The notes beneath the pieces were generated by a model. That model worked only from the letters and a program-made list of their open reading frames with translations. It did no database searches and had not been told where the DNA came from. 64,000 bases of DNA from IMG/VR virus record IMGVR_UViG_3300013123_000005, positions 18,397 through 82,396 of that record; one strand, written 5' to 3'. Within the stretch, counting starts at the first letter, position 1; the number at the start of each line of letters is the position of its first letter. This DNA is from a virus. Both the position numbers and the translations under genes were made by a program. Below are positions 1 through 64,000 of this stretch, in pieces.

Positions 1-84
1 TCACTGCCAGAACCTACTTCAGAACAGTACGAATCAGAAAAGAACAAACTAGAACAAACTGATCAGAATCAAAATGCTTTTTAA
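1..84 (+). CDS. C-terminal end of an upstream gene (5' partial)
   Basis: An open frame runs in from the left edge and stops at TAA 82-84. The 27 visible residues are hydrophilic and rich in Glu, Gln, Asn and Ser, as in a disordered protein tail. The frame has no start codon in the window, so the gene would begin outside it. Too little is visible to assign a function, and a chance open frame of this length cannot be excluded. Confidence 0.4.
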   Translation, partial: SLPEPTSEQYESEKNKLEQTDQNQNAF

Positions 85-284
85 ACAGTTTTTAATTAGT
101 TGGCATCAGCAAGCTATTAAATACTGATCAAGTACTGTCAGTGCATTACCAACCAACCTCAAACACAGAGTACACCTTCCCAGGTACCTTGTTTACACTT
201 TTTTCAGAAGTCGTTGATCTGATTGATTAAAAAAGTGAGCCTTCCCTCTTAACAAGATTTGGACGTTAACAGGAACCTGAATTC

Positions 285-293
285 TGGTATAGT
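285..293 (+). promoter_or_regulatory. Candidate extended -10 promoter
   Basis: TGGTATAGT reads as an extended -10 element (TGn followed by TATAGT at 288-293). No good -35 hexamer sits 17 bp upstream (265-270 is GTTAAC), which fits extended -10 promoters. The predicted transcription start, about 7 nt after the hexamer, falls on the ATG at 300. This would give an almost leaderless message for the first complete gene. The ~200 nt before it (85-284) contain no convincing gene, only short inverted repeats. Confidence 0.4.
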
Positions 294-299
294 GGTTTT

Positions 300-896
300 A
301 TGGAAAAGAAACAATACAAAGTAGATTATACAAATACTGACAGCCTTCGCGAACCACCAATTTCGGTACAACTAAGAGAACAAGGAAAAATCAACGAATC
401 ATTTGAGGTGATGCTTTCTGCTCTCAGCATGGAAGAACTGATGGCTTTAAAGCTGGAATCTATTGTCCGAACAATGCGAGGTAAATATTTTGGGTTTCCT
501 TTGTGGAAAGTTTTTCCGAAAATAATCAAAGACGCTTTGCTTAAAATAGCAGTCAGTATGACCACAAACCACAAAGATGCTGCATTGCTTCTTGGCATGA
601 CAGCACAGCAATACTATTTCCAGATCATGACGCATGACGTTTTGCATAAACAAATCAAAAAATCTATGGCAGACTATGTACGTATTGAGAGATTGAATTG
701 CATGACGGATAAGCAATATCAGAAACTTCAAGAGAGAATCAAAAAGAGGTTAATCAGTCGACAACAACAAAACATCTTTCTTCATAAAAAGAAAGCAGAA
801 AGATTGGCGTATGTTAGAAATCATTTGTTGAAAGGGAAAGAAAATGTCAGAACAGAAGACAGCAGTGACAGTGGAAACGAAGAAGTTCAATCTTAA
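300..896 (+). CDS. Fis-like helix-turn-helix DNA-binding protein
   Basis: A 198-aa basic protein. Residues about 45-105 hold a helical core (LESIVRTMRGKYFGFPLW) followed by NHKDAALLLGMTAQQYYFQI, which has the pattern of the Fis/NtrC-type C-terminal helix-turn-helix (AA-x-LLG-turn-recognition helix). The C-terminal ~90 residues are Lys/Arg-rich and probably helical. Known Fis-type domains bend DNA or form the output domain of regulators; here the domain stands alone, so a nucleoid-like or transcription regulator role is an inference. The ATG lies directly after a candidate extended -10 element and has no Shine-Dalgarno, so translation may be leaderless. It overlaps the next gene by 53 nt. Confidence 0.6.
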   Translation: MEKKQYKVDYTNTDSLREPPISVQLREQGKINESFEVMLSALSMEELMALKLESIVRTMRGKYFGFPLWKVFPKIIKDALLKIAVSMTTNHKDAALLLGMTAQQYYFQIMTHDVLHKQIKKSMADYVRIERLNCMTDKQYQKLQERIKKRLISRQQQNIFLHKKKAERLAYVRNHLLKGKENVRTEDSSDSGNEEVQS

Positions 897-1200
897 GCAG
901 GTCTTTATTGCACTTCTAGTGGTCGTGTTTGCGATTCTTGGAGGTTATGGAATCAGCATCGGCTTTGATCCTACTGCTCCAGTCGATCAGGAGGTTGTAC
1001 AAGAGGTCGTTCAGACAGATGTACAGACTGTTCCAGTTGAGCTAGATGTAGTTGTCGTACCAGAGACAGTTGATGAAGTTGTTCCAGAGACTACCACTAC
1101 AACAGTTGACGTACCGGTAGCAACAGTACCAGAGGAAGTCAAGGTTTCAGCAGAAACAGTACCAACTCTGGATGAAGTACTTCCAAAGGCTGACAACTAA
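844..1200 (+). CDS. Single-pass membrane protein with Val/Thr/Pro-rich tail
   Basis: A 118-aa protein with about 18 polar residues, one strong hydrophobic segment (FIALLVVVFAILGGYGISI, about residues 21-39), then a ~75-residue acidic tail built from Val, Thr, Pro and Glu with loose repeats such as VVQ, VPET and TVPE. The predicted topology is N-in with the tail outside the cytoplasmic membrane. It starts 53 nt inside the preceding gene, behind GGGAAAG. No family is recognised. The low-complexity tail resembles spacer regions of envelope-spanning proteins (TonB-like spacers), but the family assignment is not supported. Confidence 0.6.
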   Translation: MSEQKTAVTVETKKFNLKQVFIALLVVVFAILGGYGISIGFDPTAPVDQEVVQEVVQTDVQTVPVELDVVVVPETVDEVVPETTTTTVDVPVATVPEEVKVSAETVPTLDEVLPKADN

Positions 1201-1211
1201 CAAAGATTCAA

Positions 1212-1517
1212 GTGCTATCGTTTCTTTTAATTTCCTACCTTTTGGCTTGTTTTGGAATGACGTTCATTCTGACATATGGCCATATCTTCGATTCAATCCG
1301 ACCAAAAGCTAGATTTTTTCATTGTCCATTATGCGTTGGCTTTCACGTAGGATGGCTTAACTGTTTAATGTTTCAGTGGATTCTTGGACTATGGTTTCCG
1401 TTATCGATTCAGTTTCTAATTTTGTTCGAATGTGCTTGCATTTCATCTGGCTTTGTATATACTATGAGTATGTTAAGTCTTAGAGCGGAGCAAGACATTT
1501 CTCATGAGAAAAAATAA
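1212..1517 (+). CDS. Small multi-pass membrane protein with CPLC motif
   Basis: A 101-aa protein starting with GTG, 11 nt after the previous stop. It has three hydrophobic segments (about residues 2-24, 48-66 and 67-88). Between the first and second lies FFHCPLCVGFHVGW, a CxxC followed by GFxVGW. Small membrane proteins with a C-P-x-C-x-GF motif before a helix are common in tailed phages and in the DUF1360-like group; their function is unknown. The two Cys could bind metal or form a disulfide. The C-terminus is charged, and its last codons overlap the next small gene. Confidence 0.55.
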   Translation: MLSFLLISYLLACFGMTFILTYGHIFDSIRPKARFFHCPLCVGFHVGWLNCLMFQWILGLWFPLSIQFLILFECACISSGFVYTMSMLSLRAEQDISHEKK

Positions 1518-1671
1518 AAAGAAATACAATCCTGTGGCTGCCGCCAAGGCTGCAATGCGTAAGGCAATCATTGAGGCTGTTGGTTTGTCTGCTTGGGTCA
1601 GCAAGAATCGAGTGATTCCTGACAAGAAAAAGAAGGCAGATCGAGAACGTTGTAAGGACGTGAAGGAATAA
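1504..1671 (+). CDS. Small very basic protein, 55 aa
   Basis: The ATG lies inside the end of the previous gene. The product begins MRKNKKKYNP and has a helix rich in Ala (VAAAKAAMRKAIIEAVGLSA) before a second Lys/Arg-rich stretch. The high positive charge suggests nucleic-acid contact, but no family is recognised. The overlapping start and the absence of interruption support a real gene. Confidence 0.45.
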   Translation: MRKNKKKYNPVAAAKAAMRKAIIEAVGLSAWVSKNRVIPDKKKKADRERCKDVKE

Positions 1672-1929
1672 AGAAAGTGTGGAATTATAATTGGAATGAA
1701 CCAGATAAGGATAATCGAGGAATTATCGACTTGACAGTTAGTTATTCTTTGTAACTTTAATCGACTTTTGTTGATCAGAACCGGTCTTTATCCGTATACG
1801 GAAGATTATATCACTAATCCGAATCTTGACGGTTATTTTGGTGGGTATTACTTTTGATTGAAATAGCCTTTTATACCATTTACGTCTATTCGTGGAGTAC
1901 AGAATCCATAACAGCTGGAGACTGTCACC
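1672..1929 (+). other. 258-nt stretch without a convincing gene
   Basis: It contains a consensus-like TTGACA at 1731-1736 without a good -10 at the usual distance (only TAACTT at 1752-1757). A 25-codon open frame from GTG 1677 and a short open frame ending near 1850 are also present; neither has a clear ribosome site. They may be remnants of small genes or leader peptides. I see nothing stronger here. Confidence 0.3.
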
Positions 1930-2079
1930 ATGAAAGATCTCATGAAATCGGTTACGAAAATACAGTATCCTGGTTATCGTCCTTGGTTTGGCGATAAAAG
2001 AGATAAACGTAATGCCATTCATTCTGCTAGACAATATCTTAAGAATCAGCTTCGAAAGTGCTTGACAAATGATTGTTGA
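1930..2079 (+). CDS. Small basic protein, 49 aa
   Basis: ATG at 1930 is preceded by GGAG about nine bases upstream. The product is basic, with the segment QYPGYRPWFGDKRDKRNA followed by a helical stretch, and ends in CLTNDC. No family is recognised. Its stop overlaps the possible TTG start at 2073 of the next reading frame, a layout common in this genome. Confidence 0.45.
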   Translation: MKDLMKSVTKIQYPGYRPWFGDKRDKRNAIHSARQYLKNQLRKCLTNDC

Positions 2080-2111
2080 TCGAGTATCCTACAGTTGAAA
2101 GTGGCATAAGG

Positions 2112-2405
2112 ATGCGAAAGTTTGATTATAAGGTTGGCGATGCCGTCAGAGTGACGTTTTTTGATCGGATTTATGATCCGTATACTGACGAAATTAATCT
2201 TGAAGAGCCAAGTGCGATTCATGAAGATTGGATTGGCGTCATTTTGTTTGTAATGGAAGAAAAAGGCGATGTGGACTGTTTGCGTGTGGATATGCAGACT
2301 AAACAAGCAATTGCTGGAATCCATATGAACAAAACTACTGCAATTGGTCGACACAGAGGAAATCGCGTAACCTATATGAAGGTAGAGGTAATCAAAAGTG
2401 AATAG
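2112..2405 (+). CDS. Small protein of unknown function, SH3-like start
   Basis: A 97-aa protein beginning MRKFDYKVGDAVRVTFFD. The opening K-V-G-D-x-V-R-V resembles the first strand of SH3-like/KOW small barrels, but the rest gives no clear family. An in-frame TTG at 2073 would add 13 residues and overlap the previous gene. I prefer the ATG at 2112, although its AAGG is almost adjacent to the codon. The function is not recognised. Confidence 0.5.
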   Translation: MRKFDYKVGDAVRVTFFDRIYDPYTDEINLEEPSAIHEDWIGVILFVMEEKGDVDCLRVDMQTKQAIAGIHMNKTTAIGRHRGNRVTYMKVEVIKSE

Positions 2406-2648
2406 AACAACTATCATGAATGGTACTTGGTACGGTTGCCCGGTTGCTGATGAAGTACCGATGAACATGTTGTACAAGTTACAGGTTGTTTTGACTGTCC
2501 TTGCGCCACACCTGACGGTATGAAGGGTGAAGACTGGTTTTGTCAGTTGCAAAAGACACAAGTAAGCTCTAATACAAAATGTTCGTTGTTTGATGGCGAT
2601 TTTGTTCTTTCACGAAAGCTTTCACGAAAGGTAGTTTGGTATGCTTGA
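2398..2648 (+). pseudogene. Probable frame-broken Cys-rich small gene
   Basis: Two overlapping frames together look like one protein. The first (GTG 2398 or ATG 2416 to TGA 2523) reads MNGTWYGCPVADEVP and then degenerates. The second, in the -1 frame, is open from 2454 to TGA 2648 but has no start codon before ATG 2520. It encodes GCFDCPCATPDGMKGEDWFC and further Cys. That segment resembles the intact gene at 4254-4403 (GDCFAGDCPFEHGDDMKYRC), so the second frame is very likely coding. Either an indel split the gene or an unrecognised -1 frameshift joins the frames; no classic slippery heptamer is visible. The downstream ATG 2520 could still yield a 42-aa peptide. Confidence 0.45.
2607..2630 (+). 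repeat. Tandem 12-bp imperfect palindrome
   Basis: CTTTCACGAAAG occurs twice head to tail (2607-2618 and 2619-2630). Each unit is nearly self-complementary (CTTTC/GAAAG arms). The pair lies 10 nt before the ATG at 2641, overlapping its ribosome-binding region, so it could be an operator or affect translation. It could also be simple codon duplication in the overlapping Cys-rich frame. Confidence 0.4.
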
Positions 2649-2844
2649 ATTTAACGTAATCTTCAATGGTAAGACGTATGGAATTACAATCTATCGCAAG
2701 TCTGAAACAGATTATACAGCCGATTGTAAAGAATTGAACGTCTTGACAGTCGGAAAGAATATGGTTTCAGTGTTGGCTGAAGCTCAACAGCTTATTCGAC
2801 AGAAGCTAGGATTGAAGGTCTTTCCAGATTACTTTAAGCGATAG
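2641..2844 (+). CDS. HicB-like small protein
   Basis: A 67-aa protein with the strand-strand-helix pattern of the HicB/UPF0150 fold. A short strand is followed by DYTADCKELNVLTVGKNMV and then a helix (LAEAQQLIRQKLGL). In HicB antitoxins this domain is followed by a DNA-binding domain and paired with a HicA toxin; neither is visible here. A solitary HicB-like domain is common in phages and its role is unknown. It could act as a decoy antitoxin, which is speculation. Confidence 0.5.
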   Translation: MLEFNVIFNGKTYGITIYRKSETDYTADCKELNVLTVGKNMVSVLAEAQQLIRQKLGLKVFPDYFKR

Positions 2845-2860
2845 AGTTTATGTAGTATTT

Positions 2861-2934
2861 GCGCCAATAGCCTAGCGGATCAGGCACCAAACTTCTAATT
2901 TGGCTTTACGGATGTTCGAATCATCCTTGGCGCG
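2861..2934 (+). tRNA. tRNA-Arg (anticodon TCT)
   Basis: The sequence folds into a standard cloverleaf. The 7-bp acceptor stem is GCGCCAA/TTGGCGC. The D arm is GCC/GGC. The anticodon arm CCAAA-CTTCTAA-TTTGG has anticodon TCT. The T arm is GGATG-TTCGAAT-CATCC. The discriminator is G2934 and CCA is not encoded. It would read AGA, an Arg codon used often in the surrounding genes, so it probably supplements a host with few AGA-reading tRNAs. A sigma70-type promoter follows immediately. Confidence 0.93.
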
Positions 2935-2942
2935 CTTTATAC

Positions 2943-2971
2943 TTGATAGTATAAGTAAAATTGCTTATACT
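2943..2971 (+). promoter_or_regulatory. sigma70-type promoter, TTGATA-17-TATACT
   Basis: The -35 hexamer TTGATA (2943-2948) and -10 hexamer TATACT (2966-2971) are separated by exactly 17 bp. The expected transcription start is near 2978, close upstream of the ATG at 2990. The -35 box sits in the loop of an inverted repeat, TTATAC (2937-2942) and GTATAA (2949-2954), that could be an operator. Host RNA polymerase would read this without phage factors, so the genes after it are probably early. Confidence 0.65.
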
Positions 2972-2989
2972 GTATTCGAGGTTGAGAAC

Positions 2990-3454
2990 ATGACCACAGC
3001 AAATCGTATTTTTACAAAGTATCACGAAATGGGATATATCATTGTATCCTCTGAAACGAGGTCGCTTTGTACAACTCCACGAGAAGCTGACGAATTGCGT
3101 CAAAAGAATGATAAAAATTATCGACAACTTAAGGCTCTCGTTCGTGAAGCTGGTTATGGATACGTGCAAGCAATCGGAAGACATAACGGAAACGACGATC
3201 TGCGCTGTCTGATTGTACCTGCAAGATCTGTAGAAGATTCGGTAGTACTGTCATATGAGGCAATTGGTTGGGCTAGGAAATTTGAACAAAAGTCAATTTT
3301 CGTGAAGTCTGCAAATAAGTATGGTAAGCATGCCATGTTGATTTTTGTTGATAGCGATCATACTCAAATCCTTAGCAAAGTACAGCATGATAATTTTAGA
3401 GTTGGAAATACGCGCCTTCGAAAGCGTCCTTATGAACATTGGAGTTGGATTTAA
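2990..3454 (+). CDS. Conserved phage-type protein of unknown function
   Basis: A 154-aa protein. ATG 2990 is chosen because GAGG lies 8 nt upstream and the open frame extending further left runs into the tRNA. Recognisable pieces are YIIVSSETRSLCTTP near the N-terminus, LVREAGYGYVQAIGRHNGND in the middle and SANKYGKHAMLIFVD near the C-terminus. This order (defensive-looking N-terminal strand, AGYGY/F segment, 'G-R' loop, late hydrophobic strand) recurs in small proteins of large phages related to the DUF3293 group. That resemblance is from memory and not certain. No catalytic motif is evident. Confidence 0.6.
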   Translation: MTTANRIFTKYHEMGYIIVSSETRSLCTTPREADELRQKNDKNYRQLKALVREAGYGYVQAIGRHNGNDDLRCLIVPARSVEDSVVLSYEAIGWARKFEQKSIFVKSANKYGKHAMLIFVDSDHTQILSKVQHDNFRVGNTRLRKRPYEHWSWI

Positions 3455-4095
3455 TGATTTGGATTACGAGCGATCAACATTTTTCACACAAAAACATCAT
3501 CAAGTATTGCAATCGACCGCTTGATATCAATGATCCAGATTGTACATTTAAGATGAACAATCTGCTTGTTGAACGATGGAACGAACGAGTACAGCCAAAT
3601 GATGTGGTGTATTTTTTAGGGGATTTTGCCTGGACAAAGGGTGCATTTTTTGTCGAGAAACTTATGAATCGCCTTAATGGCAGCATTCATTTTGCGATGG
3701 GTAATCACGATTCACATGATATTTATGATTATCATGGCATGCCCGGTACAAAGGTTATCGAAATTGCCAATCATTTCGTACTAGACAATGATTATCTGCT
3801 TGTACATTATCCAGCAAGAGAAACGATGCCGGCAGAATTTGACAATACAAACGTCGTTGTAAAGCCATTCAAACAGCAGCGAATGTTTGATAAGTTGATG
3901 CAGCAAAACAAACGAATTGAGAAGTTGCGAGAAGTGACAGGTTGCAAGTACATTGTGCATGGTCATGTTCATAATTCGATTAAGGAAAATTATCCCAATC
4001 ATTTCAACGTGTCCTGTGATGCACATGATTTTTATCCAGTCAGTTTTGATGAGATTAAGAAGGATTTGAAGACACGAAATGCAGCCCAAAATTAA
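3454..4095 (+). CDS. Calcineurin-like metallophosphoesterase
   Basis: A 213-aa protein with all five signature blocks of the calcineurin-like phosphoesterase fold: SDQHFSHKN (D-x-H, metal 1), GDFAW, GNHDSHD, the His in LLVHYPAR, and VHGHVHNS (G-H-x-H). These residues bind two divalent metals and hydrolyse phosphomonoesters or phosphodiesters. Single-domain phage members often act on nucleotides, 2',3'-cyclic phosphates or protein phosphates; the substrate cannot be told from sequence. ATG 3454 overlaps the previous stop and has GGAG upstream; the longer in-frame start at 3439 is less likely. Confidence 0.85.
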   Translation: MIWITSDQHFSHKNIIKYCNRPLDINDPDCTFKMNNLLVERWNERVQPNDVVYFLGDFAWTKGAFFVEKLMNRLNGSIHFAMGNHDSHDIYDYHGMPGTKVIEIANHFVLDNDYLLVHYPARETMPAEFDNTNVVVKPFKQQRMFDKLMQQNKRIEKLREVTGCKYIVHGHVHNSIKENYPNHFNVSCDAHDFYPVSFDEIKKDLKTRNAAQN

Positions 4096-4252
4096 ATTGT
4101 GCCGAATGTTTCGAATTATGACCTTCAGGATGAAGTGGTTAGGATTTCGTTTTTGTTCATATGAATATTCGGGCAATGATGGAAGAATTGTTTACGATTG
4201 GACTTTAGATATGGGCTGGTTTCGTTTAATCAAACTTAAGCGCGGGTGGTAA
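4079..4252 (+). CDS. Small basic protein, 57 aa
   Basis: ATG 4079 overlaps the end of the phosphoesterase gene; an internal ATG at 4106 would give 48 aa. The product is basic and aromatic-rich (MKWLGFRFCSYEYSGNDGRI, then DMGWFRLIKLKRGW). No family is recognised. It is followed after 1 nt by the next small gene, which suggests translational coupling. Confidence 0.4.
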   Translation: MQPKIKLCRMFRIMTFRMKWLGFRFCSYEYSGNDGRIVYDWTLDMGWFRLIKLKRGW

Positions 4253-4253
4253 A

Positions 4254-4403
4254 ATGCAAATGAACGGACCAGATAAGCCTGGAGATTGTTTTGCGGGTGA
4301 TTGCCCATTCGAGCATGGTGATGATATGAAATATCGTTGCACCGTTGGATTTGGCTTTGCTCATAAAGACTATAAGGAAGTTCAAGCACGGTGTCCGTTT
4401 TGA
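4254..4403 (+). CDS. Small Cys-rich protein, 49 aa
   Basis: The product has four Cys in the pattern C-x4-C-x11-C-x17-C (GDCFAGDCPFEHGDDMKYRC and a final RCPF). This could hold a zinc ion. It resembles the frame-broken gene at 2398-2648, so the two are probably paralogues. Function unknown. Confidence 0.5.
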   Translation: MQMNGPDKPGDCFAGDCPFEHGDDMKYRCTVGFGFAHKDYKEVQARCPF

Positions 4404-4437
4404 AACGAAGATGAAGTTACGGTGAGGCTAAACAACT

Positions 4438-4773
4438 ATGAGCGAGCCTAACTGCCCTGAAGGTTTTCGACCACTTGAGCAGCTTTACGTTTCGACAGAA
4501 AAGCTAGCTGCCACTCGAAATAAACTTTACATGACTTCGAAAGGAAATCGAGTAGTTGTGTATATTCACGTCAAGGATAAGGTCGGTCAGCAAGAAATCA
4601 ACGATATGATCAGCAAGCTCGACAAATATCAAAATACAGACCTTCCAGTAACGCTAATTAAACAGTCTTACAAAACGTGCCAATTTCCTTTTGAAGAAGG
4701 CGAGTTGGGCAAGTTTGTGTTTCTTCGTCTATTTGATCGCGATGAAGATGAGATGAATCCGGCAGAAAACTGA
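4438..4773 (+). CDS. Protein of unknown function, 111 aa
   Basis: A soluble, mixed-charge protein that starts MSEPNCPEGFRPLEQLYVST, has a strand-like block (NRVVVYIHVKDKVGQQEI), and ends in an acidic tail (DRDEDEMNPAEN). No recognisable domain. Its TGA overlaps the ATG of the next small frame by 1 nt. Confidence 0.5.
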   Translation: MSEPNCPEGFRPLEQLYVSTEKLAATRNKLYMTSKGNRVVVYIHVKDKVGQQEINDMISKLDKYQNTDLPVTLIKQSYKTCQFPFEEGELGKFVFLRLFDRDEDEMNPAEN

Positions 4774-4895
4774 TGGTCTTGCATCCAATCGTTGTTACAG
4801 AAGATTGGTATGACAATCCTAAAGAATTTCACGAGGCTGTGATCACAATTCGATTTAAGAAAACACCTCTTGACAAGAGTACCGAGAACGAGTAA
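4773..4895 (+). CDS. Small protein, 40 aa
   Basis: Starts on the last base of the previous stop (coupled start). It reads MVLHPIVVTEDWYDNPKEFH, then AVITIRFKKTPLDKS. No family is recognised. The tight coupling and clean end support translation, but its length leaves doubt. Confidence 0.35.
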   Translation: MVLHPIVVTEDWYDNPKEFHEAVITIRFKKTPLDKSTENE

Positions 4896-4937
4896 ACTGT
4901 GTTGGTAGGTTAGAGAAGAAACTTAGAAAGGAAGAAA

Positions 4938-5111
4938 ATGATGAAGGGTCTACATGACGAGAAGCAAATGACTGCTTGGCTACAGCAAGACGAGGCTATT
5001 TTTGCCAAAATTATCGAGGAAATGCTGTACATTCAGAAGCACGGTCAGCTTGGCAGAATCGATGAACTGGTACGCGCTCTGCGACAAGTAATTGCTGATC
5101 GCAACAAGTAA
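4938..5111 (+). CDS. Small helical protein, 57 aa
   Basis: Preceded by AAAGGAAG. The product is almost entirely helical (AWLQQDEAIFAKIIEEMLYI, then ELVRALRQVIADRNK) with heptad-like spacing of hydrophobic residues, so a small coiled-coil or dimeric protein is likely. Double ATG at 4938 and 4941. No family recognised. Confidence 0.5.
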   Translation: MMKGLHDEKQMTAWLQQDEAIFAKIIEEMLYIQKHGQLGRIDELVRALRQVIADRNK

Positions 5112-5133
5112 CTGAGGAAAAAGACAGAACAAA

Positions 5134-5436
5134 ATGGGCAAGAGTTTTAAGCGCAATCAGTTCGATTCCAACGCAAAGGTACGCGCTGGAGAAGAAGATA
5201 AGTGGAAGCGCTCGGATCGTCAGGCAATTCGAAGGACAGTAAAGCGGGTAATTGACTTGGTTCCTGAGCTATCCGATGAAGAGCTAGACAGAATTGACGA
5301 TATGGAAATCCTCGACAAAGAGCATGCGCGTGATGTGTACAATGCACCGAAGGACGGCAAACACAGAATTCGCAAGGGTTCGAACGAGGACGAAGATGAA
5401 TTTGAAGAGCGCAGGCTTAAGGCTTTGCGAAAGTAA
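5134..5436 (+). CDS. Charged protein of unknown function, 100 aa
   Basis: A basic N-terminal half (MGKSFKRNQFDSNAKVRAGE, then RQAIRRTVKRVIDLV) and an acidic C-terminal half (GSNEDEDEFEERRLKALRK). The segment PELSDEELDRIDDM is acidic and helical. It could be a small adaptor or nucleic-acid-binding protein, but no domain is recognised. Confidence 0.45.
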   Translation: MGKSFKRNQFDSNAKVRAGEEDKWKRSDRQAIRRTVKRVIDLVPELSDEELDRIDDMEILDKEHARDVYNAPKDGKHRIRKGSNEDEDEFEERRLKALRK

Positions 5437-5459
5437 ACAACTTTTTAGGAGGAAGTAAA

Positions 5460-5534
5460 ATGCGTAGGTTTATGGTACCGCGTGTGTCGCATTGTTGCGG
5501 AGGTTCTAACCTGTGGTCCCGATCAAGACCATAA
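5460..5534 (+). CDS. 24-codon open frame behind a perfect Shine-Dalgarno
   Basis: AGGAGG (5447-5452) lies 7 nt before ATG 5460, the best ribosome site in this region, yet the frame has only 24 codons and stops at 5532-5534. The peptide is Arg-rich with adjacent Cys (SHCCGG). Its coding sequence coincides with a cloverleaf-like inverted-repeat structure (5468-5536), so it may be a leader peptide whose translation changes the RNA fold before the gene at 5607. Confidence 0.4.
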   Translation: MRRFMVPRVSHCCGGSNLWSRSRP

Positions 5535-5536
5535 AC
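5468..5536 (+). ncRNA. Cloverleaf-like RNA fold, not a normal tRNA
   Basis: A perfect 9-bp inverted repeat, GTTTATGGT (5468-5476) and ACCATAAAC (5528-5536), closes a 69-nt domain. Inside are three possible arms: CCGC 5478-5481 with GCGG 5497-5500, AGGTT 5501-5505 with AACCT 5508-5512, and GGTC 5515-5518 with GACC 5527-5530 (which competes with the closing stem). It lacks a T arm with TTC and a 7-nt anticodon loop, so it is not a functional tRNA by sequence. It may be a regulatory leader or a decayed tRNA. Confidence 0.35.
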
Positions 5537-5606
5537 TGATTAAATGGTTGCTATGTTGCTCTGGCAAAACTGCCAATTTAACAAATTTCACAAGATGGTG
5601 AATAAA

Positions 5607-6023
5607 ATGAATCTAGATCGCGTGTTTTTTCGTTACTGGAACGATGGTGCTGTTTCTGTCGCTGTAGATGCTGGTGATAAGTTTGACAAGGAATATCGTC
5701 TAGCTTTTTCTTTCCGTGATCGTTACGATACGGCTGTAAAGAGCTATGGCAAGGCTACGGCTGTTGGTCGTCTAGTTCTTGGCGAGACAATGACTATCGA
5801 GAAGTCAATGGTTGAGGAACACAAGGGCATCTATAACTGCATTGCGGTTGCCGCTTATCAGGTTTTGAGCACCGAGACTCGAAATGCTGTAAATTATCGT
5901 CTGACTAGCACTGTAACTAACCAGATTGGCTACAATCGCGCATTCGCATCGTTCAAACAGCTTCACTTTCCTCCTTGGTTTTTTCGTCAGCTAATCAAGG
6001 ACGGACGTAAGTTGATCGGGTAA
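5607..6023 (+). CDS. Protein of unknown function, 138 aa
   Basis: ATG 5607 follows GATGGTGA by about six bases; the open frame extends to 5544 but that part has no ribosome site. The protein is a mixed alpha/beta, basic chain with the segments MNLDRVFFRYWNDGAVSVAV and KSYGKATAVGRLVLGETM, and the tail HFPPWFFRQLIKDGRKLIG. No family is recognised. It is preceded by the cloverleaf-like element and the 24-codon frame, which may control it. Confidence 0.5.
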   Translation: MNLDRVFFRYWNDGAVSVAVDAGDKFDKEYRLAFSFRDRYDTAVKSYGKATAVGRLVLGETMTIEKSMVEEHKGIYNCIAVAAYQVLSTETRNAVNYRLTSTVTNQIGYNRAFASFKQLHFPPWFFRQLIKDGRKLIG

Positions 6024-6030
6024 TTTTGTC

Positions 6031-6079
6031 TCTCCTGTTGGTCAGCGACACTAGTTACAGTGTCGAATAACGCAGGAGA
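6031..6079 (+). promoter_or_regulatory. RBS-sequestering stem with inner hairpin
   Basis: TCTCCTG (6031-6037) is the exact complement of CAGGAGA (6073-6079), which contains the Shine-Dalgarno of the gene starting at 6084. Between them, CGACACT (6046-6052) and AGTGTCG (6059-6065) form a second perfect 7-bp hairpin with a 6-nt loop. Together they would fold into a two-tier structure hiding the ribosome site. No U-tract follows, so it is not a typical terminator. It probably lowers or conditions translation of the metalloprotease-like gene. Confidence 0.55.
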
Positions 6080-6083
6080 AACC

Positions 6084-6755
6084 ATGAAAGCCTATATCAA
6101 AGAATCCTCTTCTAAGTCCCGAAAATCTTTGGGCGAATTCTCAATCTTCAATAAAATCACAGTATACGTCAATAATCCCTTACCACAAGACGTGGATATC
6201 GTCGAAGCAATTGCGCTTTTGGAACAGAGACTTCCAGAGAGCCTAGAATATGACGTTGAAGAAGTCATGATCGGAAGTTTTGCGTTTCTTAAGACAAGAG
6301 AGGTTGCAAGTGTTTTCGAGAACGGAACGATTTACGTATCGAACGAACAAGATTCAATAATGACTTTGGTAGATGATATCGTACATGAGTTTGCACATTC
6401 ACTGGAAGCTTCTTATGCAAGAGCATTATATGCTGACAAAAAGTTAGCTGGTGAATATGTTGGGAAGAAAGATCGATTGTTAGTACTGTTAAAGCAAGAA
6501 GGAATCGATGTTGCCGATGAATGGTATTCTCAGACTGAATTTGATGAGAATTTTGATGATTTTCTATTTAGAGAAGTTGGATATCCAGTCGTAACCAATC
6601 TTTCGATGGACTTGTTCCCGTCTGCTTATGCAGTAACAAGTCTTCGAGAATATTTGGCAGTTGGCTTCGAGGTATTTTGTACAGAAGAAAGAGAAATGCT
6701 AAAAGATCAGTGTCCGACGTTATATCAAAAACTACAGGAATTGTTTAATTCCTAA
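6084..6755 (+). CDS. HExxH zinc-metalloprotease-like protein
   Basis: A 223-aa protein. Residues 94-110 (TLVDDIVHEFAHSLEAS) carry the zincin motif H101-E-F-A-H105, where the His pair binds zinc and Glu102 is the catalytic base. A Glu in the later helix REYLAVGFEVF (about residues 195-206) is a good candidate for the third zinc ligand. The arrangement resembles the small metallopeptidase domains related to the anthrax lethal-factor fold found in phages. No signal peptide, so it would act in the cytoplasm or be packaged. ATG 6084 is chosen because AGGAG lies 5 nt upstream; that site is buried in a predicted RNA stem. Confidence 0.7.
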   Translation: MKAYIKESSSKSRKSLGEFSIFNKITVYVNNPLPQDVDIVEAIALLEQRLPESLEYDVEEVMIGSFAFLKTREVASVFENGTIYVSNEQDSIMTLVDDIVHEFAHSLEASYARALYADKKLAGEYVGKKDRLLVLLKQEGIDVADEWYSQTEFDENFDDFLFREVGYPVVTNLSMDLFPSAYAVTSLREYLAVGFEVFCTEEREMLKDQCPTLYQKLQELFNS

Positions 6756-6769
6756 CTTCGAGTCTTAAA

Positions 6770-7600
6770 TTGTCCGAAACAACAGAACAGAAAACACATT
6801 TGAGTTATTCAGAGCTAGTACAATGGAACTTCTGCTCGCATTTTCACAAGTTAAAGTATATCGACAAAGCTGACATTCCAGATAATTATGATGGTCCTGC
6901 ATCTGCTGGTATTTTAGGTACAGCGCTTCACTATACCTGTGAACAAATCATGCATAAGCGCGCAAACACAGATGAAGAACAATGGAACGCATTTTTGTCT
7001 TCAATTGAAAAGAGCCTCAAAGATGAAGAAAATAAGCTCTCAGAGAGAGACAAAAAGAAGTTGCTCAACGAATCTGCAATGATTGAAGAACACAAAGCAC
7101 TTTGGAAGCCAATATTTTCAGAGATTGAACCAGCATTCAAGGATTACTTTGGCGAATATGAGGTTGTTGCAACCGAATTTAGGCTGATGGAGCTAATCGA
7201 ATACGGTAATGGCTGGAATTTCAAAGGTTTTATCGACTTAATTTTAAAGACCAGCGATGGCAAATACCATATTGTCGATCTAAAATCGTGTTCATTTGGG
7301 TGGCTTCCTGAAAAAAAGAATAGCGCAATTGTCAACTATCAATTGACATTGTATAAGATTTTTTACAGTCAAAAAACAGGAATCCCACTAGAGAATATCG
7401 AAACTCACTTTGCTTTACTCAAGAGAACGGCAAAGAAGAACAGGGTAGAGATTTTCAGAGTTACTTCAGGCAACAAAAAGATGCAAAACGCTAATGATTT
7501 ATTGAGAAAGGCTCTTTACAACTTGCAGAATAAGCGTTATCTTAAGAACCGAAGCAATTGCGGAAACTGTAAGCTGTTTCATACGCCACATTGCTCTTGA
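6770..7600 (+). CDS. PD-(D/E)XK nuclease of the RecB/Cas4 type, Fe-S
   Basis: A 276-aa protein starting with TTG. LSYSELVQWNFCSHFHKLKY at the N-terminus, GFIDLI near residue 154, HIVDLKS near 168 and a Q-x3-Y helix (NYQLTLYKIFY, near 190) match the PDDEXK_1 (RecB/AddB/Cas4) nuclease core. Four Cys frame the domain: Cys22, Cys264, Cys267 and Cys275. This is the one-plus-three arrangement that holds a 4Fe-4S cluster in Cas4 and AddB. Expected activity is metal-dependent DNA exonuclease or endonuclease. No cas genes or helicase are adjacent, so a role in phage recombination or host DNA degradation is more likely than CRISPR adaptation. Confidence 0.8.
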   Translation: MSETTEQKTHLSYSELVQWNFCSHFHKLKYIDKADIPDNYDGPASAGILGTALHYTCEQIMHKRANTDEEQWNAFLSSIEKSLKDEENKLSERDKKKLLNESAMIEEHKALWKPIFSEIEPAFKDYFGEYEVVATEFRLMELIEYGNGWNFKGFIDLILKTSDGKYHIVDLKSCSFGWLPEKKNSAIVNYQLTLYKIFYSQKTGIPLENIETHFALLKRTAKKNRVEIFRVTSGNKKMQNANDLLRKALYNLQNKRYLKNRSNCGNCKLFHTPHCS

Positions 7601-7612
7601 AAAGGTTATAAG

Positions 7613-8887
7613 ATGGGTGAAGAAAAAAAGATTCGATTAATGACCATTTCCGACAATCCAATCGGAAAACCAACTGGCGTCGGTCTTCAAACCAGATACA
7701 TGATTGAAGGTTTGTTGAAAACCGGTAAGTATCAAGTCGCTTCCTTAGCAGCAACCGCTGCAAATCAAAATATGAATCCAATCAAAACACAAGAATATGG
7801 TGACGCTTGGGAAATCCTGCCCATTAATGGCTTCGGAGAACCAGAAGTATTGCGAGCCGCCCTAAGATTGAAGAAGCCAGATATTCTTTGGTTCATGACA
7901 GATCCAAGATATTATTGGTGGCTGTGGAATATGGAAAATGAGATTCGCACCAATTGTTACACCGTGTATTATAACATTTGGGATAACTTACCATATCCAA
8001 CATATAACAAAAAATACTACGAATCAACAGATACGCTAGTAGCTATCAGCAAGCTGACTTTCGATATTAATAAAACTGTAGCTCCAAATACTGAATGTTT
8101 GTATTTGCCGCATGCAGTAGACCCGAAGTACTTCAAGCCCCTTCCAGAAGAGAGCGTTAAGACTTTCAGGAAGAACTCTTTAGGACCGAATGCAGAAAAG
8201 TTCATTTTCTTTTGGAACAATCGAAACCAGAAGCGCAAGCAAGCAGCTAGTTTGATTTGGGCATATAAGGACTTTTGCGATAAGATTGGTCACGATAAGA
8301 CAATTCTGTTGATGCACACAGATCCAAAAGAAGCTGCTGGACCAGATTTAGAGGCAAACGTTAAGGCGACAGGACTAACGAACGGAGAAGTATTATTTTC
8401 TACCGATAAGGCATTATCGTTTGAGCGTCTTGGAGTGCTTTACAACGCCTGTGATTGCGGAATTAACATCAGCGATTCTGAAGGTTTCGGCTTGAGCTTG
8501 CTTGAAACTCTTGCATGCGGCAAGCCAGCAATTGCGACGTTGACAGGCGGAATGGTAGAACAGATTATCAATGATAATGGTGTTCATCTTGGAGTTGGAC
8601 TAAAACCATCGGCTAGTCCAGTTGTAGGTTCTCAAATAATTCCTTATATTTATGAAGATCATGTAAGTCGCGAACGGGTTGTTGAAGCAATGACCAAAAT
8701 GTACTTTATGAGTAAAGAAGAGCGAAATAATCTCGGCAAGTTAGCAGTAGAACACGTCAATAAACACTTTAATTTTGAACAATATACAAATCGTTGGGAT
8801 GAAATTCTAACTTCCGTATATCAGAAAGGACCAACATGGCCAAGAGTGGATTACAAATCGTGGAGTCTTACGGAGATGAAGAGTTAG
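7613..8887 (+). CDS. Glycosyltransferase, GT4-like (GT-B fold)
   Basis: A 424-aa protein. An N-terminal Rossmann half has the donor/acceptor loop KPTGVGLQTRYMIEGLL. The C-terminal half has the nucleotide-sugar-binding segment DSEGFGLSLLETLACGKPAI (about residues 288-307), the E-x7-E-like motif of GT4 enzymes. It would transfer a sugar from a nucleotide donor with retention of configuration. It opens a cluster of sugar genes ending with GDP-mannose dehydratase at 15588. Acceptor unknown. Its last 52 nt overlap the next small gene. Confidence 0.85.
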   Translation: MGEEKKIRLMTISDNPIGKPTGVGLQTRYMIEGLLKTGKYQVASLAATAANQNMNPIKTQEYGDAWEILPINGFGEPEVLRAALRLKKPDILWFMTDPRYYWWLWNMENEIRTNCYTVYYNIWDNLPYPTYNKKYYESTDTLVAISKLTFDINKTVAPNTECLYLPHAVDPKYFKPLPEESVKTFRKNSLGPNAEKFIFFWNNRNQKRKQAASLIWAYKDFCDKIGHDKTILLMHTDPKEAAGPDLEANVKATGLTNGEVLFSTDKALSFERLGVLYNACDCGINISDSEGFGLSLLETLACGKPAIATLTGGMVEQIINDNGVHLGVGLKPSASPVVGSQIIPYIYEDHVSRERVVEAMTKMYFMSKEERNNLGKLAVEHVNKHFNFEQYTNRWDEILTSVYQKGPTWPRVDYKSWSLTEMKS

Positions 8888-9084
8888 CAACATATAGTTT
8901 TGTTTTGAGATATGGTAATAAGTTAGCCAATAGTGTTTGTCATAAATTGTTTATCAAAGCTCCCGTTGAAAAAGAAGATGTTAGTGCAGTTGCAGCATTA
9001 ATTAAAGAGCAGTTGGACTTATTGACAGTTGAACAGTTGGCTGAATGGGTAAGAGAAATAGAGCGTTATAGGGACGGAGAATAA
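8836..9084 (+). CDS. Small helical protein in the sugar cluster, 82 aa
   Basis: Starts inside the end of the preceding glycosyltransferase, with AAGG upstream. It opens MAKSGLQIVESYGDEELATY and ends in two helices (AVAALIKEQLDLLTVEQLAE). No family is recognised. The position between two glycosyltransferases suggests an accessory or partner, but nothing in the sequence proves it. Confidence 0.5.
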   Translation: MAKSGLQIVESYGDEELATYSFVLRYGNKLANSVCHKLFIKAPVEKEDVSAVAALIKEQLDLLTVEQLAEWVREIERYRDGE

Positions 9085-9085
9085 A

Positions 9086-10366
9086 TTGGCAGAGAAAAAA
9101 AAGGTTGTAGTCGTTGGTAGTGCCTTTGCTACTGCTGGCTATTCGGTTGCTGTTCGTTTCGTTCTAGAGTCTTTAAAAGACAGGAATGACGTTGAATTAT
9201 ATTTGGTATCGACTCCTTGGGCGAAGATGACCAATAATTTGCAGCAAACCGAATTTTTTGAATGGATGCATTCTTTGGTACTCAAGACTTTTGAATATCA
9301 AAAGAACGGCGGCAAGTTTGATGTTTCTGTACAGGTAACAATTCCTGGCGAATGGCAGAAGATTGCGCCAATCAATATTGGTGTTACTGCTGCGATGGAA
9401 ACCGATAGAATTTCGAAACAATGGCTTGAGAAGTGTTATTTGATGGACAAGATTATCGTTCATTCGGAGCACTCAAAGAATTCCATCGTTAACGCTCATT
9501 ACAAGATTTCAGTGCCGAATGGTCGAGAAATCGATTTAAAGGTACCTTCCAGCGTTCCTATTGAAGTGGTGCCATTTCCAGTAGTCCCGGTAGAGCAAGA
9601 CGCTAATTTTGCCCTTCCTGCGCTTATGGACTTCAATTTCCTGGCAGTCGCTCAATGGGGTTCAAGAAAGAACCTAGAACAGACGATTATTGGTTTTGTC
9701 GAGGCAATGAACAATGAGCCTGTTGGATTGATTCTGAAGGTTGCCGGTGGCAATCTTTCGAACGTTGATCGAGAAGATACAAAAGAAAAGTTAGACAAGT
9801 TACTCAAACCGCTATACACAAAGTATCCAAACCGAAAGTGCAAAGTATTTCTTCTTCATGGTTATATGACTGATGCAGAAATGAGCGCCTTGTATCAAAA
9901 TCCAAAAGTCAAGGCAATCGTTACAACTACTCATGGAGAGGGTACGTGTTTGCCGATTCTTGACGCAGCCTCATATGGTTTGCCAGTAGTTTGTTCTTGG
10001 TGGAGCGGATATACTGACTTTCTTCAAGCTCCAACAGTCGACAAGAAGCTGCACAAAACAGTTATCAAGCCGATGGTAACTCAGATTGAATTCAAAATCG
10101 CTCCAGTTGATCCTTCGTTTGGATTGATTCCGCAATGGCGTAATTTAATTGAGCCTGGAATGCAATGGTGTTATCCAGACATGGTATCGTACAAGAACGC
10201 TTTGCTTGACGTATATAAGAATCATTCTGAAAAGCTTGGTAAGGCAAAGAAGCTTCAAAAGCATATTTTAGTTGAACTGGAAAAGTCAAAGATTTACGAG
10301 AAGATGCGCGAGACTTTGTTGGGGGAAGCTTTCGAGATTGAAGCTGTTGAGATTGGAGTTGTGTGA
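9086..10366 (+). CDS. Glycosyltransferase, GT4-like
   Basis: A 426-aa protein starting with TTG behind GGAG. The N-terminal domain has GSAFATAGYSVAVRFVLESL (acceptor loop); the middle has FLAVAQWGSRKNLEQTIIGF, typical of the start of a GT4 C-terminal domain. The donor-binding stretch is THGEGTCLPILDAASYGLPV. It shares the 'AQWGSRKN' and 'GEG' blocks with the next protein (AQWQPRKG, TRGEGFCIPL), so the two are probably duplicates with different linkages or acceptors. Confidence 0.85.
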   Translation: MAEKKKVVVVGSAFATAGYSVAVRFVLESLKDRNDVELYLVSTPWAKMTNNLQQTEFFEWMHSLVLKTFEYQKNGGKFDVSVQVTIPGEWQKIAPINIGVTAAMETDRISKQWLEKCYLMDKIIVHSEHSKNSIVNAHYKISVPNGREIDLKVPSSVPIEVVPFPVVPVEQDANFALPALMDFNFLAVAQWGSRKNLEQTIIGFVEAMNNEPVGLILKVAGGNLSNVDREDTKEKLDKLLKPLYTKYPNRKCKVFLLHGYMTDAEMSALYQNPKVKAIVTTTHGEGTCLPILDAASYGLPVVCSWWSGYTDFLQAPTVDKKLHKTVIKPMVTQIEFKIAPVDPSFGLIPQWRNLIEPGMQWCYPDMVSYKNALLDVYKNHSEKLGKAKKLQKHILVELEKSKIYEKMRETLLGEAFEIEAVEIGVV

Positions 10367-11589
10367 TGAAAAGGTTTGTTTTTATCGCGCAATTTCGAGA
10401 TAATTGTGGATATGCCGTTGCTGCGAGAGGATATCTTAAAGCCTTAGATCATTATTTAAAAATGCATCCGAAAGCTTTTCATTTAAGTATATTTACAATT
10501 CCTCTTGAAACCAATAACAGCAAAATTACCGAGGAAGAAGAAGCGCTTATTGAAAAATATGAGATATCTTATGATGAAGTTGATAACTTGATAATCCATA
10601 ATCAACCTCAATATACAGTCATTTGGAGTATGCCTCCACCCATGATAGTATGGAAAGACAAAAGTGCTTTGCCGATTTGGATAAAGGTGAAGCAGCTTTT
10701 TGATCATTCTAGTGATAATGTGAACATTTCTTTTTGGGAAGCAACAGATATTCCTCGCTTTTGGATGGATATTTTTGACGCCATCAAAACCTCGAAGGTA
10801 ATAGTCGCTTGTGATTGGAATGAACAAGTATATCGACGACGGCTTGGAGAGCGTGTATATCGCGTTCCATGCGTTGTTGAGCAGAGTGATATCAAAGATA
10901 TAACAGAGATTTCGTCGTTGCGTTCACTTTTGAGCGGAAAATATGTATTTTTGTCAGTTGCACAGTGGCAGCCAAGAAAAGGATTAAAAGATCTTTTGCG
11001 CGCGTATTATATGGAGTTCGCAAAGCGTCAAGATGTTGTTTTAGTTTTGAAGACTTACATTAATATTATGAACAACAATCCGATGTCAGCCAGTCAACAA
11101 AAGCAAGAGATTCAAAAGCAAATTGTTGAGATCCGAAACTCCATATATCTAGATGATGGCAGCAATCCTTCGGCGTTAGTTGTGGTTGTCCCTGGTGCTA
11201 TTTCGAAGGGAAATTTGAATTGGCTGTATAATAGTTGCAATGCTTTCGTTTTGCCCACGCGCGGAGAAGGTTTTTGCATTCCGTTGGCAGAGGCTATGCA
11301 ATTCAACAAGCGCGTAATCGTCCCTCGCGAGGGAGGTCATGTTGATTTGCTTCGGGGATATCCCGAAGATTCTATTTTTTTGACTGATGGAATGTGGCAA
11401 CCGTATGAGGGATTGCCTGGGTATACGTGCAATATGGATTGGTATTTGGCGGATATTAAGTCAGTTCGCAAGCAGATGAGAGCGGCTTTCGAGAGTGGTC
11501 TTGTTGATCATATAAGTCCACAATCGTTAAGTCTAAATACTATTGAATTGGTTGGCGATAAATTAGCCGGAGTGCTACTAAATGTATAA
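10366..11589 (+). CDS. Glycosyltransferase, GT4-like
   Basis: A 407-aa protein. ATG 10366 overlaps the previous TGA and has GGAG 7 nt upstream. The N-terminal loop RDNCGYAVAARGYLKAL, the middle block FLSVAQWQPRKGLKDLLRAY and the donor site LPTRGEGFCIPLAEAM are those of a GT-B retaining glycosyltransferase. It is a likely paralogue of the preceding gene. A segment of the N-terminal domain (PLETNNSKITEEEEALIEKY) looks like an insertion. Overlaps the acyltransferase gene by 8 nt. Confidence 0.85.
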   Translation: MKRFVFIAQFRDNCGYAVAARGYLKALDHYLKMHPKAFHLSIFTIPLETNNSKITEEEEALIEKYEISYDEVDNLIIHNQPQYTVIWSMPPPMIVWKDKSALPIWIKVKQLFDHSSDNVNISFWEATDIPRFWMDIFDAIKTSKVIVACDWNEQVYRRRLGERVYRVPCVVEQSDIKDITEISSLRSLLSGKYVFLSVAQWQPRKGLKDLLRAYYMEFAKRQDVVLVLKTYINIMNNNPMSASQQKQEIQKQIVEIRNSIYLDDGSNPSALVVVVPGAISKGNLNWLYNSCNAFVLPTRGEGFCIPLAEAMQFNKRVIVPREGGHVDLLRGYPEDSIFLTDGMWQPYEGLPGYTCNMDWYLADIKSVRKQMRAAFESGLVDHISPQSLSLNTIELVGDKLAGVLLNV

Positions 11590-12118
11590 GTCTCTAGAAT
11601 TTATGAAACAATTTAAGTATGTCGGAGAAGGTGTACAAGTATTCGAAAATGCGCTGATTTTGAAACCAGAAGAGATCATTTTGCACGATGGGTGTCGCAT
11701 TGATGATTTTTGCCGTCTTGAGGGTGGTAGCGGATTAGATATCGGGCGGTATGTTCACATTAGTTCGTTTTGTGGAATTTTAGGCGGCGGCAAGGTGATT
11801 CTTGAAGACTATGTTGCTATGGCTCAAGGAAGTCGCATTATATCTGGAAGCGATACAAAGAATGCGATTATGTCTGCTGCTTCACCTCACGGTCGAGAAA
11901 TCAAAAGAAGCTGGAATATTCTACATAAACATGCATTTATGGGAGTTAATTCGGTATTGATGGTTGGAATTCCGCTACATGAAGGTGTGGTTGTCGGCGC
12001 ATGCGCAGTAGTAACGAAGGAATATCCAGCGTGGACTATTCTTGGTGGCGTTCCAGCAACAATCATTGGTAACAGAAACGCTTCGAGGGTAATTCAAAAG
12101 GAAGACGCGGGAACATGA
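11582..12118 (+). CDS. Left-handed beta-helix (hexapeptide) acyltransferase
   Basis: A 178-aa protein. Imperfect hexapeptide repeats run from about residue 35 to 160. The block KHAFMGVNSVLMVGIPLHEG followed by VVVGACAVVTKEYPAW and GGVPATIIGNR is the signature of WbbJ/maltose-acetyltransferase-like enzymes. A His in ASPHGREI is a candidate catalytic base. It would acetylate a sugar hydroxyl or amino group from acetyl-CoA. Next to a perosamine-type pathway, N- or O-acetylation of that sugar is a reasonable inference. Confidence 0.8.
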   Translation: MYKSLEFMKQFKYVGEGVQVFENALILKPEEIILHDGCRIDDFCRLEGGSGLDIGRYVHISSFCGILGGGKVILEDYVAMAQGSRIISGSDTKNAIMSAASPHGREIKRSWNILHKHAFMGVNSVLMVGIPLHEGVVVGACAVVTKEYPAWTILGGVPATIIGNRNASRVIQKEDAGT

Positions 12119-12183
12119 AGTTTTATGGCCAATTCGATCCTCCAATCGATAAAATTCTTTATTTGCGAGGCAATAATGTCTGA
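12115..12183 (+). pseudogene. Possible remnant of a FkbM-type methyltransferase start
   Basis: A 22-codon frame whose ATG overlaps the previous stop. The peptide begins MKFYGQFDPPIDKILYLR. From memory this resembles the N-terminus of FkbM-family methyltransferases in phage and bacterial sugar clusters (Y-G-Q-F-x-P-P-x-D-K-x-L), after which the rest is missing. It may be a deletion remnant, or a short leader coupled to the following gene at 12176. Confidence 0.3.
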
Positions 12184-12478
12184 TACACTAGGTTCTTTAA
12201 TTGACAAGCTTTTTACTGTCGACACAAAAATGTGGAACAATCAAGAAGAATTGTATCGAATTCGACGAATGACATTCGATGAGTACAAGCATGAGTATTT
12301 TGAAAATGAAGAGGGCGCAAAACGTTTGTGGTCTTCATTACAAAAGGCTTGTGATTTAAATGTTCAAAGAAACAATCTTATTGATGAAATTGATCAACAT
12401 ATTGTGACCCTCTTAGAAGACATAAAAAATGATAAAGCGCTTGAAGAATACGTCCAGACTAAATACAAAACCTATTAA
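12176..12478 (+). CDS. Small helical protein of carbohydrate clusters, 100 aa
   Basis: ATG 12176 has GAGG five bases upstream; the frame is open further left but that part lacks a ribosome site. The sequence TLGSLIDKLFTVDTKMWNNQ, then EELYRIRRMTFDEYKHEYF and QKACDLNVQRNNLIDEID, is a coiled helical layout resembling DUF4254-type proteins. Such genes accompany sugar-biosynthesis genes in phages and bacteria, but their role is not known. Its end overlaps the next gene by 50 nt. Confidence 0.6.
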   Translation: MSDTLGSLIDKLFTVDTKMWNNQEELYRIRRMTFDEYKHEYFENEEGAKRLWSSLQKACDLNVQRNNLIDEIDQHIVTLLEDIKNDKALEEYVQTKYKTY

Positions 12479-13490
12479 AACCGAAGAAGTCTCTTCCATA
12501 TATAAAGAAGCTTCGAAATTTTTTGATATGTCTGTTGAGGCTATAAAAGATGAAATATCAGTAATATTGCATACATTTGAAGCGGATTTGATTGAATTGT
12601 GTGAAAGAATAGATTGTACTGAAGTAGATACTGTGTTTGTGGAATATGCTGGATTCGGTGATGCCATTCACTCCAGATTAATGATTCAACAATATCGCTT
12701 AGAGCATCCGGAGCAAACTGTGGCATGGTTTGTTAATAAAAACGTAGCAAATATTTATAGAAACGAAGAATTGGTTTTTGGTCATCATGTAATTAATCGA
12801 TATCGATATCCTCATAACGCTTTAAGTCGAGAAGTGATTAAGTGTTTAGGTGCGTTGGTGGACAAAGCATTTGTGCATTCCAAACTTCGAATATACGATC
12901 TGTCTAAAAAAGTAATACAATATCACATAGAAAGACGCCGCATTCAACAGTGGAAAAGTTTTGAGTTTCCTTATTATGACTCAATGAATATGAAAAGAAA
13001 TTACGATATTAAACACGTAGTTAAGCATAATGGCAAAATGAGCGATTTCGATTTTTTTTCATCTTTGGGTGCCCGACCCTGGATTCTTTTTGAACATTCT
13101 TCAATGTCGTTTCGAACGTCATCTAATCCAAAAGCTTATGCTGAGTTTGTGCAAACCATGATTAAGAATGACGTTCCGGTTGTGTTGGTTGGCGCTAAGG
13201 ATGATTTTTTTATTGATGGTTGTTACAATTGTCTTGGAGCAAATTTTTATGATGTTATAACATTGATGCGTAATTGTTCTTGTTTTGTTGGAAGAAATTC
13301 TGCCAATCAAATGATGTCTGTTTTTACACTCAAACCAATAAACATATTAGAGTTAGACACAGTTGACCATAATGGTCTTTTGTCATTTAAAAAATGCGAA
13401 TATTTGCCCGTTAATAGTATTATTCGTTATTATGATACGAGAAAAACTGTTGGGTATATTGAACATGCGTTAGAGTTAGCTAAAAAATGA
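12429..13490 (+). CDS. Heptosyltransferase-like glycosyltransferase (GT9 fold)
   Basis: A 353-aa protein. After a helical N-terminus, VFVEYAGFGDAIHSRLMIQQ and AWFVNKNVANIY resemble the first Rossmann half of GT9 enzymes (G-x-G-D-x-I/L). The C-terminal half has VPVVLVGAKDDFF and LMRNCSCFVGRNSANQMMSV, matching the late donor-binding region ('...C..fvG.nSg..h.a'). The usual D/H catalytic residues are not all clear, so activity on heptose is not implied. It probably adds a sugar in the same glycan made by the neighbouring genes. Confidence 0.6.
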   Translation: MIKRLKNTSRLNTKPIKTEEVSSIYKEASKFFDMSVEAIKDEISVILHTFEADLIELCERIDCTEVDTVFVEYAGFGDAIHSRLMIQQYRLEHPEQTVAWFVNKNVANIYRNEELVFGHHVINRYRYPHNALSREVIKCLGALVDKAFVHSKLRIYDLSKKVIQYHIERRRIQQWKSFEFPYYDSMNMKRNYDIKHVVKHNGKMSDFDFFSSLGARPWILFEHSSMSFRTSSNPKAYAEFVQTMIKNDVPVVLVGAKDDFFIDGCYNCLGANFYDVITLMRNCSCFVGRNSANQMMSVFTLKPINILELDTVDHNGLLSFKKCEYLPVNSIIRYYDTRKTVGYIEHALELAKK

Positions 13491-14599
13491 TTCCAATTTA
13501 TAAACCTTATTTAAATGATGTTACAAAAGATCTGGTTCGATATGCTCTTGATAGTGGATGGGTTTCTTCACAGGGTCAATATATCGATATGGCAAAGCAG
13601 TTATTAAAAGAACGCTTGGGAGTTAAACATGTAATTTTGACGTGTAATGGCACTGCCGCAACATATTGTTTGGCCAAGGCGGTGCAATATGTTAAGCCAA
13701 AGGCTGAAGAAGTGATTACGTCAAACAACAGTTATGTTGCATCCGTCAACAGTTTTCTGCATGATGATAAATACGATATTTTAGCCTTGGATGCAGACAA
13801 AAACACTTGGAACATGGACTTATCAGCTGATTGGTTAGAAAGAGAGGGAATGCTAGCTTCAGGTGTTATTTTTGTAGTTCACAATATGGGCAATCCCGTA
13901 AATGTACCGGCGCTTCAGAGAAAGTTTCCAAATGCGTTGATTGTTGAAGATGCGTGCGAAGCTTTGTTTGGTGAATATGATGGAAAGCCAGTTGGCTCTG
14001 CTGGTCTTTGTGCTTCTTTTTCTTTTTTTGCAAACAAAACAATAACCTCGGGCGAGGGAGATGCGTTCGTAACCAATGATGATACGATTGCGAAATATAT
14101 TGCATCATACGTTAATCAGGGCAATACTTCAACCAGATTCGTGCATGATACGCTAGCTCATAATTTCAGAATGACGAATTTACAGGCTGCAATGTTATGC
14201 GGTCAGCTTTTATCTGTCGATGAGATCCTAACATCCAAGCATGCCGTTTTTGAAGCGTATCGTGCCAAATTGAGCAGTTCAACAAAGTTGAGCTATCAAC
14301 AGAACGCCGAAAACACAAAAGCAGCAGAGTGGATGTTTGCAGTAAAATTAGAAAATTCTGGAACATATTTGCAGGCTGAATCTTTCTTTTCAGAACGCAA
14401 CATTGATATTAGACCAATGTTTTATCCGTATACTCGTCACGAACATTTGCGTTTAAATTCTAGAGTGTTCTGTCAGAAAGATGATGTAGCTAAAGAATTA
14501 TCTGAAAAGGTGATTGTCTTGCCTTCATATCCGACATTGACACTTAACGAAATTGAGCATATCTGTGATACTTTACTTGAATTTGTGGAGAAATCATGA
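13487..14599 (+). CDS. DegT/DnrJ aminotransferase, GDP-perosamine synthase-like
   Basis: A 370-aa PLP enzyme. Lys184 in FSFFANKTITSGEGDAF forms the Schiff base, and ED155ACEALFGEYDGKPVGS supplies the Asp that contacts the pyridine nitrogen. The FSFF-x-NKTIT-x-GEG block is the hallmark of GDP-perosamine synthases (Per/RfbE), which aminate GDP-4-keto-6-deoxymannose using glutamate. The next gene makes exactly that substrate. The 4-nt overlaps with both neighbours (ATGA) indicate a coupled operon. Other sugar 4-aminotransferases are possible, but the neighbour makes Per the best call. Confidence 0.82.
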   Translation: MIPIYKPYLNDVTKDLVRYALDSGWVSSQGQYIDMAKQLLKERLGVKHVILTCNGTAATYCLAKAVQYVKPKAEEVITSNNSYVASVNSFLHDDKYDILALDADKNTWNMDLSADWLEREGMLASGVIFVVHNMGNPVNVPALQRKFPNALIVEDACEALFGEYDGKPVGSAGLCASFSFFANKTITSGEGDAFVTNDDTIAKYIASYVNQGNTSTRFVHDTLAHNFRMTNLQAAMLCGQLLSVDEILTSKHAVFEAYRAKLSSSTKLSYQQNAENTKAAEWMFAVKLENSGTYLQAESFFSERNIDIRPMFYPYTRHEHLRLNSRVFCQKDDVAKELSEKVIVLPSYPTLTLNEIEHICDTLLEFVEKS

Positions 14600-15588
14600 G
14601 TAACAAACAAAAGCTAGCTATCATAACCGGCGTAAATGGACAAGATGGCTCTCATCTATCCGATCTTCTTTTGCAAAAAGGCTATAGGGTTGTCGGATTG
14701 ACTCGCCGCCGAGCCGTAGAGTGCGGCAGCAATCTCGAATCAGCGCTCAAAGATCCCAATTTTCAATTGGAATATGCCAACATGACCGACTCTTCGAGTC
14801 TTTGGAATGCTCTGCATAAACACAGACCAGACGAAATCTACAATCTTGCTGCTCAATCTCACGTACATACTTCGTTTGAGGTGCCAGAAGAAACCATGAA
14901 CGTTAATGCACTTGGTACGCTAAGACTTCTCGATGCAATGCGAAAGATTGTACCAGAAGCGAGATTTTATCAAGCCAGTACCAGTGAAATGTTTGGCAAA
15001 AATATTGCAGTGCCCCAAAATGAACAGAGCGCAATGCTTCCCGTTTCCCCTTATGCATGTGCAAAACTATGTGCTCATCAGCTTTGCGAAAGTTACAGAG
15101 AGGCATATGGAATGTTTATTGCGTGTGGCATTCTTTACAACCACGAGGGAGAACGTCGAGGTGAAAAATTTGTATCACGCAAAATTACACAAGGCGTTGC
15201 GAGAATTAAACATGGGCTTCAGAACAAACTTGTACTTGGAAATTTACATGCAAAGCGCGATTGGGGTTATGCCGTAGATTATGTTAACGCCATGTACATG
15301 ATGTTGCAACACGATAAACCAGACACTTTCGTAGTAGCCACCGGTATCACTCGTACTGTTTTTGATTTTGTATTGGAGACTTTCAGATGTGCTGGAATTG
15401 AAAATTGCGCGGATTATATTTCTCTCGATCCAACGCTCCAACGCCCAGCGGAAGTTCCATTACTGCTTGGTGATGCTAGTAAAATTCAAAATGAACTTGG
15501 ATGGCAACCAGAAGTGACTTTTGAACAATTGGTAGAATTAATGTATAATCATGATGAACAAGAAGTGTTGCGGTTAATTAAAAACTAG
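14596..15588 (+). CDS. gmd: GDP-mannose 4,6-dehydratase
   Basis: A 330-aa extended short-chain dehydrogenase. TGVNGQDGSHL (residues 11-21) binds NADP. The catalytic set is Thr129/Glu131 in QASTSEMFG and Tyr153/Lys157 in SPYACAK. ILYNHEGERRGEKFVSRKIT matches the 'NHES-RRGE-FV-RKI' block that contacts GDP-mannose; the usual E-S is here E-G. The enzyme converts GDP-D-mannose to GDP-4-keto-6-deoxymannose in the cytoplasm. Together with the upstream aminotransferase this gives GDP-perosamine. No GDP-fucose or rhamnose reductase is seen in the window. Confidence 0.92.
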   Translation: MSNKQKLAIITGVNGQDGSHLSDLLLQKGYRVVGLTRRRAVECGSNLESALKDPNFQLEYANMTDSSSLWNALHKHRPDEIYNLAAQSHVHTSFEVPEETMNVNALGTLRLLDAMRKIVPEARFYQASTSEMFGKNIAVPQNEQSAMLPVSPYACAKLCAHQLCESYREAYGMFIACGILYNHEGERRGEKFVSRKITQGVARIKHGLQNKLVLGNLHAKRDWGYAVDYVNAMYMMLQHDKPDTFVVATGITRTVFDFVLETFRCAGIENCADYISLDPTLQRPAEVPLLLGDASKIQNELGWQPEVTFEQLVELMYNHDEQEVLRLIKN

Positions 15589-15598
15589 GAGAAAAGAA

Positions 15599-15853
15599 AT
15601 GACAGAAGAGAAGACATTCAAGGTATCGGAACAGTTTGCAATGGCAATGTTGTTTGCGCTACAGAATTCGTTGGCAGAACAAACAGACATTATGCCAGAA
15701 TTGATGGGCTGGAAGCTCTTTATCAAGGACGATGAAGTTTGGATCGAGAATCCGCCTGTATTGCGCGTTTCATCAGATGCTAGCCCCTATGACGAGCAGC
15801 CAGAAGAAGTTAAGAAGGTAATGGATTCGATTCTTGTAGACTTTGAAGGGTAA
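15599..15853 (+). CDS. Small acidic protein, 84 aa
   Basis: Starts after AGGAG. The helical start FKVSEQFAMAMLFALQNSLA is followed by MGWKLFIKDDEVWIENPPVL. Acidic C-terminus. No family is recognised. It ends 3 nt before the FmdB-like zinc-ribbon gene. Confidence 0.55.
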   Translation: MTEEKTFKVSEQFAMAMLFALQNSLAEQTDIMPELMGWKLFIKDDEVWIENPPVLRVSSDASPYDEQPEEVKKVMDSILVDFEG

Positions 15854-15856
15854 GAA

Positions 15857-16111
15857 ATGCCATTTTATACGTATAAGTGTAAAGAGTGCAACAAACAATA
15901 TACGGTTTCTCATGAAATGACAAAACCGTTAACTGCATGCCCGATGTGCAATGCAGATGCGCAGCAATTAATAAGAGTTCCAGTCATCAATCAAGTCAGA
16001 TTGCAGAACGCTGCATCATCTACAAATCAAGATCGCAACTTGGAGATTCGACGAAAGAATTTAACATCTTATATTGAGTCAATGCGCGAGGAATTAAAAG
16101 GAAAACAATAA
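15857..16111 (+). CDS. FmdB-type zinc-ribbon protein
   Basis: An 84-aa protein. The N-terminal PFYTYKCKECNKQYTVSHEM and ACPMCNADAQQLIRVP are the two CxxC knuckles and linker of the FmdB/putative regulatory zinc ribbon. These domains bind one zinc; the family is widespread and often annotated as regulatory without proof. The remainder is helical and basic. It lies just upstream of the late sigma factor, but a functional link is not shown. Confidence 0.75.
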   Translation: MPFYTYKCKECNKQYTVSHEMTKPLTACPMCNADAQQLIRVPVINQVRLQNAASSTNQDRNLEIRRKNLTSYIESMREELKGKQ

Positions 16112-16112
16112 T

Positions 16113-16514
16113 ATGGGTTGGTTTTTTACAGTAGTTCTATTTGTTGTTGTGATTTTTTTTCTGCTTTATGTTAGAGCGCTCATGAAGCGTGTACAATCCT
16201 TAGTCTTGGGTTGGTTTTCAATTAGAGCAGAATTGAAAGATTATCAGCAACATTTAGAGCGCGTATACAAGATGCCGTCATATTACAACGAACCGACTCT
16301 GGAAAAGCTTATCGAACATACAAAGTTTCTAGAATCTGCAATAGATGAATTTGAACATGACACATACTTGGTTGGCTTGTTTGATCAAAAAGATGCGCTA
16401 GAGTATGATCGACAAACTTCAGAGTCCTCACAAGATGAGGAATTAGATATTGATCACAAAGAAGAGCAACAAGAAACAATCGACAAAAGCGAAGTCGTCA
16501 GGCAAGTATACTAA
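16113..16514 (+). CDS. Membrane-anchored protein, 133 aa
   Basis: The N-terminal GWFFTVVLFVVVIFFLLYVR is one transmembrane helix. A cytoplasmic or periplasmic helical region follows (NEPTLEKLIEHTKFLESAID), and the end is strongly acidic (SSQDEELDIDHKEEQQETID). N-terminally anchored proteins with a 'Y-N-x-PT-x-E-x-L-I-E-H' segment occur in large phages with no known role. Its last 65 nt overlap the sigma-factor gene. Confidence 0.6.
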   Translation: MGWFFTVVLFVVVIFFLLYVRALMKRVQSLVLGWFSIRAELKDYQQHLERVYKMPSYYNEPTLEKLIEHTKFLESAIDEFEHDTYLVGLFDQKDALEYDRQTSESSQDEELDIDHKEEQQETIDKSEVVRQVY

Positions 16515-17250
16515 CTCCGCTGGCAAGACTCCCAAAAACTATTACTTTACACAAATTCATGAAAATGCCATTATTCAATATGCATCATCGACAAATAGAG
16601 ATGAAAAGAATAAACTGTACAAAGATTTGTTACAGCCAGTATTTTCAGAGTTAGTCGACAAGATCGTATATACGTACAAGTATACGTCACTTCCAAATAT
16701 TGAAGAAAAGAAGCAAGAGTGTAAGATTTGGCTAATGACTATTCTTGATAAGTTCGATCCGGCTAAAGGTTCGAAGGCTTTTGCATATTTTACAGTTATC
16801 ACTCGTAATTGGTTTAGTCACGAACGAAAGCGTCACGTATCTCTGCTAAAGAGAGAGATGCACTATGAAGATGCTTCAAAGAATGGTGTTGCTTTATCAG
16901 AACGCGAAGAATTGATTTCTGAATCGCTTCCGTATCTTGATAGCAGAGAACGTGACGAATTTTGGTCTACATTTTTAAAGGAATTTGCTACTTGGGAAGA
17001 TTCCGAAGAAGAATCAACCGCCAATCGCAAGAAGGTCTATGATGCCCTCAAAATTTTGTTTGACAGCAAAGAAGATATTGAAATCTTCAATAAAAAGGCT
17101 ATATATTTGTATCTAAGAGAGATCACAGGACTGAGTACCAAACAAATTGTATGTCATCTCAAAAAGTTTCGAGAGCAATATTTAGTTTGGAGAGGCATTT
17201 GGGATGAAGGGTATGAGGATTTTATCTATGACGAAGAGAATGAAATTTGA
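16450..17250 (+). CDS. Late-transcription sigma factor, T4 gp55-like
   Basis: A 266-aa protein starting with TTG behind GAGG. Residues about 101-122 (KFDPAKGSKAFAYFTVITRN) match sigma70 region 2, which grips the RNA polymerase beta' clamp and opens the -10. The arrangement is that of T4 gp55: a short sigma with region 2 but no clear region 4, needing a co-activator. The basic, low-complexity N-terminus (KKSNKKQSTKAKSSGK) is unusual. It directly precedes the tail block and probably drives it. I saw no credible TATAAATA late promoters ahead of genes, so the recognition sequence may differ from T4. Confidence 0.75.
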   Translation: MITKKSNKKQSTKAKSSGKYTNSAGKTPKNYYFTQIHENAIIQYASSTNRDEKNKLYKDLLQPVFSELVDKIVYTYKYTSLPNIEEKKQECKIWLMTILDKFDPAKGSKAFAYFTVITRNWFSHERKRHVSLLKREMHYEDASKNGVALSEREELISESLPYLDSRERDEFWSTFLKEFATWEDSEEESTANRKKVYDALKILFDSKEDIEIFNKKAIYLYLREITGLSTKQIVCHLKKFREQYLVWRGIWDEGYEDFIYDEENEI

Positions 17251-17542
17251 TTCAGGCGACCTAACCGCTAAAGCACTAAAGAACATTGACGATGATCGTA
17301 TCAAGGTTGATGCGCTATTAAGCGATCTGATGATCCACATGAAGCAGCAGAGTCGGTTAGAACAGGGCGGCTTGGTTGCTGCCAAATATCTTGAGACTCT
17401 ACAACGTTCAAATGAACAACTTATTAAAATCATTCACGGCATGCACAAGAACGATGCTGTTGCTGACGAGCCAATGACTCAAGAAGAAATTGATGCTCAA
17501 TATGAAGAAATTGAACGTCAACGCGCGCTTAATCGTCAGTAA
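17228..17542 (+). CDS. Helical protein of unknown function, 104 aa
   Basis: Starts within the end of the sigma gene; ATG 17228 has GAGG nine bases upstream, though ATG 17204 and 17240 are also in frame. The product is helical (SDLMIHMKQQSRLEQGGLVA, then KYLETLQRSNEQLIKIIHGM) with an acidic, Gln-rich end. No family is recognised. By position it may be a late-gene regulator or a small assembly factor; this is inference only. Confidence 0.5.
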   Translation: MTKRMKFDSGDLTAKALKNIDDDRIKVDALLSDLMIHMKQQSRLEQGGLVAAKYLETLQRSNEQLIKIIHGMHKNDAVADEPMTQEEIDAQYEEIERQRALNRQ

Positions 17543-17562
17543 ATAGAAAGCAAATAAGTCGT

Positions 17563-18708
17563 ATGGCTATTGAGGGTCGACAAGAATTCGCATATGGTGA
17601 CCTAAATCCAATTGAACCGCCTATCATTCGAAGAAGAAGTGCGCCAACAAGCGCAATTAATGCTCTGGAGCGCTCTGTTCAAGATTCGCAAACATTAGAT
17701 TCTCTTAATAACACTGGAGCCTTTAAAGCGGTTGTACTTCGCGTTGAGCCAGAAGCAAATGGAGCCTCTTGGTTAAGTTGGGCATTTTCTGACGATCCTC
17801 CAAATTTGGTCAGAATCAGAGCCAGAATTCCAGAGCTTCATGCAATGCTTCCAGAACCAAATGAATTAGAGGCTCGCGAAGGTGAAGATGCTAGAATTAT
17901 TGAGATGTATCCAATATTTGAGGCTCAATCTGAAGATATAGAAGCTCCCAATGCTGGCGATATTGTCTGGGTAGACTACACTAATAAAGTCAACGTTACT
18001 GGACCAATCTATCTAGGACCGGTACAGGGACAACCAGATGGTAATACCAACAATTTGAAAGCTGATGGTCCTGGCGGGTATACCAAACTAGATGGCAAAT
18101 TTGTAGGAATCAAAGGAGTGGGCAATCAAATTTTGAATTCAATTTTTCCAGACGATCCAGATTTTGTTCCGTTGCAAGGTGTTAATATGTCCGTTGAGTT
18201 TCAGCGATATATTTGGAATTTGGATCGTCAATTTGATAAGGTTTCTTCACAGTTATTTAAAGATTGGCCAGTTACAAGAGTTAAAGAAGAAGCTATCAAA
18301 GTATGTAAACGGCTTGGCATTGAAGATCCTGGCGCGTTTTGGACTGTAATTATGACAGAAGCTACTGGACGACCGGTTGGAGTCTATGGAAACAATTGGG
18401 AATCTGCCGTAAAAGCTCATAGCTCGGCATATGGCATTGGACAGAACACAAGAAATTCAAACTGGAAATATATGCAAGAAAAATATCCCGACATTGCGGG
18501 TAAAATTCCGCACGATCAGCTTTATTTGCCAGAGAACGGCATTTTGGCATGTGGTCTATATTGGAGACATATCGAGAAGTATACCAAAGCCAACGGAGGG
18601 TACGATCTACTAACAAGTAGATTCAAGGCTTATACTGGTCGATGGAATACTGCGCAAGATAAAAAAACTGCTTATACAACGTGGAGTAAAGATATTAATG
18701 TCGCATAA
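17563..18708 (+). CDS. Baseplate hub/spike protein with lysozyme-like domain
   Basis: A 381-aa protein. Residues about 45-160 form an OB-fold-like region (LVRIRARIPELHAML, NAGDIVWVDYTNKVNVTGPI) as in T4 gp5 and related hub proteins. The C-terminal ~115 residues look like a lytic transglycosylase/lysozyme domain, with a candidate catalytic Glu in VIMTEATGRPVG and the SSAYGIGQNTRNSNWKYM block. It would sit at the tip of the tail tube and cut peptidoglycan during injection. Unlike T4 gp5, no C-terminal triple beta-helix follows; the next gene probably provides the spike. Confidence 0.72.
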   Translation: MAIEGRQEFAYGDLNPIEPPIIRRRSAPTSAINALERSVQDSQTLDSLNNTGAFKAVVLRVEPEANGASWLSWAFSDDPPNLVRIRARIPELHAMLPEPNELEAREGEDARIIEMYPIFEAQSEDIEAPNAGDIVWVDYTNKVNVTGPIYLGPVQGQPDGNTNNLKADGPGGYTKLDGKFVGIKGVGNQILNSIFPDDPDFVPLQGVNMSVEFQRYIWNLDRQFDKVSSQLFKDWPVTRVKEEAIKVCKRLGIEDPGAFWTVIMTEATGRPVGVYGNNWESAVKAHSSAYGIGQNTRNSNWKYMQEKYPDIAGKIPHDQLYLPENGILACGLYWRHIEKYTKANGGYDLLTSRFKAYTGRWNTAQDKKTAYTTWSKDINVA

Positions 18709-18723
18709 CGGAGAAAGAGAAAT

Positions 18724-19659
18724 TTGACAACTCGCAAGCCAGTATTTGATATTAGTGGACTTTCGGATACTAAGAAAAGTACCGTTAATGATACAGACAA
18801 TGTTGCCATTGTTACTTCTCGCGGAGTGTTCAACGATCAGTTGGTTGAACCTATTCCAAATTTCAACGAAGCGCCATGCGAAACAGTCATTTCCGGTAAG
18901 AACAATGCATGGATCGTATTTGGTCGAGATCGACCGGCAGACCTAAAATCTGGCTACGGTGGTGAAGGTCACACGCAAGCTGGTAGTCTCGACATTGTTG
19001 TTGGCAGAGATTGTCCATCACCAAAGTTGGTAGACGAAAAGGGCGAAAAGAGAGTCGTTAATCCTGATTTTTTTCGAGATGCAGCGCGAATCCACATTAG
19101 TCAAAAAACAGATGTAGACAAGAACTTTAATTTAGTAGATGGAAATGTCGGGAACATTAAAGCTCATTCTGCCATTGCTTTAAAGGCAGATGGAATTCGA
19201 ATAATTGCAAGAGATGGCGGAATTAAACTTGTTACAAGAACCGATAGATTTAATTCTCAAGGTGGAGAAGTAAAAGCAATTCGAGGTATTGAGCTTAACG
19301 CTGGAAATCAACCATCTGGCTTACAGTCAATGGTCAAGGGAGAAAATTTGGCCAGCGCCCTGAAATCAATGAATGAAAACATTTCAAAATTGACTGGAAT
19401 TGTAGATAACGTTTTGACAGCCTTGATAGCGCTAGACGCTGCTCTAGCTGCACATACGCATATCTGTGCGGCTCCAGGTTCACCGACAACACCATCGGCA
19501 GACTTGGCGCCCTCGGTAGCAAAAGCGTTGTCAACATATTTGTCGGATGGTAAGATTCCACTGATTAATCAAAAGATCAATTTGGTGAATTGGTATTGGG
19601 ACTATCTATCTCCAACTAGCAAAGAATATATCAACAGTCTGTACAATAAGGCTAACTAA
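18724..19659 (+). CDS. Baseplate spike/tip protein with H-x-H motif
   Basis: A 311-aa protein starting with TTG behind GGAG. Mid-protein beta-rich stretches (SAIALKADGIRIIARDGGIK) suggest a beta-helical or beta-prism shaft. Near residue 240 is AAHTHICAAPGSPTTPSADL. The H-T-H with the P-G-x-PTTPS tail recalls spike apexes of Mu gp45/P2 gpV, where His residues of three subunits hold an iron ion. It would form or cap the membrane-piercing spike on the hub encoded just upstream. Assignment rests on this motif and on context. Confidence 0.6.
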   Translation: MTTRKPVFDISGLSDTKKSTVNDTDNVAIVTSRGVFNDQLVEPIPNFNEAPCETVISGKNNAWIVFGRDRPADLKSGYGGEGHTQAGSLDIVVGRDCPSPKLVDEKGEKRVVNPDFFRDAARIHISQKTDVDKNFNLVDGNVGNIKAHSAIALKADGIRIIARDGGIKLVTRTDRFNSQGGEVKAIRGIELNAGNQPSGLQSMVKGENLASALKSMNENISKLTGIVDNVLTALIALDAALAAHTHICAAPGSPTTPSADLAPSVAKALSTYLSDGKIPLINQKINLVNWYWDYLSPTSKEYINSLYNKAN

Positions 19660-19660
19660 T

Positions 19661-22600
19661 ATGTCCAATCTAGACCCATTTGAAAATGTAGAGAAATGGA
19701 CAGATCCTAGAGATAATTTTGCTCTAGCGTCAATGAATCCGGACGGTACGCCACATGTAATTACCCCGACAACAGCCCCTCAGGGTGAAACTGGTGTCAC
19801 AGCGGATTGGTATTATCGAGAGCCTTGGACAGTTTGGGAACAAGATGGCAAGTGGAATATTGTAGTTTCGTCGGACAAGCAAATTCCAAAAGAAAACGAA
19901 GAACTAGTCAATCCTCCACCACCAGAAGATGATCGCTTTGGAATTGATCTTGAAGATGATAGCACTACGACAGAATATGTCGCCTCTGGTTCTCAAGAAC
20001 CGGCAACCACCGGTAAACCCGCTGGAGAAGCAGTTGAATCGGCTAAGAATCCGTTTATTGTCAAACAAGAAGCATCAGTAGAAAAGGCAAAAAATTCTTG
20101 GGATAAGTCAAAGCTCGAATTGTCCGATTTAGAACAGGAAAAGTATAAGCGCTCTGATGGAAAGGTTGTCAATCTTAGCGAAGAAATTAAGCACTTAGAG
20201 CAAGTACGCGATATTGATGTGTCGAATATGGAATCTGCAAATGCGCGTGTTCCTGTTGATGCCGATATTGTGGCAATGTATAAAGAAAAGATTGCCAAGC
20301 AAAACAAACAGATTGAGGACTTAAAGAAAAAGCGTTCTGATATTCACGAAAAAAAGATCCCGAAAGCCAAAGAAAAGGTAGCCAAGAAAGAAGCGGCATA
20401 CAATCAAGCAATCAAAGATTCCAACACAAAAATAAAGCAATATATCGAAGAAAACAAGAGTCCTAGAGTCAAAGCACTAGAATCTTCTGTGCGTAAAGGT
20501 TTTCAAGCAATTCTAGATGAAGCCGGGAAGTATTACCCTCCAGATTTTTTTACGGATTACGATAAATTCGATCCATCGAATCCTGTAACTCGCTCATTAG
20601 TTTACGAAAAGGATTACAAGACCAGCGAATCTCCATTGATAAAAATGAGAGTACTAGTTGTTGCCAATAAAGCCTACGTTGATATGTTTCCTGATAAAAC
20701 AGATGCACAGGTCAATGAGGGTTTTGAGAAATATTACGAGCACGAAAAAGCTGCACGCTATAACGTTTCATATGAGCGCGCTAGATTAAATACTGTCGTT
20801 GCGTCAGCTACAAGAATTCTTGAAGATAAACAGTATTTGTTGGATACTGGTTTTTCCGGTCGAGTAAACGGCATTAATATGAACGATGATGCCGCTTTAC
20901 TTCGAGAGATTCCGCAACACATTGAGAGTTTGATTCAAGAACAAACTAAGAATAAAATTTATGCTGATTATATGTCAAAGATGACCAGTTTAGAAATGAC
21001 TGGAGAACCGGCATATATCAATTTTTACCAGAACGAAGATCATGGATTTGTGACGTTCTCTTATGTTGTTGGCGATAGAGTCTTCTTTATGAGAAATGGG
21101 TTATCACGCTTTGCCAACCTGTCTCCGATTCAATCTAAGAAGATCATGTTCTTGTTTTATTATTTAGCTGATATTTTGGCTGATGAAAATATGCAAGTGC
21201 TTGACTTTGTTGCGAAATATTACAGTGGCACAGAACTTCGACCATCTGATGATAAAGAAAATCCTGGCGATAATTTAGATTCAGACTCGGAAAAATTTGA
21301 CGATCTTGGTATTCGCAGAGAAAAGTTCAACAAGAATCGTAGGATTTCGAACGTAATTGATGAAGAAGAAAACAGTTATCTTCGAAGAGTCAAAGATCTT
21401 GCTTCAGCGTACAGCGACGCTATTTCGAAAATTGATATAGGCGAGCTTATTAAGGCTGCTGTAAGCTGTTTGCACCAAAAGCAACTGGAACTCTCTTGGC
21501 CAAATCCTCCAAATTTGTTGGGCACTTGGACGTTTCCTAGTTTTGGAAAATTTGATTTTTTGGATTGGCTAGAGCGACTATCTGATGCAGTCGATAAAGC
21601 CATTCGAGATGCGTTAGATCAGCAAGTTGTCGATATTATGAAAGAATTGATGCGACTTCTTGAAGAAGGTTGTCGCGATTCTGTTGATTATGGAAAACAC
21701 AAGGCGAATGATTATCTGGTATGGCAGAAAGCCAAGGGAAATTCTTATGTCTCTAATTCCGTCGAAGAAGAAACAGGTACTCCGCTTGGAGAGATTGTAT
21801 TGGCGTTAAATCATCCGGATGAAGTTGCACAAGCTAAAGCAGATCATCAAAAAGACATATATATTAATCAACCGGTAGCTGAATTTAAGAGTGATGTTAA
21901 TCAAGAAGCTCGTAATTTGCTCGATGATGTTTCAGCTACGTTGAATCCTACGAACATGTACTATATGCTCAACGGAAAACCAACAGAAAGCACGACTATT
22001 CAAATTGTTGAGGTGGCTGACAACAAGTGGGTTGACAGTTTTGGTCACAAGTATTTGTATCTTCCAAAGCTATTAAATACCACTCAAAAATCTAAAGCTT
22101 TCTGCAAGGCTTTGCAGAAATACGTTGTACAAGAAAAGTTGTATGCGCTTGAGCAAGAAATTCAGAGTGAACCCAAAGAAGAAACGGCTAGTTATCCACC
22201 AAAGAAGCGTTATATTTGCGGTGATAAACAATTTGTCAGCAAGAAAATAGAGCTTTACAAGAACAAGGGACTTTCTCAACAAGAAGCCGAAGAACAAGCC
22301 AATAAAGATCTTGAGCGAAACAAGCAACTGTTGATTAAGTATTCGGATATGTTAAAGAATCCGAATCGCAAACTTGTAACGCCAGTGTTGATGGACAAAA
22401 AGAACGAAGATGGCTCCGTAATAAAAGGCGTAATTTCATCAACACCCCCTGAACTGATGTACAGTGTTGAGAAAGTAATGGAGCCGATTTTCAAGTATGT
22501 CGTTGAAGAGTTGGTACAAGATACGCGCAAGTATTTTAATGCGACGATGGCTGTGACAAATCCACAAGAAATTGCAGAACTAATGCTCGGAACTAGAACA

Positions 22601-24409
22601 CAATTGACAATCACCATTTCGCAAGCATTGTCGTTAGCGGTTGATGAATTTTTGTTGGCAAACAAGTCTGAAAGAGTAAGTTTGTCGAATTATTCAATGT
22701 TAAAGACTGATACTGTTTCGTTTGGTATGCCCACTGAAGCATTTGATGGAGATACTTTATATGCCAGGGTTATACGAGGAACAGACAGTATCGTTAGCGA
22801 AGTAAAATTATCCGAAGAACTTAAGCAACGAGTAATTGAGAAAACTCCAGATAGAATCAAGGGTGAGACTCCACTGTCGTTTCCAGAGAGATATTTTGGA
22901 TTTTTATGTTCAGAAGCCTGGAAAGAAGTGATTTCAAATTCAGTAGATTTGGCAAAGCTTGAACAATATTATGCAGATAAAGTCTATCAAGGAATCTATG
23001 ACGATTTATTTGGATTTGCTTTGGCTCAGGTAAAGCAAAATTTGTCTAGTGTTGCACGCCCAATTGAAGTAAAACCGTTTACAATTCCAGGTGATGATGT
23101 TTTAGCTGCTGATTATACAAAACAGCTTGATGAATATCATGATTACCTTGAACAGCGTGATCATTATAATTTCGATGAAGATAAATTGTCAATCAAGAAT
23201 CTCGTAAAAAACGTATATGCGGAACATGCATTAGATAAGATTGCTCCTAATGCTCCAAGACCGATGGATATTGCTTTTGCTTCCGGAGTCGTATACGCCA
23301 GAATCAGAGCGATGATTATCGAAGTGCTGTTCAAAACGCTGTCTATTCAACGTGCTTTTGATGTTACCGAAGTGTCGATGCTTAAGAAAGGGTTGACAGA
23401 TCGATTGCAAGAAGAGTTTGGCGATTCGACTGCTTGGTATTGTAGAGAAATTTTGCGCGCTCAATATAAAATAGCAGAAACATCTCAACCAATTCCTGAC
23501 TTGATTGAGCAAATGTGGTCGACGACTATTGATGATGCCAAAGATGCGTTGTATCTCAAGAAGGCTAGCAGTTTCAACGCTGCATTTGTACGTAATTTAC
23601 CATTAGTGAGTATTGCCAGATCTGATGGTGGTACTCGTTCTAGATTGTTTGCCGCGAATACTACAGACACAAAAGCTATTGAATTTAGTAGTATATTCAA
23701 GAAACCACAAAACAGCTTAACGAACGGGCAATTGATTCGTGAAAAATACGTTAAGCTTGTCGGCTTGGACGGTACTATTGAATGGATTGATCCGGAAAAA
23801 GTCATAACAATGTTTACGCTAGCAACTCCTACTGATAAGGTTAACAATTTCTATAGTGAAGCTTCATATGGTTTACGATTAGTTTATATACCGCCTGTAT
23901 TACCAAGTGTATATGAAAATTTAAGCGAGCAAATGCCAAATGTTAATATTGTCGATTTTCAGAGCATGTTAAATGCAACGACATTGCCAAAAACCGCTAT
24001 AAATAAGAGGCTTTTTGTGGTTGCTGAGTTTTCAAAATGGTTTCCTGTTAGCGGAAATGCCACAGACGTTATGAGAAACATTTATCCAATTTCTCTGGCA
24101 CAATATGAATCTCCAATTGCAGCAGATTTGACATTGGCTCAAATGGTTGAAATCATTCAAAAACATGAAAGCAATCCGGCACAATTGTCGTTCGAACTAG
24201 CCGATACGCCAGAATGGCAAGAGTTGTTTAAGTTCTGCTTTCCATTGGAACAAATTTTATCCGTAATTACCTTGTACGTGTATGATAAAAATATCGAGCT
24301 TTATGGTAACTTTAAAAGAAACGCAGAAGCATGTATGAATCTATTTAAGGTGTACACCGAACAAGCCGGTAACAAAGAACAGAGCGAATACATAGAGAAA
24401 AATAAATGA
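19661..24409 (+). CDS. Giant baseplate/virion protein, 1582 aa
   Basis: The N-terminal ~130 residues are acidic and Pro-rich. Residues about 130-270 are a long coiled coil (EIKHLEQVRDIDVSNMESAN, MYKEKIAKQNKQIEDLKKKR). The rest is a large mixed domain with helical stretches such as LSDAVDKAIRDALDQQVVDI. No enzymatic motif was found. It lies between the spike-tip gene and the gp25-like wedge gene and is translationally coupled to the latter by a 4-nt overlap. A baseplate component or a protein injected with DNA fits this position. It has no obvious T4 counterpart by sequence. Confidence 0.65.
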   Translation: MSNLDPFENVEKWTDPRDNFALASMNPDGTPHVITPTTAPQGETGVTADWYYREPWTVWEQDGKWNIVVSSDKQIPKENEELVNPPPPEDDRFGIDLEDDSTTTEYVASGSQEPATTGKPAGEAVESAKNPFIVKQEASVEKAKNSWDKSKLELSDLEQEKYKRSDGKVVNLSEEIKHLEQVRDIDVSNMESANARVPVDADIVAMYKEKIAKQNKQIEDLKKKRSDIHEKKIPKAKEKVAKKEAAYNQAIKDSNTKIKQYIEENKSPRVKALESSVRKGFQAILDEAGKYYPPDFFTDYDKFDPSNPVTRSLVYEKDYKTSESPLIKMRVLVVANKAYVDMFPDKTDAQVNEGFEKYYEHEKAARYNVSYERARLNTVVASATRILEDKQYLLDTGFSGRVNGINMNDDAALLREIPQHIESLIQEQTKNKIYADYMSKMTSLEMTGEPAYINFYQNEDHGFVTFSYVVGDRVFFMRNGLSRFANLSPIQSKKIMFLFYYLADILADENMQVLDFVAKYYSGTELRPSDDKENPGDNLDSDSEKFDDLGIRREKFNKNRRISNVIDEEENSYLRRVKDLASAYSDAISKIDIGELIKAAVSCLHQKQLELSWPNPPNLLGTWTFPSFGKFDFLDWLERLSDAVDKAIRDALDQQVVDIMKELMRLLEEGCRDSVDYGKHKANDYLVWQKAKGNSYVSNSVEEETGTPLGEIVLALNHPDEVAQAKADHQKDIYINQPVAEFKSDVNQEARNLLDDVSATLNPTNMYYMLNGKPTESTTIQIVEVADNKWVDSFGHKYLYLPKLLNTTQKSKAFCKALQKYVVQEKLYALEQEIQSEPKEETASYPPKKRYICGDKQFVSKKIELYKNKGLSQQEAEEQANKDLERNKQLLIKYSDMLKNPNRKLVTPVLMDKKNEDGSVIKGVISSTPPELMYSVEKVMEPIFKYVVEELVQDTRKYFNATMAVTNPQEIAELMLGTRTQLTITISQALSLAVDEFLLANKSERVSLSNYSMLKTDTVSFGMPTEAFDGDTLYARVIRGTDSIVSEVKLSEELKQRVIEKTPDRIKGETPLSFPERYFGFLCSEAWKEVISNSVDLAKLEQYYADKVYQGIYDDLFGFALAQVKQNLSSVARPIEVKPFTIPGDDVLAADYTKQLDEYHDYLEQRDHYNFDEDKLSIKNLVKNVYAEHALDKIAPNAPRPMDIAFASGVVYARIRAMIIEVLFKTLSIQRAFDVTEVSMLKKGLTDRLQEEFGDSTAWYCREILRAQYKIAETSQPIPDLIEQMWSTTIDDAKDALYLKKASSFNAAFVRNLPLVSIARSDGGTRSRLFAANTTDTKAIEFSSIFKKPQNSLTNGQLIREKYVKLVGLDGTIEWIDPEKVITMFTLATPTDKVNNFYSEASYGLRLVYIPPVLPSVYENLSEQMPNVNIVDFQSMLNATTLPKTAINKRLFVVAEFSKWFPVSGNATDVMRNIYPISLAQYESPIAADLTLAQMVEIIQKHESNPAQLSFELADTPEWQELFKFCFPLEQILSVITLYVYDKNIELYGNFKRNAEACMNLFKVYTEQAGNKEQSEYIEKNK

Positions 24410-24801
24410 GTTTGACACCTAGCTTTCCATTACGAGGCGATGAAACACAAGCTGGAGGATTCGCACAAGTAGAACAGTATCGAGATCTTGTCAGACAAAA
24501 TTTTCGAAATCTTTTGTTGACTGCCCCTGGTGAACGTGCAATGAATCCTGGGTTTGGAGTTGGTGTCAAGAATTTTCTGTTTGAGCAAAGCACTTTTGTA
24601 ACTAAAGAAGCACTTAAGGCAAAAATTAATATGCAAGTGGCTTTATATTTAAAGTATATCAAGATTGAAAATATTGAATTTGTAGAAGAGAATGATCAAT
24701 TGCTTCGTTTGCAGATTCAGTATTTTATTGAACCACTGGGAGCCAGCGATTTGATTAACGTCAACATTTCCGAAGAGGGAACAAATACGAATGAGTTCTA
24801 A
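24406..24801 (+). CDS. Baseplate wedge protein, gp25-like
   Basis: A 131-aa protein of the GPW_gp25 family. It opens with SLTPSFPLRGDETQAG and has LRQNF-type helices followed by LLTAPGERAMNPGFGVGVKN, the core 'T-x-x-GER-x-x-P-x-FG' motif, then a strand-rich end. In T4, gp25 joins the wedge to the hub and nucleates the sheath. Overlaps the next gene by 11 nt, and the gp25/gp6 gene pair is the usual order. Confidence 0.9.
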   Translation: MSLTPSFPLRGDETQAGGFAQVEQYRDLVRQNFRNLLLTAPGERAMNPGFGVGVKNFLFEQSTFVTKEALKAKINMQVALYLKYIKIENIEFVEENDQLLRLQIQYFIEPLGASDLINVNISEEGTNTNEF

Positions 24802-26590
24802 GAGAGTTGTTCCAATCAAATATATCAATAGAGATTATGCTTCAATTCGAGAAGCTTTGATTGAGCATGCAAAGAGATACTATCCAGATACGTACAAAGA
24901 TTTTTCAGAACCCGGTCTAGGATCGTTGATAATTGATTCTGTTTCTTATGTTGGTGATGTACTTTCGTTTTATTTGGATTATCAGACTAACGAAAGCTTT
25001 CCAGATACAGCATTAGAGTACAATAATATTTTACGCCATGCAAAAAGTTATGGATATAGATTTTTGGGGAATCCATCATCTTACGGAGCAGTTCAAGTGT
25101 TCGTGTTGGTTCCTGCACTAACGAATGCGTTAGGACCGGATTCAAGATATATGCCAGTACTTAAAAAGGGTAGCACGTTTAATTCGACTGCTGGTGCTAG
25201 TTTTATTCTCAACGAAGATGTTGATTTTTCGAGTTCTACGGATTTCGTTGCTGCTCAAGTCAACGCACAAACCGGAAAGCCAACGTCATACGCAGTAAGA
25301 TCTTCTGGACATGTTATTTCCGGAGCCTTGGGAGTCGAATATCAACAAATTGGTGCATATCAGAAATTTTTGAAGCTACAATTAACTGCCAAAAATGTTT
25401 CTGAAATTATTTCTGTAATAGATGCCGAAGGTCATGAATATTTTGAGGTAACTCATCTTTCACAGAATACAGTTTTGCGTTCTATTATTAACCATGACGA
25501 GAATACAAGAAATTATGCAAACAACTTGCTTCGTCCTTATATTGTGCCTCGCAGATTTGTTGTAGATAGAGATAGAACGTATACAACATTGATGTTTGGT
25601 TCTGGCACTGATGCTACATTGTCTGAGTCATCTGTAGCAGAACCATCAAAAGTAGCGTTAAATTTATATGGAAAGCAATACGTTTCTGATACATCGTTTG
25701 ATCCAACTAAGTTATTGGCGACTGACAAGTATGGCATTGTTCCAGCCAATACTGCCTTGCGAATTGTCTATCGTTATAATAACGTCGATAATGTTAATGT
25801 CTCTTCTGGAGCCTTGAGCGTAGTTGGCAAAACGGATTTTCAATTTCGAAATACCGTTGGACTAGATCGTTCTCAAATGCAAGCTGTACAAAGCAGCCTA
25901 GAAGTTAATAATGATGTTCCGATTGTTGGCGATGTTACATTACCGTCAGTTGAGGAAGTCAAAGTAAGAATGGTTGATTCTTTTGCGGCTCAGAGTCGTG
26001 CAGTTACAGAGCAAGATTACAAGGCTTTGGTATATGCAATGCCACAATCCTTTGGAGCTATTAAACGAGTTGGAGTAGCTAAGGGAAAGACAGATTCATC
26101 TACCAGAACATTAAATCTTTACGTTGTTTCGGAAGATGCTACTGGAGTATTGACGCAAACCAACGATGCAATTAAGGAAAATCTTCGTTTTTGGTTAATC
26201 AAGAATAAGATGATTAATGATGTTGTCGATATTCATGACGCTAAGATTATTAATTTGGCGATTGAATTCGAATTTATGGCTGCCTCAGATCGAGACAAAT
26301 ACGAAGTATACAAACGTGCAGTAGCGGCTTTGAAAGATTTTTTCTCAAATACGAGCAATGTTGGTGAAGATTTTTACATTACCGATGTATACTCTGTTTT
26401 GCGCCAAGTAGATGATGTATTAGATGTTACGAAGGTCAAAGTGACACAAAAGACTGGTGCAAATTACTCTAGCGTACAGTTCGATGTTGACTCGAATACG
26501 TCAGCCGATGGCAGAAGTATTCGTTGTCCAGCAAACTGTATTTTTGAAGTTAAATATGTGTGGGACGACGTGAAGGGGAATGTAATTTAA
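24791..26590 (+). CDS. Baseplate wedge protein, gp6/J-like
   Basis: A 599-aa protein. The N-terminal IKYINRDYASIREALIEHAK and FSEPGLGSLIIDSVSYVGDV are typical of T4 gp6/Mu gp47 (baseplate_J) wedge proteins. The later VRMVDSFAAQSRAVTEQDYK ('R-x-R-A-V-T-x-x-D') is the family's best-conserved block. It forms the iris that opens during tail contraction. Position directly after the gp25-like gene supports the call. Confidence 0.9.
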   Translation: MSSKRVVPIKYINRDYASIREALIEHAKRYYPDTYKDFSEPGLGSLIIDSVSYVGDVLSFYLDYQTNESFPDTALEYNNILRHAKSYGYRFLGNPSSYGAVQVFVLVPALTNALGPDSRYMPVLKKGSTFNSTAGASFILNEDVDFSSSTDFVAAQVNAQTGKPTSYAVRSSGHVISGALGVEYQQIGAYQKFLKLQLTAKNVSEIISVIDAEGHEYFEVTHLSQNTVLRSIINHDENTRNYANNLLRPYIVPRRFVVDRDRTYTTLMFGSGTDATLSESSVAEPSKVALNLYGKQYVSDTSFDPTKLLATDKYGIVPANTALRIVYRYNNVDNVNVSSGALSVVGKTDFQFRNTVGLDRSQMQAVQSSLEVNNDVPIVGDVTLPSVEEVKVRMVDSFAAQSRAVTEQDYKALVYAMPQSFGAIKRVGVAKGKTDSSTRTLNLYVVSEDATGVLTQTNDAIKENLRFWLIKNKMINDVVDIHDAKIINLAIEFEFMAASDRDKYEVYKRAVAALKDFFSNTSNVGEDFYITDVYSVLRQVDDVLDVTKVKVTQKTGANYSSVQFDVDSNTSADGRSIRCPANCIFEVKYVWDDVKGNVI

Positions 26591-26591
26591 C

Positions 26592-27971
26592 ATGGCTATC
26601 AAGCGTTATTCTTGTACTAAAGATACTACAATTACCAATGCCTTCAAGGAAAACATGCTTGATAGAGGCGAAGAATCCAATATGGGTGCTAGCGATATCG
26701 CAGAAGTTTTTAGCATTTTTGGACAAGCCACATCTAGCTCAATTGAGAAATCTAGAGTGCTATTTCAATTTGATGTTGATTCGATTATTGCAGATCGAGA
26801 AGCAACAAGCATTCCAACTAGCGGAAGTGTCAATTTCTATATGCGGGTTTTTAATGCTCCGCATGCTCAAACGTTGCCAAGACAATTTACATTGCAGGTC
26901 TTGCCTGTATCAAGTTCATGGACAGAAGGGATCGGGCTTGATATGGAAACGTATTCAGACGAAGGGCAAGCTAGTTGGCTTAGTTCGTCGTTGAATATTT
27001 CGTGGACTTCAGAAGGAGGTGATTATCTAGGAAGTCCACAGTTTGAGCAATTCTTTGACGAAGGAACAGAAGATCTGGAGATTGACATTACCAATTTAGT
27101 TGAAAGTTGGATTGACGAGACAACAGAAAACAAAGGAGTGTTAGTCAAGTTGTCTGGTAGTCAAGAGGATGGTTCTGAGGAACGTTCTTATTATACCAAA
27201 CGATTTTTTGCCAGAGGAACAGAGTTCTTTTTCAAAAAACCGGTACTTGAGGCTCGTTGGCAATCTTCCAAGTCTGATGATCGTGGAGATTTCTACTTTA
27301 GTAGTTCTCTGGCTTCAGAAGAAGATAATACGAACAAGTTGTACCTTTACAATTATGTTCGTGGCATTGGCTTGAAAGATATTCCCGGCATGACAGGTTC
27401 CATTTATGTTGATCTATATGATGAAAACATGGAATGGTTGTCCGCTAGTTTTACCGGTTCTTGGGAATCGATTGGAATCTATGTTGTTGATGTAGCATTA
27501 GAGCCAACAACATCTAGTATCGTTTATGATGTTTGGGGTGATGGAAATGGTATTGAATTTTATACTGGAAGTTTTGTTCCCAAGACATTGACGCCTAGCA
27601 ATCACTTCGGTCCAGAGCAACACTTCACAAAGATTATCAATTTAAAGAACAGATATTCAACCGAAGAAACTAATGCAATGTTTAGATTGTTTATTCGAGA
27701 CAAAAATTGGCAGCCAACGCTTTACACTGTTTCGAATGCCACGCAAGAATCACAAATTGCAAGAGAGGCTTGTTATCGCGTTTTTAGAGTGGTTGATAAT
27801 TACGAAGTGATTGCATATGATAGCGCATATACCAAGTTATCATATGACGCCAATGGTAATTACTTTACATTCGATATTAGTCTTTTGGAGCCAGGATATA
27901 TGTACGCATTCCAATTCAGATATAATGATGTTGAGCAGCCAGAGATCTTCAATTTCAAGGTTGAGGAATAA
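26592..27971 (+). CDS. Virion protein with DNRLRE-like domain
   Basis: A 459-aa beta-rich protein. The start KRYSCTKDTTITNAF, then SNMGASDIAEVFSIFG and KSRVLFQFDVDSI, follow the DNRLRE pattern (D-x-T-I, N-x-G, R-x-L-x-x-F-D). That domain is common in surface proteins and tail/fibre-associated proteins of large phages. The remainder consists of beta-sandwich-like repeats. Located between the wedge genes and the giant LamG protein, it is probably a baseplate or tail-fibre-attachment component. The family's molecular role is unknown. Confidence 0.6.
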   Translation: MAIKRYSCTKDTTITNAFKENMLDRGEESNMGASDIAEVFSIFGQATSSSIEKSRVLFQFDVDSIIADREATSIPTSGSVNFYMRVFNAPHAQTLPRQFTLQVLPVSSSWTEGIGLDMETYSDEGQASWLSSSLNISWTSEGGDYLGSPQFEQFFDEGTEDLEIDITNLVESWIDETTENKGVLVKLSGSQEDGSEERSYYTKRFFARGTEFFFKKPVLEARWQSSKSDDRGDFYFSSSLASEEDNTNKLYLYNYVRGIGLKDIPGMTGSIYVDLYDENMEWLSASFTGSWESIGIYVVDVALEPTTSSIVYDVWGDGNGIEFYTGSFVPKTLTPSNHFGPEQHFTKIINLKNRYSTEETNAMFRLFIRDKNWQPTLYTVSNATQESQIAREACYRVFRVVDNYEVIAYDSAYTKLSYDANGNYFTFDISLLEPGYMYAFQFRYNDVEQPEIFNFKVEE

Positions 27972-30900
27972 TGAGCAATCTTAAAAAATATTTCGAGAAC
28001 AAGACAAGCCGTACATTAACTGTCGAGTCCGTCAATTCGATTGCAATTGATTCGGAATTGAACAAAGATGAGCGAATTATTCCAAGTGTCGATTTTTCCG
28101 ACTATGCCAATTTCGTGCATTATGGTAGTGCGGAACTTTATGGGACTAGAGCCGTAAGCTGGATTTATGACAGCTATCCTTATGATGGTTCTCGAAAAGA
28201 AAAAGAAACTTGGTATCAATCTGGAAGCGCTTACGATAATTACGTTTTTGATAGTGAATATCCAAAGACAACTGGATATGTGAATTTTGATGGTACACAA
28301 TGTGTTACTATTTTTGGTGGTCCAAGTGTCGATAATGTTTATCAATCTGGAACAAGAGAGGCGAATCTTGTTTATGATTTTGATAAAGGCGTCACTATAG
28401 AGTTTTGGATGGATGAGGTTGCCGGGAGGACTGGCAGTGTCGTTGTATTTGATTCTTCAAATTCCGGTACGGCTGTTTATGGTACTCCAGATTATTTTAG
28501 AGTATTGGCGTTGTTGAGTGGTACTGAAACAGATCCGGAATGGTTGATTTACGTTTTATATAACGATTCTTTGGATACTTTTTATTGGCAACTGTCTGAT
28601 GTTTCGCAAGCTTGGCAGCATTATGCTTTTACTTTTAAAAGTGAAGCTGGAATGTTGGTTCCGTATTTTTATCACAATGGACAGCTTGACGAATCTGCAA
28701 GTGGAATTGATTATGGCGTTACGCCAAGTTCGCCAATTCCATCAATTTCGAATGGATTGGCAGCTTCGGTTGGCGCAATGCTTGAAGCAGACGCTTGGGA
28801 ATATTTTGGTTTTGGTACTGGAGGTTTAGGACAACTTGGTTTAGTTGGTTCTCTTGACGAATTCCGTTTTTGGAAGACTGCAAGAACCTTCGAAAAGATC
28901 GCTCAAAATTGGTTCACATCAGTTTATGGCGGAACAAATACTCAAGATGACAATCTAGATCTTGGAGTATATTTCAAGTTTAACGAGGGAATTACTGGAA
29001 CATCTTCGATTGATTCCGTTGTCCTTGATTATGCTGGTCGTGCATCAAATGGAACGTTCGTGAATTACAATACAAGTTGTCGTTCGACTGGCTCTGCAAT
29101 GACAGACGAGATTCCAGATCCAATCATGTACGCTAATCACCCAGACGTGTTGGCTTTGTATGAGTCAAAGCAACAGAGCGGTATTGTATACGATACACAG
29201 AATACTAATTCGTTCTATAAGTTGTTCCCGGGCTATTTGCTTGAAGAAGATGAAGAAGCAGGAAACAACTTCAAATATATTACTCAGATTATTTCAAGCT
29301 ATCTTGATGAACTTCATATGTTTATCAATGAACTTCCGAAGGTTGGCAACGTAAATCATTTATATGATACTGGTGGAAAGCCTCTACCATTTGCAAAGCA
29401 TCTTTTGGAATCGCATGGCTTGACAGTTGGAGAGTTATTTGCTGATGCCGAGTTACTTGAAAGCATTGGCAATCGTAACGATTCGATTATCTTCGAACAA
29501 TCAGTAAAAGATATCAAGAACACAATTTATCATCGTCTTTACGACAATCTAACCAATATTTTCAAATCCAAAGGTACTGAAGAAGCGATTCGTCATGCAT
29601 TGAGATGTTTTGGTGTTGATGATGAACTATATCGTTTGGTTGTTAATGCAGATAATCAGACAGTACGATTTGATGAATCGAAAGATTATCAGACAGTTAC
29701 AAGAAAGAAAGTTATTGACTTCTATAATGTTGATCGTTTTGAAGGCACAGTAATCCAGACAGCCAGCAACGCTGATGAGACAAATTATGTCGCAGGCTAC
29801 GAGCTAAACAAGCGTGGTGGCTTTACGGTAGAAGTTGATGTTATTGCTCCAGAAAAGCAATCGCAAGAGTCTGAATTTTGGATTTCGACAGACTTTTTGA
29901 CTTCATCAATCTGCGGATATCGCGATGCAAGCAACACTGGCAGCTATGAATGGAACAACAATTCTGCTTCGTTTGACGTATTGATTTATCGTGATGACTC
30001 AAACTCATCTTCTGGTCGATTTTGCTTGACAGGAACATTTGGTTCTCTAGAAAGCGATACAATCAACGACTTGTATGATGGTCGCAATTGGCATCTGTAC
30101 GTACGAGCAAATACAGAACTACACAAAGAAACCGATAGTAGATATATCGAGTTTGGTGGATATAAATACGAAATCGATCAGTTGGCTGATTCGTTTGCAC
30201 TGAGTGTCTCCTATCCTGCTGGTGACGTTTCTGGTTTGATTGCGCAACCAAAGCGATATTATGTTGGATCGTTGCATTCAGATTTTCTGAGTGCTAGTTT
30301 AATCTATAGAACCGATGTGCGAGTTGCAGATTTTAAGGTTTGGCAAGCATGTCTAGAAGATAATGAAATTATTAGTCACGCCAAAGACATTAATAGTTTT
30401 GGACGAGATTATGGTTCAGATTACGATTCCCTATTGTATTTGGATGGAATCAAAATCAAGAATAGTGCTATGTTGGCTTTACATTGGGATTTCGAACTTG
30501 TCACTGGTTCAAACAATGTCGGTGAGTTGGAAGTACTTGACATTTCCAGTGGATCGGCAGACTTCTACGCAAATAATACATATGGATTTTTAAGTGAGTC
30601 ACTTTGTTTGAAGCATCCTGGCTTGTGCATGTATATGCCAGCGGATTCAAGCGATGTGGTTGATGTAGAATATATCCAAATCGCCAAGAGTGAAATTCCT
30701 GGTAGTGTTGGTACGTCTGGAATGGTTGGCGTTTTTGATGAAAACTCAGAATCGATTCCAGCCTCGTTTAGACCGGTGCAGCATTCGTTTTCGCTAGAAA
30801 AGAGTATGTGGAGAACAATCTCAGAAGAGATCTTAAAGACCTTCTCTGCAATCGTAGAGTTCAACAATCTGATCGGTATGCCGCTTGACAAATACAAGCC

Positions 30901-33900
30901 ATCGTATGATCGATTGAGAACAGTAAGAGAAAAATACTTCGCAAATGTAACAGATCGCTCAACGATTGAGCGATTTACCTCATTCTATAAGTGGCTTGAT
31001 GGAGCAGTTGTTGCCGTTATTTCGAATCTAGTACCAGCAGGAGCATCTTTCTCCGTCAAGATCGGTGATGTTATCGAAAGTCACGTACTTGAGCGCAACA
31101 AAGTACAATATCAATTGCCCGTTTATCACTCGGCAAAGCAACGTGAAAATCTAGCAACTATTGATATGTCCGATGTTCAAGGAGATCAACAATATTCAAT
31201 CGAAGGCACAATTACGATGCCAACGATGACCGGACTTCCAAGAGCAGACGAAAGAAAGTATGCGTGCGTTCAGACTACTGGAAGAAAAGAGAATAATCTA
31301 TGGCTTCGTGATCATCCAGAAGATTTCGGACAAAACTATATCGAATCACCATATGTCGAAGGGCTAGTTGACTATGCCGTTCCAGTAAGAGATCGTGTCG
31401 AAACGATTTTTGTTAATAAGTTTGCATCCCCTGGTGGAGCAGATACAATGGGCGTTGGAGCCTGTGATCCAGAAAGTGAAGAATATTCAGTTTATAACAG
31501 CTTGAATTATCGAAACCTTTCTGTTAGAATGCCACTTGATACTCTAATGAGCAAACACAGTGCTCAATTTGGATATGACTCTCAGTATGGTGCTCCAAGT
31601 GCATCATATTGTAAGGCAAATCGAAATACCAGATATGTTGCTATTGATGATAATACTCTAGAGCCTCGCTATGATAACGAATTTGTCGGTCACAGTATTC
31701 CGATGAACGACAAGCAATATGCTTGGATTACTGCCTCTGTTGAAACTGCTTCTGTCGGTTATGCGCCAGAAGACGGAATGGACAATATTGACGGAGAATA
31801 TGTACCATTCTTTGAATTCGGTACAGCATCTACTCTGCAAGACGCTTTGCATTATGATCGATTTGGTTATCCAACTTGGAAGCAATTGCGCTCTGGTGAT
31901 CATCTAGAAGCAAGATTACAGAAGAAAAACAACCAAATCGTCATTGAGCCATCAGACAACAATACAGCTAGCTATCACGAACCAGCCGTAAGCTGGAATT
32001 ATCCATTGCGTCAGAGATTGGTTGATAATGAGACAGGCGATCCGGCTCATATAGTTTATCCATTCTCAAATCAGAGACAAAGATTTGCTCAACCAGCATT
32101 GCAAGATCAACTATTGGGAGATTATCGACAAGACAATAGAACGTTGTATGATTCGTATAGTAAAATGTACTTGAATGACAGCAAAGAAGCAGAATTTGTT
32201 AGTCTTCACTACGAAGAACAAATTTTCCCTAGAGCGGTGAATGTCGGCTCAACAACTCAACGAGACAAACCAGATTATCAAGAAGTAGTTGGCACTGGAT
32301 CAAACGGTTACGATCGAGGCGTGTTGGAGCGTAGAAAGATTTGGGCAACCAACAAGAGTGATCGCGGAAGATCGTTCCCTGCCGGTCACAATGCTTTTGA
32401 CAAGGAAGATTTCAGGAATTCTGTTTGGCCATTGGACCTAAACGATGACGAATCCGAAGCTGGTTCTGTTGGTAAGGGAGGTGAATTAAATAACACTTGG
32501 CAGGATGCTGCTGGTTATCGTTATACATCGTTTACCGGTCAAGATAACGATGCAAAAATGGCGACAGCCAGTTGTCTATATGCGCATAACGTCAGAATCA
32601 ATAATGATAGCTACGAAGTTGGTATGCCAAACTGGACTTGCGGTTCTGAAGCTGGCAATGCTCCGTGGTACAATGATTATAATGAGTTTGCAGCAGATCT
32701 TCGACCAATGAGTCAGCGTTATGGATTTATTCCAGAATACCGTGTATCAGAATATATGGATTTCTTTGTCGATGATAATGGTGGAAACTTTAGAGCAACA
32801 CAAAGAACGCTTCCAATCAAACTTGACGGAGTTGAACATTCTGCTAGCTCTGATTCTGTACTGTTCGCAGAACATACGTTCACAGATGATTTTGAATACT
32901 TTAATGAGTTGATGAAGGATCATGAGCAACACAAAGAGAACGCTCGTCTAAGTCTTAAGTGCAGTGGTCTTAAGAAGTTGTTGCCGTACAATGGATTCTA
33001 TCCACAACACAGAACAGTGCAGTTGGCAAATTTGTTTTCAAGCAGCTTTGCTGAACACATCGAAGGACTAAGTGGCGCTGGTACGGGAACAGAATCAATC
33101 GATCAACAAGATCAATGGAAGCTTCAATCTATGTTGCAACCTTGGTTCTCGCCAGGAATCGTATACAATACAATTAAATCTGGTATTGCTGTTGATTGGC
33201 CAACATATTTGGGAGTTGGCGGATTTAACGGATCGGCTGGCGAAGCAGCAGGCGGAAAGGCAGTACATTTAGATGGTGTCAATGATTGGATTATTATTCC
33301 CGATGATGGTGGATTAAATGCGGGTGTATCCGATTGGTTAGGAATTTCCTTTTGGTTTAAAGTTCCACCGGCAACCGTAAGGCATAGCGATACGAAAGTT
33401 TTACTTTCCCGTTTTGATATATCTGATGTCACAAAAAGAATTTTTGAGATTGCTTATGAAGTTAGTAGTAATATTAGTACCGGCGCAGATCCATTATACG
33501 CTGTGTTTTATGATGGATTGGGTCATTCAGACTCTTTGTTTGGATATTTCGATGCCTATGATGGCGCATGGCATCATGTTGCATTAATTTACAAAGCGGC
33601 AGTCGGTGCTAGCTTGTGGCTCGATGGTGTACAAGCTGATACGTTGACTACAAATTTGAATTCAACGTTGCCAAGTGGTAGTGTCGATATGGTAGTTGGT
33701 AATTTCCTGTCTGCCAGCACTGTACAGATATTAAATCCGGAGTTATGTTTTAATGGATATGTCGACGATCTTGCTTATTATACTGGTTCAGTTAGACTTC
33801 AACAAGCCGACGTTACACAGATTTATAATGCTGGTCGTTGTTCTTTGTTTGATTTGACCACTGTTGAACCCGCACCGGTTTATTGGTGGAAGATGGGTGA

Positions 33901-35941
33901 CGGCTCTGGCTCTGGTCATGATGATGGGTACAATGGTTTAATTTATGATATGATTTCTGGAACTTTACCAGCCGAAATGACAGGCTCGACTATTGTTAAC
34001 GCTTGTCCTGGTGGTGATTTTGGCTTTTTGTCGACAGAGCCAAACTTTAGAGTACCATTCGAATCAATGTTCTCGTTGAAAGATTATGTACCGGCTTCAT
34101 CTTCTGTTGCTGGCGTTGACAATAGCATGTATTTTGTTGCGCCAGAGTGGTATACTGGAAGCTCTGCAACAACTCGCTATCCATATTTTCTTTGGGATTC
34201 TGAGAAATCGAGTAATCTGTTTGAGATGGCTGCTCACAACTTCTTTGGAGAAGTCCCAAGATTTACATTGAAGAATGAAGGTCTTGCTTCGTATGTGTCA
34301 GCACCATCAAGCTTGTATAAGCCGATGGTTTCTGGAAGCACGTATTATATGGACGTGACCTTATATCAAACTGCTGATCATGATATGGTGTTCAGTACAC
34401 ATCACGGTCCTAGTGATAATTTGAGTTATGATGGTAGATATTTTGGACCCGCAATGCAAATGGTATCAGTTCCAGAGTTATATACCGGCTCTGATAATCT
34501 CTATTCAATGTCAGCCGATCCGACATATGCAGCATATGCTCCACCTTATCTATATGGCAAGGCTGTTGCCCGTTTGTCATTTACGCCAACACAGTCAAGA
34601 CAATATTCACTTGATGAGATTCAAGCTGGAATGACTGTTGAATATATCAATGAAGGTCTTGTTGATATGGCTTCTGCTTCAATTGGTGAAGACATTCTAA
34701 CAAACGGAAGTCCACTGTGGTCTTCTTCAATGCCGCTGGAATCATCTATTGAAATCAGAGGCAAGGCGAAAATTTCTGAGACAGAACATACTCTTGTTAG
34801 TGATGGCGTTTATGTGCCAACATCGATCAAAAACATCAATGATGCTGGATATTCTGCTTGGGCAATTTATCCAAAGTTTGAATGTCCTGTTTTGAACTTT
34901 GCGGATCTTCGTACAGCTTCTTTGGATACTGATTATGGTCCGTACGGAATGTGGTTGAATCATGGACGTTCATTGGAGCGTAATGAAGGAATTTGGATTT
35001 CTCTTGAGGAAAGCTACAAGAAAAAGGGTGGTAGAGATATTGCTTCAAATACTGGTTCTTTGCTTGATGTTTGTGGCTTTATTCCGAGTACTCGCAAGAT
35101 TGGTGAAGTAGCAGATAACAAGACGATTCACGAAGCTGTTGTGGCCATTCCGTTTGTCGACAATCCAACAAGAAGTGGCGCAAAGACAGTCAGCGTTGCC
35201 GGATATAATATGTTTGCAATCGATAAGACGATGTATTCTCTTCAGACCGCTTTCAAGACTGCTGGCAAACCAGCAGTACCAAAGGGTTCTTATGGAGCAG
35301 TAGAAGATATTCAGAATACAACGATTACAGATATGCACGATAAGATGAAGAAGTATTATCTACCACCAGCATTAGACTTTTCAACCTATCCAGACATTAA
35401 TCCATTTGCGATGTATATCTTTGAATTTACGAGCAATTTAAATCAAGGTGACATTGAGAATATTTGGCAGGGCTTGATGCCTTCGATTGCAATGAAGGTC
35501 GAAGGAGAAGATATCACAATCTCTCACAGCTTGAGCAAAGTTGAATTCTTTGGTGGAGAAAAACTGCCAGAAGGAGTGCGATGGTTATTGTTCCGAGTTA
35601 AACAAAGAGCAGAAAAGAGCTACTATAATCTTACTGCTGACTCTAAGGATGATGCAAGATTCCAGTTTGACTTCAAGGTAGGCAAGAAGGCACCAGAATA
35701 CAATTACAACTGGCCATATGACTTCTTCTCGTTGGTAGAATCGGTTAAATTAGATGCCAGCTTGGATATTGTTCCAAGGGTCAATCTAAATGTTGCTGCA
35801 CCAGAAGTAATTGGTGATGTATCGAATATTGAAGCAAGACTTGGAGATGTTGCAATGAATGTATCGAAAGAAACAAAGCAACAGCTAAATATTGGTGGTA
35901 ACATTGCAAACGTATTGCAAAAACAAGGAAGCAAATTATGA
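27971..35941 (+). CDS. Giant tail/baseplate protein with two LamG-like domains
   Basis: A 2656-aa virion protein, one of the longest chains in the window. Residues about 100-310 hold a concanavalin/LamG-type lectin fold (GVTIEFWMDEVAGRTGSVVV, GSLDEFRFWKTARTF). A second lies at about 1764-1960 (AVHLDGVNDWIIIPDDGGLN, WHHVALIYKA, YVDDLAYYTGSV). Near residue 530, NIFKSKGTEEAIRHALRCFG matches a block ('KSKGT-x-x-x-I-R-x-x-L') that recurs in giant structural proteins of large phages. LamG folds usually bind glycans, so host recognition or decoration of the tail is likely. Start overlaps the previous stop; end overlaps a lipoprotein gene. Confidence 0.72.
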   Translation: MSNLKKYFENKTSRTLTVESVNSIAIDSELNKDERIIPSVDFSDYANFVHYGSAELYGTRAVSWIYDSYPYDGSRKEKETWYQSGSAYDNYVFDSEYPKTTGYVNFDGTQCVTIFGGPSVDNVYQSGTREANLVYDFDKGVTIEFWMDEVAGRTGSVVVFDSSNSGTAVYGTPDYFRVLALLSGTETDPEWLIYVLYNDSLDTFYWQLSDVSQAWQHYAFTFKSEAGMLVPYFYHNGQLDESASGIDYGVTPSSPIPSISNGLAASVGAMLEADAWEYFGFGTGGLGQLGLVGSLDEFRFWKTARTFEKIAQNWFTSVYGGTNTQDDNLDLGVYFKFNEGITGTSSIDSVVLDYAGRASNGTFVNYNTSCRSTGSAMTDEIPDPIMYANHPDVLALYESKQQSGIVYDTQNTNSFYKLFPGYLLEEDEEAGNNFKYITQIISSYLDELHMFINELPKVGNVNHLYDTGGKPLPFAKHLLESHGLTVGELFADAELLESIGNRNDSIIFEQSVKDIKNTIYHRLYDNLTNIFKSKGTEEAIRHALRCFGVDDELYRLVVNADNQTVRFDESKDYQTVTRKKVIDFYNVDRFEGTVIQTASNADETNYVAGYELNKRGGFTVEVDVIAPEKQSQESEFWISTDFLTSSICGYRDASNTGSYEWNNNSASFDVLIYRDDSNSSSGRFCLTGTFGSLESDTINDLYDGRNWHLYVRANTELHKETDSRYIEFGGYKYEIDQLADSFALSVSYPAGDVSGLIAQPKRYYVGSLHSDFLSASLIYRTDVRVADFKVWQACLEDNEIISHAKDINSFGRDYGSDYDSLLYLDGIKIKNSAMLALHWDFELVTGSNNVGELEVLDISSGSADFYANNTYGFLSESLCLKHPGLCMYMPADSSDVVDVEYIQIAKSEIPGSVGTSGMVGVFDENSESIPASFRPVQHSFSLEKSMWRTISEEILKTFSAIVEFNNLIGMPLDKYKPSYDRLRTVREKYFANVTDRSTIERFTSFYKWLDGAVVAVISNLVPAGASFSVKIGDVIESHVLERNKVQYQLPVYHSAKQRENLATIDMSDVQGDQQYSIEGTITMPTMTGLPRADERKYACVQTTGRKENNLWLRDHPEDFGQNYIESPYVEGLVDYAVPVRDRVETIFVNKFASPGGADTMGVGACDPESEEYSVYNSLNYRNLSVRMPLDTLMSKHSAQFGYDSQYGAPSASYCKANRNTRYVAIDDNTLEPRYDNEFVGHSIPMNDKQYAWITASVETASVGYAPEDGMDNIDGEYVPFFEFGTASTLQDALHYDRFGYPTWKQLRSGDHLEARLQKKNNQIVIEPSDNNTASYHEPAVSWNYPLRQRLVDNETGDPAHIVYPFSNQRQRFAQPALQDQLLGDYRQDNRTLYDSYSKMYLNDSKEAEFVSLHYEEQIFPRAVNVGSTTQRDKPDYQEVVGTGSNGYDRGVLERRKIWATNKSDRGRSFPAGHNAFDKEDFRNSVWPLDLNDDESEAGSVGKGGELNNTWQDAAGYRYTSFTGQDNDAKMATASCLYAHNVRINNDSYEVGMPNWTCGSEAGNAPWYNDYNEFAADLRPMSQRYGFIPEYRVSEYMDFFVDDNGGNFRATQRTLPIKLDGVEHSASSDSVLFAEHTFTDDFEYFNELMKDHEQHKENARLSLKCSGLKKLLPYNGFYPQHRTVQLANLFSSSFAEHIEGLSGAGTGTESIDQQDQWKLQSMLQPWFSPGIVYNTIKSGIAVDWPTYLGVGGFNGSAGEAAGGKAVHLDGVNDWIIIPDDGGLNAGVSDWLGISFWFKVPPATVRHSDTKVLLSRFDISDVTKRIFEIAYEVSSNISTGADPLYAVFYDGLGHSDSLFGYFDAYDGAWHHVALIYKAAVGASLWLDGVQADTLTTNLNSTLPSGSVDMVVGNFLSASTVQILNPELCFNGYVDDLAYYTGSVRLQQADVTQIYNAGRCSLFDLTTVEPAPVYWWKMGDGSGSGHDDGYNGLIYDMISGTLPAEMTGSTIVNACPGGDFGFLSTEPNFRVPFESMFSLKDYVPASSSVAGVDNSMYFVAPEWYTGSSATTRYPYFLWDSEKSSNLFEMAAHNFFGEVPRFTLKNEGLASYVSAPSSLYKPMVSGSTYYMDVTLYQTADHDMVFSTHHGPSDNLSYDGRYFGPAMQMVSVPELYTGSDNLYSMSADPTYAAYAPPYLYGKAVARLSFTPTQSRQYSLDEIQAGMTVEYINEGLVDMASASIGEDILTNGSPLWSSSMPLESSIEIRGKAKISETEHTLVSDGVYVPTSIKNINDAGYSAWAIYPKFECPVLNFADLRTASLDTDYGPYGMWLNHGRSLERNEGIWISLEESYKKKGGRDIASNTGSLLDVCGFIPSTRKIGEVADNKTIHEAVVAIPFVDNPTRSGAKTVSVAGYNMFAIDKTMYSLQTAFKTAGKPAVPKGSYGAVEDIQNTTITDMHDKMKKYYLPPALDFSTYPDINPFAMYIFEFTSNLNQGDIENIWQGLMPSIAMKVEGEDITISHSLSKVEFFGGEKLPEGVRWLLFRVKQRAEKSYYNLTADSKDDARFQFDFKVGKKAPEYNYNWPYDFFSLVESVKLDASLDIVPRVNLNVAAPEVIGDVSNIEARLGDVAMNVSKETKQQLNIGGNIANVLQKQGSKL

Positions 35942-36300
35942 AAAAGTTGGTAATGATTCTTGCGACAGTGATGTTGGTTTTATCAATGGTTGGTTGTCCG
36001 ACTTACGTTATTCGTGATGAACGAGCGGTGAGAGTAGATTACATGATGCTAGATCGAGTTGCTAAAGAAAGCGCCAAGACTATTCAAGCGACTATGCAAG
36101 ATTACTGTGCGTGTCAAAATGGCCATTGGGCAACTGTAAGCTGTGAGAATTCTGCAAAAACTTATCTGTTCTTGACAACTAGATTAAATTGGCACTTGAG
36201 CATGATGTTATACAATAGCGGACTAACTGAAACTAGACCCGGAGAAGTACCAGAAATTCCAATGCCTGATACACTTTGCAATGGAGGTCTTTCGCAATGA
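35938..36300 (+). CDS. Lipoprotein
   Basis: A 120-aa protein with a type II signal peptide: basic MKK, hydrophobic core LVMILATVMLVLSMVGC, and a lipobox ending at Cys20 (M-V-G-C). After processing the lipid-anchored chain has four or five further Cys (DYCACQNGHWATVSCENS), probably disulfide-bonded in the periplasm. Lipoproteins inside phage tail modules may be o-spanin partners or superinfection-exclusion factors; no i-spanin is visible next to it. It is coupled by overlap to genes on both sides. Confidence 0.7.
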   Translation: MKKLVMILATVMLVLSMVGCPTYVIRDERAVRVDYMMLDRVAKESAKTIQATMQDYCACQNGHWATVSCENSAKTYLFLTTRLNWHLSMMLYNSGLTETRPGEVPEIPMPDTLCNGGLSQ

Positions 36301-36674
36301 ATGAGCAACTAAAGAAAATCATTGAGTTAATCGGTACTGCTGGACTCAAGGAAGCAATCAAAGAGCTTCAAGAACTTTCTAGTAAGGCGACAGATCCAAG
36401 CAAGAAAGCAGTATTGGCAATCGTAATTAATGCTGTAGCGCTATATGGTGATAAAGGTATCGATATTGCTAAGGAAACAATTGATAAGTTTTTTGGTGGT
36501 CAGGAAATTCCAGATACATCATTACTTTCATTAGAAGAGGCAAGCGATCTTTGGGCACAGATTCAGAATGATGAAGCAGATCATAAAGAAGACGTAAATC
36601 GATTTGTGGCAATTACAACTTCAGTTGTCAGCAAGTTGTTTGCTGAGTTTGTAAAAGGACTGTTAGTAGTTTAA
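36297..36674 (+). CDS. Helical protein of unknown function, 125 aa
   Basis: ATG 36297 overlaps the lipoprotein stop and has GGAGG upstream; an in-frame ATG at 36276 is unlikely. The chain is nearly all helix, with the amphipathic segments NEQLKKIIELIGTAGLKEAI and AVLAIVINAVALYGDKGIDI. No clear transmembrane span. The opening LKKIIELIG is slightly like the capsid-targeting helix described elsewhere, but lacks its I-x-E-A end. Function unknown; possibly a chaperone or a partner of the lipoprotein. Confidence 0.5.
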   Translation: MNEQLKKIIELIGTAGLKEAIKELQELSSKATDPSKKAVLAIVINAVALYGDKGIDIAKETIDKFFGGQEIPDTSLLSLEEASDLWAQIQNDEADHKEDVNRFVAITTSVVSKLFAEFVKGLLVV

Positions 36675-37480
36675 TGGAATTATTCGATAAGAAATCAGAA
36701 GTAATAGATATCAAGCTTACGAAGTTCGGTAAGGAGCTTTTTGCTCAAGGCAAATTCAAGCCAGCCTATTACTTCTTTTCTGATGATGATATTCTTTATG
36801 ATTCTGGTTTTGTCAGCGGTTCAACTAGTTCAGAAGAGCAGAACGAGATCGTTCCTCGAATCGAAGAACAACCTCACGTCAAATCCGTTCCTATGCGAAC
36901 AGAAATGCCCTTTTTAAGCGTTTCGGACTCAACTAGCAACTACGCCCCATCTTGGAAGCTAAATGTACTACAGGGCAAAATAGAAGCTATAAAACGTGGT
37001 ACGCAAGACACCAATAAAAATTTTGTGGATTCTGTCCTCAATACCAGAATTGATATGGAAGATGCGATAACGATTATTGCTTCTGATGGAACGATTAATC
37101 CAGCTGGTTACGTGTTCGAGTTCGAAGAAAAGAATGTTCCAAGCAGAACGGATATGTTTGACATTGAAGTATCGATGTTCGTTGAAAGTCCCAATCTATC
37201 TAATTCAAAATTCAAAGAAGGACAGTTTGTTCCGTTAAATTTTGCAAATATGGCACGTTCTGAAGTGATTGATGACATTTTGGTAGAATATCCTTTAAGG
37301 CATGTAGAATATTCCGATGATAATGTTGAGAGATTTTTAGATATAGCGATTGATCGAAAGGCTGAAGAATACAAGCCAATGGCTGTTACGCTAGCCGACA
37401 ATCAAAAGTTGAAAATCGAATTAGCTGGTAAGATATATACTTCTCAGATAACCAACAAAGACATTGAGGAAAAGTGCTAA
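36674..37480 (+). CDS. Conserved virion protein with 'LTKFGKELFAQGKFKP' module
   Basis: A 268-aa protein. The N-terminus DIKLTKFGKELFAQGKFKPA followed by YYFFSDDDILYDSGF is a module seen in structural proteins of large marine-type phages. A similar, more divergent form begins the protein at 41999. The rest is beta-rich. It probably belongs to the tail or baseplate, given the genes on both sides. Confidence 0.6.
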   Translation: MELFDKKSEVIDIKLTKFGKELFAQGKFKPAYYFFSDDDILYDSGFVSGSTSSEEQNEIVPRIEEQPHVKSVPMRTEMPFLSVSDSTSNYAPSWKLNVLQGKIEAIKRGTQDTNKNFVDSVLNTRIDMEDAITIIASDGTINPAGYVFEFEEKNVPSRTDMFDIEVSMFVESPNLSNSKFKEGQFVPLNFANMARSEVIDDILVEYPLRHVEYSDDNVERFLDIAIDRKAEEYKPMAVTLADNQKLKIELAGKIYTSQITNKDIEEKC

Positions 37481-37483
37481 CAC

Positions 37484-39574
37484 ATGCTGCCAACAATTGA
37501 AATTCGCGACATTAAACTGGAAAAGTCAAGGATAACAGTCGGTACGTTGATTTCTGAGACTATCAATGAACAGTCTTTATCTGGTCAGTGGTTAGGATCG
37601 AAGTACATTAACTACGTGACATTGAAGTTGGAGCAATATATCAATAACGCCTTCAATGGCAAGCTTGAATATAATCTCGGTTTATTGACTGATTCTGATG
37701 TTGTTGAGACAATATTGACCGGTAATGGCCAAGAGTCAAAGAAATATTATGTTCAGCATGTGTTTTATCCAGAAGCAAACGTATATCCAATCAAGAATCT
37801 CAATTACAAATACTCAACAGCAATTGATTTAGAGTTGTTGATTCAAGACACTGGAATCAGTGCGAAAGTAAATCCGGCGCAACAGAAGAAGTTTACTAGT
37901 GGCGTCACTTCTGTCGATATCATGAAAGATTCAGAATACGTAGCCGGAATCAATATTCAAGATTTCGATAGTACGGCAACTTTAGTAGAAGAGAGAATGT
38001 TGGATTATACGTTATTCAATAACATGACGTATCATCCAAAAGATGTATTGACAGCATACAATTCAAATAATGTTGGAGGTTTCTTTTCTCCATTGCTAAT
38101 GTCTGTCTCTGAGGATCGTGATGTACGAGCTATGTTCTTTGTGGATCTAAGAAATATATTGCTTGAACGTTCAAATTATAAGAGTTTGCTGGTTTCTTCT
38201 GATACGATTTTACAGAAAGTGCTCGATAGAAGCAAGATCGTTAGTATTCGAATTATGAGGTATCGTGATGGATTTGAAGAGCTTGACTCTCCAGTCTTAG
38301 TAATTGTTAGCAATGAAAATGGGTCTGTGACTGCTTCCGCTAGTTTGAAGAAAAATCAAGTTGCAACGACTTCATATCACGCTGGTTTGAGAGCGTTTGA
38401 ATTTGTGGACAGTACAGTGCTTCAGAACACTTTTGGCAGTTATCGTTATGCTGTCGAGCTTCAAGTTGAAGATGGAGCCGTTGCCTTGTTGCAAGAGCAG
38501 AAAACAAAGCTCGAAAGTCACGTACAAGCTCTTCGAGATTATTCAGCAAAGTCACTTTCAGATACAAACTATATTGATTTTAATGGATATTTTACGGCAG
38601 CATTTAACGATCAATATGTCGGAAGAACACAGCCTTGGATTTCAGCGATCCTAGATTATCTGGAAACCCTAAAATTTGTCACGACAATCTCTACTGAAGA
38701 GTCAAACAAGCTAGCTGTTGCTTTGAATTTATTGGCTTCTTCGAATACTGGCAGTTTGGCAGGAGTCGAATATCTGATCGATTGGATTGTGTCGTTGATC
38801 CAAATGTTGCAGGATTTGAGTCTGTATCAACGAATTGACTTGACTTTTAATTTCTTGCGAGAACTAATTGATCCAGATAAGGTCGGCATGCCATCTGCTG
38901 TGTATCTTGAAGAATCACCTTCTGATGGTTTGTTGAACGCTAGCAGCAGAACGGTAATTACCTCGCTAGCACTAAATCAAAGACAAGCCTCTTTAGAGCC
39001 AAAAGAAATTCAAGTAAACACAAGTAGTGTTACAAAAAGAACTACAAGTTTTGCAGAAGTTGAAGGCTCGGCGGAAATTAACAAGACCTTCGACTCTAGA
39101 AGTGCAGCGATGAACGTTTCGGAGTTGTCTTTGGAATTTACTTTGCAAGAGCTTGGATATGAAACGCTAGAAGAGTGGGCTGGTGCAATTGGTCTAGGAT
39201 TCGTAGAACTTGAAGCTGGAACAACACAAATTACAGAAAAAGCAGCATACACTGATAATCAATTACAGAAGTCAAATACTGCTAGTAAGATTGCAGAACC
39301 ATTTGTAAATTCGTTTGTTTCGAAGTTGCTAAAACTTCCAACAAGCTATCAACAGTTTCTTGAACGATTTGGATTGGAGAAGCAACTTCAATTGTTGTCT
39401 GGTTTCAAGTTGAGCAATAATCGTACAGAACCAAGAGAAATGATTTGGGAAATATATACACCAGATTTATATGAACGACTCAAAGCAAAGAACGGTATGA
39501 TTCTTTGTCGGTTATTGTCGATGAGAAATCCCGAGAGTGTGACCATTTATAATCGCTACTTCTTGATGAAATAA
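37484..39574 (+). CDS. Virion structural protein, 696 aa
   Basis: A mixed, mostly beta-rich protein with a few helices (IDWIVSLIQMLQDLSLYQRI). No enzyme motif or named domain was found. Segments such as KYINYVTLKLEQYINNAF and LPTSYQQFLERFGLEKQLQL are compatible with a baseplate or tail-tube-associated role. Function is inferred only from the long run of structural neighbours. Confidence 0.5.
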   Translation: MLPTIEIRDIKLEKSRITVGTLISETINEQSLSGQWLGSKYINYVTLKLEQYINNAFNGKLEYNLGLLTDSDVVETILTGNGQESKKYYVQHVFYPEANVYPIKNLNYKYSTAIDLELLIQDTGISAKVNPAQQKKFTSGVTSVDIMKDSEYVAGINIQDFDSTATLVEERMLDYTLFNNMTYHPKDVLTAYNSNNVGGFFSPLLMSVSEDRDVRAMFFVDLRNILLERSNYKSLLVSSDTILQKVLDRSKIVSIRIMRYRDGFEELDSPVLVIVSNENGSVTASASLKKNQVATTSYHAGLRAFEFVDSTVLQNTFGSYRYAVELQVEDGAVALLQEQKTKLESHVQALRDYSAKSLSDTNYIDFNGYFTAAFNDQYVGRTQPWISAILDYLETLKFVTTISTEESNKLAVALNLLASSNTGSLAGVEYLIDWIVSLIQMLQDLSLYQRIDLTFNFLRELIDPDKVGMPSAVYLEESPSDGLLNASSRTVITSLALNQRQASLEPKEIQVNTSSVTKRTTSFAEVEGSAEINKTFDSRSAAMNVSELSLEFTLQELGYETLEEWAGAIGLGFVELEAGTTQITEKAAYTDNQLQKSNTASKIAEPFVNSFVSKLLKLPTSYQQFLERFGLEKQLQLLSGFKLSNNRTEPREMIWEIYTPDLYERLKAKNGMILCRLLSMRNPESVTIYNRYFLMK

Positions 39575-39587
39575 GGGCTGACAAACA

Positions 39588-41996
39588 ATGGCAGTGAATG
39601 TTACAAATCCAACACAATTCTCGGGACAATCAAATACAGCACCAGCCAACAGTGTTGTTCAGTCGGCAGCGCAACAAAATGTCAGCGGATTCTCGGAGAC
39701 CGTTCAGCAGCTAGAAACCACAGAGTTACTTTCCAGTACGTTTGCTCTAAATGTTCAGAATGTGACAGATTTCCGAAAGCGACTTGGAAGATATAAGAGT
39801 TTTATCAAGAAAGGCGTATATGGTGTAGTACCAGAAAACATCATAGAAGAAAAGAAGAAATTTTTTGCTTCTGGTATTGATGACGTTTTCCGAATGCAAT
39901 TGGGAGCTTTCGTTACTGTTGTTGATGGAAAGCCTGTACATTACAATACCGTTACGCCATATGATGTATTTGAGAAGGTAGAGTTTATTCAAGGTGTTGA
40001 TGGTCCGTTGATTCGAGTTGTTGCTAACAAGAAGTCAGTCTGGTTTTTAGAAAACGGAAAATTCAACGATAAAAAGTTTAGTGATTTCGTCAAGAACAAT
40101 ACTTTTGAATCATTTAAGGATTTTTATTCTTCGTTTGCTGAGATGCTAGCACCAAATGATCGAAGTGAAGGATGGCAGACATATCCAGAAGCTTCGGCAG
40201 AATCGGTATACAACTATTTCGACAAAGGATATGAGCTTGGTCGAAAAAACGAATATGTAGAACGAGCTTTGCCAAATGTTAACGTTCTTGCAGCCGAATT
40301 ACAGAACGGCAAAGAAACTGGCACCAGTCTTGACTTTTTGGTAACGCTGGTCGAAGATGCTCACATTGATGAACGAAGAATTTGTCTAGAACAAGTCAGA
40401 AACGGAACATATTTCTCAAACTTTTCAAAGCGTTATGACAATGCAGTTGGCAGCAAGTTCGTCGACAAGGTGCAGAAGAAACAGAGAACGTTTGTGTTTT
40501 CCGGAGAAGATCAAAATCAACTCAAGTCTTTGGATTCTTTGAAGAATTCAATTCCAATGTATATTGCAATCGATTTGGACACGAACGTTTCGACGTTCTC
40601 GAAGATTCTAGAAGATACGAAGTTTGACGATCAGTTGTTAGCTCAGTTGATTTCGGATACGTATTGGAAAAAAGATCAGTATTATGTTTACGATACAAGC
40701 GATCCAAAGAACGCTGCATTTCAAGATACAAGAGTATTCGATCTGAAAGCTTGGTATGACGCCTATGATCAAGATCAAGAGATTCCAAAGATCACTATTC
40801 CCACTAACGAGCTAGTGTATTATGGTGAATATCTCAAACGTTACGCGGAATCATTATCTAAGAAAGATTCGTTAGAACGAGCTATTAACTGGCTTGTGTT
40901 CTCTGAGAAGTATCAGCAGCTAGTTTTAGAAAATTCCAGAACATATCAACAGATGCTTGAGAACAGCAAGAAGCCATATACAGAAACAGTTGCTTATCGT
41001 ATTGACAAGAAGAACAATGTGACTGGAGAAACGTTACAGAGCTTTTATTTCATGAATACTTCGAAGCAAGAAGTATTGCGATACATCGACAGCCAAGTCA
41101 AATATGGAATTCCGTATCGTTATGATATTATCGCTCTTCAGTTGGTTATCGGAGAAAAATACAATTATGGTGCTCCAAAGCCCGGCTATGGTAAAGATGA
41201 TATGGTTGTGCCGTACAATTGCGAAACTATTGTACAGATTGTTGAAGTTTCAATTTATGCTGATGTCGCACAAGTACTCGACAAGCCTTCGGTTGGTCCA
41301 ACGGTAAGGTTTTTGCCGCAAATCGGTATCGATAATCGTGTCAAAATTTTTGTAAATAGCTCTTTTGATCAAGTACGTTTAGAACCAGTAACCATTCTGA
41401 ATACTGATGCTGCGTATTGGAGAACGGTTATTGCTTCTCAGAAGTCGAAAGACAAGAAGGTTCAGTTCGGAACCGACGATAGACCAATTCGTTTTCAAGT
41501 GTTTCGATTGGACAAAGAGCCGGTAAAATGGACAGACTTTCAAAGTGGACTGTTTTATGAAACAGAGAACAATTCAGCAATCTTTGAAGATAATATAGAG
41601 CCAAATATAACTTATTATTATTGCATTCGAAGTATCGATAATCATAATAATATTTCGATGCCATCAAATATTTTCAAAATTAAGGTAGTTAATGACGGTG
41701 GTACGGTCTATATGATGAATGATTTGTTTGAGTTTGCAGAGAAGCGAAAGAGCAAGAAAGACAAGAGCTTTAAGAGGACTCTTTCAATTAGTCCAGCTTT
41801 CTTGCAGACTGTATTGAAGCAAGAAGACTCTGGAAAATATACCGGAACGGGAATTGATGATTTTTCGATTTGGAACAAGCCAATTAGGGTTCGAATTACT
41901 TCGAAAAATACCGGCAGGAAGCTCGATGTGTATTGTAAGTTTACTTTGGACGATAAACTAGTTATTGGGAAAACATTGAACAATGGAGTACAATAG
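39588..41996 (+). CDS. Virion structural protein with FN3-like end, 802 aa
   Basis: An N-terminal Ser/Gln/Asn-rich low-complexity stretch (about residues 1-45) is followed by a large mixed domain. Around residues 660-710, NIEPNITYYYCIRSIDNHNN and ISMPSNIFKIKVV form the last strands of a fibronectin-III-like domain, common in phage tail proteins. A basic helix and a C-terminal strand block follow. Probably a tail/baseplate component. Confidence 0.55.
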   Translation: MAVNVTNPTQFSGQSNTAPANSVVQSAAQQNVSGFSETVQQLETTELLSSTFALNVQNVTDFRKRLGRYKSFIKKGVYGVVPENIIEEKKKFFASGIDDVFRMQLGAFVTVVDGKPVHYNTVTPYDVFEKVEFIQGVDGPLIRVVANKKSVWFLENGKFNDKKFSDFVKNNTFESFKDFYSSFAEMLAPNDRSEGWQTYPEASAESVYNYFDKGYELGRKNEYVERALPNVNVLAAELQNGKETGTSLDFLVTLVEDAHIDERRICLEQVRNGTYFSNFSKRYDNAVGSKFVDKVQKKQRTFVFSGEDQNQLKSLDSLKNSIPMYIAIDLDTNVSTFSKILEDTKFDDQLLAQLISDTYWKKDQYYVYDTSDPKNAAFQDTRVFDLKAWYDAYDQDQEIPKITIPTNELVYYGEYLKRYAESLSKKDSLERAINWLVFSEKYQQLVLENSRTYQQMLENSKKPYTETVAYRIDKKNNVTGETLQSFYFMNTSKQEVLRYIDSQVKYGIPYRYDIIALQLVIGEKYNYGAPKPGYGKDDMVVPYNCETIVQIVEVSIYADVAQVLDKPSVGPTVRFLPQIGIDNRVKIFVNSSFDQVRLEPVTILNTDAAYWRTVIASQKSKDKKVQFGTDDRPIRFQVFRLDKEPVKWTDFQSGLFYETENNSAIFEDNIEPNITYYYCIRSIDNHNNISMPSNIFKIKVVNDGGTVYMMNDLFEFAEKRKSKKDKSFKRTLSISPAFLQTVLKQEDSGKYTGTGIDDFSIWNKPIRVRITSKNTGRKLDVYCKFTLDDKLVIGKTLNNGVQ

Positions 41997-41998
41997 TT

Positions 41999-42910
41999 AT
42001 GGGATTTTTAGATAATTCAGGTGACATTATTCTCGATGCCGTATTGACGGATGCTGGTCGAAAGTTGCTGGCAAAAGGAGATGGTTCTTTCCGAATCACT
42101 CAGTTTGCTTTGTTTGATGATGAAATTGATTACGGTCTGTATGATAGTTCTCATCCATCTGGAAGTGCTTATTACGACTTGGAGATCATGAGAACGCCAA
42201 TCTTTGAGGCGTTTACGAACAATGCTTCTTCTGGCAAGTCGAGGCTCATGACGATCCCTAGAACAAATTTGCTATATCTGCCAGTTATGAAGATTAATGA
42301 TACAAGGCACCCGACAACGATTGACAGCAAAGACGTTTATGTTGTTGCAGTTGATACAGACACGTTTACGGCTGTACGCGATGATCTAGGTGCTTTGAAT
42401 TTGACAGCTTTGATTATGGACGGATCGAAGAATTTTGGCCAAGGTGGTGTACAAGTTGATCAAGGACTCGACACGACAGCGATATCTCCAGTCAATCCAC
42501 TAGATGCGGATTTGACAGAGACAGCTTATATTGTCGAGATGGATAATCGCTTTGGAGCAGTATTGAAGATCAGCAATACGGAAAATCCAACGGCAGTATC
42601 ATCTTATATTGACGATGACGATATGGCAAGTTATTATTTGTCAAGCAATGATCCAGATTACGTGTTCCCCAACAAGGACACAACAGTATCGAATGGTCAG
42701 GTGATCGCCGGTCCTCGTGGAAATTCTCTGCAATTCAGAATCAAGTCTTCAGTTAATCTTCAAGAGAGCGATTATTATTTTACTCGATATGGTAAGACAA
42801 TTACGATTAATGACAGCAATTATTATATCATTGAAACAAATGTTCGCGTATCTGGTGCAACTACAGGTGGAAGCGTTGTTGTTCCACTTACTTACATTAA
42901 GCAAGTATAA
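41999..42910 (+). CDS. Conserved virion protein, 303 aa
   Basis: The N-terminus GFLDNSGDIILDAVLTDAGR followed by KLLAKGDGSFRITQFALFDD resembles the protein at 36674 (LT-x-x-G-x-x-L-x-A-x-G-x-F-x-x-x-x-F-x-x-x-DD-x-I-x-Y), so the two share a module. The remainder is beta-rich with Thr/Asp. Such proteins are frequent in large myoviruses and are found in virions; exact position unknown. Confidence 0.6.
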   Translation: MGFLDNSGDIILDAVLTDAGRKLLAKGDGSFRITQFALFDDEIDYGLYDSSHPSGSAYYDLEIMRTPIFEAFTNNASSGKSRLMTIPRTNLLYLPVMKINDTRHPTTIDSKDVYVVAVDTDTFTAVRDDLGALNLTALIMDGSKNFGQGGVQVDQGLDTTAISPVNPLDADLTETAYIVEMDNRFGAVLKISNTENPTAVSSYIDDDDMASYYLSSNDPDYVFPNKDTTVSNGQVIAGPRGNSLQFRIKSSVNLQESDYYFTRYGKTITINDSNYYIIETNVRVSGATTGGSVVVPLTYIKQV

Positions 42911-42929
42911 GAAATAAGGAGAGAATATA

Positions 42930-43943
42930 ATGGCTTCTATGTTTAAGCAATTATTAGCTAGCGATAAGGCGACCGTAAGAACGCCTTTGTATGAAGGAAT
43001 TCCAATGACGGGAACTTTGTTCAATGGTACTGACTATGCTGGCTTTCCAGATGAAGAGAATATTAAGAAGTATTCTCATGGTATTTTTGAATCGGTATAT
43101 GATTATCCTTATTTGAGTTCCTCAGCGAATCATTTGTTTGATTTGTCGTTTGGCTTTGCATCAAGCTCAATTTACAATACGACTGGTGTTGTTGATGCAG
43201 ACAAGAAAATTAACATGTACAATCAAATGTGTCAGATGTTGATGGGATTTGACGATGATGGAAAGGTAAAACCATTGAAAAATCCCGAGACTGGTGCAGA
43301 AATGAAGGAAGTCTTCCTTATCGATCTTTCTCGATTAGTTTACAAGGATGAAATTAAGAAGGGCTCAGTGAATCTGTATTATTTTGACGATACCTCTTAT
43401 TCTACGTCCTGTGATTCGGGAGAAATTTGTCACGGTTATGAAGCCGGTAGTATTTATATTGATTCACCGGTTGGTGAATATTCTTCAATATATGTCACAA
43501 TATCGCCCGAGGATAATTGTGGAATGGTATTTTATCAGGCTGGTGCGATATTGTTGTCGGGCTCTAGTTGGGCTATAGAAGAGGCTAACGGTTCGGCTGA
43601 CACGTTTGCAGATCTCTTTACTTCCGGCAGTATCGAAGAGATTTGTGACGGTTTCAGACACCGAATTTGTAATCTTCAACTAACAAACACTACAGAGCTT
43701 TTTAGTCAGATGTATTTCTGCCGGGCAAATAATAACGAGTTTAACTATTCTAGTAATCCCACGTATCTTTCTAGTAGCCAGATTGTCACAAAAGACGTGG
43801 CTAGCGATCCAGCAGTTTCGTATTTAACGGGAGTTGGTCTTTTCTCTGCTAAAGGAGAACTGTTAGCCACAGCTAAGTTATCGGAACCATTGAAGAAAAC
43901 AAGCAGTACAGAGTTAAACATTAAAATCAGGCTCGATTGGTAA
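42930..43943 (+). CDS. Virion protein, paralogue of the 44408 product
   Basis: A 337-aa beta-rich protein behind AAGGAGAGAA. The central block YKDEIKKGSVNLYYFDD and the final LLATAKLSEPLKKTSSTELN match the protein at 44408 (GSKIQKGSVKLSF, IAIASLAEPLRKLQEREYT), so they arose by duplication. The C-terminal 'NPxYLSSS' segment is also shared. Probably a virion surface or tail-associated protein. Confidence 0.6.
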   Translation: MASMFKQLLASDKATVRTPLYEGIPMTGTLFNGTDYAGFPDEENIKKYSHGIFESVYDYPYLSSSANHLFDLSFGFASSSIYNTTGVVDADKKINMYNQMCQMLMGFDDDGKVKPLKNPETGAEMKEVFLIDLSRLVYKDEIKKGSVNLYYFDDTSYSTSCDSGEICHGYEAGSIYIDSPVGEYSSIYVTISPEDNCGMVFYQAGAILLSGSSWAIEEANGSADTFADLFTSGSIEEICDGFRHRICNLQLTNTTELFSQMYFCRANNNEFNYSSNPTYLSSSQIVTKDVASDPAVSYLTGVGLFSAKGELLATAKLSEPLKKTSSTELNIKIRLDW

Positions 43944-43973
43944 TTTAAGGAAATTTAAGGAAATCAACGATTT

Positions 43974-44405
43974 ATGAATCTTAAAAAGATGATAAACGAG
44001 GCTTTCGAAGATCACATTAAGCAAGCCCAAGAAAAGCAACCAGAAATTATTCGTCATATCAAGTTGCAACTTCAAAGATTCGTTGAAGATGAATCGGTAT
44101 TCACAGATATGATCGATGCTTTTGAACGCATTATCCGTATGGCTATGGCAGATAATACTTCTGATTCTGTTGACAAGATTGCAAGAGATCTAGACTTAGC
44201 TCCAGCTTTTGTCAGTTTTCATACCAGAATAGCGAAGAGAGATAAGAGCGATGGTTTACTGAATAAGTCGATTGACGTTAAACAGATTGCTTCAACAATT
44301 CAGAAACCAAAAGCCAGAGAATATGTACCTTCCTATCGTGATGAGAATGAAATGATTTATGGCAATTCTTATTCAGAGCCCGGTGGACATAGAACGGGAG
44401 ATTAA
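43974..44405 (+). CDS. Helical protein with capsid-targeting-like N-terminus
   Basis: A 143-aa protein that begins MNLKKMINEAFEDHIKQA, the shortest form of the I-x-E-A helix motif shared by several proteins in this window (cleavage predicted after Glu9). A helical core follows (IRHIKLQLQRFVEDESVFTD, DMIDAFERIIRMAMADNTSD), then a polar tail. It lies between two duplicated virion genes. If the motif is a capsid-targeting signal, this is a candidate internal head protein. Confidence 0.55.
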   Translation: MNLKKMINEAFEDHIKQAQEKQPEIIRHIKLQLQRFVEDESVFTDMIDAFERIIRMAMADNTSDSVDKIARDLDLAPAFVSFHTRIAKRDKSDGLLNKSIDVKQIASTIQKPKAREYVPSYRDENEMIYGNSYSEPGGHRTGD

Positions 44406-44407
44406 TT

Positions 44408-45517
44408 TTGTCATATCTTTTTCAGTTCGATCAAGATGATATTATTCATTCAACAAACGAGGCGCATCCTCGTTCAGAGATGATAATCTTGTCAGATGGA
44501 ACAAAACAATGTTCTTGGGAGCCTTCTGAAAGAAATGCCGATGGTTATTTGACCTATGGGCTGTCTGCTTCAAGTGGACAGTTTGTATATAAAGATTCTT
44601 CGAATGCTGATAGTTTTCCGACAGCATCATACGGAGAACAGATTCAATTAAATTCTGGAATGACAACTGCTTCGATTTCTTTATACAAATATTGGACAGG
44701 TTTCGATACTTCAAGCTACGAACAATATTTGTCAGCCATCAAGTCAACACTAAAGTACAACACTCTTCTAAGTCCTCATTTTGCTTTTAGCTCGTCCTAT
44801 GGTGACAAGAGCGCTCAAGAGATGCTGATGATCAGCATTCCAGAGGCATTTTACGGAAGCAAAATACAAAAAGGATCTGTCAAGTTAAGTTTTCTTGAAA
44901 CTGAAGTGCTGTTTGGTACTCTAGAAGATTCAAATCAAAATGGCGAATTAATTCAGACGTTTGGTGCAACCGGATCTGGATTAGTAGCTGGAGTTGTACT
45001 ATATGATGAAGGCATTATCCTATTGACTGGTTCTTGGATCATTGATGACAGCATCGATGGATTGACTTATTCCGGAACATATCCGACTTGGAACACAGAT
45101 GGCAAGCCTAGGTGGTGTTATTGGGGCGCAGACAATACAGATGAAAGTTTTCCATCATATACTTTGGAGTTTAATGGAACAGTACAGACGCCAGTGATTT
45201 TGATGTATGCTCATGCACCAAAAGGATCGTTGAACCATTCCAATAATCCATCGTTTGTTGATCGAAATGATATGACAAGATATTTGAATTTTGCTAGCAG
45301 TTCTCATGGTTTTTATGAAGATGAGAAGGTAGGCTTAACCAACTCTATTTATTCAGAGTACAACGATGTACACAAAGATTTTCGAAAGCAAACATATATT
45401 TCGAAAGTTGCCGTTCTCGATGAAGACAAGAACGTAATTGCAATTGCCAGTTTAGCAGAGCCATTACGCAAACTTCAAGAGCGAGAGTACACGATAAAGA
45501 TTTCGATTGACGGATAA
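44408..45517 (+). CDS. Virion protein, paralogue of the 42930 product
   Basis: A 369-aa beta-rich, Ser/Thr-rich protein starting with TTG. It shares the SKIQKGSVKLSF block, the NHSNNPSFVDRND segment and the C-terminal AVLDEDKNVIAIASLAEPLR with the product of 42930. The separation by one small gene is consistent with an old tandem duplication. Likely a virion component of the same layer as its paralogue. Confidence 0.6.
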   Translation: MSYLFQFDQDDIIHSTNEAHPRSEMIILSDGTKQCSWEPSERNADGYLTYGLSASSGQFVYKDSSNADSFPTASYGEQIQLNSGMTTASISLYKYWTGFDTSSYEQYLSAIKSTLKYNTLLSPHFAFSSSYGDKSAQEMLMISIPEAFYGSKIQKGSVKLSFLETEVLFGTLEDSNQNGELIQTFGATGSGLVAGVVLYDEGIILLTGSWIIDDSIDGLTYSGTYPTWNTDGKPRWCYWGADNTDESFPSYTLEFNGTVQTPVILMYAHAPKGSLNHSNNPSFVDRNDMTRYLNFASSSHGFYEDEKVGLTNSIYSEYNDVHKDFRKQTYISKVAVLDEDKNVIAIASLAEPLRKLQEREYTIKISIDG

Positions 45518-45530
45518 GGAAGCAAATACA

Positions 45531-45707
45531 ATGAATTTAGCCAAAGAACAACTTAAGAAAATGATTCAAGAAGCTTTGAGCGAGGTTCTTTCAGAAGCCA
45601 CCTTTCAAGATAAAGTGAACGCTATCAAGAGAAGCGGAAAGTCAGAAGAGAGTGCTAAAAAGATTGCCGGTGCAATGGTAAGGGATGAAAAGAAAAAGGG
45701 CAAATAG
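45531..45707 (+). CDS. Small capsid-targeting-motif protein, 58 aa
   Basis: Begins MNLAKEQLKKMIQEALSEVL, a clear example of the shared amphipathic helix with I-Q-E|A. The second part, QDKVNAIKRSGKSEESAKKI followed by AGAMVRDEKKKGK, is Lys-rich and resembles the small 'S-x-E-S-A-K-K-I-A-G' helix pair of many phage proteins. Very basic after the predicted cut, which suits DNA binding inside a head. ATG 45531 is preferred over an in-frame start at 45507. Confidence 0.6.
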   Translation: MNLAKEQLKKMIQEALSEVLSEATFQDKVNAIKRSGKSEESAKKIAGAMVRDEKKKGK

Positions 45708-45709
45708 CA

Positions 45710-45913
45710 ATGCAAATTACTCGTGAAGAATTAAAAAGAATCATTTGGAAGACTCTTCAAGAGATTTTGGATGATAAGAAAGAGGCTGCTCAGACAACCG
45801 TTGGCATTGTTCAAGATGTAAGTCAATTGTATGCTCAGAAACAGAAGAATTATCGCAAGGATGCTGAAACAAAGCCCAAGAAAGAAAAGAAGTGTGATTG
45901 CGATGGCAAATAA
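45710..45913 (+). CDS. Small capsid-targeting-motif protein, 67 aa
   Basis: Begins MQITREELKRIIWKTLQEIL, the same helix with the cut site shifted to L-Q-E|I. The rest is polar (AQTTVGIVQDVSQLYAQKQK) and ends KKEKKCDCDGK, Lys-rich with a Cys-x-Cys end. Tandem with the 45531 gene, 2 nt after its stop. Function unknown beyond the motif. Confidence 0.55.
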   Translation: MQITREELKRIIWKTLQEILDDKKEAAQTTVGIVQDVSQLYAQKQKNYRKDAETKPKKEKKCDCDGK

Positions 45914-46121
45914 ACGAGTTTTAATAGAAGCAGAGCAAAGACAAGTGCTGTCTGGATTTACAAAGTCAACTCTTAATGCTCTTAGGATTGCAATGGATAA
46001 TGGCGTAACTGCTAGCCAACTAACAAGTGTTTTAACGAAGCTGTCAAGTCCAGATACAATCAATAGATTAAAAGCCACAGCTGGTGGCACAGATTCTATG
46101 TCAAGAGAGATTAATTCATGA
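45903..46121 (+). CDS. Small helical protein, 72 aa
   Basis: ATG 45903 overlaps the end of the previous gene. The protein reads MANKRVLIEAEQRQVLSGFT, then LNALRIAMDNGVTASQLTSV. The L-I-E-A near the start may be another form of the shared N-terminal motif, though the helix before it is only a few residues long. A 9-codon frame (46118-46147, MKLEEIVLS) overlaps its end. No known family. Confidence 0.5.
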   Translation: MANKRVLIEAEQRQVLSGFTKSTLNALRIAMDNGVTASQLTSVLTKLSSPDTINRLKATAGGTDSMSREINS

Positions 46122-46161
46122 AATTAGAAGAAATAGTTTTATCTTAAAAGAGTAAAAACAA

Positions 46162-46716
46162 ATGCTTTTAGGTGCTGATCTTTCAACTAGCATATGCGGT
46201 ATATCTGTTCTTGACGATGATGGCAAATTAGTTCTCTCAGAAGCCATCGATCTTCGCAATAAAAACAAATACAAAACATTAAACGAAAAAGCAGATTGTG
46301 TACGCAAGCACTTAACTGATATTGCTACAATCTATCCAATCGAAAAAGTCTATATCGAAAAGTCTCTGTTTATGTTCACAAGTGGGAAATCTTCTGTGAC
46401 AACACTGTTTCTGTTGGCAGGATTTAACACGCTTGTCAGCTATTTTTGCTATGATATCTTCAAGGTAGAGCCAGAATATATTTCAGCTACCACTGCCAGA
46501 AAAAGAGTCGGAATCGTGCTTGACAAATCTCAAGACACCAAAAAGCAGATTGTTGATTTTGCTAGACAGGAACCCGGTTTTAGTGTATCTTGGACTCCAA
46601 GTGGAAACTACGTACCATCGTGTGCTGACAGAGCAGATGCCTGGGTAGTTGCCAAAGCCTGTTGGATGGGTTCTAAGAGTGCAAAATCAAGCAGAAAAGC
46701 TAAAGATACTGACTGA
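46162..46716 (+). CDS. RuvC-like Holliday-junction resolvase
   Basis: A 184-aa RNase H-fold nuclease. Asp5 in LLGADLSTSICGISVLD, a Glu in VYIEKSLFMFTSG and an Asp pair in CADRADAWVVAKA form the RuvC-type metal site. RuvC cuts four-way junctions symmetrically; in phages such genes clear recombination intermediates before packaging and could replace T4 gp49. It overlaps the primase gene by 38 nt from the preferred start, within a DNA-metabolism block. Confidence 0.8.
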   Translation: MLLGADLSTSICGISVLDDDGKLVLSEAIDLRNKNKYKTLNEKADCVRKHLTDIATIYPIEKVYIEKSLFMFTSGKSSVTTLFLLAGFNTLVSYFCYDIFKVEPEYISATTARKRVGIVLDKSQDTKKQIVDFARQEPGFSVSWTPSGNYVPSCADRADAWVVAKACWMGSKSAKSSRKAKDTD

Positions 46717-47629
46717 CATTTTAGGCGATTTCTATCTTACTGGAGTCGAGAGGCTTTTCGCTTGTCCTAAGTGTCAGCACGATAAACGAAAACTTAGCAT
46801 CAATCTTCAAAAATCAAAATTTAAATGTTGGCACTGCGACTGGAGAGGAAATCTCAATCGTCTTGTCAAGCAACTTGGTAATCAAACTCAAAGAACTGTT
46901 TGGAAAGAATTGACTGGACAAGTCGATTACGATCTCGGTTCTGTCAATGAAGATATGTTCTCGGAGCATATCGAAGAAGAAATAATCGAACCAATCGAGT
47001 TGCCAACAGATTTCGTTAGTTTAGTTAAGAACACATATACATCAAGTGATAAAGCCGCCCTGAAGTATCTCAAATCGAGAGGGTTAACAACCAGAGATAT
47101 TTTTCAATGGAAAATTGGGTACTGTGCCAAGGGTGATTACAAGCAACGAATTATTGTACCTTCTTTTGATTGTCAGGGAGAGCTAAACTACTTTGTCGGA
47201 AGAACCTATGTCGACAGCAATTACAAGTATTGGAATCCAAAAGTTCCAAAGAACATGATTTTTAATGAGCTTTATGTTGACTGGAAAAAAGAGATTGTTT
47301 TGGTCGAAGGCGTCTTCGATCAATTCGTGGCTGGCACTAATTCGATTGCCCTCTTGGGAAGCTCTCTAGACGAACACAACGCCCTATTCCAGCGTGTTGC
47401 GATGTCAGAGACTAGAGTTATAGTGGGTCTTGATCCTGATGCTGAGAAAAAGGCAAATAGGCTCATTTCTGAAATGTTGAAATACGGAATCGAAATTTAT
47501 AAAATGCAAATTGAGAACAAAAAGGATATTGGAGAGATGACCAAGGAAGAATTTCTGGAATGTAAGCGAGAAGCAAAGCCAATGTCAAACGACAACTATC
47601 TTTTGTATCTAATTGAGAGGATTAAGTAA
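46679..47629 (+). CDS. DNA primase (zinc finger + Toprim)
   Basis: A 316-aa protein from GTG 46679 (TTG 46649 would add ten residues). The N-terminus has a four-Cys/His zinc finger, FACPKCQHDKRKLS and FKCWHCDWRGN, as in T4 gp61/DnaG. The C-terminal Toprim domain has VLVEGVFDQFV (E of the E-G-x-x-D) and VIVGLDPDAEKKAN (D-x-D). It makes RNA primers for lagging-strand synthesis. T4 gp61 is of similar size. No replicative helicase is encoded nearby in the window. Confidence 0.85.
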   Translation: MQNQAEKLKILTDILGDFYLTGVERLFACPKCQHDKRKLSINLQKSKFKCWHCDWRGNLNRLVKQLGNQTQRTVWKELTGQVDYDLGSVNEDMFSEHIEEEIIEPIELPTDFVSLVKNTYTSSDKAALKYLKSRGLTTRDIFQWKIGYCAKGDYKQRIIVPSFDCQGELNYFVGRTYVDSNYKYWNPKVPKNMIFNELYVDWKKEIVLVEGVFDQFVAGTNSIALLGSSLDEHNALFQRVAMSETRVIVGLDPDAEKKANRLISEMLKYGIEIYKMQIENKKDIGEMTKEEFLECKREAKPMSNDNYLLYLIERIK

Positions 47630-47634
47630 TAACA

Positions 47635-50600
47635 ATGAAGATAGCAGCTTTTTCAGATCTCCACGTAAAGACTCTCAAGTATCATGAAGAATATCTTGCC
47701 GTATTTCAGGAGTTTTATAAGGATCTTCGAGAACAAAAGCCTGACGTAATTGTATGCGCTGGCGACATTGCTCACTCAAAGGTTGTGCTGTCGCCAGAAT
47801 ACTTCTCTATTGCCGCCAAGCTGTTCAAAGAGTTGGCTTCTATTGCGCCATTGTATATCCTAGCTGGTAATCATGATGCTTCCTTTCGTGGCATGACGCT
47901 TCGCAATGCTTCTAGACTTGATGCTATTACTCCAATCATCGAAGCTCTTGATAATTCAAATATTCACTATATGAAGCAGTCTGGAGAATACAACATCAAT
48001 GACAATATAGTCTTAAATGCAATGTCGTTGTTTGATGTAGATGGTTGGATGCAGCCAACAGATCCAAGCAAGATCAATGTAGCAGTTTTTCATGGAGCGA
48101 TCATCGACGCTTCAACAGACGTTGGCTATACGGTTGATCGTAGTTCTGGAATTGATCTGAGTTATTTTGATTCGTTTGATGCAGCAATTTTTGGAGACAT
48201 TCATCGTCGTCAATTCTTTTCGAACACCCGAGGATATGTCGGTAGTTTGATTCAGCAGAATCATGGGGAAGGCGTAGAGAAAGGCTATAGTATTTGGCTC
48301 ATTAAAAACAAGAATGATATCAGCGTAGAATTTAGACCTCTTCGCAATCCAAAGCCATTCATTACTGTCAATTTGGATCTGGCAGGTAATGTTCCTGCAA
48401 ATCTAGAGATTCCAGTTGGTTCACATGTGCGTGTGGTTGCTCATTCTTATATCAGTCTAGACAAGATGCGAAAGTCTCTCGATGTTGTCAAATCGAAGTA
48501 TTTGCCAGAAGATATTTCCTTTGTTAACAAGATTGACGAGACAAAGTTACAAGAGAGTGTTGCTGTATCTTCTGTTGTTCGCGGTGAAAATCTTCGTTAT
48601 GATGAAGTACAAGAACGAATGATTCGAGATTATCTGAAAGATTTTAAGCCTGATGATGAAACCATGACTTCGATTTTGAAGTTAAATAATCAATATAATG
48701 CTGCAATTAAGAACGATGAAGAAGTCGCTCGTAATGTTCAGTGGTCTGTCAAAAAGATTGAATGGGATAATTTGTTCAATTACGGTTCTGGCAACTATAT
48801 GAATTATGAGCAATTAAGCGGAGTTGCAGCTTTACTAGGAAAAAGTTTTGTAGGAAAAACTTCTACCATTGATGCCCTATTGTTCGGATTATTCAATACT
48901 ACTTCAAAGAACGAAAGAAAGAATGTCAACGTAGTCAATCAACACAAGAATGATGCCGTTGTTCGTCTATGGCTTGAAGCAAATGGAATCTCTTATCGTA
49001 TTGAAAGACGAGTAGAAAAGTACGTTAAGCGGCTTCATGGAGTTGAAACAATCGAAGCTAAGACGGACGTTGATTTTTGGGAAATGCAAGCTGATGGAAT
49101 AGAAATTTCAAGAAATGGAGATACCAGAAGCGATACAGATAGGAACATTCGTACAATTTTTGGAACGGTTGAAGATTTTCTTTTGACTTCGTTATCTTCT
49201 CAGCATGGAGGTTTGCAGTATATCTTTGAGGGTTCAACGAAGCGCAAGGAAATTCTTGCTCGCTTTTTGGATCTTGACAGCTTTGACAAGAAGTTCAAGT
49301 TAGCCAAAGAAGATTCTTCGACCATCAAGGGAGCCTTGAAGCGCGTTGAAGGAATCGATTATGATACGACACTTTCACATGCCAGAACAAAGCTGCACCT
49401 CAATGAAAAAGAAGCTCAAAGAGTCGAGAACAAGCTGACAGAAATCAACAAGACTATTGCGGACAACCAGAATCAGATTGATTCATTTAAGCAGCAGTTG
49501 GCTTTGATTCCAAAGGATATCAAGGAAATTACTGAGACAGAAGAAGAACTAGCTAAGAAGCTAATTCAACAAGATGCATTGACTTCGGAAAGAGATTCTT
49601 TGCTGGATCGCAATGAAGAGCTTAACAAGCTTATCGCGAAGTTGAATCATTTGCTTGATACGTTTGATATTGAAGGTTGTCGAAAGCAACAAGATTTAAT
49701 CGAGCAACTATCTTCTGAAGCCAGGAAGATTGAAGAAAAAGTTGCAGAACTTAATAGAAACAAGTTGACAAATGATAAGAAGACTCAATTGCTTCTTGAG
49801 GTTCCTTGTGGAGAACAGTTTCCTGCGTGCAAGTTTATTCGAGATGCGTTCAAGGCAAAGACAGAGAACGAGTACGTTTGTAATAATCTAAAGTTGCAGT
49901 CAGAACAGCTTGAAAAATTGACAGCAGACAAGGAAGCATTGCAGCCAACAAAAATTGAGGATCTACTATACAAATATGCCGAATTAGCCTCTCAGAAGAC
50001 AGAGTTTGAGCAGGAGGTACTAACTAACCAGACTCTAATTGAAAAGGATGAAAACGCCCTTTCTGTGCTTATAGGATACGTTTCTGAGTTGCAGCAGAGA
50101 ATTGCAAAGAGCAAGGCAGATCAAAAGCTGATTGATAGCGCCAAGAGTCTGCTTGAGCAATTATCTGAAGCGGAAAAGTTGTCAATCAAATATGCTAAAG
50201 AACTCAGTAGGCTAACAACACAACGTCTTGAAGCCTATAAGACACATGGTAAACTTGAAGGTGAAATCAACTCTGTAACCGAAAAGATCGAAGAGCGAGA
50301 AACATTAAGAAATGAATTTGCGTCTTATGATTTGTTCATGCGTTGTATGCATTCTAACGGTATCAGTTACGACATTATCAAGAGTATGCTTCCAGTTTTA
50401 AATAATGAAGTTGCGAAGGTTCTAGCAAATATTGTTGATTTTGAAGTGTTTTTCGAAAATAATGATGATCGGTTGGACATTTTCATTAAGCATCCAAAGC
50501 ATGAGTCTCGTCCAATTGAGATGGGTTCTGGAGCAGAGAAAACAATTGCTGCAATGGCAATTCGATTGGCTTTAACGAAGATTGGCAATTTACCAAAATT

Positions 50601-50796
50601 TTCAACCTTTATTTTGGACGAGCCTGCTACCGGACTTGATGAAGAACGAATGGAAGGGTTTATTCGTGTTTTCGACTTGTTGAAGCTTCAATTTAGGTTG
50701 GTGATTCTCATTTCTCACCTTGATAGTCTCAAAGATGTAGCCGATTTGATCATCACGATTGATAAGGTTGATGGCTACGCCTCCGTTCGGATCTGA
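47635..50796 (+). CDS. SbcD-SbcC (Mre11-Rad50) fusion nuclease/ATPase
   Basis: A 1053-aa single chain combining two normally separate proteins. Residues 1-~360 are an Mre11/SbcD/gp47 phosphoesterase: SDLH (D8, H10), AGD44, GNH80D, VFH153G and GDIH190. Residues ~370-1053 are a Rad50/SbcC/gp46 ATPase: Walker A GKSFVGKTS (402-410), coiled coil, a hook-like CGEQFPAC (725-732), coiled coil, signature GSGAEKT (964-970), Walker B FILDEPATGLDE (from 992) and H-loop His1028. The hook has C-x6-C rather than the usual C-x2-C. It would process DNA ends for recombination-dependent replication. There is no stop or start at the junction. Confidence 0.9.
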   Translation: MKIAAFSDLHVKTLKYHEEYLAVFQEFYKDLREQKPDVIVCAGDIAHSKVVLSPEYFSIAAKLFKELASIAPLYILAGNHDASFRGMTLRNASRLDAITPIIEALDNSNIHYMKQSGEYNINDNIVLNAMSLFDVDGWMQPTDPSKINVAVFHGAIIDASTDVGYTVDRSSGIDLSYFDSFDAAIFGDIHRRQFFSNTRGYVGSLIQQNHGEGVEKGYSIWLIKNKNDISVEFRPLRNPKPFITVNLDLAGNVPANLEIPVGSHVRVVAHSYISLDKMRKSLDVVKSKYLPEDISFVNKIDETKLQESVAVSSVVRGENLRYDEVQERMIRDYLKDFKPDDETMTSILKLNNQYNAAIKNDEEVARNVQWSVKKIEWDNLFNYGSGNYMNYEQLSGVAALLGKSFVGKTSTIDALLFGLFNTTSKNERKNVNVVNQHKNDAVVRLWLEANGISYRIERRVEKYVKRLHGVETIEAKTDVDFWEMQADGIEISRNGDTRSDTDRNIRTIFGTVEDFLLTSLSSQHGGLQYIFEGSTKRKEILARFLDLDSFDKKFKLAKEDSSTIKGALKRVEGIDYDTTLSHARTKLHLNEKEAQRVENKLTEINKTIADNQNQIDSFKQQLALIPKDIKEITETEEELAKKLIQQDALTSERDSLLDRNEELNKLIAKLNHLLDTFDIEGCRKQQDLIEQLSSEARKIEEKVAELNRNKLTNDKKTQLLLEVPCGEQFPACKFIRDAFKAKTENEYVCNNLKLQSEQLEKLTADKEALQPTKIEDLLYKYAELASQKTEFEQEVLTNQTLIEKDENALSVLIGYVSELQQRIAKSKADQKLIDSAKSLLEQLSEAEKLSIKYAKELSRLTTQRLEAYKTHGKLEGEINSVTEKIEERETLRNEFASYDLFMRCMHSNGISYDIIKSMLPVLNNEVAKVLANIVDFEVFFENNDDRLDIFIKHPKHESRPIEMGSGAEKTIAAMAIRLALTKIGNLPKFSTFILDEPATGLDEERMEGFIRVFDLLKLQFRLVILISHLDSLKDVADLIITIDKVDGYASVRI

Positions 50797-50851
50797 GTCG
50801 CTCACATTCTAGCCCTCTAATTACAATAGAATTCGATTAAGGAACTTTCAA

Positions 50852-51154
50852 ATGAACGATAAGATCCATCTTAAGCAAGAACAGCTAACAGTACTAATCA
50901 AGGAGGCTTTGAAAGAAATCGTCGACGATCATCTTAATGAAGAAGCTGGAGAATTATACGGATATGATAGGTATTATTCGGCTGGTATTCTTGATGGTTC
51001 AGTTGGCAAGGAAATGAATGATTCGGTTTCTCGTGGATTAAAGGGTGGTACTGCGAAAAAGGCTTATGAAGAGGGCTATGCTGTAGGGCTTAAACAATGG
51101 GTAGCTCGACAGCCAATTAAGAAAGTTCAACAAGCTCCAAGGTGGGAGGAATAA
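50852..51154 (+). CDS. Capsid-targeting-motif protein, 100 aa
   Basis: Begins MNDKIHLKQEQLTVLIKEAL and continues KEIVDDHLNEEAGELYG. The helix ends I-K-E|A, with more L/I-x-E sites after it. The second half (YDRYYSAGILDGSVGKEMND, then GLKGGTAKKAYEEGYAVGLK) is Gly/Lys-rich. It lies just upstream of a small membrane protein and 1.4 kb before terminase. Candidate internal or core head protein. Confidence 0.55.
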   Translation: MNDKIHLKQEQLTVLIKEALKEIVDDHLNEEAGELYGYDRYYSAGILDGSVGKEMNDSVSRGLKGGTAKKAYEEGYAVGLKQWVARQPIKKVQQAPRWEE

Positions 51155-51313
51155 ATGTTCATGAAGTTTATGTCAAGAAAATTATTGGTATTGGTGGCTG
51201 CAACGGCACTGCTATATTTTGGTAAAATTACTCCGGATTTATGGAGTTATGTTGCCATGACTTATCTTGGCGCACAAGCATTGCTAGACTCGAAAGTTTC
51301 AAAAAAGCAGTAG
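51155..51313 (+). CDS. Small membrane protein, holin-like size, 52 aa
   Basis: Directly follows the previous stop. A basic start (MFMKFMSRK) precedes a hydrophobic segment (LLVLVAATALLYFGKI), then ITPDLWSYVAMTYLGAQALL, a second hydrophobic helix, and a Lys-rich end. The P-D-x-W-x-Y-V-A-x-T-Y-L-G-x-Q pattern is common in small phage membrane proteins of unknown function. Two spans and size suit a class II holin, but location in the head block and lack of a nearby endolysin make that uncertain. Confidence 0.55.
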   Translation: MFMKFMSRKLLVLVAATALLYFGKITPDLWSYVAMTYLGAQALLDSKVSKKQ

Positions 51314-51318
51314 GATAA

Positions 51319-51684
51319 ATGAACACCGAGAAGAAAATCGATTATGATTATGCTGCTAGAGTAGAGAAGGAAGTTGCCAAGAAATACGGCAACGATGCCA
51401 TCGATCATCCAAAAGCAAATTGGAATATTGAGAAAGAAAAACAATATATTCAACAAGCAAGAGAGATGGCAATAAAGGAAGCGCAGAACGTTGTTGTTCG
51501 TAAAGAACTAGAACAAGACGTTTTAATTGATGAAAAGCTATTTAAAAAGACAGATTCGTCAATGCTTTTTGGAAAAAAGTGTCCAATTTGTGAGAAGAGA
51601 AGTCAACACGCAAGAGATGAAGTTTACTTCAAACTGTATGGATGCTGTTATATTTGCTCGATTAAAAAAGGAGTGGTAAGATGA
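51319..51684 (+). CDS. Zinc-finger-like protein, 121 aa
   Basis: An acidic/basic helical N-terminal half (DYDYAARVEKEVAKKYGNDA, KQYIQQAREMAIKEAQNVVV) and a C-terminal Cys cluster, KKCPICEKRSQHARD then YGCCYICSIKKG. The two CxxC pairs would hold zinc. Such proteins occur near terminase genes in large phages with unknown function. Overlaps the next gene by 4 nt. Confidence 0.5.
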   Translation: MNTEKKIDYDYAARVEKEVAKKYGNDAIDHPKANWNIEKEKQYIQQAREMAIKEAQNVVVRKELEQDVLIDEKLFKKTDSSMLFGKKCPICEKRSQHARDEVYFKLYGCCYICSIKKGVVR

Positions 51685-51989
51685 CAACTATCAACATTGA
51701 TCGTCGAAAATTGATTGAGGCTGCAACAGCAAAGGCTCTGAGAGAAGCTGAAGAAGCCTTTAAAGCAAAGAAGCTGGCAAAGCAAAGTCCCGTTGGAAAT
51801 GTTGCAAAGCCATGTGGTTGCAAGGATAAGATGAAGAATCTTCAGAAAGAAGAGATCGATCCTGTACCTACTCCAAGACAAAGCAAGAGTCCACTAAGTA
51901 CGTTACCTCCTGAAGAGAGAGCGAAGCGTCAATACGAGCGAATGACCGGTAGAAAATGGAGCGATAAACAAGGTGGAGATACACTATAA
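51681..51989 (+). CDS. Small protein, possible capsid-targeting motif, 102 aa
   Basis: Begins TTINIDRRKLIEAATAKALR, a weaker version of the N-terminal motif (L-I-E-A). Later CGCKDKMKNL and a Pro/Ser-rich part (PVPTPRQSKSPLSTLPPEER) lead to an RQYERMTGRKW end. No known domain. It is coupled by overlap to the genes on both sides. Confidence 0.45.
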   Translation: MTTINIDRRKLIEAATAKALREAEEAFKAKKLAKQSPVGNVAKPCGCKDKMKNLQKEEIDPVPTPRQSKSPLSTLPPEERAKRQYERMTGRKWSDKQGGDTL

Positions 51990-52537
51990 TGGCTGATATT
52001 CTTGACGTAGTACAAACTATTGCACAGGTTGCACAGGCTAACGCTCACTATGGCGCTACTGATGCAGAAGGCAAGCCAATCAAGGTTGGTCTTAGACGCG
52101 AAGAAGAAATGACAATTCACGATCCAAGATTGGTTGATGGATTCAAGGTAAAATTTTCTGGAGATAAGATGATTCTGACCTATCAAGCAGAAGTGTTGAT
52201 TCAGGAAGTACACGAGCCAGGATTTGAAGGAGAAGTAAAGCAGACCCTATCTGACATTCTTTCCTATATCAAGAAAGAGTACAAGAAGATTGCCAATAAG
52301 GCTCTGACAATTTCTAGAGATGGTGATCCTGATATTCAAGTGCAGAACATTTCCAGAATCAGAACCATTCTAACGGCTACTCAGGTTTTCAATCTTAAGG
52401 GAACAGAAGCAGATTCAGTAAGTGCCGAAGAGTCCTCGAATGACAAGCTTAAGAAGGCAATGAAGAGTTTTCTAGCGTTTGGTAAGGAAGAATTTCCAGG
52501 CGTCGAGAAGCCAAAGAACGTAACTCGTAAAGATTAA
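51989..52537 (+). CDS. Conserved protein preceding terminase, 182 aa
   Basis: The central part GLRREEEMTIHDPRLVDGFK and MILTYQAEVLIQEVHEPGFE, then KQTLSDILSYIKKEYKKIAN, is a pattern conserved next to terminase genes in large myoviruses. The C-terminus is acidic and Lys-rich. The position of a small terminase subunit is suggestive, but I see no helix-turn-helix. It could instead be a head or neck protein. Function not established. Confidence 0.55.
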   Translation: MADILDVVQTIAQVAQANAHYGATDAEGKPIKVGLRREEEMTIHDPRLVDGFKVKFSGDKMILTYQAEVLIQEVHEPGFEGEVKQTLSDILSYIKKEYKKIANKALTISRDGDPDIQVQNISRIRTILTATQVFNLKGTEADSVSAEESSNDKLKKAMKSFLAFGKEEFPGVEKPKNVTRKD

Positions 52538-52540
52538 TGA

Positions 52541-54604
52541 ATGCCAAAGTATGTTCCAACAAAAGCAGAGATTCAGAAAGAGATAATTCGTTGCGGTAAC
52601 GATCCAAGCTATTTTCTTAAAAATTACGTAAAGATCGTTCACCCAACCAAGGGTCTAGTGCCATTTCTTCTCTACCCGTTTCAGGAAGAGACTTTAAAAA
52701 AGTTTGAAGATCATAGATTCAACATCGTTCTGAAATCAAGACAGATGGGTCTGTCAACATTAACATCTGCTTATGTGGCTTGGTTTATGTTGTTTCAGAA
52801 GAACCGAAACATTCTTGGTATAGCAACCAAATTGTCTGTTGCTGTCAACCTTGTAAGAAAAGTCAAGACAATCTTTTCAAATCTTCCAGGTTGGTTAGTT
52901 GATAATACGGCACAGATTTCTGTTGACAATAAGCAATCTTTGGAACTAACAAATGGTTCTCGATTTGTTGCTTCTGCCAAATCTGAAGATGCTGGTCGTT
53001 CTGAAGCTCTGTCGTTGTTGGTAGTTGACGAGTGTGTTGCCGGAAGTACAAAAGTAACTGTTCGAAGCAAAAAGACTGGCGAGATCAGAGAAATCGAAAT
53101 TCAAGAGCTATACGATTTGTATACGATCAAAAGTATAACAGAGTGGGAAGTCTTAACGCCTTCTGGTTGGAGTATTTTTTCTGGTGTCAAGAAAGTCTCT
53201 AAAAAGTGTTTTTATCGTATCAATACCACTAGAGGCGAGTTAGTTTGCTCTTATGAGCATAAACTTAAAATTTATGATGGTCGCTTTATGGCAGCTAATA
53301 AATTGCAAGTTGGTCAACTTCTATCTGAACAAGTAGAAATATTAGAGATTAAATATTTTGAAGAGGACATCGAGCTTTATGATCTGCTTGAAGTCGAAAA
53401 AGATCATGAATTTTATGCAAATGGAATTGTAAGTTCGAATTGCGCACACATCGAAGGTATGTCTGATATATGGACTTCGATTGGTCCTACAATCACATTG
53501 GGTGGTCGATGCATTGCTCTTAGTTCTCCCAATGGTGCTCAAGGTTGGTTCTACAAGTATTACGTTGACGGTGAGGCTGGAAGAAACGATTTTTGTGCAA
53601 CCAAGTTACATTGGCGATTGCATCCTGATCGTGATGATGAGTGGTTTGAAAAAGAAACTCGCAATATGTCAAAACGCGAGGTATCTCAAGAGTATTCATG
53701 CGGATTTTTATCTTCTGGTGCCACGCTCATTGATGGTGAAGATATCAAGAGAATGGAAGATTCGCAAGTACGCGATCCTGTTGAACGAATTGCTTTTGAC
53801 AGAAACTTGTGGATCTGGCAACATTACGATCCTGTTGCAAATTATTTGATTTCCGCTGACGTTGCCAGAGGTGACGGAGAAGACTATTCTGTTTTTCATA
53901 TTCTCCGATTGGATACGATGGAAGTGATCGGAGAATATCAAGGGAAATTAACTCCAGATCTCTTTGCAGATCTGTTAGCAAATACTGGCAGAATGTATGG
54001 TGGCTGCATGATCGTTGTTGAGAATAATAACTTGGGTTGGATGGTGGCGAACAGGCTTAAAGATGCAATTCAATACAAGAATCTGTATTATGAATTAAAA
54101 GGCACTCACGATCACGTTGATCCAATCAGAGCCTCAAGAAACGATAAGGCTCATTGTGGCTTCAATACTGCTCCAAACGGTTTGGGCAATAGAACACACA
54201 TTCTTGGTAAGCTGGAAGAGTTTGTTCGAAACAGGCAGATAACAATTCGTTCTGTACGTTTATTGAACGAAATGAAGACCTTCATCTACAAAGAGACTGG
54301 CAAAGCAGAAGCAGCAAAAGGATATAACGACGATCTTGTAATGGCTCTGGCAATTGCTTGTTGGGTACGCGAGACAGCATTAACACAAAATGTAAAAGAA
54401 TTGGCATATGCGAAAGCTCTATTGACTTCTATCTATGTATCTACAGCAACGATGGATACGAGAATTGAAGGACAAATTGGGTATGGTTCTGGTCATGACT
54501 CGAAAGAGATAATGCAGAAGAGAAAAGAAGCCAGAGGACAACTTGATATATCAAAAGATGAAGTTATTCCAGGCGGCATGATGTTTCCAGTTTTTGTTGG
54601 ATAG
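52541..54604 (+). CDS. terL: Terminase large subunit with in-frame intein
   Basis: A 687-aa precursor: a 551-aa gp17-like terminase plus a 136-aa intein. The ATPase has Walker A KSRQMGLSTLTS (near residue 65) and Walker B LLVVDE/CAH, which the intein splits after E164. The nuclease domain has ISADVARGDGEDYS, VVENNNLGW and YNDDLVMALA, the three acidic clusters of the RNase H-fold terminase nuclease. It packages DNA into proheads through the portal encoded 0.8 kb downstream. Splicing must occur for ATPase activity, since the insertion point is in the hydrolysis motif. Confidence 0.95.
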   Translation: MPKYVPTKAEIQKEIIRCGNDPSYFLKNYVKIVHPTKGLVPFLLYPFQEETLKKFEDHRFNIVLKSRQMGLSTLTSAYVAWFMLFQKNRNILGIATKLSVAVNLVRKVKTIFSNLPGWLVDNTAQISVDNKQSLELTNGSRFVASAKSEDAGRSEALSLLVVDECVAGSTKVTVRSKKTGEIREIEIQELYDLYTIKSITEWEVLTPSGWSIFSGVKKVSKKCFYRINTTRGELVCSYEHKLKIYDGRFMAANKLQVGQLLSEQVEILEIKYFEEDIELYDLLEVEKDHEFYANGIVSSNCAHIEGMSDIWTSIGPTITLGGRCIALSSPNGAQGWFYKYYVDGEAGRNDFCATKLHWRLHPDRDDEWFEKETRNMSKREVSQEYSCGFLSSGATLIDGEDIKRMEDSQVRDPVERIAFDRNLWIWQHYDPVANYLISADVARGDGEDYSVFHILRLDTMEVIGEYQGKLTPDLFADLLANTGRMYGGCMIVVENNNLGWMVANRLKDAIQYKNLYYELKGTHDHVDPIRASRNDKAHCGFNTAPNGLGNRTHILGKLEEFVRNRQITIRSVRLLNEMKTFIYKETGKAEAAKGYNDDLVMALAIACWVRETALTQNVKELAYAKALLTSIYVSTATMDTRIEGQIGYGSGHDSKEIMQKRKEARGQLDISKDEVIPGGMMFPVFVG
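53033..53440 (+). mobile_element. Mini-intein in terminase, 136 aa
   Basis: Begins with Cys (CVAGSTKVTV) after ...VVDE and ends ...GIVSSN before Cys (CAHIEGM). Block A (CVAGSTKV), block B-like VCSYEHKL with its His, and block F/G-like LLEVEKDHEFYANGIVSSN are in the right order. There is no endonuclease domain. The penultimate residue is Ser instead of the usual His, seen in some inteins. Removing it restores an uninterrupted VVDECAH Walker B region. Confidence 0.88.
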
Positions 54605-54614
54605 GAGAGGCTGA

Positions 54615-55409
54615 ATGCATTTATCGGAAAGCAAAATACGAGATCTGAAGCAAAAGTATCCGCAATTGGCAGATATGATTGATTATATCTCGAAAAATGA
54701 TCCGTCAGGCAATAACAAATATCTTGTTTGGATTTTGAAAGAATGGCAAGCCAGAACTGATAAGTCCGAGGAAAGTTTACGAGAAGTTATACGGTTTGTT
54801 AGAATTTTTCATGCCTTGATTAAAAAGAATGCGAAACGCGAGGGGGATGAGTTTGATATTTACAAGCTTCAATATTCAAAAAAAATGGAATATTCACTGG
54901 GAGATAAATTAGAGCGCCTTGCTATAGCGCATCGCAAAAATCCACAATTGAAGGCAAAGCACAAGAAGATATACGTTGATGATAAAGGTAATCGAGTATT
55001 TCATATTGCAAGTCCCGGTTCTGCTAGAATTCTTGGTAAAGACGCGCATTGGTGCGTTGCTGGTTATGAAGACAGGGATAAATGGCATGCTTGCGCGGCA
55101 TGGGAGTATATAACGGGCTTTGGAATGAGAATGTATATACTTCTTACGAGAGAAAGTAAAGCAATTTTGTGTATGTGCGGTAAGTCCAGTTATCAAAATG
55201 TTACAGATGTTTGCAAAGAACAGTTGAGTCACTTCTCTCCATATAAATGCGATAAACATGATGAACATGCAAAGCCTATGATTCTTACCGCACAGCACGT
55301 AGATCTTTGCGATTCTGATGATCCAATCAGAGAAAATCCAAAATTACTTGATATGATTAATGCTGTCATTAAGTATCATAATCAAAACGTTGATAAGAAA
55401 GAGATATAA
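54615..55409 (+). CDS. Phage protein with HWC core, between terminase and portal
   Basis: A 264-aa protein starting after GGAGAGG. YPQLADMIDYISKNDPSGNN and KYLVWILKEW form the N-terminal part. The core GSARILGKDAHWCVAGYEDR resembles the 'G-x-x-TKWCI' block of a family found in large phages and in PcfJ-like proteins; the Cys/Trp pair is the most conserved part. The C-terminus has more Cys/His (CMCGKS, YKCDKHDEHA). Function unknown. Its codon use and looser style look slightly different from the neighbouring terminase and portal genes. Confidence 0.5.
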   Translation: MHLSESKIRDLKQKYPQLADMIDYISKNDPSGNNKYLVWILKEWQARTDKSEESLREVIRFVRIFHALIKKNAKREGDEFDIYKLQYSKKMEYSLGDKLERLAIAHRKNPQLKAKHKKIYVDDKGNRVFHIASPGSARILGKDAHWCVAGYEDRDKWHACAAWEYITGFGMRMYILLTRESKAILCMCGKSSYQNVTDVCKEQLSHFSPYKCDKHDEHAKPMILTAQHVDLCDSDDPIRENPKLLDMINAVIKYHNQNVDKKEI

Positions 55410-55411
55410 AG

Positions 55412-57340
55412 ATGGCTACAAATACTCGCAATCCGTATAATAATGAGAATGAGCTATTCAAGAGATTAACGAGACTGTTCAGTGGTCCAATTATCAATCT
55501 CAAAGCTCAGACTTATCATGATCTAAAGCGAAAGCAACTTGATAAATACAAGTTCAAGAGTGCTTCAGGAAAGAGTTTCAAGAGAGCAGAGTACAACCCA
55601 TTTGAGAGTATTCAGTTAGCACAACTAAGCAATCAAAACAGAACGAGCAGATATATTGATTATGATCAAATGGAGTATGAGCCAATTATTGCTTCAGCAT
55701 TGAATTTGTATATGGACAGCATTACATTTAGTACGGATATGAATGAAATGTTACGTATTCAATGTTCAAATGCTCAAATCAAAAGCGCATTACATACGTT
55801 ATTTTATGATATTCTAAATATCGAATTAAATGGTTCCGGTTGGGTGCGAAGTACAATTAAATATGGTGATTTTTTCCTGTATCTCGATATCGATGAAAAG
55901 ACTGGTATCCGAAATGCTATAGCTTTGCCAGCGCATGAAATCGAACGCCTTGAGGGCGAAGATCCAACCAATCCTAACTATGTGCAATATCAATGGAACT
56001 CTGGTGGTCTAACGTTTGAATCTTGGCAAATGGCACACTTCAGACTGCTTGGTAATGATAAGATGGCACCGTACGGTACGTCAATATTAGAACCCGCACG
56101 GCGTATCTGGAGACAATTAAATTTGTTAGAAGATTACATGCTTTCATATCGTATTGTTCGTTCTTCCGGTCGAAGAGTCATTTATCTTGATGTTGGACAT
56201 ATTGCTCCAGAAGACGTAGAACAGTACGTATTGAACGTTCAAAATGTAATGAAGAAGAATCAGGTACTAGATCAAACTTCTGGTCGATTCGATCTCCGTT
56301 ACAATGCTCACTATGCAGTTGAAAATGATTTCTATGTTCCTATTCACGGTGATTCCAAGACGAGAATTGATGAACTAAACGGTTCGTCCTATAATGGCGG
56401 AATTGATGATGTAAAATATCTGAAAGACAAACTGTTTGCTGCTCTTCAAGTTCCTCAATCGTATTTGTTCAGAGGTGAAGGTGGCGATGAAGATAAGACC
56501 ACCCTGGCAACAAAAGATGTAAGATTTGCTCAAACAGTATTGAGACTTCAGAAGAATTTCCTTTCGGAGCTTTATCTGATTGCAATTGCTCATCTTTACG
56601 TTTTGGGATTCAGAGACAAAGATCTTATCGACTTCAAACTAAGCTTCAACAACCCTTCCAGAATTGCAGAGCTACAAGAACTTGAATATATGAAGACCAA
56701 GTTTGATGTTGGTGCTTCAGCTACAGAAAATATGTTCTCTCGACGTTATGTTGCCAAGAATATTTTTGCATTGTCTGAAGAAGAGTTTGAACGTAATCAA
56801 AGAGAACGTTACTATGATGCTGTACAAGATGCAGCCATTGCAGCTATTTCAGAAGGCGAAGAAGGTGGAATGGGTGGCGGATCTGGTGGAGATCTCTTTG
56901 GTGATATGGGTGGTGAAGGAGATGCAGATATTGACGAACTAACCGATGATGTAATGGGAGATGCGGGAGAAGGTGAAGCTGGAGGTGGAACAGATGAAGA
57001 TTCAATGCTTCTTGCTGCACCAGCCAAGAGAGAAGAAACAACCACTCCAAGATCAAATGGCAAGATGTATCGACCAGAAGTTGTTGATAAGCGTTCAATT
57101 GGAGCAAGAGCAAGAAACATGAACGCTCAATGGGGCTCTTCCAGCACCAAGAACACAACTCGTAATGTTTGGAAGGGTTATCCAGAACTCAAGAGTCTTT
57201 CTCGTGGAATCGCTGAGAAGCAAGACACTAGTTATGAACGAGAAGAAACGGATCTTTTGCGAACTAGTGTTCAAACAAGAAGATTGGTCGAAGCATTTGA
57301 AAAGAGAACAAAGAAGAATGAGAACGAAACAGCACAATAA
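55412..57340 (+). CDS. Portal vertex protein, gp20-like
   Basis: A 642-aa protein. The core IASALNLYMDSITFS, AHFRLLGNDKMAPYGTSILE and RRIWRQLNLLEDYMLSYRIV is typical of T4 gp20-like portals, as is the crown/stem block ALQVPQSYLFRGEGGDEDKT. After about residue 480 the chain is low-complexity, Gly/Glu/Asp-rich and then basic (residues ~485-640). The dodecameric portal is the DNA entry gate and anchors the packaging motor. Overlaps the next gene by 23 nt. Confidence 0.92.
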   Translation: MATNTRNPYNNENELFKRLTRLFSGPIINLKAQTYHDLKRKQLDKYKFKSASGKSFKRAEYNPFESIQLAQLSNQNRTSRYIDYDQMEYEPIIASALNLYMDSITFSTDMNEMLRIQCSNAQIKSALHTLFYDILNIELNGSGWVRSTIKYGDFFLYLDIDEKTGIRNAIALPAHEIERLEGEDPTNPNYVQYQWNSGGLTFESWQMAHFRLLGNDKMAPYGTSILEPARRIWRQLNLLEDYMLSYRIVRSSGRRVIYLDVGHIAPEDVEQYVLNVQNVMKKNQVLDQTSGRFDLRYNAHYAVENDFYVPIHGDSKTRIDELNGSSYNGGIDDVKYLKDKLFAALQVPQSYLFRGEGGDEDKTTLATKDVRFAQTVLRLQKNFLSELYLIAIAHLYVLGFRDKDLIDFKLSFNNPSRIAELQELEYMKTKFDVGASATENMFSRRYVAKNIFALSEEEFERNQRERYYDAVQDAAIAAISEGEEGGMGGGSGGDLFGDMGGEGDADIDELTDDVMGDAGEGEAGGGTDEDSMLLAAPAKREETTTPRSNGKMYRPEVVDKRSIGARARNMNAQWGSSSTKNTTRNVWKGYPELKSLSRGIAEKQDTSYEREETDLLRTSVQTRRLVEAFEKRTKKNENETAQ

Positions 57341-58148
57341 GAAACGAAATACAGCCTTTCTATTTGAGGTTCTTGTTCGTGAATATACTAAGGCAGCGAT
57401 GAACAAGGACGAGAGCTATAGAAAAGATCTGCTAAAGATCATTCAAGAGTCATTCAATAAGAAGACTTTGCTTGGACAAGAGCTTTATCTATATCGTCTA
57501 CTATCAAAAGAGACTGGTGTATCTCGTAGGATTGCCGAGAAGTTTCTTGCTGAAGCCAAGCGTGTACGAGGCTTATTGAATCCTGGCATGCTTTATGCAG
57601 AACAATCGAAATTGCTTGCTGATATTCATGATCTTGAGACAAAAAAGAACAGTAGAATCATGGACAATTTTGTTCCAAACTACAAGAACTTAGCAACGAT
57701 TGCTCAGATTTTTGGTAGAGCGCCAGTCATGACAGTAAAATCAAGGATTGTGCTGGAAGAAGCCGTAATTAAGACGATGACACAAAGCGAGAGAGTTTTG
57801 GAAGAATCGATTCTTGAGCCAGTTGATTCGTTGACATACAAGACGTTCTCAAAGAAATTTGAAGACACCTATGCTCCAAAGCTGCTCTCAGAACAAAAGC
57901 AACTATTGAACAAGCTGATCTTTTCGTTCACTGATAATGGAGTTGGATTCAAGGCTTATCTTAATGAAGAACTAGGAAGATTGAAGAACGCTTTGACTGC
58001 TGCGTTCAATGAAGAGAAAGACTCAGCAATGCTTGAGAATGCAAACAAAGTAACAAAGCTTGTTGAATCGTTTGCCAAGAAACCAATTGATGAAGAGATG
58101 TTGACAACTGTAATGCAAATTCAGGAGTTGGTTAAGGAGTTAGCGTAA
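57318..58148 (+). CDS. Helical head-assembly-region protein, 276 aa
   Basis: ATG 57318 lies within the portal gene's end; a longer in-frame start at 57165 would overlap it by much more and is unlikely. The N-terminus RTKQHNKKRNTAFLFEVLVR is basic, followed by long helices (SRRIAEKFLAEAKRVRGLLN, EEAVIKTMTQSERVLEESIL). All-helical content and position next to the portal suit a prohead core or neck assembly protein, but there is no recognised domain. It does not carry the N-terminal capsid-targeting helix. Confidence 0.55.
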   Translation: MRTKQHNKKRNTAFLFEVLVREYTKAAMNKDESYRKDLLKIIQESFNKKTLLGQELYLYRLLSKETGVSRRIAEKFLAEAKRVRGLLNPGMLYAEQSKLLADIHDLETKKNSRIMDNFVPNYKNLATIAQIFGRAPVMTVKSRIVLEEAVIKTMTQSERVLEESILEPVDSLTYKTFSKKFEDTYAPKLLSEQKQLLNKLIFSFTDNGVGFKAYLNEELGRLKNALTAAFNEEKDSAMLENANKVTKLVESFAKKPIDEEMLTTVMQIQELVKELA

Positions 58149-58226
58149 TTGGCAATTTCCGACACAAAGCTAAGAAATTATATTGTGAAGGTTCTCTTGG
58201 AATTAACGAAGGATTTGGAACACTAA
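58149..58226 (+). CDS. 25-aa peptide made of the capsid-targeting-like helix
   Basis: TTG 58149 immediately follows the previous stop with GGAG upstream; TAA 58224-58226 overlaps the next ATG. The peptide AISDTKLRNYIVKVLLELTK followed by DLEH is essentially only the shared N-terminal helix (K-L-x-x-x-I-x-x-x-L-L-E). T4 has very small core proteins in the same place (gp67, gp68 region). Its size leaves doubt, but the tight coupling on both sides supports it. Confidence 0.5.
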   Translation: MAISDTKLRNYIVKVLLELTKDLEH

Positions 58227-58777
58227 TGCCAGCAACCATTCAAATAAGAGTCGGCAATAACAACAATGCCGAAGAACAAAAACCTGAAGTTGCACCATTG
58301 ACGATTAAGCTCAATGCTCGAAAGACAATGGATGGCAATATTATGGTAAATGATCATACAGACGTTTATATCATGTTGATGCCATCACAAAAGAAGGTTT
58401 TGACGTTCGCCAAAGAAGAATTCGGAGATCATGTTTACGACACACAGAATCGCTTGTTCAAATTCTTGACAGCGAAGGGTGTTATTCTTCCAGATTCGAT
58501 TCATGCGGGAAATATCTATAGTTCAATGGAAGCAACATATCCAGAATCATCAAAAGATTATGATCCTGCAAAGATGGTCTTGTTCATGATTGCCAAGTGG
58601 ATTGAGGAAGAAAAACCCTATCTATCTTGGGGGCAATCATTAGAAGATGCTCAAGAAGAACAATTGCTTGAGCCTGATGCAGAGAATAGTACGGAATTGG
58701 GTGAGGTGCCACAAAAGGAACGAAAGGGTTCCATCAATGCATATACGTCAATGGGGCGTTATATGTACGGGATTTAA
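58226..58777 (+). CDS. Conserved head-region protein, 183 aa
   Basis: The block LNARKTMDGNIMVNDHTDVY followed by KKVLTFAKEEFGDHVYDTQN and RLFKFLTAKGVI is conserved in many large myoviruses between portal and protease. A helical region (YDPAKMVLFMIAKWIEEEKP) and an acidic tail follow. Likely head or neck-related by position; biochemical role unknown. Confidence 0.6.
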   Translation: MPATIQIRVGNNNNAEEQKPEVAPLTIKLNARKTMDGNIMVNDHTDVYIMLMPSQKKVLTFAKEEFGDHVYDTQNRLFKFLTAKGVILPDSIHAGNIYSSMEATYPESSKDYDPAKMVLFMIAKWIEEEKPYLSWGQSLEDAQEEQLLEPDAENSTELGEVPQKERKGSINAYTSMGRYMYGI

Positions 58778-58791
58778 GGAGATAACGATAG

Positions 58792-59499
58792 ATGATTAAC
58801 GAACAGCAAAAAAGAGCAATTTTAGAGCCAGAGCAAGTATTCAATCCCGTTCCGTCTTTGCAAGAGCGCGTTGTTGTATTGGAAACGGAAGAGGAAACAG
58901 CCGATCAAAAGGCGGCTTTGAATGCTGCCAATAGTCCTGATGCAGAAAATCCATTTGTGACAATTGAAGATTTAAATGGAATCACTGGAAGCGCAGGCGA
59001 TGTAAACTTGTTATTAGAGAATTTGATTTCATTATATACGTATCATAATATAGATGCCATTTCTTCTGGTTCTGCATTTGAGCTAGCAATTTTAAAAGAT
59101 GGAAATTGGGGCTTCGTATCAGATTTTAACGAAGACTATAGTTTTATGTTTGTGTATGAGACTGGTTCTTCAGCGTCAATTCCGGTATATACTAGTAGTT
59201 TAGCTTTAATGGCTACTGATGTTTACATTAGAAACGCTGACGATACGTTCATATTTAATAATGATTCGTTTACCTTTTCTACTATTCCGGTTTATTTGTC
59301 GGATGGTAGATGTATTGAAGTTGCAAAGGATCTTGATTGCACTGGCTCGTCTGAACAATTTTCAAAAGTCTATATAACAAGTCCAAATTGGGAAACGTTT
59401 ACGTTATCTACGCTCTTGGCGAATATTCCGACAGCTGAAAATAAGAGAATTTATACGAACAACAGTATTTCTTTGGGATTTGAACGAACTGTAGTTTAG
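58792..59499 (+). CDS. Beta-rich virion protein, fibre-like N-terminus, 235 aa
   Basis: Behind AAGGAGAT. ADQKAALNAANSPDAENPFV followed by TIEDL is a repeat-like element of phage fibre and decoration proteins ('ALNAA-x-SP-x-A-x-NPF'). The rest is beta-rich, with Ser/Asp/Thr (YIRNADDTFIFNNDSFTFST). It could be a head fibre or an outer decoration protein. Named function not supported. Confidence 0.5.
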   Translation: MINEQQKRAILEPEQVFNPVPSLQERVVVLETEEETADQKAALNAANSPDAENPFVTIEDLNGITGSAGDVNLLLENLISLYTYHNIDAISSGSAFELAILKDGNWGFVSDFNEDYSFMFVYETGSSASIPVYTSSLALMATDVYIRNADDTFIFNNDSFTFSTIPVYLSDGRCIEVAKDLDCTGSSEQFSKVYITSPNWETFTLSTLLANIPTAENKRIYTNNSISLGFERTVV

Positions 59500-59511
59500 T
59501 GGAGTTCTTAT

Positions 59512-59733
59512 ATGAAGCTGGCAGAATTAATTCTTAAGAAGATGATTCGCGAAGCAGTTGAGGATGTCAAGAAAGATAGCGATCAAAAAGACTCTTGGCA
59601 GGCAATGAACGCGCTTGAATTATCAGAATATATGCAGGCTTTGAGAGCTAGGGTGCGATCTGAAGTGCAAGAGATTGAGCGGATAAATCAACGTTTGCGA
59701 AAGTTAGGATATACAATTGATGGAAAACATTAA
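59512..59733 (+). CDS. Small capsid-targeting-motif protein, 73 aa
   Basis: Begins MKLAELILKKMIREAVEDVK, one of the clearest examples of the motif (I-R-E|A). The remainder is helical and Arg-rich (LQALRARVRSEVQ-like segments). It sits immediately upstream of the prohead protease, where T4 has its prohead core proteins. Candidate core/internal protein and protease substrate. Confidence 0.6.
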   Translation: MKLAELILKKMIREAVEDVKKDSDQKDSWQAMNALELSEYMQALRARVRSEVQEIERINQRLRKLGYTIDGKH

Positions 59734-61450
59734 AAGCCAGATAACAGATCAAGTAGCTGGCAAGTTTCTTCTGACAGAGTGGTTTGGTCTTTGTCCTGGC
59801 GGCGTTTGCCAAGATTTACTAACTGAAGCCGAGAAGCTTGATATCAAAAACAATAAAGCTGTTTATCTTACTGGCATTATGCAAAGAGCAGATGCCAAGA
59901 ATGGTAATGGTCGAGTATATCCATATGAAACACTTAAGCGAGAGATGGACGTTTATCAGAAAATGATCAATGAACATCGAGCGTTAGGTGAGTGTGTTGA
60001 TGGGGAAACAGAGTGCTTGACGAAGGATGGCTGGAAATCGATTGTTGACGTTAAAGAAAATGAAGAAATTTATACATTTAATGTCGACACGGAAGAAATG
60101 CAACTTCAGCCAGTCTTAATCAAGACTGAACGACTGCATCAAGGAAAAATGATTCATATTCATAACAAGAACAAGATTGATATGTTGCTCACTCCAGAGC
60201 ATAAAATGATTTTGTGGGATCGATACGATAAGTCGTTTGAAATCACTGCTGGAGAGTTTGCTGAGAATTTCGAGACAGATTCGGGACTTCAACATTCATA
60301 TTTTAGACGTGGCGGCATGAAGTGGAATGGAAAGCAAGCTGACACTGTTACAATTGGTTCTCATACGTATGATGCTGATCTTTGGGCAGCTTTTCTTGGT
60401 ATTTATTTAGCAGAGGGTTTTACTTCTTATGACAAGAAAAATTGGGCAGAAGGTTGGAGAGTTTTTGTAGTTCAAACAAAAGAAGACACCAAAAATGAAA
60501 TTCGAAAATTATTTAATGCATTATTCGCTAGCGAGAGAATTTATGAGACTACAAATAAAATTTCCAATAAGACTTCTTTTTCTGTTGTAAACAAAGACGT
60601 ATTCGATTATGTAAGACCATTGGGGAAATCGTGGGAGAAATACATTCCAGAGGAAGTTAAAGAATGGGACGTTCGTAGACTTGAAATTTTGCTCGAATGG
60701 ATGCTTAAGGGCGATGGCAGAAATCGACACAACAAAAAAGGCGAATTGATGAGGGAGTTGCACACAACTTCTTATCGATTAGCAAATGATGTGTCTGAAA
60801 TCTTTCTGAAATTGGGTAGTGGTTCTGTAATGTCCGAGAGAACACAAAAAGATCGGATGATTGAGGGTAGGTTGATTGAAACCAAGAATTGTAGAAAATT
60901 GTACATTTCGTCTGAAAGTGTTACAAATCGTTCTTATTTTTATAAGAAATTTTTGAATATTAACGAAGTGGAATATGACGATAATGTATACTGTGTAACG
61001 GTTGAGAACAAAACTTGGATTGCTCGTAAAAATGGTAGAATATTTATTACCCATAATTGTGATCACCCGACCTCAGAATTAGTCGAATTAAAAAATGCTT
61101 CTCATATGATCACAAGAACTTGGTGGAACGGAAAGGACGTTATGGGGACGCTTAAAGTGCTTTCCACGCCTTCCGGTAAAATTCTGGAAGCATTAGTGCG
61201 TGATGGCGTTCAGGTTGGAATCTCTTCCAGAGGTCTTGGAACGCTAACAGAAACCAGTGAAGGTTTGATGGTTGAAGATGATTTTGAGCTTGTTTGTTTT
61301 GATATTGTATCGGAACCATCAACTACCGGAGCTTTCATGAAGCCGACAATGTTGCATGAATCAAAAGTTCGTTTTAGCGACGTATATACAAAAGCAGATC
61401 GAATTAATCGAATGATGATCAAAATTTTGAACGGAGTAAACAATAAATGA
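59720..61450 (+). CDS. Prohead protease (gp21-like) with in-frame intein
   Basis: A 576-aa precursor: a 221-aa protease plus a 355-aa intein. The protease extein starts MENIKSQITDQVAGKF and has GIMQRADAKNGNGRVYP, then GE/CDHPTSELVELKNASH, the catalytic His motif, and VGISSRGLG with the active Ser. This is the U9/gp21-like serine protease fold. It would mature the head proteins, cutting at L/I-x-E. ATG 59720 is preferred over TTG 59717. The intein splits GE-CDHP, so the protease cannot be active before splicing. It overlaps the preceding motif gene. Confidence 0.92.
   Translation: MENIKSQITDQVAGKFLLTEWFGLCPGGVCQDLLTEAEKLDIKNNKAVYLTGIMQRADAKNGNGRVYPYETLKREMDVYQKMINEHRALGECVDGETECLTKDGWKSIVDVKENEEIYTFNVDTEEMQLQPVLIKTERLHQGKMIHIHNKNKIDMLLTPEHKMILWDRYDKSFEITAGEFAENFETDSGLQHSYFRRGGMKWNGKQADTVTIGSHTYDADLWAAFLGIYLAEGFTSYDKKNWAEGWRVFVVQTKEDTKNEIRKLFNALFASERIYETTNKISNKTSFSVVNKDVFDYVRPLGKSWEKYIPEEVKEWDVRRLEILLEWMLKGDGRNRHNKKGELMRELHTTSYRLANDVSEIFLKLGSGSVMSERTQKDRMIEGRLIETKNCRKLYISSESVTNRSYFYKKFLNINEVEYDDNVYCVTVENKTWIARKNGRIFITHNCDHPTSELVELKNASHMITRTWWNGKDVMGTLKVLSTPSGKILEALVRDGVQVGISSRGLGTLTETSEGLMVEDDFELVCFDIVSEPSTTGAFMKPTMLHESKVRFSDVYTKADRINRMMIKILNGVNNK
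59993..61057 (+). mobile_element. Intein with LAGLIDADG endonuclease, 355 aa
   Basis: Starts with Cys (CVDGETECLTKDGW) after ...RALGE and ends ...RIFITHN before Cys (CDHPTSE), a canonical H-N/C junction. Block B MLLTPEHKM carries the T-x-x-H. Two LAGLIDADG helices are visible: FLGIYLAEGF (near residue 225 of the precursor) and LEWMLKGDGRN (near 325), with a plausible acidic residue in each. It is thus a full, probably still mobile intein. Length 1065 nt is a multiple of three and removal restores the GECDHP protease motif. Confidence 0.92.
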
Positions 61451-61755
61451 AATTAACTGAATCTCAATTAAAGCAAATTATTAGAGAGATCATCAAGGAA
61501 ACTTGGAGAGATTTTCCATCTGACACTTATGCTAGCTCTGGCAACGGGCATTCTGTTAATAGAGAAGTAGATTGGCTTAAAAATCAGCAAGATGCTAGTG
61601 CAAATGATGTTTCGTCTTGGCAAATCGTATCTTATGGAAAAAAGGTAGCCAAAGTGAATGCGTCGAACGAACGACAGGCTTTGCAAAAGTTCTTCGTGCA
61701 AAACAAGATCGATTTTAAAAATCAAAAACTATATGACGTGGTGCCAGCATCATGA
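61447..61755 (+). CDS. Capsid-targeting-motif protein, 102 aa
   Basis: Begins MKLTESQLKQIIREIIKETW, with I-R-E|I and I-K-E|T as possible cut sites. The rest is soluble with Ser/Asn and a final KVNASNERQALQKFFVQNKI. Overlaps the protease stop by 4 nt and the next gene by 4 nt. Candidate core/internal head protein. Confidence 0.6.
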   Translation: MKLTESQLKQIIREIIKETWRDFPSDTYASSGNGHSVNREVDWLKNQQDASANDVSSWQIVSYGKKVAKVNASNERQALQKFFVQNKIDFKNQKLYDVVPAS

Positions 61756-62303
61756 AATTAACTGAAGCAGTATTAAAGAAAATCATCCTTAAAGAGATTG
61801 CCGATCTTGATCTGCCTTTTGTAAATGAAGATGAGACAGTTCCGAATCCACAAATTGAACAGTGCATTGAAACATTGACTGATACTTTGATCGATACATA
61901 TGTTTCTCAGCATTCTGATTATCCAGGTGAATATGAGCATGAATCATTATCTGACAAGATTGAGCAGATTGTTCGCTCGCATGTTCAAGAAGCAATTCGA
62001 CAAGTACAAGACTTTGCAAAGCATCATGGACCAAAAGAGTTTGCATTGGAGGAAGGATTTTTGGGATTTGGAAAGAAAGATCCGGCAGATAAGCTGCTGA
62101 AAGACCCTGGATTTAGAGCCGCTTGTCACAGTTTTAGACAGTCGCCTCCGGGTGAATTGGGAATGATTAGTCGAAAGATGCGAATTGTAGCGGCACAAGT
62201 TTTATCTGATCAGGATATTGCTTTTACATCTGATGGCGAAGACGGCTTGGACATATTGGTGACTAAAGCCTATCAGCGATATGTTCGAGAAAATTCAATC
62301 TAA
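61752..62303 (+). CDS. Capsid-targeting-motif protein, 183 aa
   Basis: Begins MKLTEAVLKKIILKEIADLD, the motif with the cut site at L-K-E|I. A helical middle (LTDTLIDTYVSQHSDYPGEY, VQEAIRQVQDFAKHHG) and acidic character follow. It lies in the T4 scaffold region, between protease and the protein at 62320. Possibly a core or scaffold component. Confidence 0.55.
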   Translation: MKLTEAVLKKIILKEIADLDLPFVNEDETVPNPQIEQCIETLTDTLIDTYVSQHSDYPGEYEHESLSDKIEQIVRSHVQEAIRQVQDFAKHHGPKEFALEEGFLGFGKKDPADKLLKDPGFRAACHSFRQSPPGELGMISRKMRIVAAQVLSDQDIAFTSDGEDGLDILVTKAYQRYVRENSI

Positions 62304-62319
62304 GAGAAACGAGGAAGAA

Positions 62320-62850
62320 ATGGATCGCAATAAATTAAAGGCACTTTTGAAGCCATTAATCAAGGAAGCGTTAAAAGAATGCATTCTTGAAGAAGGTGTA
62401 ATTTCAACGATTATTCGAGAGTCAATGAGTTTGACTGTCAATGATGTTGCCCCTCGTCAAGTTGTCAGAGAACAGAGAGCAAAGCCTTCTTCTGGAAAGA
62501 ACAAGTTTGCGGAAGCATATGAAAGTCATTCTCTTGGAGAAGACGATCCTTCGGAAAATAGTGAAGTAGATGATGACGCTTTGATTGCCAAGCAAGAAGA
62601 GATTGCAGCTTCCAGAAGAAGAATCGCTGAATCTCTTCGAAGTAGAATTGGTGCAGACATATTCGAAGGAACAGAAGCAATTGGCGGCGATCCAATGCAA
62701 GAACTAGCTGCTGGTAATAATCCTGGCGTTGCTGCCGCAAAGGGTCCATTGGCTGATGTAGATCCAAATGACGAAGGAGTCAATTTAGGTCTAATTACAG
62801 AGATTGCCGGTGGCAGAAAAAACTGGAAGCAAGTAATGGAGAGAGTATAA
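62320..62850 (+). CDS. Scaffold-like protein with capsid-targeting motif, 176 aa
   Basis: ATG 62320 has GAGG five bases upstream; the frame extends to 62281 but that part overlaps the previous gene without a ribosome site. MDRNKLKALLKPLIKEALKE carries the motif with I-K-E|A. The remainder is acidic with helices (ALIAKQEEIAASRRRIAESL) and Gly/Ala-rich at the end (ELAAGNNPGVAAAKGPLADV). Acidic, helical and downstream of the protease, it is in the place of T4 gp22 scaffold. I favour a core/scaffold role. Confidence 0.55.
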   Translation: MDRNKLKALLKPLIKEALKECILEEGVISTIIRESMSLTVNDVAPRQVVREQRAKPSSGKNKFAEAYESHSLGEDDPSENSEVDDDALIAKQEEIAASRRRIAESLRSRIGADIFEGTEAIGGDPMQELAAGNNPGVAAAKGPLADVDPNDEGVNLGLITEIAGGRKNWKQVMERV

Positions 62851-63218
62851 TGAGTGATATTTATCAACCAAAGAACGGCTTAGGAAACGTAGGAAGTTAT
62901 CAGGTTTCTGGAATTCCTTTTGCCTCTAGTTCGATTGCATGTACAAGTGGATCGATTACAGAAATTGATTTTCCAAAAGTAACCAGATTTGTTTGTGTGC
63001 GTTGTGATTCTGGTTCTCTTGATGTAGGTTTTTCCGAGAACGGAATGAGCAATGGAAACTATTTCAGTTTAGCTACTTCTGAAAGCTTTACGGGAGATTG
63101 GCGAATTGTAAGGCTTTATCTCGGAGGTGATGCAGAGGCTACTGTAATCGCTGGTATGGCAAACATTGAAGCAGAGATGCTCAATGATAACTGGTCAGGA
63201 ACAGTAGGAGTCGGTTAA
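62850..63218 (+). CDS. Beta-sandwich virion protein, decoration-like, 122 aa
   Basis: A beta-rich protein: GNVGSYQVSGIPFASSSIAC, then KVTRFVCVRCDSGSLDVGFS and ENGMSNGNYFSLATSESF. This layout (VGSYQVSG, FP-x-V-x-x-F, VGFS-x-NG) is shared by small virion proteins of large phages. It is next to the scaffold region, so a capsid decoration or head-completion protein is likely. Start overlaps the previous stop by 1 nt. Confidence 0.6.
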   Translation: MSDIYQPKNGLGNVGSYQVSGIPFASSSIACTSGSITEIDFPKVTRFVCVRCDSGSLDVGFSENGMSNGNYFSLATSESFTGDWRIVRLYLGGDAEATVIAGMANIEAEMLNDNWSGTVGVG

Positions 63219-63221
63219 TAA

Positions 63222-63491
63222 ATGCAGAACTTGATTGTTGAGTATGCGACAGGAAGCGATGAAAAAGAGAATGTTGTGTTGCAAAATAAAATGAAAATTG
63301 TGCAAGAAGAGTATCGCTTTGTGCATGTGTGTGAAGTCCCTCTTGATAATGTTGCCCTCTTCAGAGAAAAGCATGGTATTTTAGATGAGGCTCCCTGTAC
63401 TCTTTTCTGGAAAGAGGGACAGGTTATTCTTTCGATTATTGGTGTACCGACAATGAAATATTTGCTGGATGAAGTAGAAAAGCACTATTAA
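63222..63491 (+). CDS. Thioredoxin-like small protein, 89 aa
   Basis: A short alpha/beta chain. The block NVALFREKHGILDEAPCTLF followed by WKEGQVILSIIGVPTMKYLL matches the second half of the thioredoxin fold: the 'G-I-x-x-x-P-T/C-x-x-x-F-x-x-G' strand, then a final helix. The redox CxxC is missing; only one Cys is present at that point. It is probably a structural adaptor or protein-interaction domain and not an oxidoreductase. Confidence 0.5.
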   Translation: MQNLIVEYATGSDEKENVVLQNKMKIVQEEYRFVHVCEVPLDNVALFREKHGILDEAPCTLFWKEGQVILSIIGVPTMKYLLDEVEKHY

Positions 63492-63494
63492 AAT

Positions 63495-64000
63495 ATGTCA
63501 AATTTTCTCAAAGGTGGCAAAGGCGATAAGCTTTCCAAAAAGGACGTTGATCCTGTTCAATTAAAGATGGGAATCAAGGTCGAAATGGAGCATGCGTCCG
63601 ACCCTAGAAAAGCTGCTGAAATTGCGCTCGATCACCTTTCGGAAGATCCAAAGTACTATAGCAAGTTAAAGGCTGCTGGATTGGCTGATGAACTTGATGA
63701 ATCTAGTCAAGCTTCACAAGATTTAGAAAAGATTTCCATTCAATATAAACCAAATTTTTCTCCTTTTAAAACGTTAAAGTTTGTACGTTGTGGTGGAAAA
63801 AATTTCAAGAAAAATGCTTATTATAGAAGTTCGAAAAATACCGGTCATCAACCGCCAGAAATGCATGGTTTTTATGCTTTTCCGGAAAATTATGTTGAAC
63901 GATTTTTGGTTGTTAATCCTGGCGATTGTGGAGTATTTAATTATTCTGGTTTGTTGTGGACATATTTGACTGTTGCGTTACCAAAGGATGCAAAAATTTA
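63495..64000 (+). CDS. DUF5661-like protein (3' end outside window)
   Basis: An open frame from ATG 63495 that runs off the right edge (168 codons visible). LKMGIKVEMEHASDPRKAAE followed by IALDHLSEDPKYYSKLKAAG matches the DUF5661 pattern (G-x-K-V-E-x-E-H-x-x-D, I-A-x-D-H-L-x-E-x-P-x-Y-Y). A second block, HQPPEMHGFYAFPENYVERF, belongs to another recurring phage domain of unknown function. The combination of the two in one chain looks like a domain fusion. Function unknown. Confidence 0.65.
   Translation, partial: MSNFLKGGKGDKLSKKDVDPVQLKMGIKVEMEHASDPRKAAEIALDHLSEDPKYYSKLKAAGLADELDESSQASQDLEKISIQYKPNFSPFKTLKFVRCGGKNFKKNAYYRSSKNTGHQPPEMHGFYAFPENYVERFLVVNPGDCGVFNYSGLLWTYLTVALPKDAKI

Follow-up and report, generated by a model that had tools for sequence, protein, structure and literature searches.

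The capsid-targeting sequence (CTS) of phage T4 is carried by IPI, IPII, IPIII, and Alt, and is cut by gp21; only a few proteins of a single model phage group are known to have it. In IPIII, targeting to the prohead core needs no more than the first 10 residues, which gp21 then removes, residues 8 and 10 controlling this processing (PMC9026906). Comparable signals are described in two other systems. In phage P1, an N-terminal signal of DarB is enough to package a reporter into the head (PMC9024508). In phiKZ and SPN3US, the N-terminal propeptides of ejected head proteins are cut after x-x-Glu by a gp21-related S80 protease (PMC5694885).

The DNA analyzed here (the window: 64,000 nucleotides, positions 18,397 to 82,396 of IMG/VR record IMGVR_UViG_3300013123_000005) is part of an 82.4-kb contig of an uncultivated virus with T4-type head genes, namely a terminase, a portal, and a gp21-type protease. 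Several of its proteins share an N-terminal amphipathic helix, referred to below as the tag. With a probability of roughly 0.8, this tag is a lineage-specific capsid-targeting propeptide working like the T4 CTS, with another sequence and a large, fast-changing set of cargo proteins. While the prohead is forming, the tag on each cargo protein would dock on the core inside the assembling head, and the gp21-type protease would then cut after I/L-x-E at the helix end. The mature protein would thereby be freed inside the capsid, stay with the DNA, and be ejected with it. Packaging, cleavage, and injection of the tagged proteins are inferred. The tag exists as a portable module (MKITKxQLKQIIKE/EL, the slash marking the predicted cut) fused to many small, unrelated, fast-changing cargo proteins, and as a fixed variant (LKPLIKE/C or A) on one conserved head-cluster protein.

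Tagged starts and head genes in the window

The original prediction listed at least nine helix starts. Eight of the eleven positions that it named are retained (Table 1), while three are unsupported. The ORF at 58149 starts with TTG, is 25 codons long (LAISDTKLRNYIVKVLLELTKDLEH), and lacks a homologue in the relatives; at 45903 and 51681, nothing more than VLIEA and KLIEA is present, and there is no helix profile. No homologues of the 43974 protein are found among the relatives. All the tags of the window contig lie in its last 20 kb, around the head genes, and no tag occurs in the first 62 kb. The gp21-like protease, which the original prediction placed within this cluster, is indeed identified there by its family match.

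Table 1. Head genes and N-terminal tags of the window, in window positions (a slash marks the predicted cut; scores are those of the 15-column profile).
Feature	Position	Strand	Basis
Putative short tag MNLKKMINE/A, 143-aa protein	43974..44000	+	Sequence; plausible, shorter than the canonical form
Tag MNLAKEQLKKMIQE/A, 58-aa protein	45531..45572	+	Profile score 17.9
Tag variant MQITREELKRIIWKTLQE/I, 67-aa protein	45710..45763	+	Profile score 15.6; P1 Glu displaced
Tag MNDKIHLKQEQLTVLIKE/A, four extra residues, 100-aa protein	50852..50905	+	Sequence
Large terminase (gp17-like), apparent intein inside	52541..54604	+	phrog_5989 and phrog_2; intein read from sequence
Portal (gp20-like)	55412..57340	+	phrog_213, E 6.7e-57; 80 relatives kept
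Tag MKLAELILKKMIRE/A, 73-aa protein	59512..59553	+	Profile score 9.8
gp21-type prohead protease with apparent intein	59717..61450	+	phrog_207, E 1.9e-45; 85 relatives
Canonical tag MKLTESQLKQIIRE/I, 102-aa protein	61447..61488	+	Profile score 35.0
Tag MKLTEAVLKKIILKE/I, 183-aa protein	61752..61796	+	Profile score 21.0
Tag variant MDRNKLKALLKPLIKE/A, conserved head-cluster protein (62320-62850)	62320..62367	+	58 homologues

The conserved protein at 62320-62850 lies downstream of the protease, with the 61447 and 61752 genes in between. Its homologues start with MKKxELKKxLKPLIKEC, the variant LKPLIKE being fixed and followed by C or A. This protein was considered as the scaffold gp22, but a better candidate is offered by a second contig (L002), which is the same as the window contig across the portal and runs beyond the window end to a gp22-like protein and the major capsid protein (MCP). 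The gp22-like candidate (L002:19625-21268), directly upstream of the MCP, starts with MSDLYKSAIADAKLLREAAIKS, and the gp22-like scaffold of the lineage generally with MSxLLxxAIxDAxxLKEAALKN. As the canonical tag is lacking there, the earlier claim that the scaffold is marked by the same tag is not borne out.

Other features of this region can be mentioned. Apparent inteins split the terminase and the protease (Cys start, HN-C end, family matches in two parts). A 1053-aa ORF (47635-50796) appears, judging from its sequence, to be an SbcD/gp47-type nuclease fused to an SbcC/gp46-type ATPase. In L002, a ribosomal protein S21 gene (19342-19569, PF01165) is located in the head cluster and adjoins the gp22-like protein; S21-like genes are similarly present in G001, G004, and Mel-JY01. 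A 416-aa protein with DUF5661 and a GNAT acetyltransferase domain (L002:18084-19334) is placed between the protease and the MCP.

Enrichment, conservation, and cargo of the tag

The I/L-x-E motif, used as the family criterion in the original prediction, is not significant alone. It is found near the N-terminus of 18 of the 70 window genes, versus 12.5 expected, and this plain count was dropped as a test. A stricter motif, [LIVM][LIVM]xE, occurs in 8 genes versus 5.8 expected in the window, and is concentrated after position 43900 (7/26 genes versus 1/44 before, Fisher p = 0.003). Statistical power, which the bare rule lacks, is provided by a 15-residue profile. A search of this genome and its relatives with an alignment or HMM of the N-termini had been suggested with the original prediction; with the profile, the result is clearly significant. 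The training set was 192 tagged proteins of other contigs, and the scan covered nine contigs of the lineage. On the window contig, 4 of 3,107 start codons (61447, 61752, 45531, and 45710) reach 10 bits, versus none of 44,983 other codons. Across the nine contigs, matches of at least 15 bits are found at 35 of 38,678 start codons versus 7 of 603,111 others (78-fold enrichment), and at 20 bits, at 27 start codons versus 2 others (210-fold). Several of the non-start matches sit only a few residues away from a start.

Chance amphipathic helices ending in I/L-x-E would be consistent with the lack of enrichment of the loose motif in the window, but not with a profile 78- to 210-fold enriched at starts in other genomes. 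As a general explanation, chance is extremely improbable; it is already refuted for the canonical tags, and is possible for 45903, 51681, and 58149. Like the members of the T4 CTS functional class, the tag is located at the extreme N-terminus, spans 10-20 residues, and is amphipathic. Nearly all profile matches end in I/L-x-E, which is partly imposed by the search pattern and independent of it in the profile-scanned genomes.

The portal search yielded at least 599 related stretches, and a degenerate DNA pattern retrieved at least 120 stretches from IMG/VR. In the IMG/VR relatives, which are uncultivated and mostly marine, the canonical form is MKITKxQLKQIIKEEL, and in many portal relatives, several unrelated genes begin with the canonical start MKITKSQLKQIIKEEL; one of these relatives (L076) has a run of six tagged genes. 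Clustering of the bodies of the 291 tagged proteins collected gives 221 groups at E<1e-3, and 227 when the filter is tightened. As in the T4 functional class, the tag is thus borne by multiple proteins of a single phage that are unrelated to each other. Column conservation stays high as far as residue 16, the high values being partly imposed by the search pattern, and then falls to background.

The tandem runs and the A-rich 5' ends of the tagged genes could point to a remnant of recent gene duplication, or to a conserved translation-enhancing leader, rather than to a protein signal. Nevertheless, conservation extends to codon 16, and when tags from one locus are compared, synonymous changes make up 50% of their codon differences, versus 3.9% in the bodies, so it is the peptide that is kept, not the DNA. 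With synonymous differences in the tags and bodies devoid of similarity, selection acts on the peptide and not on DNA or mRNA, which makes a duplication or leader origin most improbable.

The cargo is diverse. One protein has a DnaJ domain from residue 18, directly after the tag, and others are pentapeptide-repeat, LRR, or LysM proteins; most have no known family, and searches of 120 cargo proteins against Pfam and PHROGs returned almost no functions. A single-sequence fold of a DnaJ-tagged cargo protein was of low confidence (pLDDT 58.5) and was set aside. A small module (EVSSEKQRRWACAQKDKP...SADEAEEMC) is repeated in several tagged proteins of five contigs (L216, L068, L148, L187, and L081), which suggests shuffled cargo parts.

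Two window proteins show weak Pfam matches to PF25734, RelB_like_antitoxin (E 0.016 and 0.018), as would be seen if the helix were the N-terminal dimerization helix of a toxin-antitoxin-like family. These matches score 15.4 and 15.2 bits, both well below the curated cut-off of 27, and the bodies are mutually unrelated, with DnaJ, pentapeptide-repeat, and LysM proteins among the cargo. Moreover, the strict pattern has a single match in 257 Gb of prokaryotic genomes, in which antitoxins are frequent, and the contig concerned encodes relatives of these phages' proteins. An antitoxin origin is, therefore, very hard to sustain.

For the capsid-targeting propeptide, a broader reading can be proposed, which appears somewhat favored but is held less firmly: a mostly marine T4-like lineage would have a plug-in system based on a single address peptide, both transferable and cleavable, cargo being exchanged behind this constant tag, and other T4-type lineages would have tags of their own. 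Such swapping would give each phage its own head-packaged, injected set. If so, the tag would pick >200 families of candidate injected effectors straight from metagenomes. Should the tag do the job of the T4 CTS, candidates for injected host-takeover or anti-defense proteins could be recognized from sequence alone in mostly unannotated uncultivated phages.

Predicted cut site and association with the protease

Aligned to T4 gp23 (cut at FLTE/A), the MCPs of the lineage show LLENQAKELLRE/A. The inferred site reads [LIV][LIV][R/K]E in 20 of 22 MCPs, P2 being R or K, and the other two carry S; in 19 of the 22, the residue that follows is Ala. The protease itself starts with MSKKLLRE or similar in most relatives, LLRE being present in 58 of 85 (LLIE in T4 gp21); the window protease has KFLLTE/W where its relatives have LLRE. 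The tags end in I-I-[K/R]-E, similar to the inferred MCP site L-L-R-E/A and the protease start L-L-R-E. They have K/R at P2 in 25 of 44 cases, versus 19% in generic sites, and another residue in the other 19. P1' is mostly Glu in the tags, versus Ala in T4 and in the MCPs of the lineage. The predicted tag end thus agrees with the inferred MCP and protease sites in a way that is good but not perfect.

A gp21-type protease is encoded by 16 of 21 tag-bearing contigs (each over 70 kb) versus 2 of 25 random contigs (30-216 kb; Fisher p = 2.4e-6), the random contigs being shorter on average, which favors the difference somewhat. Of the five protease-less tag contigs, four have their tags no more than 6 kb from the end at which the protease would be expected, and a truncated portal forms the end of one of these four; apart from G024, the protease-less contigs are broken ones. 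With a relaxed pattern, no tag is found in the 25 random contigs. Since the two protease-bearing random contigs have no tag either, the tag is lineage-specific and not general to gp21-bearing phages. Of 86 tags in the tag-bearing genomes, 52 are no more than 20 kb away from the protease, versus 24 expected after rotation (p = 0.0005). The occurrence of the tag together with the protease is partly due to common ancestry. Agreement in strand between tags and protease was not retained as a test: about 90-100% of the coding in these genomes lies on a single strand, which makes it uninformative.

The helix could instead be a docking tag for another shared partner, such as the portal, the tail, a host protein, or a phage enzyme, uncleaved and with no capsid address. 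The predominance of Glu at P1' and the location of some tagged genes far from head genes (e.g., in G020 and G023) would fit this idea. Docking to another partner is nevertheless unlikely: the tag goes with the protease, its end matches the inferred MCP and protease sites, conservation ends directly after the predicted cut site, and a parallel exists in T4. The capsid-targeting reading of the original prediction is, therefore, retained, leaving aside its scaffold part: it is favored by the enrichment at starts, the unrelated bodies, the link with the protease, the absence from random contigs, the proximity to the head cluster, and the agreement of the cut sites.

Comparison with known head-packaging signals

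The original prediction saw the same pattern here as in the T4 CTS. This is upheld for the architecture, but the sequences are not alignable beyond it. In both cases, a short N-terminal amphipathic stretch with a hydrophobic-x-Glu end is borne by several unrelated proteins, in phages with a gp21-type protease and T4-like head genes. T4 gp22 (MLKEQLIAEA) and IPII/IPIII (MKTYQEFIAEA) have the same architecture. Compared with T4 IPI, IPII, IPIII, and gp22, the layout is the same, while the length differs and there is no recognizable sequence match. The peptide here (MKITKxQLKQIIKE/E) is four residues longer than that of T4 (MKTYQEFIAE/A), favors K/R at P2 and Glu at P1', and serves a far larger cargo set. 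Regarding the T4 core proteins (gp22, gp67/gp68), a resemblance to the gp22 start is seen in the tag variant on the conserved 62320-type protein near the protease, whereas the MCP-adjacent gp22-like scaffold of this lineage has a different start.

Other T4-type phages appear, from their N-termini, to have their own versions. The consensus is matched by one phage record only, LR756508, an uncultured huge phage with about ten related tags within 49 kb around the portal. Flavobacterium phage immuto has MKKSQLRQIIKEALD and MKKSQLRQIIKEA; two of its neighboring, otherwise different proteins (L312:16795 and 17796) have the common start NF(D/N)L(K/R)(K/S)FL(V/T)ENKLT, possibly the tag of that phage. 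Agrobacterium phage Atu_ph07 has a tandem array (L316:29485-41378) of about ten proteins whose short N-terminus has an L-x-E end (M[RK]WxQL[TN]E). By its position, this array is taken to lie within CDS 31-76, reported to hold 29 virion proteins identified by mass spectrometry. Its tag differs in sequence from the one described here, and since most of its proteins are paralogues, their common start can be explained by shared ancestry. After this start comes a YRG(M/I) motif reminiscent of ADP-ribosyltransferases, with no ART match in Pfam, and a 778-aa member has a Zeta_toxin/AAA_33 domain (E 1.5e-14).

Beyond T4, the DarB signal has a length of 10 to 30 residues, and the Dar proteins show no common consensus; the phiKZ/SPN3US propeptides, mostly >100 residues, have no shared short tag. 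In the non-subscription literature searched, neither this motif nor such a code outside T4, P1, and phiKZ-type phages was found. As far as this literature shows, the kind of signal is already known from T4, P1 DarB, and SPN3US, while the tag sequence, its scale, and the diversity of its cargo are new. If the tag does the job of the T4 CTS, it shows that a code of this type can be lineage-specific, extend over the whole genome, and serve hundreds of cargo families.

Follow-up and report, generated by a model that had tools for sequence, protein, structure and literature searches.

The 64,000-nucleotide window analysed here, positions 18,397 to 82,396 of IMG/VR virus record IMGVR_UViG_3300013123_000005, carries on its plus strand at 47635-50796 a single ATG-started reading frame without internal stops. 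Its 1053-aa product joins an SbcD/Mre11 nuclease and, C-terminal to it, an SbcC/Rad50 ATPase in one chain, both of them complete. PHROGs profiles match in tandem, SbcD-like over residues 1-364 (2.3e-26) and SbcC-like over residues 328-1050 (3.4e-42), while Pfam recognises Metallophos, the calcineurin-like phosphoesterase family, at residues 1-191 (1.9e-14) and gives a sub-threshold match to SMC_N. The protein also profile-matches solved Rad50, SbcC and Mre11, for example 3qkt, a Rad50 structure, over residues 935-1050 (E 6.4e-20). A sequence-only reading of this DNA had proposed one fused chain of this length, and the frame and tandem matches bear it out. Its inference of a fixed 1:1 stoichiometry also follows, since Mre11 and Rad50 are parts of one polypeptide.

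Both halves carry their diagnostic residues. The metallophosphoesterase motifs DxH, GD, GNH(D/E), H and GxH of SbcD/Mre11 are all present, with D8-x-H10, G43D44, GNHD at 78-81 and GDIH at 187-190. The Rad50/SbcC series is likewise complete and divided by a coiled coil, with the Walker A sequence GKSFVGKTS (402-410), Q523 of the Q-loop, the signature SGAEK (965-969), a Walker B ending in D995E996 and H1028 of the H-loop; the motif positions proposed earlier were accurate to within a residue or two. Among 67 homologues, mostly about 40-45% identical to the window protein with two outliers at 25-27%, the catalytic residues of both halves are invariant or nearly so. In the Mre11 half D8, D44, N79, H80, H153, D188 and H190 are invariant, and H10 is kept in at least 90%.

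An AlphaFold2 model, built from an alignment of 67 rows with two rows from the annotated collection left out, has a mean pLDDT of 83 and a pTM of 0.51, the latter making the relative placement of the domains uncertain. It contains an Mre11 fold with its cap, a helix-loop-helix (HLH), the two halves of a Rad50 head and two coil arms. The Mre11 nuclease and capping domain spans residues 1-322 (47635-48600, plus strand, as are all parts of the gene) and resembles the Mre11 structures 3thn, 4nzv and 3qg5 in Foldseek. It is followed by the HLH, presumably the Rad50-binding domain, at residues 323-361 (48601-48717; helices 323-336 and 341-361), and by a short linker of residues 362-368 (48718-48738), which is conserved in length and holds the start of an RN-x2-W motif (R366 and N367, with W370 just beyond). 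Motifs, conservation and model together place the N-terminal ATPase half of Rad50 at residues 369-533 (48739-49233), and the C-terminal half, defined by the profile match to solved Rad50 and by invariant residues, occupies residues 932-1053 (50428-50793). Between them lie an ascending arm of residues 534-721 (49234-49797; predicted helices 534-544, 548-571, 576-622, 627-676 and 679-721) and a descending arm of residues 733-931 (49831-50427; helices 733-768, 771-825, 830-905 and 910-931). Each arm would be about 28 nm long if fully helical. The hook loop, residues 722-732 (49798-49830), joins helices 679-721 and 733-768 and places its cysteines, C725-x6-C732, exactly at the turn of the coil. 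Among solved structures the best Foldseek matches are Mre11-Rad50 complexes, one of which ranks first, and SMC heads; among viral proteins, the highest-ranking are repair proteins of the Mimiviridae group (Tupanvirus, Harvfovirus, Yasminevirus and Catovirus) and of Tenacibaculum phages.

Relatives of the gene were collected in two scans of IMG/VR: one with the window protein gave 50 loci, and the other, with the family alignment, gave 580 relatives, 80 of them retained. The same fusion occurs full length and in one frame in 118 of the 149 fetched loci, the remainder being nearly all cut at contig ends, unfused or interrupted. Some loci were fetched twice; 105 sequences are left once identical ones are removed; at the 85% level the number is 93. 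The annotated phage collection contains a full-length homologue, in Microcystis phage Mel-JY01, and an interrupted one, in a 484-kb phage record, and a third homologue, of 1202 aa, lies in a 735-kb record. A nucleotide search returned no close phage relatives of the region.

The gene sits among replication and packaging genes that recur in these loci. Immediately upstream, and not part of the fusion, is a DNA primase gene (46649-47629, plus strand; phrog_47, 2.2e-42), preceded by a gene for a RuvC-like Holliday junction resolvase (46162-46716, plus strand; phrog_159, 1.9e-7); homologues are found upstream in 103 and 83 loci, respectively. Downstream lies the terminase large subunit gene (52541-54604, plus strand; phrog_5989, 2.6e-47, and phrog_2, 1.7e-46), with a downstream homologue in 92 loci. 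A T4-like portal homologue is present in 63 fetched loci, and the order RuvC, primase, fusion, terminase, portal is kept in many. Neither Pfam nor PHROGs was informative on the conserved genes that lie further upstream, around 42-45 kb. Further along the window, the plus-strand frame at 59717-61450 encodes an S77 prohead protease domain (residues 444-550) after an intein splicing domain (residues 107-447; E 4.8e-8, slightly under the Pfam cut-off) and also matches LAGLIDADG, which makes an intein in this head maturation protease probable. A separate plus-strand cluster at 7613-15588 encodes three phrog_2170 glycosyltransferases, an aminotransferase and a nucleotide-sugar epimerase.

Fused Mre11/Rad50 proteins have been described from Mimivirus R555 onward, with twelve further cases that include Bacillus phage 0305phi8-36, plasmids, bacteria and eukaryotes (Yoshida, Claverie and Ogata 2011, PMC3175470). 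The novelty of the fusion that the sequence-only reading implied is thus lost: the protein is of a known kind, and what it adds to the known set is a well-conserved branch. The same study argued that R555-like genes of ocean and viral metagenomes are phage-borne, abundant in aquatic phages and located near primases, and it listed two peculiarities of R555, a His replacing the third Asp of GDxxD and an Asp replacing His206 of Pyrococcus furiosus (PMC3175470). Both substitutions are present in the window protein, as GDIAH with H47 invariant and as GDIH with D188 invariant. As in R555 and the R555-like fusions of aquatic phages, which have primase genes nearby in metagenome scaffolds, an N-terminal Mre11 and a C-terminal Rad50 share one frame in the order Mre11, HLH, linker, Rad50, and the published fusions carry an HLH at the place matching residues 323-361 (PMC3175470). 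R555 itself, compared here by its published description, is longer, with 1351 aa and a coil of cellular length. The Mel-JY01 protein (WWT39521.1, annotated 'AAA domain containing protein') is also a full-length fusion, 27% identical over 99% of the query, with a primase-like gene two genes upstream; it differs in being about 73% divergent and in having a C-x2-C hook (HEYDPKCKHC). The nucleases of the T4 gp47/gp46 and T5 D12/D13 types share the two domains and the gene order, but are two separate proteins, and their sampled unfused relatives have a C-x2-C hook. E. coli SbcCD and cellular Mre11-Rad50 are alike in fold and catalytic motifs, but consist of separate subunits with a longer coil and a CXXC hook.

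With a probability of roughly 85%, we take the window protein to be an Mre11/Rad50 fusion of the R555 type, encoded by a T4-like tailed phage of marine origin, that does the work of T4 gp47/gp46, and a single-chain version of that enzyme is the best-supported description. Pairing of two chains would most likely involve both their Mre11 domains and their ATP-sandwiched Rad50 heads, giving the M2R2 arrangement of the two-gene enzyme, with the HLH and the short RN-x2-W linker replacing non-covalent docking of Mre11 on Rad50. ATP hydrolysis would then open the nuclease to DNA ends, which the enzyme would resect or clip to 3' single strands, and these would feed the phage genome's recombination-dependent replication and its repair. 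Since His206 is catalytic in P. furiosus Mre11, its exchange for Asp could make activity differ. The C-x6-C loop at the end of the arms, of roughly 190-200 residues, would most likely bind a single zinc between two hooks much as CXXC does, but with a larger loop. Recombination-dependent replication and end processing are the most likely functions; no recombinase or polymerase was recognised for this phage, whose record is an 82-kb fragment, and the replication role is read from the neighbouring genes and from T4. With a terminase gene nearby, the enzyme may additionally process replication products before packaging.

A joining of two separate genes through a sequencing error or a missed stop, which the sequence-only reading had named as a possible source of error near residues 360-370, has a negligible chance of explaining the fusion. 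Such artefacts do exist, as a Listeria phage shows. The annotated 1009-aa recombination exonuclease of phage LMTA-57 (KJ591605.1; L004:3995-7024) is encoded where close Listeria phage relatives have two annotated genes, and a stretch of 422 bases in those relatives is 421 bases long in LMTA-57; the one missing base joins the two genes, and its cause is probably an error in sequencing or a frameshift that arose recently. The window gene has no stop at the junction, and the frame is open in about 100 divergent homologues, which excludes a frameshift or assembly artefact for this family. The junction itself, from the second HLH helix to the first strand of Rad50 (361 to 370), is conserved in length, at 8 residues in 99 of the 105 sequences; among the 67 homologues R366 and N367 are invariant and W370 is kept in at least 90%. 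A second IMG/VR contig carries the fusion gene without a nucleotide difference and with 3 mismatches in the 15,159 bases around it. This contig may come from the same sample and so lends weak support, whereas the divergent homologues lend strong support.

A genuine single frame is also compatible with a chain that is made whole and then cut post-translationally into the Mre11 and Rad50 of a usual two-subunit complex. The linker is short and lies in a loop between confidently modelled domains, and the phage encodes a protease of the S77 head type; yet no protease site was identified in the fusion protein, and the conserved linker length and RN-x2-W motif suggest a structural role, which makes cleavage improbable. 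Slightly less probable again is a defence or counter-defence SMC-nuclease of the JetABC, Lamassu or RloC-like kind in place of a replication and repair enzyme. Heads of JetABC and Lamassu do appear among the lower-ranked Foldseek matches, but the top match is an Mre11-Rad50 complex, the Mre11 nuclease is complete, and synteny with primase, resolvase and terminase extends over about 100 loci.

The family varies in its hook. The CXXC hook of Rad50 has been called highly conserved (PMC9569753). In place of this apical CXXC the window protein has C725-x6-C732, as the sequence-only reading had noted, while other members of the family have C-x2-C, and the non-CXXC hook is a variation within the family, not an exclusion from Rad50/SbcC. 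Across 91 non-redundant members, 68 hooks are long (56 C-x6-C and 12 C-x7-C), 20 are of the C-x2-C form HYDPxCx2C (e.g. HEYDPDCKFC) and 3 are of a CPxC type. Neither hook, zinc nor cysteine is mentioned in the main text of PMC3175470, and a description of the long form was not found in the literature searched, mostly outside subscription journals. The hook diversity, including an unusual and repeatedly changed tip in most of the branch, is thus apparently undescribed.

A link between fusion and hook, suggested by the sequence-only reading, does not survive comparison with unfused proteins. Sampled unfused phage SbcC proteins have mostly C-x2-C hooks, including those of T5, a Bacillus Herelleviridae phage, pf16, GAP161, an Enterococcus phage, hairong, Cr30 and cyanophages; for Leptospira phage LE1 the hook was not found in the part scanned. 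The unfused SbcC of Moorella phage MTATph1, however, has the C-x7-C hook PCNDKLKPSC. Since the fused family itself has C-x6-C, C-x7-C and C-x2-C members, the long hook is not confined to fusions, nor do fusions require it, which rules out fusion as the cause of the hook change.

On a quick tree from which the coil and hook columns were left out, at least 15 changes are needed for the four hook classes, a count that is approximate, against about 32 for shuffled labels. Hook class is thus inherited, yet it changes often. The split between long and short hooks needs at least 10 switches, again approximately, because long branches, that of the window protein included, meet in this tree. The clearest contrast is between two loci, L083 (C-x6-C) and L131 (CPxC type), whose heads are 96.6% identical but whose coil tips are 36.9% identical; at DNA level, an identity of about 0.85 gives way to one of about 0.45 in the coil and recovers beyond it. 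The pairs L081/L107, L024/L126 and L069/L070 show the same contrast to lesser degrees. For pairs with heads 80-90% identical, coil identity averages 53% with the same hook but 27% with different hooks. Coils diverge fast in general; L013 and L043, of the same hook class, have heads 93% identical and coils 40% identical. When the nearest coil was compared with the nearest head, no donor of swapped hooks was recognised. The best matches to the coils of L131 and L107 are their own close relatives, at 32-37%, which leaves recombination from a known donor unsupported. With no donor found and coils diverging quickly, module exchange is a mere possibility, and fast divergence may explain the pattern instead.

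One tentative hypothesis, which we consider rather less likely to be right than wrong, is that the hook of fused Mre11/Rad50 in aquatic phages is mostly of a second kind, C-x6/7-C within a conserved PCGxxFPxC(K/R)FI(K/R)DA block; that the coil-plus-hook tip is an exchanged or rapidly replaced module under conserved heads; and that hook type decides pairing, with self or with the SbcC of a rival phage or host. Near-identical heads with different cysteine layouts, as in L083 and L131, are natural pairs in which the role of the hook can be studied apart from the catalytic heads; for structural work, single-chain Mre11-Rad50 units of fixed stoichiometry would be useful. We regard hook variability as more useful than the fusion itself and as the part worth keeping.

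Several relatives of the gene are interrupted or partly duplicated. In L114:6938-7905 a GIY-YIG-like homing endonuclease frame (6959-7714) directly follows the fusion gene and is itself followed by a second copy of the C-terminal 60-odd codons from Walker B (7711-7905), an arrangement that looks like an insertion bringing its own 3' end. A second Walker B-to-C-terminus copy also stands just after the intact fusion gene at L110:8150-8359, with no endonuclease between. The interrupted homologue of the 484-kb phage record (LR756508.1; L002:3944-8169) contains, within the Mre11 domain between GDIHKRQ and VFSGSLIQQNHGE, a 305-aa frame that has cysteine pairs and probably represents an intron or homing endonuclease. 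Lastly, a 2.8-Mb chromosome record of candidate division WOR-3 (CP070664.1; L138) holds a 45% identical relative that covers residues 2-629 only, in one frame, and is a truncated or frameshifted copy, perhaps in a prophage.
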